Shown one piece after another: positions 1-64,000 of a stretch of 64,000 bases of DNA; within the stretch, counting starts at the first letter, position 1; every line of letters starts with the position of its first letter. The position numbers and the translations under genes are program-made. Where the stretch lies: contig OX485809.1 of the NCBI GenBank assembly GCA_950295325.1, forward strand, positions 20,274,001-20,338,000, written 5' to 3'. Under the pieces are notes generated by a model that saw only the letters and a program-made list of their open reading frames with translations, was not told the origin of the DNA and searched no databases. The stretch comes from Polytrichum commune (taxonomy: Eukaryota; Streptophyta; Polytrichopsida; Polytrichales; Polytrichaceae).

Positions 1-2340
1 TAATTAGGCTTAATTACATTAATCACACTTCATTAGTTTGAATGTGTATAAATACTCGTGAAAGTAGAAGGCATTACCTAAAATATTATAAAATGAACAT
101 ACCCAAAATAAAACACTAATTTTAATTTCATTTTAGAATGACAAGGACCCTTTCAAATAGTAAGTCACAAAAGTGATAACCTCAATGCTAATGAAGATTT
201 CTTAACTATCAAGTAAGTTAATTACATGCTTAAGTGACAACTTCACGTTGAAAATGAAATCCCAATCAATTGCTTATTTATTGAGCGGAAGTGAACACAT
301 ATATTTCGACCTTGAAGGTGAAGTGCATTCAGTATGGGTTACATGAACAAGCGGCCTTCAAGAATGCAAGGGCAATTTGTTTTTCCAAGTCAGGCAGCGC
401 ATGCAACGGTTTTCAGTCGGGATATAAAATTTTCATATTCGTTTTTTGGGGGGCTGGCCTGAGGTGCCAGATCGCACGCCCTAACCCTTATCCACTTCCC
501 TTGAAAGGTCGTAGGGGGAGGTTTAGCGTCCGCCTTAGATGGAGTGCTTTTAATGTACCAATTAGTGGGCATGGCACCCAAATTCCAAGGCAAGGCCGAG
601 GCACCCAGCCCTCATTAAGTGGGTAGGAGGATATTCAAGATTGGACATTCATTGTGCTTGCTGAGACTGCCCCCCCCCCCCCCCCCCCCCCTAAAAGGGA
701 TAAAGCTTGGCTTTGTGCACTCCTGCTACAATCCATTTGTTGTGGAAAACCGACAAGTTTGAAAGTCCTAAAGGCAGCAAGCAGAAATCTCAGCTATAGC
801 AGACATCTTGGAAGGAAGAAATAGAGGTTCCAAAACTGCTTAAGGTAGAAATACTATAACCCGTGAAAATAAGGTGATTCGCATTTAAGATCTGGTCTGA
901 CAATCATGAGAGATGATTTTCCAAGATAGATGAGAAGGATTCATGAAGAATGCAAGTTGTTTCATATTTTTCTGTCCTACACAAAAAATGCTACAATTTT
1001 TCAAAGTGGAAAGTTGTCCAAATCCCTACTCGTTCACTAGATTCTCCCTACACCGAACACGGTAATCTACATTTCCATACAGACGATCGCCTAAATCGGT
1101 TACGTCATGAGTACATTAACACTTGACTCCTGTTGGTTACACTAAGTGTACACGCATTGAAGTTGCCGCCGAGCCATGATCGGTTTTAGAAATGGCACTT
1201 CACCATTATGATGGCGGTCTAGTGCGCGGCTAGAGGGTGGTTCACGGGTTATGGTATTCCTACCTTATAAGAGCAGCAGTGGTTATCCAGAGAAGGCAGG
1301 ATGACGCACAAATTATTATGGACAGAATTGAAATATGTGCAAGGTTATGTTAACGTAGATGAAGGATCGAAAATACACACATGATCACACACCTGTGTAC
1401 CTAGTCTTTACTCAAAGAAGTGTGCAAATTTGGCATCTCTAGTTGTCCAGTTTGGACCTACTAAGTACTGTACTACTCTGGAAGTGATCCAGACTCCACA
1501 TAGACTGCTGATCCCTTTGTCTCATAGATTCGCTGAAAAGTTGATACGCAGGCATTAAAGTAGGGCGTGAATGTCAGTTTCAAAAACATGTCACCAAGCC
1601 ATCCAAAATCTAATGTGGAGACTTGCTCAGTAGGAAGGTTCAAAATGAATTTCACCCAATGCTCATAATCTGTATTCCAGCAAACCCAGTACAAATCTCC
1701 TCGACTCTTTTACTGTTGCACACAGAAAGATCCCTTGTCATATTCTGTCCAGTTCAGAGAGAATGTGTCCGAAAAGTGTATAAACTTCTCTAAAGCACAA
1801 GCTTGAACCACATGAAAGCCAATTTCGAAGTAGATCACTCATTTGGAATTTCTAGGAACTGAATAACCCAGATACTAACATGTTGATCCAAAATACGTAC
1901 AATGAAAAAGTTTCTGATGCAAGAAGCTTCAGTAACTAGAAACTATAAACCAATGCATGGATCAGTCACCTTCCAAGTTCTACCAATCTAATAACACTAT
2001 TTCACCAATTGCTACCTCAGTGAAACGGAAATCTTGGTAAAATGCTTGCAGTTGAATGAAACTGTTACTGATCCCCAATCGCGCACCACATAGCTCAAAT
2101 GTGGCTCCACATGGAGGGAACAAAAATACTCTGCTTCTGTACCGATCCACCATAGTAGGACATGACCAATTACCCCTGTAATTGTCACCAATTGAATCTT
2201 TTCAAGACTCACTAATGGAAATTCCATCCTCTCTCAATAGTACCAATATCGTACACATCAAAGTGTAATGGGACCTTTGACTTCAAGTGAGAGCTCCTTG
2301 ATGTTTGGTGAGGATAGTCGACAGCTCCTTTGAAACGTTC
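1..2340. other. 3' flank of the TM9SF gene, no other gene seen
   Basis: I see no exon here with a recognisable protein. The part just below 2341 should hold the 3' UTR of the minus-strand TM9SF gene. A run of 22 C lies at 670-691. Small open frames in this stretch, such as 291-626 and 1473-1694, match no family I know and are treated as chance. Confidence 0.5.
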
Positions 2341-5300
2341 TCATTCGCATTTGATAGACCGATAAATGTGCCGAACAAACAAAAGAGAGGCTCGGAACCC
2401 AACAGTTCCAAGCATGAGGAAAAAACCATAGCAGATGCAAGCCATGTAGCCAAAGAAAAACGATGTCTGCATGAAGCCAGTCATATCTGAACGAGCATAA
2501 TAATAGTAGAAGCAGTACCCAAAGATGAAAACACCAGTGGAACCTCCACAAACCACAGACCTGCACAATTTACCACCATAACACTTAAATCAACAGATTG
2601 AAAAAATCAAATAGAAGTACTTGCAGAGATGATAACACTAGATTAAGTATTAAAATTTCAGGAAGCTATTATCTGGCTGTACAATATCAGTGACAAGCAG
2701 TGTCAAGGCCATACCTCCACCACCATTCATGGTCTTCAACTGCAAGCTGGAAGTAAGTCAGAGCAATTGTAATAAAAGCTGTCACGATGATAAGGATGAT
2801 GAATACAATGAAGAGGATGCTGTAGATCGTGTAAACCTTGTGGCCCCACACACTGGCAAAAATGTAGTATAGCTCAATGTAAATAGCACTGAATGGCAAG
2901 AACCCAGCCATAGCCATCTGTGGTACAGTGTACCGATACCAAGGCAGAGGAGGGATCTCCCTCGGGAACTTTGTTGTCCTGCAGGGTGCTTGAAACTCCA
3001 CTTTGCTATTCTTACCAGCAATCCCACCCAGTACCAACAGCGGGGAGGTGACAAGCATCCAGATCATGAGTATAACTAAAATTGTGCCAAATGGAAGGGC
3101 TGCAGTAGAGTTGTAGAAGATAGCCACCGTATTCAAGAATGAAAATGTGAGGAAGAGAGGACCACAAAATAGACATCCTGTCAGAAGTATGTTCCTAACC
3201 TGCAACATCAGAAATACTGTTTACCCTTAGTAAGAGCCTTCAACTGTCGTAGCAAGTTGCTTATTAGAATCTATATCCATCTGAAAGTCTTACTATTTGA
3301 ATCTATTATCCTAGGTCTCGATGCAATAACTACTTCTACAACAAAGCTACTTTGCATCCAAAGAGCCCTTTCAAACAGAAGCTAATAAACATATGTCTCA
3401 TCACTTGTTCACCAATAATTGTTTCCCAAGCTTGAAGCGGGCCTAGTGACTGAACAAGACTTGCGCCCCCTTAGGGCTTCCCATGATGGAACATGGCCAA
3501 ATGGGCTCCATACAGAATATACAAAAATCAATCCAAACTTACCCAGTTGATGCCCTCAAGTTGCTTGTAGAATGATGCTGCCGTATAACCAGCAATGCCA
3601 GATGTGAGTGCGTATATCACAACAAGGGCAGTGTAGAGAGCCCCACGGTTATATGGGTAAAAGACTCCAACCAATGCAAGCATGAAGATAAAGATCGCCC
3701 TGCAGGTCCATCACAACATCACAAGAGCACAACCATCAGCTGCTATATTGCGGGGATCAGGTTCCTACATGGAACTTCACAGATTCCCTAGACAGTTGTC
3801 TTCAACTGTATACCTCTGACAATTTTCATTCAAGTGACTAATGTTCAAGTAGACACAGTTTCAAGCAAAAGAATCCCAGTTGGGCTCCTAAAAGTAATGA
3901 AAAGCACCAAAACCCAAGTATCCCACAATAAAATTGAATATAGAGTGAGCAATGCAGAAACAGCTCAAATACAAAGGAGAAACATATAGAAATTGGTAAA
4001 CCTGACTTTAACGAAGGTTCAAAAGAATCTCACAAGGCTAGAAGCTGAGCTCCACTTCCAAGAACAGCACAGAAGAGAGACTTTTGTGGAGGATATCTAA
4101 ACACATCTCCATGGATGTACTTCCACCCTGTCTCTTCTTGATCATCCAAGGCCTCTTCATCTCGAGAATACCTGGGCACACATCATGTATAAAGCAAATA
4201 ATTAGGTACAGTAAAATTTGTGATTCATGATTGGTTGAAGATTGCGGCAACCTTGTATGATCTTGAAGCAGATCAAATACAGAGAAGGCATGTAGAACAA
4301 TCACAATAGCAAGATTACATATTCGTTGCCACTCCCTCAACATTAACATTAGCTGGGTGCTTCCCACAGTACATATGCAGGCAAGGTACTCACTTGATGA
4401 AGTCATTTTTGAGTACCCGCATCAAAATAGTAGCAAGGAACCCTGTCAGGAGGAGCACAGTCACACAGGAGTTGATAATTGAGAACCAGTGGATCTCAAG
4501 ATGCTGAGGCAAAAAAGAGTATCGTGAGTATTTCTGCATCCGCTGCTCAAAAACCTTGTTTGTTTCTTTCCACTTTGCAGAGTAAGTAAATTTAACTGTC
4601 TGCTCCTTATCTTCTGTGATGTCCACTGTATACATAGAATCATATCCAACATTAATTTCAATGACTCTGTCCTTATTGTAAAGGATGTCAAAATGGACAT
4701 GTGTGAAGAGCAAGTATTTGGGCTTCTCATTTTCTTTTCCTGGCTCTGTTTTGCCAACAAACCCCCAGATAGGCAAATCATCGTAGTACATCTGGAAGTA
4801 GTAGTCATTCTTCACAGCATCCCGGAACTTTATCAAATCCCCTTTGGCGAGCTTCTTCTCACAGAGAGTCACCATATCCTTGTCTTCCCGAAATTTCAGC
4901 TGATATAAGGCATCCACCATGCGATCTCCATTCAGCACTTCACCTAAATCCTCCCTCTTCTCGGTCACTTGACCTGCACAGGTGCACAGCATAGGTAGTA
5001 AAGTTGATATTTATAACAACCCTCTACAGTAAAGTTTTCCACCTCCACACTCCTATACTAATATGCAACAAGTAAACCCAGAAACAGTCCTCCGGATTGT
5101 CCGCACAACATAATCGTAGACTGTAAAGCAAGTCAGGAATGCAAATAATGCCAACCTGCGGGAGGGAGAGAAGTACAAACCTTTAGGATGGCAGAATGGC
5201 AGGTCAAAATATTTGTATGTTTCACTGAAACCACCACAATGAATAAAAACTATTAGGAACCTACCTCTTTCCACATATCCAACACCTATTCTCGGAACAC

Positions 5301-6739
5301 ATAGCCTCTGTATCCTCGAGTGGGACTAGGTAAAACATAAAGTGTCGAGATCTCCGAGCAGACAGCAAATAATAGACATCCATCTTCAATCAAGCAATGG
5401 TCCTGAGACAAAATCAAGAACCTGACCACTTTCACATCCCCTCTCAAGCATTTTCTCATTGCACAAGAATGACAACAGCTTTGATCGAACTCCACAAACA
5501 GCTGTTCTTGAAGTGATAAACAAAGACATGGGTCTCCTCCACTGCTTCGCCAATTTGAGGTACAGAGTATCTTGTGATTGGTCAGATCTTCCGCACGACT
5601 CAAGACACAGACAGGTTCCATGCTTTGAGTCTCACAGATACTGAATTAAGTTTGACTAATACTGATACAGAATACCATGATGAATGAGAAAGTCCAAGAA
5701 ACTTCAGTACTACTTTACAATCAAAACAGAGATGCAAGCATCCCGCCTTTCCAAGGCATGCAACGCCATGGGTACACCATGAGCAAGCTATACCAAACCT
5801 ACAAGAGTTATCAGAATAACCTCCAACCGTTGACCTCCAAGTCTCTCTGCTGAGCCAAGTTCATCATCTTACGTGAATCCTTCTCCAAATACGTCATGCA
5901 GGACCATAACTGAGAGGAGAATGCAAACTAGATGTTTGTAAGTTCGAAAGACACACAATGTATCTCCCTTCACGATGTACCAAACAAAGCAGTAGAGCAG
6001 GTCGTCAACAATCTGTTCCGATGATGGCTGATCCCTCAGTGGGGGAGATTAATGCCTTAAAGAATTTATAATGCATTAAAAGGAAGTTGCATTAGAACAT
6101 GTGCTGATGACACTATAAAGGATGACAATCTTTGTTAAGATATATGTTTCTGTCTGTTCCAGACACTACTACAAGAATAATGTAACAGTCAAATGCTTCC
6201 GAGCAGGTCACTTTCTCCAAGAAGCCCATGGGACATACTCTCTAACCAGACACGTCGTTAAATGACTGATAACTCAGTGGGGGATTAATGCCATAGAAAT
6301 CTGAAAATGCAATTAGGGAAGTTGCCTTAGAACATGTGCTGATGAAACTTAAAGAGGAAGAAAAAGTTTATTTATAATATGCCTTCTCTATTTCCAGCCA
6401 CTACAACGATCATCGTAATGTAACAGTCAAATGCATCATCCGAGCAGGTCACCTTCTCCATAAAGCCTACGGGACATACTCTCCAACCAGACAAATTGTT
6501 GGAGTCTGCAGACATATATAACATTGTCTACAATGACATTCCAAGCTTGTAGCATGCGGATCTAGGGTTCTTGAGTGTCACCTGGGGTTATGGAATGGAC
6601 CAACTTTGTTTGCATACAGCGGCACAGGATCTCCGGCAGCGTACTTATGGTCAGAGCCGGTAGCGTAGACATTCGCACATCCCGTTAAGCAAAGCAAGAA
6701 AGCCACCACAAGCATCTCCCTACCCCACCATGTCGCCAT
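2341..6739 (-). CDS. Transmembrane 9 superfamily (TM9SF/TMN, EMP70) protein, 7 exons, 593 aa
   Basis: Nonaspanin of the Golgi/endosome system. Exons read on the minus strand: 6739-6582, 5224-5181, 4973-4394, 4171-4034, 3699-3543, 3199-2715 and 2560-2341. All junctions are GT-AG and phases join cleanly to 593 codons plus stop, close to the usual length of about 590. The start ATG at 6739 gives a signal peptide ([20 protein letters not shown]), and the mature lumenal domain opens with the family block [20 protein letters not shown]. Nine hydrophobic segments follow: one near the end of exon 3 (after [12 protein letters not shown]) and eight more in exons 4-7. The C-terminus [10 protein letters not shown] carries the K-x-D/E type Golgi-retention signal known for this family. 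Family members act in protein sorting and membrane trafficking; the exact role of this copy is inferred. An in-frame upstream ATG at 6784 would add 15 residues and weaken the signal peptide. Intron 1 is 1.36 kb and holds a tandem duplication. Confidence 0.95.
6020..6505. repeat. Tandem duplication of about 240 bp in intron 1 of the TM9SF gene
   Basis: Two diverged copies lie head to tail: about 6020-6258 and 6259-6505. Shared blocks include CTCAGTGGGGGA then TTAATGCC (6033 and 6272), TTAGAACATGTGCTGATGA, TGTAACAGTCAAATGC and CGAGCAGGTCAC. The array ends about 75 bp from the exon 1 splice donor at 6581. Confidence 0.85.
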
Positions 6740-7900
6740 GTCGCCCCAAAACCCCACCGACTCAAGAACTTCCGATCCCCCCACACATGCAACTCGGCTT
6801 AAAACACCCGGATCAGATTCTTACTACAAACATACCATACAGAATGACCCGCTACCTCACTTTACCCCCACTCCTGCTCCCACCCCTCGACTCTTTCAAG
6901 TTTCTTCCCTACCAAACCCTAGCTCCTCAGTACCGGACTGTATTGCGCAATGCGACATTCCACGGGGAGCTGCGAGAACGGCTGTCACGAAGAAAATGAG
7001 GATGTATGATATCAGGAGGAAATTGGATGTGACAAGCGGTGCCGGAGAGGCTCGAGGGTCTAGCGGAGGCGAGCTTGCAAAGGGAAGTGCGGGGCGCGCG
7101 GAAACTCTCCCCCTCACTTCCACTTCTCCATGGCCATGGCCGTCTCACGCGGAAGAAGACGGTGACGTGGCAGGACCTGATTGGGAGGGGGCCACACTTG
7201 ACTGGAGGTGTAGTCGGTGGACCTTCTATTAGTATTTGGCCCTCTTTATGGTATATTGCAATTTGGGTACAGTTTACACATACAGTTACAACATGCCTCA
7301 TAAAATTAGGCATTCGCAAAAATAAAATTTATTAGCTTAATTTATCGCGTCATGCCCCAGGGTTTTCAAGAAGTGGCTGGAAAGTGCTCGGAATTGGACA
7401 ACTGGAGAGTGTTTTGTATGGCATTGTGTGTGGCGTGTTTATTATGTTGACAGTGAGAAGGTTATGATCAGCGCAGCAGACAACCATCAGGAGCGCGAAC
7501 TACACCAACTTGTCGTCGAGACGCGCCCTGGGCATTTTCGGAATGTTTTTGTGTCTTAATCTATGCGTGCCGCTCTAATTTTTTTATGCATTTCATGTGT
7601 TTATTTATAGAACGCCTAATTTAATGAGCCGTGAGTCACAGTGTCACTTATTATTATATTGTTCCCAAAAACCCCGCCACAAAACGCATTCGTATGTGTG
7701 CATTCTATTGGCCGTCGTAATTGGTAAATTTTCATAATACCTATTAGGGAGGGTAAAACCTAAGAGAAACATTAGAGTTATGCGTGTAGAGTCCCTCAAC
7801 GAAGGATGAAACCCGGTGTTGGTTTGGTATGCATGTAGGTGAATGCATGGTGTCAATCGACATCAACATATATGTGGGTGTCAAGATTATTTTACTAGTA
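6740..7900. other. Promoter side and upstream flank of the TM9SF gene
   Basis: The 5' UTR and promoter of the minus-strand TM9SF gene should lie from 6740 upward; the part to about 7200 is relatively GC-rich. Overlapping open frames here on both strands (for example 6738-7232 and 6927-7319) have no family signature. I could not place a TATA box or start site with confidence. Confidence 0.35.
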
Positions 7901-8115
7901 AAATATTGATATATGATGGGTGTGTCAAGATGAGAGAATCTTTGTAAACCCGAGTTATTGTGTGGGTCCATACCATTCTAAAACATATTGATAAGAGGGT
8001 GATTTTGCTTAGCTACGAAGGTTCTTGGAAGGTTAACAGACCCGAACGGTATTGAAAACAAAACACCATCAAATATTCATTGTGTGTTGCCATCAAAAAC
8101 AATGTGAAGTACATC
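7800..8115 (+). repeat. Dispersed repeat family 1, copy a
   Basis: Non-coding MITE-like sequence. Key blocks are GTGAATGCATGG, then TCAAGATGAGAGAATCTTTG, CCGAGTTATTG, TGGGTC and GAAGGTTCTTGGA. Related copies lie at 32590-32890 (minus), 36060-36410 (minus) and 62080-62890 (plus, interrupted by another element). Confidence 0.75.
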
Positions 8116-8544
8116 ATAGATACCCGAATGGTATACAATAAAGATGATAACAATCCATCACTAGACTAAACCGAGGGCTTGATCCTTCTTTGAGAGAAGT
8201 TTCTACTAAAAGCTTGCTAGTTTGTCATGTGTTGGAGCTCATTTTGAAAGTTGGTTGAAACTTTGGGGATCTCCTTTCATCGTCCCAAAAACTTTGAGAG
8301 AACTTTAGAATGAAAATCAAAGTTTTGCCATGGGATTTGCCATCTTAAACCCATACCATCTTAAGCAAGGCTAGCTTGGCCCACCCATTGTATTATGACA
8401 AAACTAGCAAATTGGTTTCCAACAACCCAACACCACTCTTTGAGCATGGCATTTTAAGCCTTAAGGAAAAGTGCCTTAAGCATATTAAGCCTTCATGCAT
8501 AAGCTCTCAAACTCACATGTTAGCCAACTCTCCAAGAGTTTGAT

Positions 8545-8545
<1 letters not shown>

Positions 8546-8637
<92 letters not shown>
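8546..8637. repeat. CT/GA dinucleotide microsatellite, 92 bp
   Basis: An uninterrupted run of about 46 CT units. The open frame across it on the minus strand is an Arg-Glu repeat made only by the microsatellite and is not a gene. Confidence 0.98.
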
Positions 8638-8639
<2 letters not shown>

Positions 8640-10650
8640 TACAATTACTTCGAGCATATAAATGAATTTGAAAAATAATCAATTTTATGTGGGTCATTTT
8701 AAGATTAATAATAGGAATAAGTATTTCTAAATATCATTGTATGACATTTTGAGGCCACAATGGACCTCTCAGAGTTGAAAGGACCCTAAGTGTCTAAAAT
8801 GCTATATACAAGTATTCATCCACAAGAATTGTATTTGAGCTCCATGCTTCCACTGTTAGCCAACACAACATTAAACATTCTATTTAGTATCATATGATAT
8901 TGATGTCATTGTGGTAACTTTTATAACGACACTTCTTATGAACACAATTACAAGTATTATCATCCCTAACATACTTTTACTTCATTAAAATACCAGTTAT
9001 TAAAACAAACTTTGGTACAATATGTATCCTAACATTTATGTAATGACATGTTATCATGGTTCATTGACCTTTGGATGAATATGTTAGGTTTACATTTGGT
9101 GTTGGTGACACTACACGAGCAGTATACAATTAGTATTGAGCAAGACAAATCGTATTGGTGACACTATATACAATATTTATTGATGTCATTGTAGTCATTG
9201 TCTCTTATTAAATGAACCCTTTATTATACAACTCCCTTAACATTCTTCAACCCCTGAGGCTATGCACACTAAGGGTGAAGATTACTGCACGCATGGTTAA
9301 ATGCACGAGTCAATTATAACATTAATCCAATTTTGAAAGGGGTTGGGGTCACTTTAACAGTTACAAACCTGTAAATATAGTTGAAGACATAGACAATAGC
9401 TACACTAAATAGGATATTTAGTGTTTGATTAGTACTTAATCTTGTTACCACCCTACCATGCTCAACACTAATTTTCAATTCTTTGACAACCAGTGTTAGA
9501 CATGAACGTGTGACTACCTTCCCTACTGCCACCTTCCTTATTATATTAGTTTTAATATCCTTATTAACACTAAATTCAACACATGTAACTTCCACACATT
9601 ACCATAGTTGATGTTTAGTGTTTGCGTTTACATTTAATGCTACCTACTTTCATAGGATTATTGACATTTTGTGTATGCGTTTGTATTTAGTGTAGTTTTA
9701 GGGGTCATAGAAGTTATAGTAAACAAAAACCAATAAAGAACTTGCCAAGCACATGCCGGTGACCCAACATCTACATGAACTGCCATGAATCTTGTCCAAG
9801 GGGAGTTGCCGGAAATGGCAAAAAGCCAGAAAAAATAAGAATAAGAATAAAACAAAATAAAAACTACCACGTAAAGAAAGTGTGCTAATATAGATATGTC
9901 TATATTTAAATATATGTGAATGATTACAAATAATATTATACCAAAAATTAACCAGAAACATTAGTGTGATCTGTCTATTTATTGTTTCCCATTCATTTTC
10001 ATGATTTTTTAGAAATTATAATAATATTTTTTAGTATGAACTACTATTCACATAAGATACAGTTTATACAAATTCATTAATTGTCATTTGTTTAAATGTT
10101 TCTATTTCTTAACCCTAATGTCCTATGCGACCATAATCTAGTCATAATCTAGTTCATGAGTAATTCGGATGGTTTCTTGATTGTTTCAACCACTCCTCTT
10201 GTTCTTGTTCAAGTATGCTATATGGATAATTTTGATGCAACAAAGTCGTATATTTTTTGGATTATTTCAAACATGGGAGTGTTCTCTCAATTGGTTTATA
10301 ATGAAATCGGTCCATAAACCAAAACTTGACATTTATCAACTTTGCGGTTTAGGGGGCAACACATCCTAAACATGTTTTTGTTGATCCCCTATGTGCAAAT
10401 GATTCACAACTGATCTTGAAACTTGCATGACACTCAAACACAACATATCCTAAACATCTACTATTGGAATGTTTAGTTGGGCATGTGTTGGCGGGTGGAA
10501 ATCCATGTGGAATGTGCACAGTTTGTAGCACCACATGCCTCAAACTACAAAGCTTCCCATAAAATCACAAAATAATGGTTTCAATATTTGTGAGTTGTTT
10601 TAAGTGGAGGTTCTTTCAAAAAAAACCAACCCTAATTTAATTTCTAAACT
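8640..10650. other. AT-rich intergenic DNA with one dispersed repeat copy
   Basis: No gene seen. A segment at about 9085-9190 is an inverted relative of 16985-17080. The rest shows only short open frames without recognisable domains. Confidence 0.45.
9085..9190 (+). repeat. Dispersed repeat, inverted partner at 16985-17080
   Basis: This segment contains TTAGGTTTACATTTGGTGTT, TGGTGACAC, TTAGTATTGAGCAAGACA and ACAATATTTA in order. The reverse complement of 16985-17080 has the same blocks in the same order with a few changes. The type of element is unknown. Confidence 0.75.
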
Positions 10651-10656
10651 AAGTGT

Positions 10657-12480
10657 ATGCATTATGACCCCACACTAGAATGGCCAAAATATTACAAACA
10701 CATAGGACCATCCTTGACATCAATAGTTTGCATACATAACCAAGTTAACCTCACAACGAACTTACAAATCCCACACGAACTACAACAAGTCCTCAAGAAC
10801 ACAATTAACACGCACATAGTCACACACCCCATCAACCCCCCCCCCCCCCACTACCATGTAAATTTCTCTTAAGCATGGAAAGATGCCCCCAAAACAAACA
10901 CCCCTATGACACCCCTACCAGCCAAATATAACCACATCCATCCCCTCAAATACCACCCACAACATTGCATTTACACATATGGCTCATTATCCCACCCACC
11001 CAAAACTTTGAAGGCCAAATAAGGGGCAATAGAATTGGATCATGAGTCTATAACCCCAACAACAACACGCAAATAACAGATTCTCCCAAGCTACCAAAAC
11101 ATCCTAAGTGCATAACTTAACGCAATATTCATTGCTATAAAAACCATACACACTACCCAACTAGACATGCATATATTTACAGACAACCTAAATAACATAT
11201 TCTTAATTAACAATCACATACAACACCCGACATCCCATCACCATCACCCCAACAAACTACTAATAGCAACAATTGTACACCAAATATAGGACCCCACACA
11301 CAATTCACAACCATAAAGTACACGCACACTCAGACATTATTGGAAATGAAATAGTTGACATACTAGCCAATGAAGGAACACTTAAAGAAAATCCAACACC
11401 TCCCCACATATCCACACGGCAGACCCTACTCCCTAATGGCTAGCAAACTACCCAACAACTACACACAATGGAGTCATTCGCAACCTCCACATATTCATAA
11501 CAAAAGAACACATAAACTGCAAAAGTGAAACAACCAAAACCAAATTCCCATACATGGACAAATGGCTATCAAACACTCAAATTAACCATAAACTCTCCAA
11601 CCACTTTTGGAAAATGAAAGCATTACAAATGCCCAAATCACCCAAACGTTAATATTTAGATCAGCACAATACATGGGCAAGCACATGAAGAATATATTTT
11701 GGCCCCTCACACATCAAAACCCCAACTACACATTGTGCCAACACAATGACAAAGACACCTAGCCCCACTTTCTATCCACATGCGAACACCCATACATAAA
11801 AGGCCTAAGAATCGCACGACATAATAAAGCGGTACACCTCATTGCCCAAGCAATATAACCTAACAAAAAACACCCAGTTCTTCACACTAACTAATGCAAG
11901 AAACCTTATCAACAAGCCACCCGAACAAACAATCCCATACTAGCTCCCTCAAATGTACATGTTCCCCAAGTAATATGTCAGTGCCAAGCCAAATTACGAC
12001 CAAACATTCTATGCATAATCAACACCCATAACCACACACAAACACCAATATCACCCTTCCCCACACTCACTATCTAACTCATTGAATTCACATATTGCCG
12101 CAATAGATATCCCGACCAAGCCCTCACACACAAACATAATAAATACGGTCCCTTAATCAATACCTTACAAAACAATGGATGGAAAACCAACCCCCTCATT
12201 ACCATCACAACATGAGTTAGGGCCGCCATACACAAACACTCTATCAACAAACTCACCAATTTAAAACTCCCAAAACCGATTATTAAAACCCTCATGAGAA
12301 ACATACACCAGAACATTCATCAAATACTTGCCCTAAACAAAAGAAAACTCGAAAACAAACAAGCACCCGTCCCCCCCCCCCCTTTGCCCCCCCCCCCCCA
12401 CACACACATAATGAAATGGGAAAACATATACAAACACCCGAGCCCACCTATGTTGCATCACGGACAACGTGATCAACACT
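10657..12480 (+). pseudogene. Decayed LINE-type retrotransposon: RNase H domain and C-terminal region
   Basis: Translation of the plus strand in shifting frames gives an RNase H-like order: AELNAI-type text as LNAIFIAIKTI (about 11125), DMHIFTDNLNNIFLINNHIQ (11164 on), then after a frameshift KVHAHSDIIGNEIVDILANE (11315 on). The FTD and H-x-x-x-x-x-N-E-x-D-x-x-A-N spacing is that of LINE RNase H. Downstream comes a region reading TLCQHNDKD, HFLSTCEHPYIKGLRIARHN (about 11735-11825) and TLMRNIHQN (about 12290). Many in-frame stops and shifts show it is dead. The sense strand is strongly G-poor and A/C-rich. I could not find a reverse transcriptase domain upstream, so the copy is probably 5' truncated. 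A second fragment of the same family lies near 63500. Confidence 0.8.
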
Positions 12481-12696
12481 AAGCTAACATGCTCACATTC
12501 ACGTTGGTATCTAGCTACGGTCGTTACTTTTTCATTTTTTTTTCATTTTTTTTTCTAAATTGTTGTCCCTCAAGACCATTATTAACATTCACATTATAAT
12601 CTCTTGCATAATAAAACTTCAACATTCAGAAATTGGATTGTGAGTAGTCACATCTAGCTTGCAAACATATATACAATTGGATTTGTCAAAAAAAAA

Positions 12697-12704
12697 AAAC
12701 CCTA
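12697..12704 (+). promoter_or_regulatory. telo-box (AAACCCTA) upstream of RRP36
   Basis: The telo-box is a known plant promoter motif of ribosome-biogenesis genes. A TGGGCT site-II-like motif follows at about 12764. Both fit the RRP36 gene downstream, but the transcription start is not known and short motifs occur by chance. Confidence 0.4.
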
Positions 12705-13562
12705 GAGCTTCGGCTACGATCATTGAAATTGAGGTCACATTTATGGGCAAATTTGAGGGAAATTGGGCTTGGGAAGTTAGGGTTGAAGCATATCTTACAT
12801 CCTTGGCATTTTGTCTTTGCTTGAATCACACTACAATTTATCTAAAATCAATACAATACAATATACTTCTACAACAAGAATAGATTGATTATGTAAATTA
12901 TCTTTTATGAATCCCTCTGTAGATAAATCGAAAATCCAGACCTCCTTTCCCCAGCCTTCATTGTTCCCGTCCACCTATTTTCTTTCTAGAGTTAGGTTTA
13001 AGGAATTCCCAAAGGACCGGAAGATTTCAAGAGATTGATACTTTTATGTATCCTACTTTGTGTCCACTTTAGTGAAGTGTCGGGAATCTGAGCAGGTACG
13101 TGAAGTTGCCGAGGGTTGGGGTTTCAATCTCACCCGAAGTTGCAATTCATAGAAAAAATGCGCGTCTTAAACTCGTGCATACACGGATTTGCAGTGTTCT
13201 TGCAGCCCTAAAGACAGCTCGTAGTTACCCTTGTTTTCGCCAGTTCATTCACCACAGTTTGCGGTCTGCTCCTTACGAGAACTTGGAGTGTATCAAGGTG
13301 TCCAGCATTCCGAACCGAGCTGCCCGCAATCATGGTACAAATTCCATTTATCGTGAAATCTGAGCTTCCTACGGAGATAAATTGTGGCACTTTGTTTTTG
13401 TTTGTTTTTCCTTTTGCTAGTTTCTCTTCTCTCTGGAGCTTCCTGCTGTGTGAATTGGTGCACAAAGGTCGATATTTCGAAAGGAAGCATATCTTCTAAT
13501 GTGTTCAGGAGTACTTTTAAGTGGCAAGTGTGAACCTGAGGTTTGAATTTGCAATTGTACAG

Positions 13563-15967
13563 GAGGATCTAGAAGAGCAAGTGGCAGATATTCCATTCGA
13601 GCTACTGCAACAGGCGCGCAGCAGTGGGAAATTACCACAAATCAACAAATCAAAGGAAGTCCACGACATGAAACGAGCAAATAAGAACAGGTATATCTGA
13701 CTTCCTATGTTTCAAGAGCCTGTAAAACCATTTCAACAAGCCTCACACTGTTGCTGAAGAAATTGTTGCATTCTGACATCTTTTAGGGTTTTCTTTTGAA
13801 TGTTGTGTACTTGCTATATAAGGTAAGCAGGTGTTAAGTGGTCACTTTAAGCTCTGTACCCACTTCTCGGAGGTTGCGAAACATATATTTAGTGAGAGAT
13901 GATGGCCAATTCCAAGTTGTGTCTGTAGCCAATTTCTGGAGCTCGTATTAATACCTTATCTTTTTATTGTCAAAGTACATTCTCGACGACATTAAATGGT
14001 AATATAGGTCCTTCCAAATTATGTTGACTATTGAACCTATAATGGTCAACATGTTTTGAGCACGCAGTCCAATCTCTTGTAAGAGCATTTTTTTGGGGAT
14101 GTCTGTTCTTACATCGACACCTAACCACACACCACTGAAATATTACTCTAGAGATGTCAACATGTCTCTCACTCTGTTTCACTAGTATCAGAGATTTGAC
14201 TGCTTTTATATGCTTGGCGACACTGTCCACTGTGCAGGCCAATGGAAATGAGTAGCAAGAAACCTGTTGGACGCTTTCGTGAAGTTATCCAGGCACCCAA
14301 GAGGGTGGGTGAATGGAATTTTTTCTTGGAGTGATTTGTTGATTTTGTGCAAGAGATTGCTTCTGGAATCCACCATGTCCATTTTATAGATTGCATGGGA
14401 TGTTGGTGTATGTTGTAGTGAGCTTGGTAATTCGTTTATATTGAGAACTTGTGGACTGCCTTTGTGTGCAGGAGATTCGAGATCCACGGTTTGAGTCATT
14501 GTGTGGCACCTTTGATGAAGCCAGGTGAAGTTTTAATGGACTCTTTCAAGTCCTGTGGAGTCTTTCCTTCCGCATGTGTGCTTTTTCAGTTGTAGGCTTG
14601 TAAACTAGAAACTTGACAAGTGGGGAGGAGAATACACTCTGAGGATAAGTTACAAATAGGAGGGAAGTTTTGTGAGTACTTAACATCTTTGGGAGAGAGC
14701 TTAACAAGCTTGCAATGGAATCCTATTGGCTATTGGCAGGTACAAGAAACTATATAGTTTCCTTTACGATGAAGATCTTCCTGCTGAGCGTCAGGTGACC
14801 CAAACACTTCATCTCATAATATTGAAGCAGTGATTCCGATGCAAATGCTGCCTCAATCTTGTCCCCCCATGCTCAATGTTTCAGCTAACTACTCAAGATT
14901 CTGACATGACTTTAGTACAAGTTGTAGGCATATATCTTGCTTTGTCTCCATTACAAAATAGTGGGGCGGTGTCTTTGCATATCAAAGACCTGAAAATACT
15001 TATTGGAAATATATTGGATTGTTTACAGAGACTTCTGAAGGCTGTGGGGAAAGGCAAGGGTGGTGAAGATGTGGAAGAATCTCAGAAGCAGCTTGAATGG
15101 ATTGTGAGTTGCAGATATTAAACTGGTACATTATTTTGTTAGTTTTCAGTTTCTTAGTAGATGGAAGGAGACACCAGTAATGATTTGGTTAACTCTGGTC
15201 AAAAGATTAATATTAATTCCAAGAACAACTTCTTTGAAGTGGAGACGTGGACTGGAAACTTAAATCTGATTGAAGACGATGCTAATTAGTGTGTTTCATC
15301 TCCTGTCTTCTTCGTGTCACTGAATACAACAATTGTTACAGGACAAACAATTACGAGAAGAGGAGCAGCGTCGGAAACGTGAAAAGGCAGTAACAACACA
15401 TGTATCCAAAGAGAAAGAGGCTGTAAAGCAGGGAAAGAAACCCTACTATCCCAAGAAATGTAAGTACTTGTTTATCAGCTTCTGAAGGTATTTCTACTGG
15501 ATATATTTAAGATAAGGAAATTATAAGACAAATGCTATGTTGAGCCATATGGATGTTGAGCCACATGGATTTGGTTGGACATCTTTGGATTGAAGAGTAT
15601 CTAGAGTACATCAAATTTCATCACCTTACTGTTCTTCACTTATTTAATGTGCAGCTGAGAAAAGGAAAGAAGAGTTGGTGGAGAAGTATCAAGAACTGAA
15701 GGTAATGTCACTTGTGAATTGATGCCCACTTCTGTTGTCTGTGAATTCCTCTCTCAATTTGTTGATTATGCATCCAGCTCCAAAGGTGCTGTGATACTTC
15801 TGCCTTTTAGATTTTCTGTTTTCACTTGTACTTTGGTTGAAGCTAGAAGTTTGTGTGTGTTCTCTTTGCAGGCTAGTGGGAAGCTGGAGAAATTTGTGGA
15901 AAAGCGTAGACAAAAGAATGCTGCCAAAGATCACAGATATGTACCATACAGGCGTCCCGAAGCTTAA
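13563..15967 (+). CDS. RRP36: RRP36, ribosomal RNA processing protein 36 homolog (N-terminal exon unresolved)
   Basis: Nucleolar protein of the early pre-rRNA processing machinery (small-subunit processome, cleavage leading to 18S rRNA). Exons: 13563-13690, 14238-14304, 14472-14524, 14740-14794, 15029-15103, 15342-15459, 15655-15701 and 15872-15967. Phases join to 212 residues plus stop. Family blocks in order: EEQVADIPFELLQQAR, KRANKNRPMEMSSKKPVGRF, RDPRFESL, YSFLYDEDLPAERQ, a basic coiled region (DKQLREEEQRRKREKA), GKKPYYPKKSEKRKEELVEK, LEKFVEKRRQKNAAKDHRY and the terminal PYRRPEA. These match the DUF947/RRP36 family over its conserved core. The reading frame is closed by a stop at 13518 with no ATG before exon 13563, so at least one upstream exon with the start codon exists; I could not place it. 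A telo-box lies upstream at 12697. Confidence 0.9.
13865..14135 (-). repeat. Dispersed repeat family 2, copy a, in RRP36 intron
   Basis: Read on the minus strand it has GTGGTTAGGTGTCGATGTAA, GAGATTGGACTGCGTGCTCA, GGTTCAATAGTCAACATAAT and a polyadic CCTATATTACCA block. The same order occurs at 33060, 37295 (minus), 41370 and 52030. It sits inside the intron between the first two resolved RRP36 exons. Confidence 0.75.
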
Positions 15968-18756
15968 CCCTTCTAGCTTCAATGAGCAGTGTGCAATCTG
16001 CTTACAGTTTTGCAAAAAAGGCTACCTTGAATTCAGTAAACAGCTGCTGAGAGACAAAAGTTTCTTGATTTGGCAAACTACACATGTTCACGGAGTTTAA
16101 CATGTCTGTACCAAAACAATGACTTTCTGAAGAGTCTTGACAAGTAGGCATGATAAGTCATTCATCACCTACTTTGGTTACAACATTCTTTTGTATCTCA
16201 TATGTCATTGGGAAACCCATGACAACCCAACAGCATCAAAAATAGCATATGATGATATCAAGGAGGCTTCTCTCGCTGAAGAGTGGAACTCTTTCCATGT
16301 CTCATGGAAGAAACTAGATTACCTCCACCTCAAGGATTTTCTCAAATACGAATGTGAATTGCACTTGACCTATTTCGTGGGTCTCAATGGAGTTGTTTTG
16401 CAATGTGTTTTATAATCTTTCCCCCCCAAAAAATTAAATGATCTTTGTATAATAAGTACATGTTGACTTTGAGAATGTTCAGCATGTGAAAATCATGCCC
16501 CCCTAACGGTTTTGGGTGGCAACACAATATTCACTTCCAAAAGTTGTATTTATTTCAATATTGAAAAAAAAGAAAATAATTTTTTTCAATACACTTGGTT
16601 TTAATTTTAATTTTAAAATTATCTACATGGAAATATTTTTCGTTCATACAGGTTCTGCATGTACTCCAAATACCTCAACTTCTTGGTTTAAGGTGCTCAT
16701 ACCTTACATATGTGACCTGAGTTGTCAACATGTTTTCAATCAATGTCACAAAAAATATAAAAATAAAACCGAGCTAACAGTGAGTTTATAAATTGCATTG
16801 GAATCAATTGTACTGTTGGTGGACCTGCTAATCAAAATTTATATCTTATTTATGATTATAATCATAATAAAATAATCACAATCTCAATAAAAATGCATGT
16901 TAAAGAATTAAAGACAAACATGAAGAGGTCTATTACATGTGGCTCCTTAAGTTGCCACCTCACCCCTTACTTCACTTCACTAAATATTGTATTTAGTGTT
17001 GCCAATTCTATGTGTCTTGCTCAATACTAACCCTTGCAGTGTCACCAACACTAAATGTAAACCTAATATTATTTGTCATACCTTGTAAAACAATTTGGAA
17101 ATTATAGATTTACAATGGTGGAACAACTGTCACTTAGTAAGTGATTTTTCATTGAAATTCTAATCAACCGTGACAATAATTCATTGCCTAAGTGTTAGGA
17201 TGTAGAATATACTAAAATTGGATGAACTAAAAGTAAATTAGGATGATATTATTTGTAGACTTATTCATAATAAACGCCATATGAAACTAAATACAATATT
17301 TAATTTAATTTTTACTCTCATTTCTTGCACTAAATGACCAAAGCTTTACAAGACATAATCTTGGATTTTCCTATGGTTTATTTATAACCATCCCCATGTG
17401 CCATTTGTCCTTGCCAAAGTATTTGGATTCATATTAAATTCTAAACGATACAAGAACATGTAGCTTTACTATGTGAGAAGTTCTTAGGTTGGGCACATGG
17501 CATGGGCTACCATAGCCTAGGTGTCGCTTGGAGGATGTGGGCTGTGACATTAAAAAGTAAAAAAATGTGAATGCAATAATAAAATTATAATTAAATGCGT
17601 ATTAAAAAAATCAGGTTAAACACATGCAAGGAGTTTAATGTGTTGGGGTAGAATTTAGGTTAAGTTTTACTATAGTATGTAGCTTGCATGGTGACGTGCC
17701 TTGGCTCCAACATGAATTTAGCTACACAATATCACTGCCTAATTAGTTACCAAGCCTCCCAAGTGGCCACTTGGAGCTAAAGCAACCCACTTTTTAGCCA
17801 TATGCCCATGCCTTTTGTCTTATTTACTGTCTTTATCCTTTGGTTTATATTTTACTTCATAGTCTACCCAAATACACTACACTACATTCTTTTGCATTCA
17901 CCCTACATTCATTTTCCACTCCCTATACCCACTCAAGTGGTGTTCCCACATTGTCTCTGTCCCAAGTTTGGGACCGAGCCAATAAATCTCTACAAAATCG
18001 TGAACAATTAATTGCATGTGCCAATGCTAGCCAACCATATGCACTCAACTAAAGAATGTTGTGACAAAGTTCATTTGAAAGCGGTGTTGATTCCTCCCCA
18101 TGGTCACATGATAGAATGAACCAATGACCAATAAGAGAATGTTGTTTTCTCGGATTCTAGTGCCCCCTTTAAAACCCTCCTTCTCACATTGGGAACCCCC
18201 CCAGGCGACAATTCTAAGTGACACCGAGGCCCTAAGGTGTGCCACCTGGTTGCAAAAGGCTGGTCTGCCTACGTGGCGGTCCGAGCTGGAAACTTATCTG
18301 GTACATCCAATGAGAAACGATCCTAGGTGGCAAAGCTTCATCGCGGCTCTGCCTCTCGCGCTCTGAGTCTCATCACCGTTGCTCCCCCAGGCTCGGTTTC
18401 CTGCGAGCTCTTCGATCGATCCTCTCGGTTTCCGCTTTTCCACGCGCGCTCTATTGCCTCCATCAACCTAAGATAATCACTTAAGAGAGTGGAGTGGATT
18501 TTCCGGATGCAAAAAAATGCGGTGCTGCGGATTGCCCGGCTGCACTTGGGGAGTGTATATTGTTCGTCCCATTTGATGCGTTGCCATTGCTCCTCCTTCG
18601 CAATGGCCTGCGGTGGTGATAGCCTTGCCGCTATTGTATAACGATGGAGGGAGATATTAGCGCGTAGTATTTTTTTTTTATTCGGCTTTGAGAGCTGGAG
18701 AAGCATTTGAACTAATATCGGGACCCTGTGTTGGAGAGCTTTGCCATTTAGCGAAG
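15968..18756. other. Intergenic region between RRP36 and RFC1
   Basis: The first few hundred bases should be RRP36 3' UTR. A repeat copy lies at 16985-17080. From about 18130 the DNA becomes GC-richer, and this is probably the RFC1 promoter and 5' UTR. No further gene was recognised; the open frames at 17802-18052 and 18338-18706 carry no known domain. Confidence 0.5.
16985..17080 (-). repeat. Dispersed repeat, inverted partner of 9085-9190
   Basis: On the minus strand it shares the ordered blocks TTAGGTTTACATTTAGTGTT, GGTGACAC and TTAGTATTGAGCAAGACACA with 9085-9190. Confidence 0.75.
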
Positions 18757-21700
18757 ATGTCAGGACAGGCTGATATACGAAAATGGTTCATGAAGCCGCC
18801 CACGAAAGCCTCAGCAGCTGCAGCCACTCCAACAAAAGCTGTGAGTCCTCAACTCTTTTTTCGAGTTTTTGCTGTCCATGGAGCAATCAGGATTAGGGTG
18901 GGTTAAAGGCTTTAATAACCTTTTTGGCTCGATCGTGGGACCTGAATTTATCCAAAGGAGAAAGAAGTTAAAATTATGACTCTTCTCCTTCTGCAGATGC
19001 CCTTGTCAGTGTCACAGATGTGCAATGTGCAATATAGTACTTCATCTCGTTGTTGACGAGTTTTACACATAAATCTGCTTTGAGATATAAACTTTCTTTT
19101 GTGAATAATCTTACATGTGCAATGTAGAACCTTATAAGCACATGATCCACTTTAGAAGTCGAGACCTACCGACGTAGAGGTTTTACAATGTGCAATATAA
19201 TATTTTATCTCTTTGTTGACGAGGTCTACACATAAATTTGCTTCGAAACAAAAATTTCCTTTTTGTGAATAACCTTTAGGTCACTTACATGTGCAATGTG
19301 AAACTTTATAAGCACATAGCCTGCTGAGGATGTTGAGGCCTTCCGAAATAGGGGTTTTAGAAGATCTACTACATGACTGGGGTATAGCGATTTTTTTTGC
19401 AGATGCTCTTGTCAGTGTTACAGAGGTGCAATGTGCAATATTGTACTTCATATCTTCGTTGACGAGCTCTACACAGAAATTTGCTTGGAAATGTAAACTG
19501 CCTTTTGTGTACAATTTTCAGGTCACTTACATGTGCAATGTAAACCTTATAAGCACATAGCCCTCTGTAGAAGTCAAGGCCTTCCGAAATAGGGGTTTTA
19601 GGAAAGCCAGTGCATGGCGGGGTATAGCGAATTTTTCTGCATATGCTCTTGTCAGTGTTACAGTGTAACAGAGGTGCGATGTGCAATATAGTACTTCATC
19701 TCGTCATTGACGAGTTCTACACAAACAATTACTTCGACAGATAAATTGCCTTCTGTGAACAATTTTCAGGTCACTTACATGTAAAACCTTATAAGCACAT
19801 CGGCCACTCTAGAAGTCAAGGCCTTCCAAAATAGGGTTTTTAGGAAAAGTGGTGCATTGCTGGGGTATAGCGAAGTTTTCTGCAGATGCTCTTGTCACTG
19901 TCACAGATGCAATGTGCAGTATAGTACTTCATCTATTTGTTGCCAAGTTCTACACATCAATTTGTTTCGGATCATAAACTGCCTCTTGTGAAATATGTTC
20001 AAGTCACTTACATGTGCAATGTGAAAACCACATAGCCCACCTTACAAGTTGAGGCATACGGAAAATTGAGGTTTTAGGAAATCTAGTGCATGGCTGGGGT
20101 TTAGTGAATTCTTCTGCAGATGCTCTTGTCACTTTCACAGAGGTGCAACGTGCAATATAGCACTTCATTGCGTTGTTGACAAGTTCTAGACATGGAAACA
20201 TAAATTGCCTTGTGTGAACAACCTTCAGGTCACTTACATGTGCAATGCAAAACCTTATAAGCACATAGCCCAAGTCGAGACCTACCGAAATAGAGGTTTT
20301 AGGAACTCTATTGCATGAATGGGGTATGGTGAATTTGGTTGAGTGCAATCCATTACTGGTTCAATATCAATTTGGTCCTTCTGTGGCAAATGTTTTGAAG
20401 CAGTTTAAATCTCTTATCTTCACAACAAGTGGCTTTACCATAGCCATATCCTTCCCTCATGTTCTGCCCAAATTTTTTGTTGCAGTGGGTACTTGTGGTT
20501 TTTACTGAACTCCTCACCTGTCTCAAAGGACAGGTCAAATCAATCATCAATTGATGGATGCAAGTGCATTATTTTTAACAGTGCCATGGCTAGAATTCAT
20601 CAGCACACACTTAACAGTATGTCATTTTAATAAGAGATTGATCAATTTCAGACAACCTTTCAGGAGGAAAGCAAAGGAGATGAGAAGACTCCGTCATACA
20701 AAACTACCAGCAAGTTCTTTGCAAGTACTCCTCCTCCTGGCACAAGTACAAACACTCAAAAGGATGAATTTAAAACCCCAGTGGGTAAATCAAGTCCTGC
20801 TGCAGGAAAGAGGCTGAAGGAAGAGAAGGAATCTGATGATGAAGAGAAGGAGCGCCCCTCCACGAAGAAACCCCGGAGTGTAGAGCAGAAAGGGGTTAAG
20901 GATGAAATTGAAAGTGATAGTGTAGCACCATCTTCTGTCACTCCGAAGGGGGCAGGAAGGGGAAGGGGAAGAGGAAGAGGAAGGGGAGGGTCAAATGCTA
21001 AGGCCACTGAGGACGAGGATGAAGACATAGATGATCCTTCTGTAAAGGCATCTGGAAGTGGAGGAGGACGTGGCAGAGGGAGGGGAAGAGGAAGAGGGAA
21101 AAGTGATTCGTCTGCTGTGAGTACCTCAGATGTGGATGATCCTGAGCCTTCTCCAAAGAAGCCAGCGGCAGGTCGTGGTCGGGGACGAGGCCGGGGTGAT
21201 GGCTCTGCTGATTCACAAGCAGATGTGAAACCGGCAGCAGCACCAGCTGGGAGAGGGCGTGGTGGTGGAGGAGGATGGGGAGGCGGCGGTGGTTTTGGTG
21301 CAAGAGAAGCACCTCCTCATAAAGGTGAAAAGGTATGTGGATTTGAAAGATGTGCAGTCCTAGCTCTTGTAGTAGTGTTATGAATGTGCAAATTCAACTC
21401 AGATCTGTTTGACAGAACAACTCCTGTCTTAGATTTGCACATTTATAGACCTGAACAGACCTGTCAAGAATGAGTTGGTCTGTGAATTGGTCTTGTCTGT
21501 GAAAGAAGTCTCTATTATGATTGTTTCGTTGTGGTGATGCACCACAGTATCAACATGCTCCTTCAATGGTTTAGATTATCTATTAGCTGCTTTTCAGTCA
21601 CTGGATGTCCTCTGTTTTACCATTTTAAAGACATATGGTTCAGAAATTGCCAACAAATCTCTGTATCTTATAAAATATTCATGTCTGTGGGATGTGCTGA

Positions 21701-24700
21701 GCAGGATATTCCTCAAGGGGCAGCCGATGCCCTGGCAGGCCTTACGTTTGTTATTAGTGGGACTCTGGATAGGTAGGTGCATCCGAAATTTTTCCTATCC
21801 TTACTCGTCATCTGCTGGAGTGAAAGTTTTTGCACTTTGCTGGGACCTATTAGGCATTTGAGATGTTTTTCTTTGCTTAAATCTGTTGCTTGCAGTTTGG
21901 AAAGGGAGGAAGCAGAGGATTTAATCAAAAGTCATGGTGGACGTATTACTGGCTCTGTGAGCAGGAAAACTGTGAGATTTTGGAGCCCTACTGCTGTGTC
22001 TCTCTTGTTTTTGTCAGTCTGCCTTGTTTGCTAACCTGGTTTTGGTTCTTGCTTGTCCAGTTCATTTCCATAGAGGCCTACTTAACATGGTCCCACCTTA
22101 TCTTAGAAATTAACTGATGCATCAATCACTGTGATGATTACAGGATTATCTGCTAGCAGATGAAGATATTGGGGGTCGCAAGTCACAGAAGGCTAAGGAG
22201 ATTGGGTGAGTTTTGTGTTGGTGATGTTACACCCTTCTGTCGCAGTGACCTGGTTTTTTCCTATTTGTGAAATTAGTGATTTGATCACATTATGCAAGTT
22301 AATCGATAATTTTCTTATGAGACATCTTGTTTTTGTTTTCTGGGATGTAGAGTCAAGTTCTTAACTGAAGATGGGTTACTTGACATGATTCGTAAAACCA
22401 TGCCAAAACCATCACCAGTGACACCACAGCCACTTGCAATGAGGGCACCCATCGGAGGTACATTTCATAGCTGATTTTAGTAGTGGTTGTGCTTATTGAT
22501 GCCCCTTGGTTGTTCAGGCTGTTGGAGAGGATTATTAGCTGCTTAGTCATTTATTCAGTTGAGACCATGGTTTTCTTTTTGTCTAATCAGGTTGAATTGA
22601 TATTTGGAATGCTTTACCCTGCCTGGATCCAGTTAAGGAGTTGATTAGGCATGTGCACAAGTTTATGATCATTCAGTGCAGTTTTGTTGATTGCCAACCT
22701 TGCATTAACTTTCTCATTTCAACCTTGCAGTAACTAAAATACAAGTAATTATAGTCAGGAATACTCGGAAGGAGAACATTGCTTCTGGCTGTCTTGGAAG
22801 TGTGAAGTGTTCTTTAGTCTAAATTGGATTTGATTGTAGCTGTGATGATGCAGCAACAAATTGTTGTGGTTATAAGGAATTATTTTTGCTGCTGCAGGAT
22901 CAGTCACAGACATGGTGAAACCTCCAGTTATAGATATGGGAAGCAAAGGCAAGCAGCTAATTGAGAATGGAAATACATCAACATTGAAAGGGAAAAGTCA
23001 AGCAACAGATACAGAGTCCTGGCCTCACAAACATCGACCAAAGACCACTGATGACATCATTGGAAACCAATCTATTGTATTGTCTCTTCATTTTCTCACA
23101 TCACATGCATTTAAACTCAAAGATTGTGTTAGTTGTTGAAAATGCTAAGTTTCATTTATATTCAACATGGTGTGTCCAGCAGTCTTTTAAGAAGTTCCTG
23201 AAGCTTGTGTGCATTTTGTTCAGAGCTGCAATTAGCACTTACCTGGAGGTTCCCAATTTTAAAGCATATATATATATATGTTCTATGGTTTCTAGCAGTG
23301 AAATACAGTATTTGAGGGTCCTCTGGATGCTCGAGTTGCATAGCTTCTGTATGTGTAATTTTCCATTTAAATGGTAACAGGTGAAGCAAATTCGAGATTG
23401 GCTTTTGCAATGGGAGGCACACCATGGAGTTTCTGTGAACAAAGGAAAGAAGGGTTCAAAGAGCAATAACAGTGCAGTGAAAAAGGCTGTACTACTGAGT
23501 GGCCAGCCAGGCATTGGGAAAACTACCACTGCACGTCTTCTCTGCCAAGAATTGGGTTTTGAGTCTCTTGAGGTGATTCCAGGATTTTATTATTATCTGC
23601 ACATGAAGTCTATATTCTTAATCTTGAAGAGTAGCTATTATTTACCAAGATAATCATCTGATAAGGCAGATAATCTGGTTAATTATTGACTCAAGCTGAA
23701 GAAGTGTCTTATTGTTGTGACCCTCAAATGTATATTTTCATAAATTCTGTCTTGATTCTGTCTTAAAGGTCAAACGGTGTTCTTTGGAATTTGACTTGAG
23801 ATGAAAGCTTTCAATGCTCAAGTGTTGTTTACATTTTGAGAAAAGTTGTTACAAATCACTTAAAGATTTCACCCACATGGTTGAATCTAAGTTTTACATT
23901 TTGACATACCAAAAAACCATATATGCAACTTTCATTGTGAACATTCTTAAACAATACATAGCAATGTTTTCTTTCATGAATTTGTGTTCAAAGGCTCAAT
24001 ACTAACTTCTGTACAAAATAATTTGGAAAATACAAAAAATACAATCAATTGTGAATATGGTGCCTTAAAATAGTATATATTGTATAGAATTGTATGTTGG
24101 ATTCCTTTACATACATAGACTGTATTCTGTATTTTATAATCAACTTATCTCTTCAATAAGAGAATCTCATTAGAAGATTAAGCTATTCTAAAAGGGGTTA
24201 CTTTTTTAAGAACTGACTAAAGATGAAGTTATCAACAACAGAATATCATTTTTCTTGTCTTCAAAGCCCTGCCAGGGCTTTTTTGATGTTTAAGGGGTTA
24301 CTTTTGGTCCTTATTACTTCACATTATGTTTCTATTCCACCTGAAAGAGTCTGGTTCTCTAGCAAAGATATATCTCTAAACTGTTTGTTGCTCTGATAGG
24401 TGAATGCTAGTGACAGTCGTGGGAAGGCAGATTCAAATATTAAGAATGGTATGAAAGGCAGTACTTCTAATACCATCAAAGAGATGGTCAGCAATGAATC
24501 TCTGAGCTTTGGCAGCAGCAACGGCAGTGGCAGTGTGAGGTAATCAAAATGTTCAGTGCTTCTGCTTCTCCTTGACATTGTAATATCTATTCTTGTGGCT
24601 GAAGATCCACATTCCAATCAAGTTAGACAAGTGACACACACATGTTGAGGATTGTAAAAACACTTCATGATTGAAGTACATATGCCAATGGTTGTGACCT

Positions 24701-27700
24701 ATGTAGTCTTATTTGATGATATGTTGGGAGTGCCTTTGGGGTAGCTTGATGAATGTTTGCTGTTTGGCCACAAATTTCTTTCTTATGACTGAGTTGCTAT
24801 ATCTAGCAGATGATCGATTTTTAATCTTTTAATTACAAGATGAGTAGGGAGTGGTATGCATGATGCAATGTTGCATATTTATAGAGAGCTATTTTGGGTA
24901 AATATCTTGGTATTATTATTGTCTTGGTGTCGAGAAGAATTTAAATCCATTTTATCTTGGTCATTGTCCTTGTTTTTTTTAACTTGTGAAGGGAGGGACT
25001 TGTCAGATGGTGTTGAATGTTGGTTTAAGTTTTCTACCATTTTTAATGTTACTTGTTCTTGTGCAAAATGTAGGAGGCCAGTGTTGATAATGGATGAGGT
25101 GGACGGCATGTCTGGTGGTGATCGAGGTGGTGTAGCAGACCTGATTGCAAGCATCAAAGCCAGTCGCATTCCTATCATTTGTATATGCAATGACAAATAC
25201 AGTCAAAAACTGAAGAGTCTTATAAATTATTGCCTGCCATTGGCTTATAGAAAGCCAACAAAACAACAGGTATGCCCTGTACAATTAGTGCAACAATGTG
25301 GTAATTTGGACTAAATGGTTGGAGATGGTTTAGGTTGTATATCCATTCATGTTGGAAATATATAAATATATTGAGTCTAAGATTGATAATGTTATCATGG
25401 TCACTGCAGATGGCTAAGAGGTTGCAGCAAATTGCGAAGTCTGAAGGACTGCAGGTCGATGATGTAAGTTTTCAATATTGCCTACAAATTCTCGCATCAC
25501 ACATTGTTTGCAAGAAACTTCAGTTTTATCTTCTCTGCTTGTGTTGCTCATGGCATAACAAGTCTGCAGCATCTTGTGCTGTCAAGTTAAAGCTTCCATA
25601 AATGTATATCCAGACAAATGATTAGAAAAGGAATACTTTATGAAGTCTGTATAGCTTGTATGTTGCATGGGACTTGCCACAAGAAGTCTAATGAGCTATA
25701 TTGCTGTAGGAAGTCCTATAGGCAGGACTAATGTAAAGTTTTATACAGAACTTGGAGTTTTGCTAGTTCTGACCAGGACGCTTATCCTCTCTGGGCATTC
25801 CTGCATGATGTGTTTTCTTTGCCAGACGGTCATCGTTTATGCAGCTTTGCCAGTTACCAGAAGTCTCCATCGTTTATGCAAGTATTCAATTCCTGACTTC
25901 ATGGACAGAAAAATGTGGACTACTTGACTACAGGAAAACTTAATTTTAGACATCTATTCTGGTTGCAGATAGCATTGGAGGAGCTGTCTGAGCGTGTCAA
26001 TGGGGATATGCGGATGGCTCTGAATCAGCTTCAGTACATGAGTTTGCGCTCACAAGTGTTGAATTATGCAGATATACGCACCCGTCTCATGGCGAGTGCC
26101 AAGGATGAAGATGTCACTCCATTCTCTGCTGTTGACAAGTCAGTACTGACTGTCAGCCGCTTCTTTTCCTGCTTATACAGGAACATGTGAAATTAGTGTT
26201 GACATCTGAAATCAGTAGAATTATCCTTTAACTCAATGGGACTTTTTGTGGGAGTTTGTCCCCTATGATATTCCATTGGTTGTGTTGCATACAAAATGAA
26301 TAATTTCTTTCCAGTTGTGGTGCATGCTGGAGGTAGTTTTTGAATTTGAATGAAGAGAAACCTATTTTGGCTTATTGAGGGCCTACCTCAATTTAGCACC
26401 TCTTGGCATGCCAAAATGAGTTGACCCTCAATGAACCAATATAGAATTTTCTTCGTTCGAACCTCCACAGTACCTCCAAGCATGCACTGGAGACTTACCA
26501 AACAATCAACTCTTGAGCGAAAGTCATGTTGAGGTAGAGGATGAACTCTAGTGTCCCCCCCATTTAGAAATTGTGATGTGGTGTTGTCTACTGCAGGTGT
26601 AATGTCCACATACACTTTGTTTGAGAAGAATAATTTCACATTTTTATGGTGGTTAGTTGGTCAAGAATGTGCCTGCAATGCCCTACATAAGTGGAGCTCT
26701 GCAAGCTAACTGAAGTAAATTAGTATGGTGTTTGAGGAGACATCGAGGTGCATTGACTAAGTGAGGAATCTTCCTTTGCACTAAGCTTGACATGGAGCTG
26801 TGCTTTATTTTTTAATTGCAGGTTATTAGGATTTAATGGAGGCCGTTTGCGCATGGATGAACGCATGGATGCTGCTATGTCAGACATGGATTTAGTGCCC
26901 CTTCTTATTGAGGTCATCATTTTACATCCATGTTTCTCTCTATCATTTTGTATGCATCGGACTCTAACTGATCAAGTAGGCATATTTGGTGTTACCAGAA
27001 CCATCTACTGAACAACAATAATATTAGATCCACTTCTTGAGATGTCTATATGGGCGTTCATTCTTCATTCTTAATGTTGTCACCATGAGATTTGCATATT
27101 TTGTAACTACTCTATTCCTTGGAAAAAATACATTTTATGTAGGTCGCCATCTTATTTCATCTTGGTATCTGTATGCATACAGGAGAATTACTTAAACTAC
27201 TGCCCAAGTGGAGCGGGTCGTGATGAGGATGGAACAGCACGGATGGATTTGATAGCTCGGACAGCCTTGTCTATAGCAGAGGGTGATATTGTGAATGTTC
27301 AAATTCGAAGATATCGACAATGGCAGCATGCACAGATGGGGGCATTCATGTCTTCTATTATTCCGTATGTGTCCATTGGACTTTCTAATATTGACTAAAT
27401 TGGCCATCTTATTTAGCTAGAACGTAATTAAAACGAGACTGGTCAGAAATGAAATTCATGTCATTGTGGTGGGTGCATACTGTGTCCTGGAGACTAATAT
27501 GAATGTAGCCCAGTTGCTACAACATGGTTAGCTTGAGCCTATGCATTTCCGTGCACAACTTGTATGTTCACTAGTATCCATTGCCCTTATTGTTGAGTTG
27601 GTGCATTAAAGGTTGAGAAACAGGTTTCTGCACAATGATGGCTAAATGATTATCTTTTCTCATTGAGTTTATGGGCTGGATGTTTGAGGGGTGCAGAGCT

Positions 27701-30700
27701 GCTTTGATACATGGTCGAAGGGAAGTATTGGTTCAGGTACTATTATGAAACTTTTCTATTAGTATTTGTGCCTTTAACTTTGGGGTATATCCTATCAGTT
27801 GCACGCATAGAGCCTGACAGACTTCCCACTTGCAGGGTGAGAGGAATTTCAATAGGTTTGGGGGCTGGCTAGGGAAAAACTCAGCTTATGGGAAGAGATT
27901 GCGTCTCTTAGAAGACGTTCACGTCCACCTACTGGCTTCCCGAGTTTGTGAGCCCACAAGGTAATTTTAAGGAATGCATATATCCATGTAAGGTTACTGT
28001 CCAGTTATTCACAAGATATTATCACACCCTCGCTGAACCTTGGGCACACATTGGGGTCACAATGTCATTGTTTGAAGGTGATATGGGTTGTTGAAATCAC
28101 CATCCTAATATTATCACCTTGCAAGTGAGTTATGTAATTATCACAAATTCCTTGTAAACTTCTGTATATATGCACAAGCTTTTGCATTAGGCGGGAGATG
28201 TTCCAATCATACTGAGAGTATGAGGGTATTGGTCTGCTTCATTTGTTGGTTGTGTAATCAGAGAGGCTGTTCGCTTGGACTACTTACCCCTTCTTGCAAG
28301 GCAACTGACACAGCCTCTTCACACCTTACCAAAGGTGCTGTCAGTGTTTCATTCCCCTCTTGTTATCACCTTTTTATCTGCTACATTTACTTTGTGCATT
28401 GCAGTTAGACGACAATCAGGTCTTCCTTGCACTCATCCATATTGAACAGAGTTGACAACTTATAACTTTAATTGCAATGTTCATGTGACAAGTAGCTGAC
28501 AAGAGTACTGTCACACTTAATTGCTTTCGGATCTGCCGTTGTGGTCTATGGATGTGGCAGGAAGAGGCCGTGCAGCTAGTAGTAGATATAATGGACGAAT
28601 ATTCTTTAAACCAGGAGGATGTTGATACTATTCATGAAATCTCAAAATTCAAGGTATGCTAAGATACAACTCTTAAGTTTATTAGAGTTATCCTTTAAAT
28701 CAACGGGACTTTTTGTCAAAGAATTGGTCCCTTACAATTTCCATTGGTGGTTTTGCAAACAATACCAAGAATTTCTTTTCACATGTGATGTATGCTTGAG
28801 ATGGTGTTTGAATTCGAATGAAGAGCAACCTATTTTGGCTCATTGAGGGCCAAACTCATTCAAGCACCTCTTGGCATGCCCAAATGAGTTTGAACCGGTT
28901 TAGAATGTTCTTCATTAAAAATTCTACACTGCCTCCAAACATGCACTGGAAACTTACCATACATGGAAGGTGTGTTATGCAGAACAACCAATACCCTAGC
29001 AATAGTCGTGTTGAGTTAGAGGATAACTCTATTATGTACTCAATTTGATCCCTGTCATTCATAAAATAAGAATTATGATGAAAACATGAGAAACAACGAA
29101 ACTGAAGCACATATTTGGTCTAGGAAGCACAGAATGAATCTTGAATTGAGATGTTGATGGTCAGTCTCCTCAAATTACTGAATGGATCTGCAGGGTGGTG
29201 AAGGCTTGCTGGAAGGTGTACCAGCTGCTGTGAAGACAGCTCTCACAAAAGCATTCAAGCAGCGTGAGGGCCGTGTCCGATCATCCGACCTTCTCCCAGC
29301 TCTCTCTCTGCCAGGTTTCAAAAAGGTCACGAAAAAGCCAGCACGGATGAATTTTATGGCAGCTGAGGATGAAGAAGGCCTAGAATCTCTTCAAGATCCA
29401 GAGGCTGGTAAGTTTATTGACCTTCTGCTTTGTACTCTTTGCTTGAAGTATGTCTTAACAGCTTGTTGTCTTCACAGCTTCTTGTTAAATCTTGAGAAAG
29501 TTATACAGTATTTCTTATGAATGTTCATGTCTGATTTTATAGAAGGAATGATGTCATTGTCGTTGTCTAGTGTCCTGCATTACCTGTATAAGAATGATGG
29601 TATTTGTGCACAGATGTTCTTGCCTAATTTAGAGTCCTAACCCCTAAGCATCCAAGAGGTCCCAATCTGGGCCTCTCCATGCACAATAATATATATTAAT
29701 GTGTATTTGAGCTACATACTTGCTTTCTTAAGCTAATTGTGTCAAAAGTTATGCTATTTAAATTTAACTCATTCATGAAGTGCACATTTCAAATTTGTTG
29801 AATAACCTCGTGTCATTGAAGACATGGGTTCTAATACATGCTTAGTATTTTGATCATCAAAGTCACATATGAGTATATTGCTATTTTCTCATTGAGCAAG
29901 GGTGTCAAAAAATCCTTGAATGTCAAAAAACATGACTTTAAGACTTGGTGAATCTTGTAAGAATTGTGTATATAGGTCGTACATTGAGCCTCTTGGTCCT
30001 TTAAGGGTTAAGATCGTCAGTAAAGTATATGATATATACTGTTACTAACATCAAGCCTCATCCTTGTTCAGGAAAAGATTTCCACCTCTGAGTGTTCTAA
30101 TTTTTACTGTGCTTCTACAGAGGATGAAGAGGAAAGCCCCGAGGAAGGGGAAGAGGAGGAGGATGAAGAGAATAAATTAGGTTAGTCATCTCGCAATCAC
30201 GTCTTATTTATCTTGTCAAATTTGTGTGGCCTGTGCTGGTCACCATGCATTGTGCATCAAAGTCTCTTTTGAGCAATCAAATATTATATGAAAGAACTAA
30301 TGAAAGATTTATCTAACAGAAGTCAAATGATGATGAGGTAAATTAGTACTAATTTTATAGATCAAGTTACAGTTTGGCTGTAATGGATGCTTTGTATGAC
30401 AGATGGAAAAATAGACTATGACCTTTGCAACAGAGTTGTTGCTACACAATTGTAAATGGGTCATCAATCTCTATTATTCTAGTTGGATTGTTCATCGGCA
30501 ATGTATCTGGGGTTGAGTATAAGGTTACACACATCATAAATTTCTGTTTTGGGCTTGGAAGTGGAATATGGGTTTCTTATACTCAAGCCACAGGGATCAA
30601 AGTCAAACTTCTCTCAAGGAATCAAGTTATGTGTACAAATTATGAGAATCTATGATAGAGAGATAGTAGCACTACACTAATTGAATGCTCTGGTGAGCTG

Positions 30701-31484
30701 GGTGCAGCGTTGCTAAGTGAGTCCAAACCAGGCATGACTGTAACTCTGGACACCTCAAAGTCTAAAGCAGGTATACTCCCTTTTTCAATCAATGTTGATA
30801 TTTGCACTATGGCAGGTGATAGATAAGCTCAGAGTGAGCACTTGTTGAATGTTAAGGTACTAATTAGATATGTTTGCACTTAATAGCAGGGAAGCTCCCG
30901 AGCGTGTAAAGTGATGAAATTACACTAAAATGTGTAATTAGTGGGGATGGAAAAATAATGTGGATGGAAAATACTGTCAACAATATCAAAAGAAAATCCT
31001 GATGAAAAGTAGAGTGGCGAGTGAAAGCTTTGACAGGTGTCGACCTTTTTTCAAGACCCCATCGCTGTCAAACATCACAAGTCATATATCTGGTCCCATG
31101 GCTCCATTATAAATGACTAATGCTGAAGGTCGAAAATTAGAGTGGCCACAATAGGTCTTTACAACAGAATTTTGGATAAACATATGATGTGGTCCACATT
31201 ATATTCAAAGGTGGAAGTACTTTAATTTTCTTTGAATTTCATTTGGTCCCCCATTAATTACACATTTCAGTGTAGTTTCATAAATGTCTCTGGGCTAGCA
31301 GTCACATTGCGATTAAGGATTGGGTGCTTGATTGAAAGTGAATTCTTGAGTTTGATCATTTTGTTTGATGTGTTCAGGAGCTGGCCGAGGCCGAGGCCGA
31401 GGTTCAAGCCAACCAAAGACACCACGTGCAGCCAAGAAATCTGATGAACCTAAAGCCACTTCAAGTGCAAAGCGGAAGAGATAA
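18757..31484 (+). CDS. RFC1: Replication factor C subunit 1 (RFC1), 22 exons, 1018 aa
   Basis: Large subunit of the clamp loader that opens PCNA and loads it on primer-template DNA. Exons: 18757-18840, 20652-21332, 21705-21772, 21896-21971, 22144-22205, 22351-22457, 22898-23076, 23381-23572, 24400-24539, 25074-25269, 25410-25463, 25969-26138, 26822-26912, 27183-27364, 27697-27736, 27836-27960, 28262-28334, 28561-28653, 29194-29407, 30121-30180, 30708-30770 and 31378-31484. All phases agree. The N-terminus MSGQADIRKWFMK fits a PIP box (Q4, I7, W10, F11). A low-complexity part with repeated GRGR follows in exon 2. The BRCT domain spans exons 3-6 (GLTFVISGTLDS, LIKSHGGRITGSVSRKT). The AAA+ core has Walker A GQPGIGKTTTA, Walker B LIMDEVDGM and sensor 1 IICICND. 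The RFC1 C-terminal domain runs from NYLNYCPSG through GGWLGKNSAYGK to GVPAAVKTALTKAF. The tail is acidic, then basic and NLS-like (SAKRKR). The usual W-x-E-K-Y-R-P box reads WPHKHRP here. Confidence 0.96.
18990..20335. repeat. Tandem array, about 6 units of about 237 bp, in RFC1 intron 1
   Basis: Units opening with a form of CTGCAGATGCTCTTGTCA start near 18992, 19399, 19638, 19880 and 20114. A shortened unit starts near 19182. Other shared blocks are GTGCAATGTGCAATATAGTA, CTTCATCTCGTTGTTGACGA, TCACTTACATGTGCAATG and CCTTATAAGCACATAG. Spacings between full units are 234-242 bp. Units differ by scattered substitutions and small deletions, so the array is not recent. Confidence 0.9.
26215..26560. 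repeat. Dispersed repeat in RFC1 intron 12
   Basis: It shares ordered blocks with 28680-29035 in intron 18: GGGACTTTTTGT, CCTATTTTGGCT then ATTGAGGGCC, AGCACCTCTTGGCATGCC, CATGCACTGGA and ACTTACCA. The two copies are in the same orientation. No coding capacity was seen. Confidence 0.85.
28680..29035. repeat. Dispersed repeat in RFC1 intron 18
   Basis: Second copy of the element at 26215-26560. It has the same block order, diverged by scattered substitutions and indels. Confidence 0.85.
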
Positions 31485-32589
31485 ATGTGGGACATTACAA
31501 CCACAGACAAAGTGTTGTTGACCAGACATGGGTATGGTTGTTGATTTTTCATATCCTGTTGGGAGAGATGATAGAGTCTGCAACAGTTATAAATTATTTC
31601 TGACCAAAGTTGGTTGGAAGGCTCATGAGTTTTTAAACTTGACAATGGCTGTCCAACATGACCCACAGTACAGAACCTCTTTATGTATTCTCATCCTCTT
31701 TGGTAATTTTGGTCTGCAAACACCTAACCACACAAGCCAGACTATCCAATGATGATGTCCAGTGCTAATAGGTCTTGTGAACCTTTTTATGAATGTGGCA
31801 GCGTTTTGTAGTGTTTTAGAGCTATCATGTGTGCTATCGGTATTTCTGGCAAGTGCATTGGATTCACTGCCTGCTCTTACTTGCTGAAAGTTATGATAAG
31901 GTTTGTAGAAAGTTGTAATTCTTGTAGACTGGAGGTTTATCAGATCCTTGAACACGGAGGGGTTATTGTATATGAGTGTACCTATCATCCATCCAACATA
32001 TACATGACCCCCTATAGGTTTGTTGCTGATTCATCTCAAATGATCTGAAATGCACTAATTTGGGGTCTCTAAAGCTAATTTCGGTATCAAATCAACTAAA
32101 CATAGGAACCTCCAAGCAGCATTCTATTTCAGGGCTTTTGTCTTGGATGAATGAGAGGTATATGAAATCCCTCACTCCCTTGAGTTGACCAACGATATCA
32201 ACTCCAATGAAGCAAAGTCAAATATTCAAAATTGCTTGGGGTTCACCAATCCTCAATCTCTCAATAGTTTGAGCAAGTGGCAAGATTTTACTCTTGTGAT
32301 ATCTCTTGACGTTTCTAAATGACCTCCATAAGGTAGATTTGGATTTTGACCAATCGCTTGACACAACCACTTCGAGCAAAGTAGTAGGGAACTGTATTAT
32401 GAGAGTACTTGAGATTCACAATCTACTTACCTAGATTTACATTGTGTAGGCAATACTTCTGATGGCTAATAATGACATCTCTTGCACACATCACAATTTC
32501 TAACAGGGCTTTAATTAATTAGCCACCCTTAAAGGAACCAAAAACATGTGTCATAATTGGATTAAAACTAGTGTTGGATTGATATCATT

Positions 32590-32890
32590 TTCTTTTTATA
32601 CCATTCATGTATATATAATGGAGAGTTTACAATTTTGATACTAGTAAAGTATGGGTAATTGAGGGTAATTCAATGTTTTTGATACCATTTAGGTTTACAC
32701 ACCATGCAATAAAGTTCATACCTAGGTACAACTGCCCTAATATCAATATGGTTTAAATAGTGTTGACCCAAATAATAACTTGTGTATACAAAGATATTCT
32801 CACCTTGAGATATCCACATAGAGGTTCTTTACTACCATTATTGATGTTAATTATTGCTACCATGCATTCACCTATTTTGGTTAGATAGTT
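32590..32890 (-). repeat. Dispersed repeat family 1, copy b
   Basis: The minus strand reads GGTGAATGCATGG, GATATCTCAAGGTGAGAATA, AAGTTATTATTTGGGTCA and TACCTAGGTATGAA in the family order. It is closest to the copy at 36060-36410. Confidence 0.75.
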
Positions 32891-33059
32891 GCATAACTGT
32901 AGGTTAGAAACGGAGTTGGGCGCTTTTACCATAATCACCAAAATCACTGAGATGAAAGTGCATGTTCACCCATCATTCCATGGTATATGTTCATGTCATT
33001 TATGTGAATCATGAATGTCATATATCTTACGGTAGATTCCCTTATTCACTTGCTTTTCA

Positions 33060-33365
33060 GGTCACCCTACATCTGAATGGTTTGTGGTTTGGTGTGACTC
33101 CAAGAACGGATACCAAATGACACGTGTTCAGAAGAGATTGCATTGCATGTTCAAATATGACAACCATTCAAAACTCAATAATCAACATGATGGGGGGGGG
33201 GGGGGGGGAGGGTATATGACCATTTAACAAGCACGATTATTTTCACTCCAATCATGAATAAGATAATCACATAAGCTCCAAAAACTAAGAGGAAAGTGGC
33301 TATGGGCTTGATTTTGATTTGCTAACCATCTCATACTAATCGCGTGTTTCATATCTTAAGAGAAT
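33060..33365 (+). repeat. Dispersed repeat family 2, copy b, with a 17-G run
   Basis: It has the ordered family blocks AAGAACGGATACCAAATGA, AGAAGAGATTG, CAATAATCAACATGATG, a G17 run at 33192-33208, TATATGACCATTTAACAAGC and ATCATGAATAAGATAATCAC. Confidence 0.75.
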
Positions 33366-33778
33366 TTGTAACCATTTAAGAGCCATCTACCTGTGGGTGT
33401 TATTTGGTTCATTTTTCATGTCCTCCAACTTTTATCAATTAGATTTACACAACAAAACTTTGTGTTGGATTAGTATATCTACAATGAAACATGTGCAAAA
33501 AGCGGATTGAAAATCAGACCTGCCTTAAGTTAGTCACGGTTGTTGGAACTTGGAAGTGCATGTATGCTGATTTCTTAACTGGATAGAGAGTTCCTCCCAA
33601 TTGTGTTCAGTGTTTGAGTGCCGAGTAGTTATGAAGATTTGAAGACGCAGTCCCTTACTAAATCTTGGTCTGAGTGTTGGGTCTCGGGTCCCACTGCCAG
33701 AACGACGACAGTTGCGCAACAACAAATCTTGGGCCAAGGGGAGCCAGCACACAAGTAAGTGTGTCTTTGGATTCAGAA

Positions 33779-36700
33779 ATGGCCGTGGCGCTCGCAAGTT
33801 CTCCTGCCGCGAGTGTGAGGGCGTTGCAGCGATGTGTTGTGGGACATGCCGGTGGCCGCTCGCGGTTCCTGCTGCTCAGGGCCTCGCCGGCGCAGTCGCA
33901 GCCTCTGAAATGCGGGGGAGCGTGTAGTAGGAAGCTGGGTGGTTCGATTGTGGGAAGTAGGTTGCAGCGTTTCTCCATCGTCGCGTCCTCAATGGGCTCC
34001 CCCACGCCTTCCCAGGTGGGTTTTGGGTTGCTGCCATGATTTTGGGGGTCAGGGACGATTCAATTCCTTCCATTTTGTTTGGAGAGGCAGACTTCGGGTT
34101 TATGCATTGGAAATGCTTTCCGAATTGGAGCCTCTGCTTGAATTACTTCAAACAGGGGTTATGTTGTGGATTGTCTTTGCCGCTGAACCTGATGAATTGG
34201 GCATGGTGTGATTTGAATTTTGGTGCCAATTAGAAACAATCGAATGCAATTCATTTGTTGCCATTGTCTTTGGAGACTCACAAATTGGAGTTATTGATTG
34301 GAATGGTTTCTGGATGACAGCCTCCGTTGAAATTTACTCAAACAGGGTTATGTTGTTAGAGCCTTTCCCAGTGAACCTGATGAATTGGGCATGGTGGTCA
34401 GTGTATGAATGAGATTTGGTGCCAATTGGAGATGTAGGAATCACTAGCAGTCAATAGATGATGCAATTTATCAATGCATAGGTTTTGCTTGCTGCCAGGA
34501 TCCTTGGGTTGAGGGGCAATCCAACACAAATCAATTCTTTCCCTTTTGTTTAGATAGGAAGATATTGGGGTTGTTGACTTGAGCGGTTTCTGGACGATAG
34601 CCTCTGTTTGAATTGGTTCTATCCAAACAGGGTTATGTTGTGAGAGTCTTTGCCACTGAACCTGATAAATCGGGCATGGTGGTCAGTGCATGAATTGGAT
34701 TTTGGTGCCAATTAGAGATGTAGGAATAAACCTTTTATCAACCCATAGGTTTTGGCTTTCTGCCGGGATCTTTGGGTTGGGGGCCAATCCAAGACAATTC
34801 AATTCTTGCCATTTTGTTTGGAGAGGCAGAGATTGGGGTTATTGATTTTAGAGTCTTTGAGACTGATGCTGATGAATTGGGTCTGGTGGTCAATGCATGA
34901 ATTGGATGTTGTCAAGCATGGAATCATGGTCCTCTATTTGGGTCGAGAAAGTTGAGCACATCGTTCTTGTATCAATGAAATTTTTATTCAATGTTCAATA
35001 TTTATTCCTGTAGTGGCATACAGAGTCGGAAGATCAAAACAATCTTGGTGAGATAGTGTGAAGTATTACTTTCAACAATGAAAATCTTGATGTGAGAAGG
35101 ATCATTGTCTGTCTTTGGGAACGGTTGTTTTGTGAGATTAAGATATTTTGCTTGCAAGACTTCTATCCTCTCCTTTCTCAATAATCTCAATGGTGTCATT
35201 GAAGAACTTCAGTCACGATGAGTCCATCCACATTTGCAAAACACTTCAAATTGTTTTTCAGGCCCTGCATGTTGATTCTCCTGCAGTGCATAGAGAGGTG
35301 CTTGGTATCAGGGGGTTAAAACTGTGTTGTGCTGTTTGCAGACAATGCCAAATGAAAAAGTAGAGGAGGATTCAAAGTGGTGGGAGCAGATTCAAACCCA
35401 TCAAGTAAGTCTTCACGTTATGGAATTTTCAATGCTAGCGAATTGAGAGAAAATTAGGGTCCCTCTCTCGGACCGTGCCAAAAGCCTAGCTACAGCTTTC
35501 CATTGTTGACTGTAAATGATGCGGAGCTCACTCATGGAGTTTATGGTAAGTCAAAATTAAAAAATTAAAATAAATAACATATCAATTGAAATGATTTTCC
35601 AATTCTGTGGAAAATGTATTGCAGAAATCGGCTGCACGGTTATCAAAAGTGGAGGAGGCTCGTACACTCTTGGCAGCTAGCTCAACTGCCACCCTCTCTA
35701 CCATTTCTCAGGTTTGTTCCAAGGATGATAATTTAATTCAAAAGCAGTTTTTTTACGTTTCTCTAGTTGATTGAGGATCAAATGCATTTATCCTAAGTTG
35801 TAAATGGTTAAGTTACAGAAGTTAATAAAGAGTTTTTTTTTTAGATTTTTTTTTAGAAGTGGTGATAATCTTGATTGATGGCTTCTCTGCTTGTTCATGT
35901 AGAATAGAGCATGTGGTACAGAATTTGTTCTTATAATTAATTTTTTTTGAAGTTGCTCAACCTTCTGCTCAGAAGAGCTGATGAAACCAGACACTGACCA
36001 CTTTTACAGACAAAGTTGATTTCTTCAAATGTTGGACTGGAATCACATTTTTCTTATGCCACCTGGATATGTATAATGAGGAAATTACATTTTTGATTCC
36101 ACTACGGTATGAATTTTTCAGGATACTTTTGTTTGTGATACCATTTGGGTCTATGTACCATCCAAGAACCTTCATACCTAGGTAAAAGTACGCTAGATCA
36201 ATATGATATTAGGATGGTACTTGACCCAAATAATAACTCGGATATACAAAGATCCTCTCATCTTGTGATGATACCCACCAAGTATCAATATTGACTTGTA
36301 CTACAATTCTGATGCTGGTTGAGTAGGTTGTTTGATACCAAATTTGGTATTGTAATTCGAGTCCATGCATTCACATATATACTAGTCCAACATGGGTTTC
36401 TTCTGAATCAATCACAATGGGGACCATGCCGGATTTGTGCAGAAATACGATGGGTTTCCACTTGGGTCCATGGTTTTGCATGCGACAGATGACACTGGAC
36501 GTCCAATCTTAGCAATCAGTTCTCTTTCTCCCCATACAAAGGTGATGTGTCTCCCAAGCTTGCATAAATTTAATCGTTGCTCGGTAAGGATAGAACTTAT
36601 GTTCCTTTATGTTTGGAGCAGGAATGAAACAGCAAAATGTCTTGTGAATTATGTCATTGGTGATATACGGAAATAAAGAGACTGGTCTTTAGATTTTCGA

Positions 36701-39700
36701 GGCTTCCATTTATTCTAGAGCTACACAGAGGGATGTTGGGCTTCGCATGTAGTAGGAGATGAGTGCAACATTTGATAATATTTTGCCGTTCTTTGGTGCA
36801 GGATTTGGAAACAAACCCTAAATGCTCGTTACTCATTTCCAGAGATGCATCAGATATTAGTGATACGGTGGTCACAATTATCGGTGAAGCAGAGACAGTG
36901 AGTTGCCTGACGCATTTGTGCAATATTTTATAAAATGTGCTCGAGTCAAGATTAAAATCTTCATTTTGATTTTTCTTGAGAAGTACTCTATTTCTAAGCT
37001 TACCTTGTGTTCCAGTGATGACCTTTAAGGTTGAAACTTATAGGTCAAGTTTGTGAAGCTGTTGCACAGGTATCTGATGCTGAGTGGGAAGGTGTGCGTG
37101 CTGTATACCTAAAGAAACATCCTGATGCATTCTGGGTAGGGCTTCTTTGCCAGCTACATTTTCTGCATAATAATATATTTTCTTGGAATACTCTTTTCCA
37201 AGCTTTATTCAGAAGCACTCTAAGTCAATGTCCACCCTAGTAAGGTAAGCGAGCCTTGGATGGACACTTTTAGCTCTGCACCCACTTCTTGTAGGATATG
37301 GAATATGAAATTAGTGCGAGATGATTGCCAAATCCATATAGTGGCTGAAGCCATTGTCCTGATAAGTTTCAGAGCTCATATGAATATCCTTTTCATTATA
37401 AAAGTGAGAATTATTTAGCTCATTAAATGGTCATATAATCCCCCCAATTATGCTGACTTTTGATCCTAGAATGGTAACCAAATTTTAAGCATGTAGTCCG
37501 ATCTCTTTCATTGGGTGGCCGTTCTTAGATCCACACCTGATCACCCACCACTCACATATAGGTGTCTGATTAAGAAAAGTAACTAAGTAAGGCTCACATA
37601 GCCTAGTATGTCAATCATCCTGCAGTGTGTTGCTTGATGCTTTTGAATTCTTTTGGATGGTTTGTTATTATCACTGACCTCAAGGATACTGTCAGTTGTG
37701 TGTGCGTGCATGTGTGTGTGGGGGTTCACTCTCTTGTAGAGTTATAAACTACCTAAGATAAAGGGGTGTTTTCAAGGGCTATGAAGTAATGCTCATATTC
37801 ATGGGATATTCTGTGAATTTGATATATCTTAATATTCTACACCTAGTGTTTTTTAACATGAATTATCAATAGGTCTCCTAAATGCTTTTAAACTTAAACA
37901 TTTTTTTCTTTGAAACATTAATAGGACCCTATCTTTTATTGCACCTCAACTTCTAGTGAATGGAATGACCCGCCTGGGGTCAGTTCACTTCCTAACATGA
38001 TGCAGTGGTTATGTTCCACTGTATCTCCACAAAAGACATCATCAGTGGTATGGATTTGCTCAGAGGCTCTGGTGCTAATGGACTCATTTTTTAAGCCCCT
38101 GCTTGCTGACTGACAGGTAGACTTTGGAGATTTCAGGCTGGTTCGGATTACACCAAAGAAAATTAGGTTTCTTGCAGGATCAGCAACAGCTTTTGTCACT
38201 TTTGGAGGTTGGAAGCCGTACCTGTTGGAGGTTTTCAACAATTTTATTTTCAATGTATACATAAATAATTATGGGTAGAGGGTTTGCAGCTTTTCAGGGA
38301 TTCATGAATGTTTGCGATTTAGAGCTCTGCAATCTGGTTTCAAAGAGTTAAACGACCTGCAAAACATTGAATACATAGCAGCTCCTTCCAAAATACAAAC
38401 TAATATATCGTGCCTCATTTGGCAAATTCTTGTAGAGCTTGATGGAGAAGAGTATCTAGCTGCAGCTGTTGATCCCATTGCACAATTTACAGCTCCAATT
38501 GCGGTAAAATAATTTCTGAGCCATGTTCATATGCCTCAGCTAGTATACTATATCACCTTTTAATCCCTTGATGGCATAAAGTTCTTGCTTTATCCTCCCA
38601 ATTTGTTGGGACTAATAGAATATACCTCAACTGGTCCTATCAAAAAATTAATTATGCTGGGTTCCTATTAAAATTCCTTGTGCAGTTGGTAGCTAATAAA
38701 GCATTTGGACCGAGTAGCAGCTGAGATGTCTAATTTACAAGTTACTAGTCTTAGTGCCAGTTGCCATAAAATTACACAAAGGTCACCTCGTATCCTTTTC
38801 AAGGTCAACATACTCATGCTTTGTTGTGATTACAGGGTCACATGAATCGGGATCATGCAGATCAAACCAAGGACATTGCAGAAAATTCACTTGGAGTGAA
38901 GGTGCATAAGCAATCACTATCTTGGATATGGAATTCAGATGCTTACCTTAATATTTCTGGTATAGCAGGGACAACTCCGAAGATTTTTTTTCTGTTAATG
39001 ACCACATGATTTTACTGACTAGCTTCTATGGGTGCAGATTGACTATGCTAAAATCTTGCAGGTGGATCGACTAGGCTTCAACATACAGGTTATTTTCTGA
39101 GCGTCTTTATATTTAAATATCTATGTATATTGTTATGCGTTCTATTGCGTCTATTTATAAAGTGTTACATACCACTTATTGGGCTGTTTTCCTAACCTTG
39201 CTCTGACCACCAATTTGACAATGGCAGACTGCACACAATGGCACACCAGTCAAGCTCCGCATTCCTTTTCCTCGACCCGCTCTCGACCGCAAGTAAGTAA
39301 AACCCTCTTTTCCCAGAGCAATTTATTCATTTCCACACAATGTCTGTCCATGTGGAGGCCAAATGCATTTGAAAGCATTGGTTTCGATACGGAATTCAGT
39401 GGGTTGAGTTAAAAGAATTTTAGCTTGATGTGCTTAACCTTGGGGTGTTTGCTTGCAAGGTTGGTCCCTCTTTTTAAAGTGTCTGTTTTCAACTCCAATC
39501 CAAGACGGCGGTTTTTTGAGGTTTAAAACTTCCGTTTCTGATCAAAATTGAAAATGGACGTTCCTAACCCAAAAAATAGGGACCAACATTGAAACCAAGT
39601 TCCTCAAGATTAGGCACTTTTACCTTGGCCCATTGAACACCGTTTCAAAACTGGCGTTTTTGAAATCGTGGCCTCCTCTTCAGATGACATACAAAGATGT

Positions 39701-39842
39701 GTGTAATCATGCATGATTTTGGCTTGTTCTTATCGCAGACTCAATGTGGTTGGTGCTAATGGGTTGGTTGCTTATCTCCAGGGATGTGAAGAACTTGATT
39801 GTCGAAATGCTACAGGGGCCAGCAGCTGGAACAACTCCCTGA
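33779..39842 (+). CDS. Plastid FMN-binding split-barrel protein, HugZ/PNPOx-like with C-terminal DUF2470-type domain, 349 aa
   Basis: Exons: 33779-34015, 35342-35404, 35625-35711, 36443-36541, 36802-36897, 37070-37135, 38117-38207, 38436-38503, 38836-38901, 39038-39088, 39228-39292 and 39782-39842. All are GT-AG with matching phases. Exon 1 gives a Ser/Ala/Arg-rich, acid-poor N-terminus typical of a chloroplast transit peptide. The split-barrel domain reads EEARTLLAASSTATLSTIS, YDGFPLGSMVLHATDDTGRP, SSLSPHTKDLETNPKCSLLI, then KKHPDAFWVDFGDFRLVRI and GSATAFVTFG. The C-terminal domain has VDPIAQF, HMNRDHADQTKDIA, LGFNIQ and LRIPFPRPALDRKDVKNLIV. The order is that of plant HugZ-like proteins; I recall Arabidopsis At3g03890 (HOZ1) as a close relative. 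HugZ relatives bind heme and some degrade it; whether this protein is enzymatic or a tetrapyrrole-pathway regulator (as GluTR-binding protein is) cannot be read here. An in-frame ATG at 33674 would add 35 residues. Confidence 0.9.
34016..34920. repeat. Tandem array, about 4 units of about 240 bp, in intron 1 of the HugZ-like gene
   Basis: Units start near 34016, 34240, 34478 and 34744. Shared blocks are GGTTTTG then TGCTGCC, CCATTTTGTTTGGAGAGGCA, CAAACAGGGTTATGTTG, GAACCTGATGAATTGGGCAT, GGTGGTCAGTG and TTGGTGCCAATTAGAGATGT. The first unit begins at the exon 1 splice donor, and later units keep an AG-GTTTTG sequence at the equivalent place. The last unit is truncated. Confidence 0.85.
36060..36410 (-). 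repeat. Dispersed repeat family 1, copy c, in the HugZ-like gene
   Basis: The minus strand contains TATGTGAATGCATGGAC, GTCAATATTGATACTTGG, TGGGTATCATCACAAGATGA, GAAGGTTCTTGGATGGTAC and CAAATGGTATCACAAACAAA. It lies in the intron between exons 3 and 4. It serves as the empty-site reference for the nested insertion at 62182-62689. Confidence 0.8.
37295..37560 (-). repeat. Dispersed repeat family 2, copy c, in the HugZ-like gene
   Basis: The minus strand contains TGATCAGGTGTGGATCTAAG, GAGATCGGACTACATGC, a short G run and ATTATATGACCATTTAATGA. It lies in the intron between exons 6 and 7. Confidence 0.75.
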
Positions 39843-42440
39843 AAGAAAAAATAGGAGTTGTAATTCTGAGGCCTCATTATTGTACATGCAGTTGGCTGTG
39901 TAATGTCAAGAAGTATCCTGATCTAAATTCTTAGGAGGGATGATACTTATTTGTTAGATAAAGCGAAGATCTCTGTTTATTTCAGTGTACAACGAGTTTG
40001 AGAAAATTTGACAGTGGTGGCTAAAAAAAGAAGGGGTTTTTCTTTTTATTTTCTTATTTGATTGGAATGTAGTTAACCAGGTCACCTGCCACTGCTGACT
40101 GATGCTCTTGTTATTAATGATTAATCATATATTGATCACTGGCAGTCACAAGTTGCATCCCTGTGTGCTGACATCAGAAGCAATGCTTGAACTCTTGTAG
40201 AAACATGTCTGTTGAAGGAGACCTTCAAAATATTGTAGTAATCGGGAGTCCGGAACTTACATCTACACAATGTGTGTGTACCATGGTGACAGATTTAGAA
40301 CTGCAGTCTGGAAGCTTGTGCAAAACATATCTTTCTTTGTACAGAGAAATCTGAATTTACAGTATTATGACAGAGTTAATTATTACACAGTTTAAGGTAT
40401 GTGGGCCTTACACGGACACCTATATGTGAGTAGCACATGGCCAGGCTTTGTAGTTAGCAATGGACATGTGCTATAACGAGATTGGACCAGGTGCTCAAAA
40501 TATATTAACCGTTCTAGGCTTAGCAGTTAATGCAAATGGGAGGGCCTGTGTACCTAGTAAAGAGAAAGACAATCTTTAATTTGACCACTTGGAACTTCTG
40601 CATCTCAATGTCGATATTGAAACTTGGAATGCCAATTCATGCGATTTGCAGTTGCTAACTGGAGGAAATTCAGTGGTCGAAATATGTATGTGGAGTTGAA
40701 AGTGCCCCATAATAAGGCTGCATACTTTATAGCTCAAGATTGTGTGCAGTGGTTGGAGAGCTCACGTGTTTGATATTGCAAGCATTTGATATCATTTAAT
40801 AACTTCATTTTCTTGTATACAAAAGGGTGACTAGCAATAATGATGTCTTGTAGTATAGAAAAATGGAAAGAGACACATGATGGAACCCATGCATTATTCA
40901 TACCCCGATTTTGAGTACTTGTGTAACGCACTCATCAAGATGGTACAAGAACACAGCCAAATGTTCAAATTACTGTTCTTGGGGCACATGTTGCACGTGA
41001 TTCCAAGAGGCAAATAAAGTGTTAGATATATGTGTGTGTGTGTATATATATATATACATAATGCAGTTGCTATAGTTTTTAGTTTGACATAACATTAGTC
41101 AGCTGATGAGTTGTATTTAATTGTCTTGACTTCAAATTCAATTTGCAGCACTAGGATTTTGGGGAGGTCTTATTCTTGAATCTATTGCAGGGTCCAAGAA
41201 CACAACTATTATGGAGATAGGCCGGTTTCACAACAAAAATCATATGCAAACCATTCAAGAAATCCAACACTCATATCAAATTTAGTGATTCAAGTACAAT
41301 TTTGTTTCTCCTACACCATTGGATCTACATGTTTAGGGTTCATGTGCCCAATTCGAACACAATGATAAGCTGGACACTTAATTTTGAGTGGCATGTGGCT
41401 AGGTGTGGATGTACGAATTGGCATAAAAAAACAAATGTGTTTAAAAGAAATTGGATTGCGTGCTCAAAATATGCTAATTGTTCTAGGTTCAATAGTCAAC
41501 AAAATGAGGGGGGGGGTCCTATATGACCACTTAACGAGCACGAGAATCTTCACTTTGATCATGGATAAGATACTCGTATGAGGACCAAAAAATATGAGGT
41601 GAATGACTATGGGCACGATTTGGATTTGCTAATCAGCTTGCACTAATTGCATGTTTCATGTCTTACAAGAAGCAATCGCAGAGATAAATGAATTCATCTA
41701 AGGCACGTCTACCATGCAAGGTACTTTAGGTGTATATTGATTTGATGCACTTCAATGGAGCAACTATTTAGCGTTGCCGCTTGAATAGTGCTATTGCTCT
41801 TGAGATCTCAATCATCAAGTTTTTAAAGCCTCCAAACAAAAAATTTAGCACAATTTTCCAAATTATAACAATCTACATCTAGAGGTCGATTTTGAATTTG
41901 AATTTCCCCATCTTTAGACAGAAAGCAAGTGAGACTGCTCATCTTACAAAGATCATTAATATGGTATATGGGCCTTATCTGGTCACTCTTTCTTAGGGTT
42001 AGTTTCCATGTAGGCCATTGGCCCACCATATTCTAGTGGATCTGTGGATCCCATCTAATGGCATCTACATTTCCATTAGAATCTCGTGGGCGAGCGGCCT
42101 ACATAAAAACTAACCTTTAATTGGACACCTTTGTATATTTGATTACTTAAAGAGAAAAATATTTTCAACTTTGACTTCTTGTAATTTTTGCATCTCCATT
42201 CCGATTGTTATGAACTTATAATCACAAAAACTTGATGAATTGAGACACAATTGTGTGGTGGTTCAGGGGAGAGGGGGGGGGGGGTCCTCCCTTTTAGGGA
42301 TATGATGCACATGTGATAAAGGGGTACTTTCATGAGGGCTATAAAGGAATGCATATATTCATGGGATATTTCATCAATATTCTTGGAATATACCTTACAC
42401 ATTTTCATAATGAATCTCTAGTATTGTATGTATCTATGTT
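39843..42440. other. Intergenic repeat-rich region
   Basis: No gene seen. It holds family 2 copies (a weak one near 40430-40560 and a clear one at 41370-41665), a TG/TA microsatellite near 41030-41056, and a segment at 42318-42370 that resembles 37761-37815 (shared block ATATTCATGGGATATT). A long G run lies near 42272-42284. Confidence 0.5.
41370..41665 (+). repeat. Dispersed repeat family 2, copy d, with a G run
   Basis: It contains GTGGCTAGGTGTGGATGTA, GAAATTGGATTGCGTGCTCA, GGTTCAATAGTCAACAAAAT, a G run at about 41508-41516, CTATATGACCACTTAACGAG and CTAATTGCATGTTTCATGTC. Confidence 0.8.
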
Positions 42441-42647
42441 AATTGATTGCCTAATAGTGTGTGCGGGAAACTAGCGAAGGTAGATACTAAATTCATAACC
42501 GCTATAAAATTAATGCCATCAAAAGATCTACGAAGCATTGTTCATCTTGGCACTATTCATTAAGAATTTTATTCATAGGAGCATTGTTCACTGAAAGCAC
42601 CAACACTATTCATCATGGCAATAACACTGGCAAGCATGTGTTTTCAT

Positions 42648-42708
<61 letters not shown>

Positions 42709-43060
42709 ATATATATATATGTTATCACTCTACAAGCACGTTAGAACACGCACTAATTTGCTCGGAATGTATGATAATGGAGTGTGTATTCATGAATTTC
42801 GTTCCACTCAGTAAAAAAATTCACTTGGCAAAATAGTGCATGTTTCGGAAATCAGTACCACATGCACTAATTGGGACAATAAACGTAGTAATTGAAATTG
42901 TGCTACTATGAATAGTATTTGCAAGGAATAGTGCCAAGATGAACCATTGCTTCCAAGATCTTTTGGTGACACTAATTACATAGCGGTAAGAAATGTAGTA
43001 CCTCCGTCACTAATTTCCCACACTCCCTATTAGCCCTCTCCCCTTGCTAATTGGGATGAT
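42441..43060. mobile_element. MITE-like element with long inverted arms
   Basis: The left arm (about 42441-42600) and right arm (about 42890-43060) are inverted copies. The reverse complement of the right arm reads CTAATAGGGAGTGTGGGAAA, TTACCGCTATGTAATTAGTG, CCAAAAGATCT, GTTCATCTTGGCACTATTC; the left arm has CTAATAGTGTGTGCGGGAAA, AACCGCTATAAAATTAATG, CAAAAGATCT and the same GTTCATCTTGGCACTATTC. A TG-GA-TA compound microsatellite sits in the centre. A related element is at 61014-61395. Confidence 0.8.
42647..42721. repeat. Compound microsatellite (TG)n(GA)n(TA)n
   Basis: Three dinucleotide runs follow each other with no spacer other than AGC before the TA run. Confidence 0.95.
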
Positions 43061-43127
43061 GATCGTGCCTAGTAGCCGGTTCTCCCCGTTCATTGCACAA
43101 AAGGCAGGCCCACATACGTTATCTTAA

Positions 43128-43627
43128 GGTCACTTCACACACGAGACTGAGAGCCCGTGACCATTACACTTCAAGCACTCTCGTTGGTGGAAATGGTAGA
43201 GCCCGTCCAAGTTTGCTTCACATTACGCTTTAGGTACCGACGGAGTAAGTGACTGCAAGATGGATGTAAAGTCTACATGGATTCCCACATGGCATCAACT
43301 GGATCATGTTTCATGCTCACTTGGACTATTTTCAAAAACCACCTCTTGAAGGTAAGCCCAACACAAAACCCAGAGACCATGGCACTCCGAACGCTCACAA
43401 CCGTCGATTCATTCCATTTTATCATGTGTGAGGACCCGCGTGGATAGAAATTCATTGAGATAACATTTGGTTGAGGGCCCGGTCACCTATGATGACGTCA
43501 CACTACACTTGAGGGCCCGTGACCACACTACATGATTTTGGAGGTGTGTTGGGACGGCCTTTGGACGCTTTCTTTTGGGCTCCCACAATCTCACGGTCAC
43601 GGCTCTTGGCTCGTGTGTGAAGTCGCC
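43128..43627. mobile_element. TIR element family T, copy 1, about 500 bp
   Basis: The left end reads GGTCACTTCACACACGAGAC and the right end, reverse complemented, GGCGACTTCACACACGAGCC. Both continue into AGAGCC then GTGACC. Internal blocks such as AAGTCTACATGGATTCC, GACCATGGCACTCCGAACGC and ACTACATGATTTTGGAGGTG are shared with the copies ending at 45700 and at 62182-62689. No coding sequence was seen, so it is non-autonomous. Confidence 0.85.
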
Positions 43628-43820
43628 GCCCTCCTCACCTACTTCGTGTGATGTAACAAAGTCCACGTAAGGTAAGTGCGGCCCTCACCCATGTGAGGCC
43701 AAACACAAAAGGAAGCGCGGGATCAAAATTTGGTGGCCAGCCCTATGAGTTCGGGTGGCCTGAGAACCCGCACAAGGACCCTCTTTAAGGCTTGCGTGGA
43801 CTGACGCCCCACCTGTGTGG

Positions 43821-43863
43821 GAGGGAGGGAGGGAGGCAGGCAGGCAAGCAAGCAAGCAAGCAA
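43821..43863. repeat. Tetranucleotide tract GGGA/GGCA/AGCA
   Basis: Successive tetranucleotide runs grade one into the next (GGGA, then GGCA, then AGCA), followed at 44030-44055 by a GGAC/GGAT tract. Both lie in the GC-rich spacer between copies 1 and 2 of family T. Confidence 0.8.
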
Positions 43864-44104
43864 GAGTAAAGTAAGTTAAGTTGTTAGCTGTGTACTAAGT
43901 TAGCCTGTGCTAAGCTAACTTTAAAGGGTCAGAGCAGCAGCAGCAACAGCATCTCCTCGTGGCCGGCCCCAGCTCATCAGGAGTCCCACCCCACCTCCAC
44001 CTGAGGAGGAGGATTCAAAGGCTCCCGACGGATGGACGGACGGATGGACGGATGGATGCACGCGAGTTCATCGTGTGTAAGTAAAGGGAGTTACGGAAAG
44101 CTCA

Positions 44105-45701
44105 GGCCCACTTCACACACGAGACAGACCGAGAGCCCGTGACCGGTCCACTTCAAGCACTCTCGTTGGTGGAAAAGGCGGAGCCGGTCCAAGTTTGCTG
44201 CTTCATGCTCCTCTTGAGGGACCAGCTCAGGGCCACTTCACACACGAGACCGAGAGCCCGTGACCGGTCCACTTCAAGCACTCTCGTTGGTGGAAAAGGC
44301 GGAGCCAGTCCAAGTTCGCTGCTTCATGCTCCGCTTGAGGGACCAGCTCAGGGGCACTTCACACACGAGACCGAGAGCCCGTGACCGGTCCACTTCAAGC
44401 ATTCTCGTTGGTGGAAAAGGGGGAGCCAGTCCAAGTTCGCTGCTTCATGATCCGCTTGAGGGACCAGCTCAGGGCCACTTCACACACGAGACCGAGAGCC
44501 CGTGACCGGTCCACTTCAAGCACTCTCGTTGGTGGAAAAGGCGGAGCCAGTCCAAGTTCGCTGCTTCATGCTCCGCTCGAGGGACTGGCTCAGGGCCACT
44601 TCACGCACGAGACCGAGAGCCCGTGACCGGTCCACTTAAAGCACTCTCGTTGGTAGAAAAGGGGGAGCCGGTCCAAGTTCGCTACCTCACACTCCGCTCG
44701 AGGGACCAGCGCAGGGCCACTTCACACACGAGACCGAGAGCCCGTGACCGGTCCACTTCAAGCACTCTCGTTGGTGGAAAAGGGGGAGCCGGTCCACGTT
44801 CGCTACTTCACACTCCGGTCGAGGGACCAGCGCAGGGCCACTTCACACACGAGACCGAGAGCCTGTGATCATTGCACTTCAAGCACTCTCGTTGGTGGAA
44901 AAGGCGGAGCCAGTCCAAGTTCGCTGCTTCATGCTCCGCTTGAGGGACCAGCTCAGGGCCACTTCACACACGAGACCGAGAGCCCATGACCAGTCCACTT
45001 CAAGCACTCTCGTTGGTAGAAAAGGGGGAGCCGGTCCAAGTTCGCTACCTCACACTCCGCTCAAGGGACCAGCGCAGGGCCACTTCACACACGAGACCGA
45101 GAGCCCGTGACCATTGCACTTCAAGCACTGTCGTTGGTGGAAAAGGCGGAGCCAGTCCAAGTTCGCTACCTCACACTCCGCTCGAGGGACTGGCTCAGGG
45201 CCACTTCACACACGAGACCGAGAGCCCGTGACTGGTCCACTTCAAGCACTCTCGTTGGCGGAAAAGGCGGAGCCGGTCCAAGTTCGCTACTTCACACTCC
45301 GCTTGAGGGACCATCAGAGAAGGTGAGTGGCAAGGTGGATGTAGAGTCTACATGGATTCCTACATGGCATCGATCAGATCATGTTTCATGATCACTTCGA
45401 CTAGTTTCAAAACCTGCCTTTTGGAGGTAGGTCCAACACGAAACCGAGAGACCATGGCACTCCGAACGCTCACAACCGTTGGTTTATTTTGTTTGTATCA
45501 TGTGTGAGGACCCGCGTGAATAGAAGTTCATTGAAATAGCATTTGATTGAGGGCCCGGTCACATATGACTTCACACTACACTTGAGGGTCTGTGACCACA
45601 CTACATGATTTTGGAGGTGTGTTGGGACGGCCTCCCAACACTTTCTTTTGGGATCCCACAATTTCATGGTCACGGCTCTTGGCTCGTGTGTGAAGTGACC
45701 C
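44105..45701. mobile_element. TIR element family T, copy 2, with its left end amplified to ten tandem units
   Basis: The right end near 45700 is the standard family T end (reverse complement GGTCACTTCACACACGAGCC). The interior at about 45325-45680 matches copy 1. The left end, single in copies 1 and 3, is here repeated ten times with a 121-bp period. The element is therefore about 1.6 kb instead of 0.5 kb. Confidence 0.85.
44109..45322. repeat. 121-bp tandem array, 10 units, derived from a transposon end
   Basis: Units start with CACTTCACACACGAGACCGA at 44109, 44234, 44355, 44476, 44597, 44718, 44839, 44960, 45081 and 45202. Nine periods are exactly 121 bp or, for the first, 125 bp because of a 4-base insertion. 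Units are highly similar and fall into subtypes (for example GCTGCTTCATGCTCCGCT versus CTACCTCACACTCCGCTC). The 81-residue frames that repeat every 121 bp begin at GTG, not ATG, and 121 is not divisible by 3, so the array is not coding. Confidence 0.95.
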
Positions 45702-46530
45702 TAAGCTTCAATGAGCGGGGAGAACGGGCCGCTAGTTACAGGTGAGCGAGCTGCTTGAATTGAGTTTGGGGAGAGTCACTGGTTGAACAAGTTCGAGGCT
45801 TGAGGGAAAAATGATGGATCGGTTTTGAGGGATTTGTGGAATATGCCGTACCTCAACTTCTCAAAGTTAAACTATGTAACCGGTTGGACTTGGAAACACC
45901 CGGATTTTTGATGAATTGTGCCCGAAAATCTTCCTGGACGTTGTAAAGCTTGGAGTTGGTTAGGGGTTGTTAAACATCATGGACCACGAAGTTGTCCCCT
46001 GTCATATGGCCTCTTTTTTTCATGGTCACACTTCCATGGTCCCACTTCCACAGTCACCTTTTTGAACAATGTGCAAGTTCTAAAGCTTTTGGACCTTTCA
46101 CCATGTGTGAAGCGAACGTGGACCACAAGGAGTGAGCATGCACCGAGAAGTGGATGAGCTGGTTTTTTAAATATACATCCAAAACGGGCATTTTTGAAAG
46201 GAAAAAATTACAGATATCATGGTCTATTCTCCTTCCTCTCTCCTCATCTTCTCTTCTCTTCTCTTTCTTGGTCTTCACCTTCAATTTTAACAAGCATGGT
46301 TTCAATAGAGTAGAGGCTGAGGAGACTCGGTTTGCTTTTAGGGTTATAAATGGTTTTGTACATGCTTGTGAAGCATGTTTTAAAACACTCATGACTTGAT
46401 TTTGCAGTGAGTGGGAGAGATTTGGAATTTTCAGCTTTTTTTTTCAAGATTTTGGTGTTTGGGTTTGTCAAGCATATGAGGTCAATTATAAAAGGATGAG
46501 CATATGAAGTCAAGCACAGATTTTTGGATT
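45702..46530. other. Spacer between family T copy 2 and the Harbinger relic
   Basis: At 45708-45738 the outer sequence AATGAGCGGGGAGAACGGGC is an inverted match to 43071-43098. The rest has no recognised gene. It may belong to the same composite element or to the Harbinger element that follows. Confidence 0.4.
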
Positions 46531-46531
46531 T

Positions 46532-47430
46532 GTGGACCGTTTGTTGTTGGGTTCATCGATGGAGAAGGAGTTTAGAGAGCGAACTCAAGTGAAATTCAAT
46601 ACTTTCATTAAATTTCGTGAGACATTGGATCCATATTTGAAGAAAGAAGATACACATTTTAGGATTGTTGTGTCCATGCAAGAGAGAGTTGCAAGGTCCT
46701 TGGATAGATTGGATAGTGGGGATGGATTGCAGAGCATTGGAAACTTGTATGGAGTCCATAAGAGTACATTCTCAAAGATAGTAAGAGAGTTTTGTAGAGC
46801 TATTAGGAAGAATATTCAACCAATTTTTGTCCAAACTCCAAGTGAACCGTAATTTAGGGTTTTAGCTTCATGGTTTGAACAACCGCATGATGCACCTTAT
46901 ATTATAGAGGCAATTGACGGGTCTCATATTCAAGTTTTAGCTCTTGTAATGGGTGAAGAAGACTACTTTTGTAGAATGTCTTTTCATTTGGCAATTTTAC
47001 AAAGAATTATTGGACCAAATTGCATACTTTAAGATTACGAGTTTGGTTGGACTTGGATTTTTCATGATTGGATTTTTTTTCAGGTTATGAGGACATGACA
47101 AAGATAACACGCGGTTGCATAGAAGATAAGTTTCAGCCTTATAACCTCATTGGAAAGACTACATATCCGTTGAGGCGTTGGATGTATTTGTCTATTTAAG
47201 AGTGGAAAGACTACATCATCCAAGAATGAGGCTTATTGGAAATTTATTCAGTTTTTACTAAATTGTATGTGAAGAGGTCATTTGAGTTTTTGAAAAATAG
47301 ATGGAGGCTCATTATGAAGCAATCTTAAATGCCTTTGAGAAATATGTCCAATATTGTGGCAACTTGCATAGTCTTGCATAATTTAAGCATCATCAACAAC
47401 GATGGGATTGAAGAAGAATGGATAGCTGCA
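46532..47430 (+). pseudogene. Degenerate PIF/Harbinger (HARBI1-like) transposase
   Basis: The plus strand encodes a DDE transposase relic. In order: GDGLQSIGNLYGVHKSTFSK (helix-turn-helix-like region, about 46720-46780), a stop at about 46850, then APYIIEAIDGSHIQVLAL with the first catalytic Asp (about 46890-46945), IFHDW with the second Asp (about 47060), LIGKTTYPLRRWMYL, where the family has G-D-x-x-Y-P so the third acidic residue is lost to Lys, and a final block with FLKNRWRLIMKQS and VATCIVLHNLSI (about 47285-47390). At least four in-frame stops or shifts are present. Plant PIF/Harbinger elements mobilise Tourist-type MITEs with 3-bp target duplications. Confidence 0.88.
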
Positions 47431-48760
47431 ACATAGAAGAATTGTTGATGGAGGGATATGAAAAGGTAGTGAATTATAGGGTAAAAAACTGAAATTATTG
47501 AATTGAGGAGGACAAGTGTAGCTAAGGAAGATCTTCCATTTCAAATGAGGTGAATAACTAAGAAAACCAAATTATTTTTTGAAGAAAATGTAATAAATAT
47601 CAATGACCTCTTTCATGAAGCCACATATTGATACATGAAATACCAGCCAAAAGCTTATAGCAACACAACCTATGTTAAAAATTCAATATCACTGAAATAA
47701 ATAGTGAAATTGGATTAGATTTTGTTAATGTAAAATTTAAACTTTTCTAGCACGTCAACAAATTTTTAATTTTTTTAATGCAATAAATGTTGACTCCTGC
47801 AATGTTGTAAGAAGAGCTTTAGAATTTCCAATAATATATTCTAGAAAAATATTTATCTTTTTTGAGTCTTTTTTTCTCTTGTGTTGATGATGTGCAATAG
47901 TTGATGGTGATGAAGTAGATGTAGATCAAGTTACATCTTCATATATAAATTTTATAGCACTTGTTAGGATTCGAATTTTCACACTTGCCTTACTATCATT
48001 TCATTGATTTAATTTGTGAATCACCTACATGTTTGTTTCCAATATGTTCTTATAACCCCATTAGTCCTCTTGTTTGTTCTATACTTTTTCATAATGGACT
48101 TATAATTTTTCTTATAGAGTAGCCATAAGTAGCTGAAATGTTTGATTGCAACCACCATTCAATATTATGTTTTAATCCATGAGTTTGTGCTTACATGACG
48201 CATGCAAAGATTATAATTAAATGCTAAAAACTATGCATGAAATGCCTAAGATTTGTGAATTTTAAAATATTACAACATAGAAAATTCATAGAGTGGATTA
48301 TATGCAAATGATTGGAATGAGTATTGTGAAAAGAAATGGAGTAGGCCAGTGTCGTGATGTGGACCAACTTCACTATGAACTATATTTTGCTTCATTTCAT
48401 TGAAATGTTGATTTAGTAGTTCATTTGAAATAAGTTACGGAAAATGTTTGGAATTTAAATTACAGGATTTTATTGATTTATGAGATACAAGCTATTAGTT
48501 TGTAATGATTTGAATTATATTATAATTCAAAAAGCGGAAATATATTTTATGGTTGCATATTTTAAAACATACGAAATACGAAATACAAATGACTAGTGAG
48601 AGAAGTAACTAGAGCCTAGGGGTCTCAAACCCTAGCTGCCAACCCTAACCACCAAGGGTCTCAACCCCTACCTACGGAGGGTTATAAGAAGCAAAAAAAT
48701 TTTAATTTAAAAAAAAAATAGCAAGTGAATCATATGAAGTTTCGAGCTTGGAGGAATCTG
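47431..48760. other. AT-rich intergenic DNA
   Basis: I see nothing recognisable here apart from AT-rich sequence. The CCCTA-like repeats near 48630-48675 are short and imperfect. Confidence 0.4.
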
Positions 48761-48764
48761 AATG

Positions 48765-49025
48765 AATAAATAAATAAATAACCAACATTGCGCAATCTGA
48801 CGTGAATTCAAGCCCATTGGCCCTACCCTGCTCAAGAATCCTCTTGGTGCAGGGTGGGGTTTATTGCCTACCTTGTGGTGGGTGGGCTCTTGACTTTCTA
48901 CCTGCCTAGATAGATTTTTTTCTGTCAAGTAGAGAGAAGATTTCACAGCAGGAATTGAACCGCCAACCACTTCATTCGGAAATGGGTATCTCTCCACTAT
49001 CATCCACTATCTTGAACCAGAGGAA
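48765..49025 (-). mobile_element. tRNA-derived SINE
   Basis: On the minus strand the 5' part carries an A-box-like TGGATGATAGTGG (near 49005) and, about 35-40 bp on, a perfect B box GGTTCAATTCC (near 48953-48963), the spacing of an RNA polymerase III tRNA promoter. The body runs on through CAATAAACCCCACCC and GAGCAGGGTAGGGCCAATGG. It ends in a simple (TTAT)n tail at 48764-48779. Flanking ATGAAGTTTCGAG (about 48735) and GTGAAACTTCGAG (about 49027) look like an imperfect target-site duplication. The open frame 48707-49003 is a by-product of this element. Confidence 0.75.
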
Positions 49026-50360
49026 TGTGAAACTTCGAGGAACTCCAAGGTTTGGAGTTTTTAGACTTGGAAGTGTTGAAGAGTTGGAGGCTTGGAGGAG
49101 GTTGGAGGTGAAGACTTTCATCATTCGGTGGATACTCTTGATGAGATTTTGAAGACCACCAAAAACGATAGGTGATGCACCTTGAGCATCACATGCATGA
49201 TGGAAGCAAAGGAATAAATGAAAGAAATGTAACATGACTAAAGGAAACAAATGATATATGAGTGAAAAAAATGGATTTATGAATGATGCTAGAGAAAACA
49301 CGAGTGATGACATGAAAGAGTGAACAAATAAAATTTGGATGATATGTTGGTTAGATAGTGGAATTCTTAAGAAGATGGTATGACTTTTAATCCTCGAACG
49401 TATATTAAGAGATTTTTCGTGAATGATTGGAGTGAAACCCAATTTGTAAACAAGTAACCAATATATATTAGACTTATTGGATTTTAATTCATGAAAGAAG
49501 TGAGTTATTAGTACTAGTTTGTGATTCTTAAATACATTTAAATCACAAAATCATCACTACAAAAAGCCATGTACTTCTAGACATCACTAACTTCTTGATA
49601 TCAATGGTCAAAGGTATTGTAGGCAAAAGCCTATATAGCTCACATACAACCATCATTCTCCAATATTCTCCAATATTCAAATCTTATGAAAAAAATTGAA
49701 ACATGTTTTGAAAGCTTTACCTTCTTTGTTAACTGTTTTGGCAACATCTTTATCCATTTTGCCTCACATTGCAATGAGGTGGTGCACTTCAAACCCCATT
49801 GGGCACTCTCCATCTTGAGAGCAAAATGCACTAGAAGCACATTGGGACCGTGCAACAATTCAAGGTTAAGTAGAATTTGAGAAAGCAATGTGTGATTACT
49901 CTTGAAAATTGGAGTTGCCATTCCTTGCATATCTTGTGAATTTTGAAAGCACTCTCCTCGAGACTCTTTACGTGACTCCTCAGCAGCAGTATATCGCTCC
50001 AAACTTCGAAAAAAAAGAAGGAAACAATACTAACCAAAACAATCCAAAACATGTAATAATAATAATAATCATAATCATAATCATAATCATAATAATAATG
50101 ATGATGATGCAATTAAAAGAACGACCCTAAATTCTACTTTTGTTTCAAAGTATAACGGTAGGAGATAATAAAAGGGTGCCATCATTCTAGCTGTAGTAAC
50201 GTTTGGCCTTAGAAACTAGGGCCCCACTACAAGTAAAAGGGCCATGCCTGCAAAACTTGTCAATTTTTAGAAACCACATGCAAAAAGAAACTCCATACCA
50301 ATGTTTGGGGAGATTTTTGGGCATAATCAATCGATATTTTAGTGTTTTCAAGTCCAACTC
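49026..50360. other. Intergenic DNA with an AAT/ATC microsatellite
   Basis: No gene recognised. A trinucleotide tract of AAT and ATC units runs from about 50053 to 50110. The open frames 48972-49442 and 49640-50002 on the minus strand have no family signature. Confidence 0.45.
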
Positions 50361-50364
50361 GTTA

Positions 50365-50762
50365 CATGTTGGGTCCCGGGCTAGATCACATCTTCATTCA
50401 GCTGGGCCCCATCCCTCCCACGCCTCCTTACTGCCCAGTCTCCCTGTTTGCGCATGCGTGGGAACTCCTCCTCGTTGGGAACCAATGTGACAATACCCGG
50501 TCAAAATTACAAATAATCAAGTTGACATCAATTCCATTATTACCAAGTGAATTGATGGAGTTCCTTCACACACCAAAGGAGCTTAATGACTTAAGTGATC
50601 ATACACTTAATAGCTTAAGTGACCGGGTATTGTCACATTGGTTCCCAACGAGAAAAAGTTCCCACGCAAGTACATGCAAGAAGATCGGCCAATGAAAGAG
50701 GCATGGGAGGGGGGGAGGGGGCAGCCGAATGAAGATGTGATCTAGCCTGGGACACATGTTGG
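50365..50762. mobile_element. Fold-back MITE, family F, copy 1
   Basis: The outer arms are inverted: GGGCTAGATCACATCTTCAT at 50380 and, reverse complemented from near 50740, AGGCTAGATCACATCTTCAT. Inner inverted blocks are GGTTCCCAACGAG / CTCGTTGGGAACCAATGTGA and CAATACCCGGTCA / TGACCGGGTATTG. The arms are about 150 bp each around a short spacer. The second copy is at 53903-54285. Confidence 0.88.
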
Positions 50763-52029
50763 CATATTGGAGTTTTCTTTTTAAAGAATTGGGTTATTTA
50801 TTCTATAAAATTCCTCTAAAATGATCTGCAATTTTTCTGAATTCTTAAACTTCAACAGGTTATCACTCAAACTCAACTGGTCCATCCCGTTCTCCCCATT
50901 AACATGTTCATGGATCGAGCTTCACAATCATAAGGTATGCAGCTTTACCCGGTTACAGTCCTACCTCTTTAATATGGCACTCGATAATAGGACAACCTCG
51001 ATATAATGACATAAATATTGTAAATTAAACTTTCTAGTTAAAATTTACCTTTTCAATACATCTATGACATTGTTTATACAACATCATGAACCTCCAAATG
51101 TCATATTATAGAGGTAATAAATGTACATGTGTATGTGTGGGTCCCACACATGTATAAGTACATAGTAAATGTTGACTCTTTATGTAAACTTTCACATATG
51201 AAATGTGGATATAATAGATGTAAATGTAAAATGATGTTACAACATGGGAACTAAGGGAACCATGTTCTCTATCTTAGAACGTAATCGAGAAATTCATTGG
51301 CTTTTGTCTCTTTTGTGGCATTTTTTCACCTAAACCCCACATCGGGTTGCACAGTCTGTTTTCGAGCATTTTGAACTTAATATGTAATGCATTGCTTTGG
51401 TATGCATATTTATTGGAAAGCTCTTGAAATTTCACTTCTATTGGTGGCGGTTTTGTCCAGTTCCGGGTTATATTGACAAAATTATGAGCATTTAAAGGTT
51501 GCTTAAGTTTTTGTAGTTGAGGTTAGTTTTGATCCGATCTTAATGTAGAGCCCTTGGACTCTTTAGATGTTGATGAGAGACCTTCACATATTATGAAATT
51601 GGTAGTTGCTCCACCATCATGCTCAATTATTAGCTACGTTTTTAATGGACAACCCATTAGAGTTTACTCAAGTAAAGGTAATGAAATTGTAGGCCATATT
51701 GGAGAAGCCCAGTAAGAAATTTGTTGCTAATTTGAAGTGGCAACATCAACGGACTATTGATTCCTTCTTCAAGTGCACATAGGTTTCATGAGAGAAATTT
51801 TCATGTTTGAAAACATTTGAAAAAACATATATTTTGTATACGTTGCAAAATATCTAATGTGTGTTTTCACGAAACACCTCATTATTTTGACAAAGGTGTC
51901 CAATTTGTGATATTATTGGATTTGTGACACCTCGATAATTCAATGGTTTTCTCGTTTCCCAAATGTGTCATATTAAAGAGGTAGGACTGTATTTTTCTCA
52001 ATCAGTCACCCTATATTTATAGTTTGCAT
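50763..52029. other. Intergenic DNA
   Basis: I see no gene, RNA gene or clear repeat family in this stretch. Confidence 0.4.
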
Positions 52030-52275
52030 GGTGGGTGGTTAGGTGTAGATCTAAGAACGGCTACCAAATAGATATGAGGCTAGAAGAGATTGGACTACAT
52101 GGCCAAAGTTTGCTAACCATTATGGGTTCAATGGTGAACATAATTAGGGGACTTATATGACCACACTTAACGGGTTTGCGGGTCCTCACTTTGATAATGA
52201 ACGAGATAGATATACAAGTTCCAAAATTTTATGAGGCAATAATCTCGCATTGATTGCGTGTTTCTCTTCCTAGGA
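52030..52275 (+). repeat. Dispersed repeat family 2, copy e
   Basis: It has GTGGTTAGGTGTAGATCTAA, AGAAGAGATTGGACTACATG, GGTTCAATGGTGAACATAAT, TATATGACCACACTTAACGG and GATTGCGTGTTTCTCTTCC in the family order. Here the G run is only AGGGGA. Confidence 0.78.
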
Positions 52276-53902
52276 GAAGTGGAAGCATAATTAAAAGTGT
52301 TCATTTTAGGCATGTTTATCTTTATGTGGCGACGTCATTCTTTCCTCTCTTCACAATGGGTATTGAAATCATGTGGGTGGGGTATGTGTCATTCAAGCAA
52401 TGAGGTTTGAAATTGGTTGGCGAAGAACAATTAGCTTCTAAATATGTGGATAGAAGATGATCACTTCAGTATAATATGAACTTGAAATTATAAGCCTCAC
52501 ACTAAAGAGGAGAAAGAGTGTCGTAAGGAACGTGCTTATATGGTGGGCACTTCCAACTCCATAGACATATATCTAGCCGTTGGACAGGTCAAGAATTGTA
52601 TCATTTAGCATGGGGCAACAATATGTATTTTACAGTAAGCAATTCATTTTTGTTTACAAATCTTATTCTCTCCATGAGGTCGTGTCATATACCACTCAAG
52701 TATGGATATATGATTAACAAAAGTGATCACATAGGACCCACACACCAAGTTACTAAGGTATGTAGGCCTCATGTGGTCAATCTTCTTAATAAAATACTTA
52801 CCTCGAGTGGTGTTTGGCAAGAATTGTAATTGAGAGAGGATGTCAAAACATATGTGTTACAATGAGATTGAATTCCTGGGGGACAAGGGGGCCCACTCTT
52901 CAATGCATGTGGAACCATATGTGAGTGCAAAGGAGGCGTTTTTATATAATCAATTGACATATATAAAATAGGGGGAAATTGTACTTAGTCTATACAAATT
53001 GAGAGATGTAGAGGTTTACGTAGATACGAGGGCCCAATTTTCCTAGGATAAATTGCAATCATATGGTAGGGTTTAGAGATTTTAATTTTAATCATCAATA
53101 ATGAATGAAAATGGGATGGAAAAATTTGCACATCATGAGATGTTCATTAGACATCCATCCAAGATGTATCTACAAGGAGGGAGGCCATTAGATTTAGGGC
53201 TAGATGAGAAAGACGATATCAGCCTTTGTGAAGGTGAACTACCTTGTGACCAAAAAAACTTTGCAATTCTACAATACACATATGGCACACAATGTTTTAC
53301 TAAGGCCAAATAGCTCTTGTATACTTCCGGTACCCTCTTTACATGGAGGATTTTTGTTTGTGCATATCTCCAACTATATAACCTCACCTCAAAAAAATCA
53401 AGTTTCAACCTATATAAGGGTGTTTTCAAGGGGGTAGCGAATACTTGTGCTTCTAGGGTTTATTGAAGCATGTACCCACTGGGGGATGAACTAATTTTCT
53501 AGAAGATAAACATCATTTAGGTTCAACAACTTACACAATTGGGAGGGCCCATGTGATCAATTGATGAGAACGAGATCTTCACTTTGATCTCTTATGACCT
53601 TTGTATCTCAACTATGCTTGTAAAACTTGGAATGACAATCTACATAATGTTGCTACTAATATACGAGTCTTGGGCGATCGTCATGTGTGGTGAAAGAGAT
53701 ATGCAGCTCTACCACTACGATAGATTTTGCTCATATGGCAGTGACATAGAACAACTACCCCCCAAGACTCGTATGGTTGGAGTACAATAGTGTTGACGAT
53801 TGCTAGTTGGAGGAAACGACTCCCAATTCGATCCAATGATCCCAAATTGTATGAGGAGTTGGAAGCGTCCACAACATGGCTCTATACTTTTAAGCATACA
53901 AG
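52276..53902. other. Intergenic DNA with fragments of dispersed repeats
   Basis: No gene recognised. Short family 2-like fragments occur near 52840-52880 and 53550-53590 (ACGAGATCTTCACTTTGATC). The open frames 53101-53313 and 53133-53429 have no known domain. Confidence 0.4.
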
Positions 53903-54285
53903 AAAAGTATGCCCCATGCTAGATCACATTTGTGTTCGGTTGAGCCCTGCCCCTCCCACGCCTCCTTCACTGCCCGGTCTTCTTGCCTGCACACACGTGG
54001 GAACTCTTCCTCGTTGGAAACCAATGTGACTATACCCGGTTAAAATTACAAATATTCAAGTTGACATCACTTTCATTATTCCCAAGTTAATCAATGGAGT
54101 TTCATCACATGCCAAAGGAGCTTAATGGCTTAAAAAAAAGGCCGGGTATTGTCACATCGGTTCCCAATGGGGAAGAGTTCCCACGCAAGTGCGGGAAGGA
54201 AGACCAAGCAATGAAGGAGGCATGGGAAGGGCAAGGCCCAGCCGAACACAGATGTGATTTAGCCCAAGGTGAAAAGTATGACCAT
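53903..54285. mobile_element. Fold-back MITE, family F, copy 2
   Basis: It has the same arm order as 50365-50762: CATGCTAGATCACATTTGTG, CCTCCCACGCCTCCTTCACT, CCAATGTGACTATACCCGGT and AAATTACAAATATTCAAGTT, then the inverted GGCCGGGTATTGTCACATCG and CACAGATGTGATTTAGCCCA. Confidence 0.88.
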
Positions 54286-55363
54286 GTAGCGCATGGCCAT
54301 TTTTGGCGGATTAATTTAATTCCCTCTCCTCGATTTTCTTTCTCTCTTTTTAAAAAAAAAAGAAAAACGTAAAGGGAGGGTTCTTTCATGAGTTCATTCC
54401 GACAATCAATAGAAACCTGTCAGTTTTTGAACCCATTTTTTTAAGGGCACTCTGCAGGTGGCATAGAAATGGTTATTGCATGCGATGATGGTTGTCTGTT
54501 ATTTATTTACTTACCAAACAAATGCAACGACAAAACGGAATTAAGTAACGCATCCCCGGCCACAGCCACAAGTGCAAGGCAAGAAATAACAAGATAAGTA
54601 TCCACCTTTTGGTGGATATTTTGTAAGCTCAAATGACTGCATGCAGCAAGTCATCAATCACACTTGATGAGAGGGGGCGGGCAGGCTGAAGGCGGGGAGA
54701 GCCACGAGGACTACCATCAAGGTTCCTGCCACGTGTCACTCCCGTATTCGCTGAGACCCATCGAAATCCCCACGTGGACACTACATAGAGTGCCCCTCTA
54801 CGGTACTCGACTGCAAAGACTCCTTATTAATTTGCCTGTCTTGCAGCGGGGCAGCGGTTTCCTCAGACCCGGCTCCTTATCATTGAGTTTGTTTCGGGCC
54901 TTAAAAATCTCACCTCCGGTTTTTTTTTAAATTATTATTATTGTTATTATTTTATCAAATTCTAATTGAGAACAGCCAGAGGCATGCGATCATGAGTTTG
55001 TAATAACCCACCAACTCAAAAAAGTGAGCTTCACAACATGACTATTATGGTCGCTATCATCGAACAAAGGAATTGCACCGATTATCCCAATTAGTGTGTG
55101 TTACTATTCGGACTTACGCAATGTTATAGGGAGTAAGCACAGTCAAAGTATACGGAAAAAGTGCTTTGGTATACTGGGAGGCGTTTTCTGGTCAAACGCC
55201 TAAAAAATAATAGCAAAGTGTTGTTTGAATTGGATTTGTCTTTTCATGACGCCCTTTATTGTTGTGTTAGCTACTCAAATATAGAATCTCAAGACAAGAT
55301 CTTTCAAGCTTGTCATTGAGAGTACCGCTCAAAAGGTAATGGCTAAATATGGTTCTAGACGTA
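54286..55363. other. Intergenic DNA with a GC-rich block
   Basis: A GC-rich segment at about 54670-54900 contains two CACGTG-type cores (CCACGTGTCA near 54729 and CCACGTGGA near 54770). It could be promoter-like, but no gene follows that I can recognise. Confidence 0.35.
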
Positions 55364-55652
55364 CTCCCTCCGTCCCAAAATGATTGTCCATGTTTCTAAC
55401 TTTGGCAAGATTAAGGCCCACTAATCATTAACCGAGTAGTTGTAAGTATGACTCTTAAAAATTTTAAAAACAACAACTACTCCGAAACGCCCCCGGAAGT
55501 TGCGATGTCAAAAAATTTCTTGATATAGAAAGTTGGACACGAAAATATTTGACTTTGAGCCTCAAATGTCCAGCCATGCATTCATAAATTGGACAATCAT
55601 TTTGGGACAAAAAATCCCAGGAAGTAGGACAATCATTTTGGGACGGAGGGAG
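55364..55652. mobile_element. Stowaway-like (Tc1/mariner) MITE, 289 bp
   Basis: The ends are CTCCCTCCGTCCCAAAATGA and its inverted match TCATTTTGGGACGGAGGGAG, flanked by TA on both sides (55362-55363 and 55653-55654). This is the known Stowaway terminus and TA target duplication. The right end carries an extra nearby copy of GGACAATCATTTTGGGAC. Confidence 0.93.
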
Positions 55653-55654
55653 TA

Positions 55655-56780
55655 GGTTTCATGACCTTAAATATTTCGAAGTTGGAATTCATTCATATTC
55701 CTTGACTTCGTCATAAACTCGAGGGCATCATTGCAAGAATTTGTAGAAAAACATCAATTCAATGTAGTTTCGTCACATGCAAAGCAAATCTTGAACAATT
55801 ACATGCTCAAAACACCTACTTGCACACCACTTGCACCGTTTTCTAAAATAATGTAAACTTTTCTACCCAAAAAAAAAACCATTCGTCAACATAAATTACT
55901 CAGCTTTGTCGATCAACATGTTCTCCATACGTTCATGATTTTTCCGTTCACAAAATTCGAAGTTTTAGTATAAAGATCTGAACCACTTCCACTTAAACCT
56001 ACGCAGGGTAATGGAGTTGTGTACTTTACCGTGCTTGATTACGCCCTCTAGTTATTCAATGAAAATGCCATAGTATTTCCACCAGGCCAAGTCATTCATG
56101 TTCTATAAGTTAATGTCCGAACGATCTAACTTATGGAGCATTTGTTAGTAAAAACCGGAACTCCTGCGTAAGAAAGACATTATTGCACCGTAATTAACTC
56201 CGAATAGGTACACGCTCCGCATTAACTAAGTGGGGTAACTAATCGGTGTACTAATGAAGGGAGGGGGGGGGGGATGGATAACTAACTAACGAGCGAATTA
56301 AGTAATCGGCCGCCTGGTGGTGCGATCAGAGAGATAATTAAGGCTGCTAATAAGTTAATAAGTTGGGCCATGGCAGTGGCGCAGGCGAAAGAGGGAGGGG
56401 GCCCTTTTCCAGGCATAAGTTATATGGCCCTTATTTAGCCTTCGAGCTCAATCATCACAGCAGCCCATTACTTTACTTACTCCCAAAGCCAACTCCTTAC
56501 ACGCTGCCACCTCTGAACGTTCATTTGAAGAATCACCAAAAGAAAAGGACACGCCTCCTTCCCTTTCCTTTCCTTTCCGCCGTTCTAGTTTTCCCCCTTC
56601 TGCTTTTCCCCTCAATGTGCCCTCCATAACAATGACATGTCGTCATGGCTCGTAACTACACTACATATTGTATTGAGTGTCGCTTAGTATTCTATCTTTT
56701 TGCTATTGATGTAAAATATTTATCAAGTATAGATGTTAATGTTCTACAATGTCTAAACAACCAATGTGATTTTCACTGGT
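55655..56780. other. Intergenic DNA
   Basis: No gene recognised. The stretch 56363-56629 is open and Pro/Leu-rich, followed by a pyrimidine-rich tract, but has no family signature. Confidence 0.35.
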
Positions 56781-56781
56781 C

Positions 56782-56789
56782 TATATATG

Positions 56790-56830
<41 letters not shown>

Positions 56831-56831
56831 G
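56782..56831. repeat. TA/GA compound microsatellite
   Basis: A TATATG/TA run passes directly into a GA run. Confidence 0.9.
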
Positions 56832-56925
56832 TTTTAGCAATGTGTGATATTAAATAAAATTTGAAGGCATCGTGGCTTTCAAGTTTGATAAACTATTTGA
56901 TTAGCAGCGATGTAGTGGCTAATAG

Positions 56926-57163
56926 TGTAGCCACACCGGGGGGTCCAGCCCAGTCGGTGGAGGGCCCTCCCAGGGGTGGTGCCGCCCATTCGTGCAGGAT
57001 GGGACAGGCACCCAAAGCCCACCGGATGGATGGTTGCACACCGAGTGGGTTGCAACCAGGTGCTTGTCCCATCCTGCCTGGATGGGCGGCCCCATCTCCG
57101 AGAGGACCCCGCACCGGCTGGGCTGGTTGAGCCCTGGCTAGACGGGCCGGTGTGGCTAGCATA
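56926..57163. mobile_element. GC-rich fold-back element, about 238 bp
   Basis: The left end GTAGCCACACCGG matches, inverted, the right end CCGGTGTGGCTAGC. Inner blocks GCCGCCCATTCGTGCAGGAT and, reverse complemented, GCCGCCCATCCAGGCAGGAT also pair. The element is far more GC-rich than its AT-rich surroundings. No coding capacity is supported; the overlapping open frames on both strands follow from the hairpin symmetry. Confidence 0.82.
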
Positions 57164-57232
57164 TGAGAGGCACGACAATACTTGAAGGTGAACCTGTTGG
57201 TAGATTTGGACTCTCATTTGAAGAACAAGAAG

Positions 57233-57268
57233 AATCTCTCTCTCTGTCTCTCTCTGTCTCTCTCTCTA
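57233..57268. repeat. Imperfect CT microsatellite
   Basis: A run of CT units broken by two GT interruptions. Confidence 0.9.
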
Positions 57269-57269
57269 T

Positions 57270-60200
57270 TACATTGACACGTCATAACTAGTTGCAATAT
57301 TCCATGCTCTAGCTCGTGGTTTGGAATAACATGCTTTCAATTTCAATTTTGGGTGATGCACTCTTGACTATAATTTTTTTTAAATTATGAAAAAGTATCA
57401 TGCATGCATCATTTTTAAATCAATACCCCTATACACCAAAATCCAATTTTAAGAAAAACAAAGATATACATATAAATGTAAAGATTATACATAACCTCAA
57501 ATATGTTGTGTACCAATCTTAAATTGTTAAAGAATCCTACATCGATCCCATGGTAGATAGGGCACTCTTACTGGACTTCCCTTGTACTTTATGCAATATC
57601 TTAAGTATTCAACTAGTAATACCTATTTATTTGTAGGTTAATCCATATTTACCGCTTCTAGACATACCAGGAAGATTTAATATTGATACATTGAGTGTCC
57701 ATAATTCTTACCAGGTTCCTTACTATCTATACCTTGTCTATCCTACCCACCTAGCATGATTACACGGATGTCCCTTCTATTACACTATGTTAATTCAAGA
57801 ATAACCACATGCTACGAAGTTCAGATTGTCCTTCCTTATGTTATCACTAGCACTCATTAACTACCCCCACTAACTAGGCTTAATCTACCACTTATGACCT
57901 AGACACTTCCATTATTGATGCTTTTCACTTTCCATTCTAGTCCAATCAATAACTACACCTCTCCTCCCTCACTTTGTGCTATTGAAACATCTTAGTCGCA
58001 CCGTGTATCACCTACCAAACTTGTCTTCCTGGATTTAGTTACCACTTCCTTCTTCTATTGATTGTTGCTATAAGCATCAAGGTCAAAGTATAGTTCATGC
58101 TCCTTCTACCAAGGTTGATTTATTCCTTACTACTTGCTTGTTTAAGCCCCAAATTTCATGCAATTACTCCGTATTTGATCCTTATAATGCCAAGAATCCA
58201 ACTACTACTCTATTACCCTTGTAACATTATTCCTTACCTTTAATTCTCTGCTCAAGATCAGACACTTAATAGAAGTAAAGCAACATCACTCCATCCTCAC
58301 AAAGTTCCTCGAGTATTCATGCAATCATTAGAAAACTACCATGATGGCATCATGACTAACCAAACAAGTACACACATTCCCTTAGATAGTCATTCAACTT
58401 CAATACAAGAGTCTAGACTAAGAAAACACACTCACACAAGTGTAGCCTTCACAAACATCCTAATTTAAAATTAGGCCCCACTTCAACATTGTTCGTTCTC
58501 CTTTACATACTTTTTCACTACCTTATCTCAAAATCCCCCTTCCTACAATTCTATACATCCCCTTAAATGCGGTCCTCTTCGATATAACATTTTTCCTTAT
58601 CCTTATCTAACTCCTTGTATACTAATCCTTATCCTCCCACTCCTAAGTTAAACTTCCTCGGTAAAGGTAATATTGCTTTACCATTAACATAAATATATGC
58701 ACCTAGAGGCCCACTCATGGCCAGAATCCTTCATGGGTGCATATCATGCCCACATGATGGGTTTTTGTATTTATATAGATTAAAAACATCACATAATAAC
58801 TTAACATATTCATACAAACTTACCTTGAACAATGTTCTTGCTATGTGTACTATGTACCAGCCATGTTCAATTAAATACCATTTTTGTTCACCCATGTGTG
58901 TAAGTACTGCAACATAGAGACTAGAGTGCATCCCTCAAGATTTTAAAATACAACACTATTAGAAACAATGAGATTACTAAAATATGTGATTGGCTGTGGA
59001 ACTCGACATGAGACCACTTCAATTCACATTTGGGAAAATAAATGTAAGAGTGATCATGGACTTTGAGGTCCCCAAAAGGCCTATTTTCTTTCAAGCCTAT
59101 ATTATCCACTACCACGATCCAACAAGTATTGCAGTGAGTAGGGAAAAAGAGGATTTGTTGCTGCCAAAGTCAAGGGACCATGACAGAGTAATGTTGTTTA
59201 CATTTTTGTTTTTATTTTTATCCAAAAATTAGTGTAACTAAGAGAAAAGAACGGAGGAAGAAGAGTGGTCGTTTAAGGAGACCATGACAATCGTGACACC
59301 AAGCTTGATCTTAATTGCGTTTGTGATCCAATGATGGTTTTGTGTGCTTAATGGCTGCATTATTAGTGCAATATTTGGGTGGGTCCTTGCAATATTTGTC
59401 TAAAAATCTTACCATTAAGTAACGGTGTTAGTTCCACTAAGTCATTGAATTAGTGGAAGACCCTCAATCAGTGACGTTAATTATGACAAGGCACAAACTA
59501 ATTGTTCGAGCTGGCATAAATGATAAGTTATACATATTCAAGTTGGCCTGTTTAAAGTTTAGCCCCCACAGGAATATTAAGTCACATATGAAAGCCTCGG
59601 GGACTCGCCATTAATATGAAGCATGCATTAAACTCCCGACTCGCAGTCAGTTAGAGGTTTTCGAACTACCATGAAGTAACTTAAATTAGGTCTTAACTTT
59701 AACCCCCTAACTTCCCAAGCCTATGGCAGGGTTGTGGCTTGAGTGCATTTCATTTCACTCAATGTTGGTTGTGGAATATCCATCGACAAGTTTCGAAGTT
59801 AAAATGGGATTTATTTGTAGGATCTTGAAACATGGGAAATCTTTGGGCGTACATAATACTTTGGACTTTCAGACTGTAACAATTAAAGGAAGCGAGGCAA
59901 ATGAAATTGTCATGTTTTATCCCTCAAAAATAAATCATTGACCAATCAAATTTACCTAAAAAAGTTGGGCAGGTTGCTTGTGTGATCGACTGGATGGGAG
60001 AAACTCAATAATTGAGCACTTTCATAAAATTTGAGGCCAAAATGTGCAAACCACATATAGGCTAGGGCCACCTTGCATTTGGAGTATGTAAACTATCATA
60101 TATTTACAACCACGTATATGCAAAAAAAAAACTTCAAAATCATAGCATGTCCAAATGTTAAATTGAACAGCTAGAGTGAGAGCAAAGCCCTTTTTATATG

Positions 60201-60529
60201 AATTAAAAATATTTTTTTTTACAAAAGTAAACAACTTTGATGTTTGTGCAAAGTTTGCATTGGAGTGGCAACCATTGATTGGAGTTAACGCCCTCACTTG
60301 AGCTCCTAACACAACATAATCATGGCCACTTCCCACTTTGACATTTTTTTTGAACATTCTAATCATCTCCAAATTGCAATGGCTCACGTGCCTATGGGTG
60401 GATATCCATGTTGGCTTGGTGTTTGTAGTTGTTTTGGTTGCGGATGAATGAGGTCAGTGGGGTTAATGCAAGGCAGAAATCATCCATAAACCATATAATG
60501 GTTGCTTGGGAAATTAGGGGTTAATGTAA
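57270..60529. other. Intergenic DNA, unclassified pyrimidine-rich block at about 57540-58680
   Basis: From about 57540 to 58680 the plus strand is C/T-rich and G-poor with many stops in all frames. It resembles a decayed transposable element in composition, but I found no domain to name. The remainder shows nothing recognisable. Confidence 0.35.
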
Positions 60530-60600
60530 GGGCCACTTTACACATGGATTAAGAGCCATGACCATGAAAATCCAAGGGCCCTTGAAAATATCCAAAGGCC
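60530..60600. mobile_element. Degenerate end of a family T TIR element
   Basis: It reads GGGCCACTTTACACATGGAT, then AAGAGCCATGACCATG and TCCAAAGGCC, an order also seen at the left end of the copy at 62182. No matching right end was found nearby. Confidence 0.6.
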
Positions 60601-61013
60601 ACACTATGGGAAATAGAAATCCAATTTTGCAATTGATTGGTCCTCAAGCTAAGTGTAAAGTGAAAGTGGAACATGTTGAAAGACTACAACATAAGTTCAA
60701 AATCATGTGCCTGCCATGGCGATATAACATTTCTAGGAACCAATGGCCATTCAATTGATTGTCATGCCCCCTCATTTGGTGCTAGACCCACCTCTAGTTG
60801 ACAATGGGCCTAACACAATAAAATCAAGTAGACCATGAAGCATTATTCATTCGTTACCATGGAGGACGCCTTGTGAATTCTTCCATCCATTTGAAGTTCT
60901 TTGCACATTGAAGCCCTTCAAAGTCTAGTGTATTGTGAAATCGGATTGTCTCCAACTTCTTGACCAATAACATAGTGTGTATATCACGGCTCAAGGGTCC
61001 TCAAGCTCTAGAT

Positions 61014-61395
61014 TGATTATCCCAATTAGTGCGCATGGTACTAATTCCCGAAGCACGCACTATTTTGCAAACGTCTTTTTAAATTAACGAGTGCTGAAGT
61101 TCTTACTAAGAGACACTATATTCTTGATTACATGCTCACTTACCATACATTTCAAGAAAATCAATGTGCTCTCTAAAATGCTCGTAGATCAATCAAAAAC
61201 ACTACACGCAAACACATACTTATCACTGAAATAGTGCGAGGATAAATAACGCTAGTACTTTCAATGAACAATGATGTTATTTTCAACAAATAATACGGAT
61301 ATGAACAATGCATCCCATATCTTTTGGTGGCACTAATTTCATAGCGTTAAGAAATTTCCCTACATGCACTATTAGCCCTCCCCCTCACTAATTTT
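61014..61395. mobile_element. MITE-like element related to 42441-43060
   Basis: The left end (CCCAATTAGTGCGCATGGTA, GCACTATTTTGC) matches the reverse complement of 42836-42890. The right end (CTTTTGGTGGCACTAATTTC, ATAGCG then TTAAGAAAT, CTATTAGCCCTCCCC) matches 42957-43045. Confidence 0.72.
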
Positions 61396-62079
61396 GGTTA
61401 TTTTGTGTAGTGTAAATCGGCCCTTAAATCCAAAAGCAATTCTTCCAACTTTTGTAACAATTTTCACAACCCCCAAACAAACGAAAACGTTTCGGGGTTT
61501 CATTCACATTGCCGGGGATGAGAGGCGAGTTAAAGACACACACACAGACACACGCGGAAGTCACCATTACCGAGGGCCTTTATTTACCTCACTTGTCTGT
61601 ACAGGCTCTTCTTTATTTACTACTACTACCACTGTAAGTATCTGAGCCACTGTGTGGTCAATAATTTTCGGTGTTCTAAATGAACCGCGTCATTCAATAA
61701 GTAACTTAGATAAGTTAGAAGGCCCCGCGTACTTCAAGCCCCTGCCCTGACTCTCTCTCAGGCACTGTGAGCAAATTAAATCCTCCCCCAGCGGTTTATT
61801 TTTAACGGAAGCTGTTAGTTAGTACTTTTGCATGGAGGAGAATCATGAGGCCACTGGCCTCCCTGATCTTGTTACTTTTCCTGCACCTTCCCATGAGATC
61901 GGTGCGGCCCAAAATAGAGCGCTCGGTAAAAAACTAAAATAAAAAAATTGTATTCATGCAATTACAAATGAAATGTGCCTAAGGTATGAATGGGCTGGGG
62001 CGAACCAACCCGTACACTGGTTTCTTGGAGGCAAGGGTTTAGACATCCAACAAGGAACGAGTGTATGGGTTGGTTCCCC

Positions 62080-62890
62080 CAAATCGTATGAATGCATGGT
62101 ATTGATACACGATATACAAGTTAATGGTATCAAAGAATCGACCGAGTTGGTATCAAAGTTGTAGCACCAGTCGAATATTGAGGGCCACTTTGCACACGAG
62201 CCAAGAGCCGTGACCGTGAGATGGTGGGAGCCCCAAAGAAAGTGTCCAAAGGCCGTCCCAAGACACGTCCAATATCATGTGATGTGGTGTGGTTACGGGC
62301 CCTCGAGTGTAGTGTGATGTCATATGTGACTGGGCATTTGATGAAATGCTATTTCGATGAATTTTTATTCATGTGGGTCCTTACACATGATGAAATAGAA
62401 TGAATTGACGGTTGTGAGCGTTTGGAGTGCCATGGTCTCTTGGTTTTGTGTTGGGCTTGCCTTCAAGAGGTGGTTTTTGAAAATAGTCCAAGTGACCATG
62501 AAACGTGATCCATTGGATGCCATGTAAGAAGGAAGCCATGTAGACTTTACATCCATCTTGCATTCACATGCTCTGTTGGTCCCTCGAGCGTAATGTGAAG
62601 TGAGCTTGGACCGACTCCACCTTTTCCACCAACGAGAGTGCTTGAAGTGTAGTGGTCACGGGTTCTCAGTCTCGTGTGTGAAGTGGCCATGATATCTGGT
62701 GGGTATCTCAAGATAAGAGAATCTTTGCATACATGAGATATTGTTCGGGTCGGCACCGTTCTAATTTATATTGATACTAGAGTGATTTTACCCATGTAAT
62801 ATGAAGGTTCTTGGATGATATATAACTTTGAATGGTAACAACAATATCCTTAAAAACCCATACCATACTGGCGTCAAAAAATGTAAAATC
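62080..62890 (+). repeat. Dispersed repeat family 1, copy d, split by a TIR element
   Basis: The left part, to 62181, has GTATGAATGCATGG and ends TCGAATATTGA. The right part, from 62690, reads TGATATCTGGTGGGTATCTC and goes on through AAGATAAGAGAATCTTTGCA and GAAGGTTCTTGGATGATA. The insert is the family T element at 62182-62689. Confidence 0.85.
62182..62689. mobile_element. TIR element family T, copy 3, about 508 bp, inverted relative to copies 1 and 2
   Basis: The left end is GGGCCACTTTGCACACGAGC and the right end, reverse complemented, TGGCCACTTCACACACGAGA. The interior matches copy 1 in reverse (GGCACTCCGAACGC appears as GCGTTTGGAGTGCC). TGA stands on both sides (62179-62181 and 62690-62692), consistent with a 3-bp target duplication. 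Confidence 0.88.
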
Positions 62891-63499
62891 CGGTGTACAA
62901 AAAAACACAATATTGGTCCAACACTAGGCCAACATTGGCCACCGCACCTAATACCAAAAAATAAAAATAAAAATAAAAATAACAATTCTTTCTTTCTTTC
63001 GTTAAGGTAGTTAGTGAGTCTCTTACAAGTTGACAATGGTTCTAAGTCATTGAGAAACACATCATTTGGATACTGTATATAAGAGTTATAAAGGTTTGAG
63101 TTTTATTTGTAGGTAACTTGAAACCACTACCTATGCTAGTTATTAAGGTATTGTACATCCTCATGATCAATATGTACCTACTTCAAATCCCTCAGTGCCC
63201 TTCAATTCCTTCTATTCCTACAATAAGCAATTATTTTCTCTTCATGTTTTTCCACTTGTCATTTCTACATTAGTTGAGAATTCTTGTATTCCTCATGCAA
63301 ACTACATTTCAACATTAATAAAGTTGAAATAGAGTTCCGTTAAAAGTGTTTGATCATTCATACCCCTTGATGAACATAAAGTGGGTAACACAATTGGCTC
63401 GTATGTATACAACCTAGCCAATAATCTCCAAATTGTTGAAAGATTCTCATGCCTACAAAACATCCTCTAGGTAGATCTAAATGTCTTAGTAATACCAAG
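62891..63499. other. Intergenic DNA
   Basis: No gene recognised. An imperfect AAAAT run lies at about 62955-62982. Confidence 0.4.
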
Positions 63500-63640
63500 C
63501 AATAGCCACCACACAAAGCAATCCCCAAGATACCTTCATCCTAATGGACAACCTCGATAGTAACTACCTAATAAACAACCACATACAACGCCCATCATCC
63601 CAACACAATCACCATGACAAATCCTATATATTAACAGGGG
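63500..63640 (+). pseudogene. Second LINE RNase H fragment
   Basis: The plus strand reads AIATTQSNPQDTFILMDNLD then SNYLINNHIQRPSSQHNHHD. This aligns with the RNase H segment of the LINE at 11125-11260 (DMHIFTDNLNN, LINNHIQHPTS). The TD of the FTD motif has become MD. It is a short dead fragment. Confidence 0.7.
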
Positions 63641-64000
63641 TAGTCGAGGCAAGCTCACAAGGTTAGGCAAAGTCACACATGTCGCAAACCATTGCAAAAC
63701 ATTCTGCATTGTTGGTGTTGAGGTTGAGGTTGTTTGAAAAAGATGTTCAATGGTCATCTTGGATAACTCAACTTGATAGTTATGACATTTATGGTCCCAG
63801 TTAATATAATTGACACATGACATATACTTTCAAATTTGGTTGAAGACTTACTACTTCATAGTCGATTCCACTAATATATATTGGATTCAAATCTTGATGG
63901 CATAAAGGAATTCAAGTTGCAACGCAACAAGCCACAATGTTAGTTACTCAATTAGCCATAGTTAATCAAATCATATGGTCCACACACAAAATTGCAATCC
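63641..64000. other. Window end, nothing recognised
   Basis: AT-rich sequence with no supported feature. Confidence 0.4.

Follow-up and report, generated by a model that had tools for sequence, protein, structure and literature searches.

Three genes of the window carry tandem arrays in their first coding intron

The window, a stretch of 64,000 nt of the Polytrichum commune genome, contains four genes considered here: TM9SF (named after Pfam EMP70), RFC1 (PDB match 6vvo), a HugZ-like gene (PDB match to AT3G03890, without a match in Pfam) and RRP36, whose name derives from a weak Pfam match below the cut-off. Paralogues were located for the TM9SF and UQ_con genes. A coding-potential score, trained on genes from both the window and the sample, had too little power to serve for annotation. 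Direct repeats were found in the first coding intron of three of these genes, as follows.

5225..6581, minus strand: TM9SF first coding intron, 1357 bp; GT-AG, exons joined in phase (...FHNP to SETYKYF), EMP70 exons downstream
6024..6500, minus strand: TM9SF array, two copies, spacing 235-241 (~238 bp), 78% identity
18841..20651, plus strand: RFC1 first coding intron, 1811 bp; GT-AG junctions
18989..20336, plus strand: RFC1 array, six copies, one of them truncated; spacings 163, 243, 248, 233 and 236
34016..35261, plus strand: HugZ-like first coding intron, 1246 bp; GT-AG junctions
34019..34911, plus strand: HugZ-like array, four copies, unequal spacings of 191, 280 and 268; 73-83% alike

For all three genes, the GT-AG junctions and the in-phase joining of the exons place the array within the first coding intron. 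The TM9SF array starts about 81-88 bp inside the intron, and the HugZ-like array 3 bp past the 5' splice site. E values of the best blastn pairs were 5e-42 (TM9SF), 0.0 (RFC1) and 7e-66 (HugZ-like), and the longer blastn pairs were 71-80% alike. TRF, at the setting used, detected only the TM9SF array among the three. As a sequence-only reading of the window had proposed, the arrays show no resemblance to one another, and neither blastn nor the scan described below revealed such an array in the later introns of these genes. Its count of three genes out of four holds for TM9SF, RFC1 and the HugZ-like gene; the fourth, RRP36, has no first intron that could be delimited, and no array was detected by the scan in its vicinity. 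A pair of sequences elsewhere in the RFC1 gene (26216-26504 and 28683-28963) has relatives in the stretches L013 and L016; it is therefore a dispersed repeat, and was rejected as an array.

Arrays appear to gather near gene starts in 225 kb

Self-blastn in 2-kb windows, with a lower and an upper limit on spacing, was applied uniformly to 225 kb of the same genome, composed of the 64,000-nt window and a further 161 kb. It yielded 17 arrays, and none in a block-shuffled control of the same 225 kb, so that adjacent head-to-tail copies occur beyond chance, as in tandem-repeat (minisatellite or satellite) arrays. Seven of the 17 were located in first coding introns, of six genes, the intron of a CAAX protease being counted as two arrays. 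Beside the three genes of the window, these are SnRK1-beta, the CAAX protease and a CENH3-like histone, whose arrays are mutually unrelated in sequence. Old, gene-specific duplications thereby make up much of the first intron in several genes that have nothing in common. Arrays are thus present in six of the nine first coding introns that were delimited. The other three, those of CNGC, exostosin and TIR-NBS-LRR, were without an array in the scan; the last is only ~100 bp long. Two of the 17 lie 5' of coding sequence, and none, at the spacing limits of the scan over the 225 kb, in a later intron.

Considering gene bodies only, seven of nine arrays fell in first introns, which represent 25% of the territory (p 0.0012, with territory lengths for first introns and the rest partly estimated by eye). 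First introns held 7 arrays in 11.0 kb, versus 2 in 33.6 kb for the later gene bodies of ten genes, exons included, one of these being coding and the other at a 3' end. Outside the window alone the bias was not significant (p 0.07), and the sample is small and partly chosen: L016-L018 were picked beside a locus already showing arrays. With this qualification, arrays were not equally frequent in later introns and intergenic DNA of the 225 kb, the pattern that had been named as speaking against the sequence-only reading. Within the introns, arrays start 3-148 bp past the 5' splice site, and their placement is shifted towards the 5' end relative to a uniform-placement null (p 0.0055). Taken singly, each array is ordinary, but their concentration near gene starts does not look random; it could indicate sites at which DNA becomes duplicated, or sites at which duplicated DNA is retained.

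The duplication process is not confined to first introns. Duplications of similar size were found at the 3' end of exostosin (295 bp), in LRR coding sequence (213 bp) and in the retrotransposon-like L006 (229 bp). Two more pairs lie beyond the spacing limits of the scan. The first, a 78-bp pair in L007 (1237-1392), is below the lower limit; it is flanked by the NB-ARC and the LRR frames, and a later intron is its probable location. The second, at the edge of L015, is 97.5% alike with a spacing of 435, above the upper limit, and is outside any recognised gene.

Units are unequal in length and copies are old

All units had been described as about 234-250 bp long. The spacing in TM9SF and four of the spacings in RFC1 (243, 248, 233 and 236) agree with this figure, but the first RFC1 spacing (163) and all those of the HugZ-like array (191, 280 and 268) do not. 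Across all genes with arrays, spacing ranged from about 160 to 330 bp, and a uniform class of ~240 bp was not found. The earlier proposal of a common process near gene starts therefore loses the shared unit length; it gains the three further genes outside the window and the 5'-ward placement.

Copies in first-intron arrays are 67-86% alike overall, a range in which they do not appear to be kept alike by exchange. Ongoing unequal exchange, one of the processes suggested earlier, is unsupported, because no nearly identical neighbours were found and the RFC1 copies are star-like, that is nearly equidistant, at 77-86% identity. No young array was seen in the first introns, where an ongoing process would give some.

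Possible origin of the arrays

We regard the chances as evenly balanced that the arrays are old, decayed local tandem duplications of single-copy intron DNA, which arose or survived preferentially in promoter-proximal transcribed DNA. The starting event would be a break with staggered ends, or a pair of closely spaced nicks, one on each strand, in such DNA. Fill-in and end-joining would then create a duplication of roughly 160-330 bp, and in some genes slippage or unequal exchange among the new copies may have brought the total to 4-6. From then on the copies, presumably devoid of function, would diverge by drift as unique non-coding sequence. Gene starts would favour both origin and survival of the duplications, because the DNA is open there, with few transposons and little coding constraint. 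The clustering of conserved sites is mild for RFC1 (p 0.009), and strong but patchy for TM9SF; pure drift would not predict this, which counts against an explanation by old duplication plus drift.

An extension of this proposal to the whole genome is tentative, and we lean against it: the promoter-proximal first intron would be a hot zone in which tandem duplications of 160-330 bp arise or are kept, many first introns would consist largely of decayed gene-specific arrays, and later introns would be largely free of them.

It is rather unlikely, in our estimate, that no special process operates at gene starts, and that such duplications arise everywhere in this genome but can be recognised for a longer time in first introns, given the length of these introns, their freedom from coding constraint and their low load of transposons. 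The duplications in coding, 3'-end and retrotransposon-like DNA are what one would expect under this hypothesis, as are the L007 pair, if it lies in a later intron as is probable, the old age of the first-intron arrays (67-86% alike) and the p value of 0.07 outside the window. Two observations speak against it: arrays are scarce in later gene bodies (2 in 33.6 kb, versus 7 in the 11.0 kb that first introns occupy), and they lie towards the 5' end of introns (p 0.0055).

Selection may also have retained the arrays, if repeated first-intron segments raise expression by intron-mediated enhancement or enhancer dosage, so that copy number or intron length matters. The arrays are located in intron 1 close to the 5' splice site, where intron-mediated enhancement acts, and the mild clustering that RFC1 shows for conserved sites would fit as well, as would the patches in TM9SF. 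However, the arrays have no sequence in common, clustering in windows is absent for HugZ-like (p 0.18, with p 0.016 for the longest invariant run), CNGC and exostosin have no array in the first coding intron, and decayed two-copy arrays are poor candidates for dosage. Selection is an improbable explanation.

Multiplication in tandem of intronic RNA genes or cryptic exons is still far less probable: inspection by eye revealed a pyrimidine tract and a CAG in the RFC1 units, and one TM9SF block that is open in frame with a 3-base indel, but no Rfam family matched the window at gathering scores, and RNAalifold on the six RFC1 units found compensatory changes in 0 of 29 pairs with a positive covariation term, so that a structured RNA origin was rejected. 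A mobile-element family inserting into first introns is the least credible origin, and is largely ruled out, despite the dispersed repeats common in the window: the TM9SF and HugZ-like arrays were each found at a single place by a genome search that passes over highly frequent words, the eight queries taken from first introns or from 5' of coding sequence, RFC1 included, had no other copy within the 225 kb at E 1e-4 (except for one 57-base match of L003 in L017), and the arrays are unrelated to each other.

Relation to known duplications and to intron length

The preferred reading, local duplication followed by decay, has a counterpart in PMC8355091, according to which insertions found naturally in humans and plants hint at duplication by an error-prone repair process, the breaks having arisen from nicks close together on opposite strands; for plants it cites Vaughn and Bennetzen 2014 and Schiml 2016. 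There, as here, unique sequence would be duplicated locally without a mobile element, the event being deduced for natural insertions. The present copies differ in their old age (67-86% alike), in their number, which often exceeds two, and in their concentration in first introns.

A plant survey, PMC3887541, reports that in land plants the density of tandem repeats peaks near gene starts, in the 5' UTR and the 200 nt upstream, and that repeats become more frequent towards the ends of introns. Its motif table consists mostly of short motifs, whereas units here are ~160-330 bp long and two of the three window arrays are too diverged for the TRF setting used; the phrase 'first intron' does not occur in its main text. 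Literature searches that combined first introns with tandem repeats or duplications showed no description of this pattern among the matches listed, which says nothing about print at large. Minisatellite and satellite arrays likewise have head-to-tail copies; unlike them, the present arrays have few copies, long unequal units, low identity and no indication that copies are being homogenised at present.

In many eukaryotes, first introns exceed the other introns in length. The hot-zone proposal, if true, would trace first-intron length to breakage and repair of DNA linked to transcription. Should gene-proximal tandem duplication contribute to this length, counts of decayed arrays by intron rank would directly test transcription-linked duplication against regulatory selection in any well-assembled genome. 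If, on the other hand, the bias vanishes with more data, the lesson would be that a standard repeat-finder setting overlooks old large-unit duplications, and that survivorship can mimic targeting. The greater length of first introns in many eukaryotes is also stated at the start of the abstract of PMC4085337.

Base composition of the arrays

A methylation-type mutation signature was sought in alignment columns where a single copy deviates, and was seen neither for RFC1 (36 transitions versus 31 transversions) nor for HugZ-like (20 versus 25). GC skew on the gene strand was positive in seven of eight arrays, the exception being CENH3, a hint at R-loops that is suggestive at most.

Direct-repeat arrays in first introns of the window

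The window is part of a 42-Mb contig; the genome measures 408 Mb and has seven large contigs. Its genes, for example the one matching AT3G03890, indicate a plant. Self-comparison of the window revealed three direct-repeat arrays:

TM9SF array: 6024–6500, minus-strand gene; 2 copies, spacing 235–241
RFC1 array: 18989–20336; 6 copies, one truncated; spacings 163, 243, 248, 233, 236
HugZ-like array: 34019–34911, gene matching AT3G03890; 4 copies, spacings 191, 280, 268

Splice junctions, read from the sequence, placed each array inside the first coding intron of its gene. The three first-intron repeats described in a sequence-only reading are therefore real. The unit length of 234–250 bp which that reading had them share did not hold for the first RFC1 spacing (163) or for HugZ-like (191, 280 and 268). 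TRF at the setting used detected one of the three, the TM9SF array.

Distribution of arrays in a genome sample

Direct repeats were scanned for by self-blastn in 211 windows of 2 kb (E ≤1e-5, spacing 100–400, aligned length ≥60). From each of the seven large contigs the sample took the 10 kb at position 5,000,001, and further stretches came from six of 100 pre-drawn random places. Four more stretches were picked deliberately. L016 was meant to supply the start of a gene present in L009, with L017 and L018 as its neighbours; these three, picked after arrays had been noticed in L009, are not part of a blind sample. L019 was picked to reach the start of the CNGC gene in L010. Together with the window, all these stretches come to 225 kb.

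The scan yielded 17 arrays, versus none in a block-shuffled control. By our own classification, seven of the 17 were in first coding introns of six genes (the three of the window and those for SnRK1-beta, a CAAX protease and a CENH3-like protein), and none was in a later intron at these spacings within the 225 kb. Two were located 5' of coding sequence and may lie in 5'-UTR introns, one was within LRR coding sequence (L007), one at the exostosin 3' end (L003), four in L006, and the remaining two were minisatellites, one built on a 62-bp and the other on a 121-bp unit. Arrays outside the window in or near gene starts were the following:

SnRK1-beta: L016 3150–3926, first coding intron (13102–14001 of the joined stretch, from junction sequences; exon 1 MGNTNV...)
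CAAX protease: L009 103–496 and 693–1035, spacings 195 and 207 bp; first coding intron 16089–17660 of the joined stretch, from junction sequences
CENH3-like: L009 5726–6679, main spacing 316 bp; gene at L009 5404–8723, three introns, intron 1 at 21587–23146 of the joined stretch, from junction sequences
Exostosin, 5': L003 1710–2585, ~460 bp before the start codon
PPR open frame, 5': L012 7588–7966, ~100 bp before the frame

In SnRK1-beta, two frames farther downstream carry the glycogen-binding domain (Pfam AMPK1_CBM), and the CAAX protease has an Rce1-like Pfam match in a later exon; no match was reported between its two arrays. The spliced CENH3-like exons encode a complete H3-type histone (Pfam Histone), whose best PDB match, centromeric cnp1, is only slightly ahead of ordinary H3. 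The scan found no array in its introns 2 and 3.

Three first introns, delimited from reading frames only, were also free of arrays: the first coding introns of CNGC (~0.8 kb; cNMP_binding domain downstream, first exon without Pfam match) and exostosin (L003 3376–5043; Pfam Exostosin_GT47) in the scan, and the first intron of a TIR-NBS-LRR gene (~100 bp; Pfam TIR). RRP36, for which no first exon could be located, does not enter the first-intron count.

Some repeats fell outside the spacing limits of the scan. A 78-bp pair at L007 1237–1392 is probably in a later intron, since it lies between the NB-ARC and LRR frames. L008 contains 64- and 68-bp repeats. The pair at L015 1–759, 97.5% alike with a spacing of 435 and cut by the stretch edge, is a young duplication.

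The exostosin coding 3' end is partly copied twice downstream of the stop (L003 5960–6708). In L006, a 10-kb stretch, 229-bp tandem units occupy two separate parts (1–504 and 4531–5427). Judged only from frames outside the piece 9044–9358, L006 reads like retrotransposon sequence, and the frame around the units like pol.

Position bias

Seven of nine gene-body arrays lay in first coding introns, which total 11.0 kb, whereas later gene body totals 33.6 kb (p 0.0012). In this test the CAAX intron is counted twice, and the two 5' arrays do not belong to the territory compared. Territory lengths were entered by hand, and the later gene bodies, from ten genes, include exons. Outside the window alone the proportion was four of six (p 0.07). 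Within the six introns, arrays start 88, 148, 3, 75, 14 and 139 bp past the 5' splice site, a 5'-ward placement with a combined p of 0.0055 versus uniform placement. All these statistics are post hoc and come from six genes. The proposed intron-1 preference is supported, but by few genes.

Nature and age of the arrays

Sequence comparison found no match between arrays of different genes. Those of TM9SF and HugZ-like each hit a single place in the genome search, and the other first-intron and 5' arrays had no further copy within the 225 kb, except for one 57-base L003 match in L017. Printed scan alignments of first-intron and 5' arrays were 67–82% alike, and unit alignments of RFC1 and HugZ-like 73–86%. 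The RFC1 copies are about equidistant from each other, a pattern that fits an old burst better than ongoing exchange.

No Rfam family was found in the window, and RFC1 units showed compensatory change at none of 29 predicted pairs. Conserved columns were mildly clustered in RFC1 (windowed test, p 0.009) and not clustered in HugZ-like (windowed test, p 0.18; longest invariant run, p 0.016). Clustering was strong between both copies of TM9SF (p below 0.001), and constraint or patchy conversion may therefore have acted there. A function of the arrays is putative and unproven.

Origin of the arrays

Most likely, an array would begin as a local duplication through break or nick repair; slippage or unequal exchange between copies may follow, and then decay of the copies. 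According to PMC8355091, natural insertions in humans and plants gave hints that such duplications start from nicks lying close together on opposite strands. The first-intron bias could come either from more events or from better survival. PMC3887541 reports that tandem repeats of land plants reach their highest density in 5' UTRs and in the DNA immediately upstream, and increase toward intron ends; a 5' bias as such is therefore already known for tandem repeats. Among the literature matches listed, no description of decayed arrays with ~160–330-bp units in first introns was found.

Other repeats

The 121-bp minisatellite (ten copies, 91–92% alike) is more homogeneous than the intron arrays. 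It adjoins a dispersed element; the two are recorded together at window 44099–45313, 43128–43627, 45195–45702 and 62181–62692, and L011, L014 and L016 contain related pieces. Another dispersed repeat has two copies inside the RFC1 gene (window 26216–26504 and 28683–28963) and relatives in L013 and L016. A perfect (CT)46 microsatellite is located at window 8546–8637.
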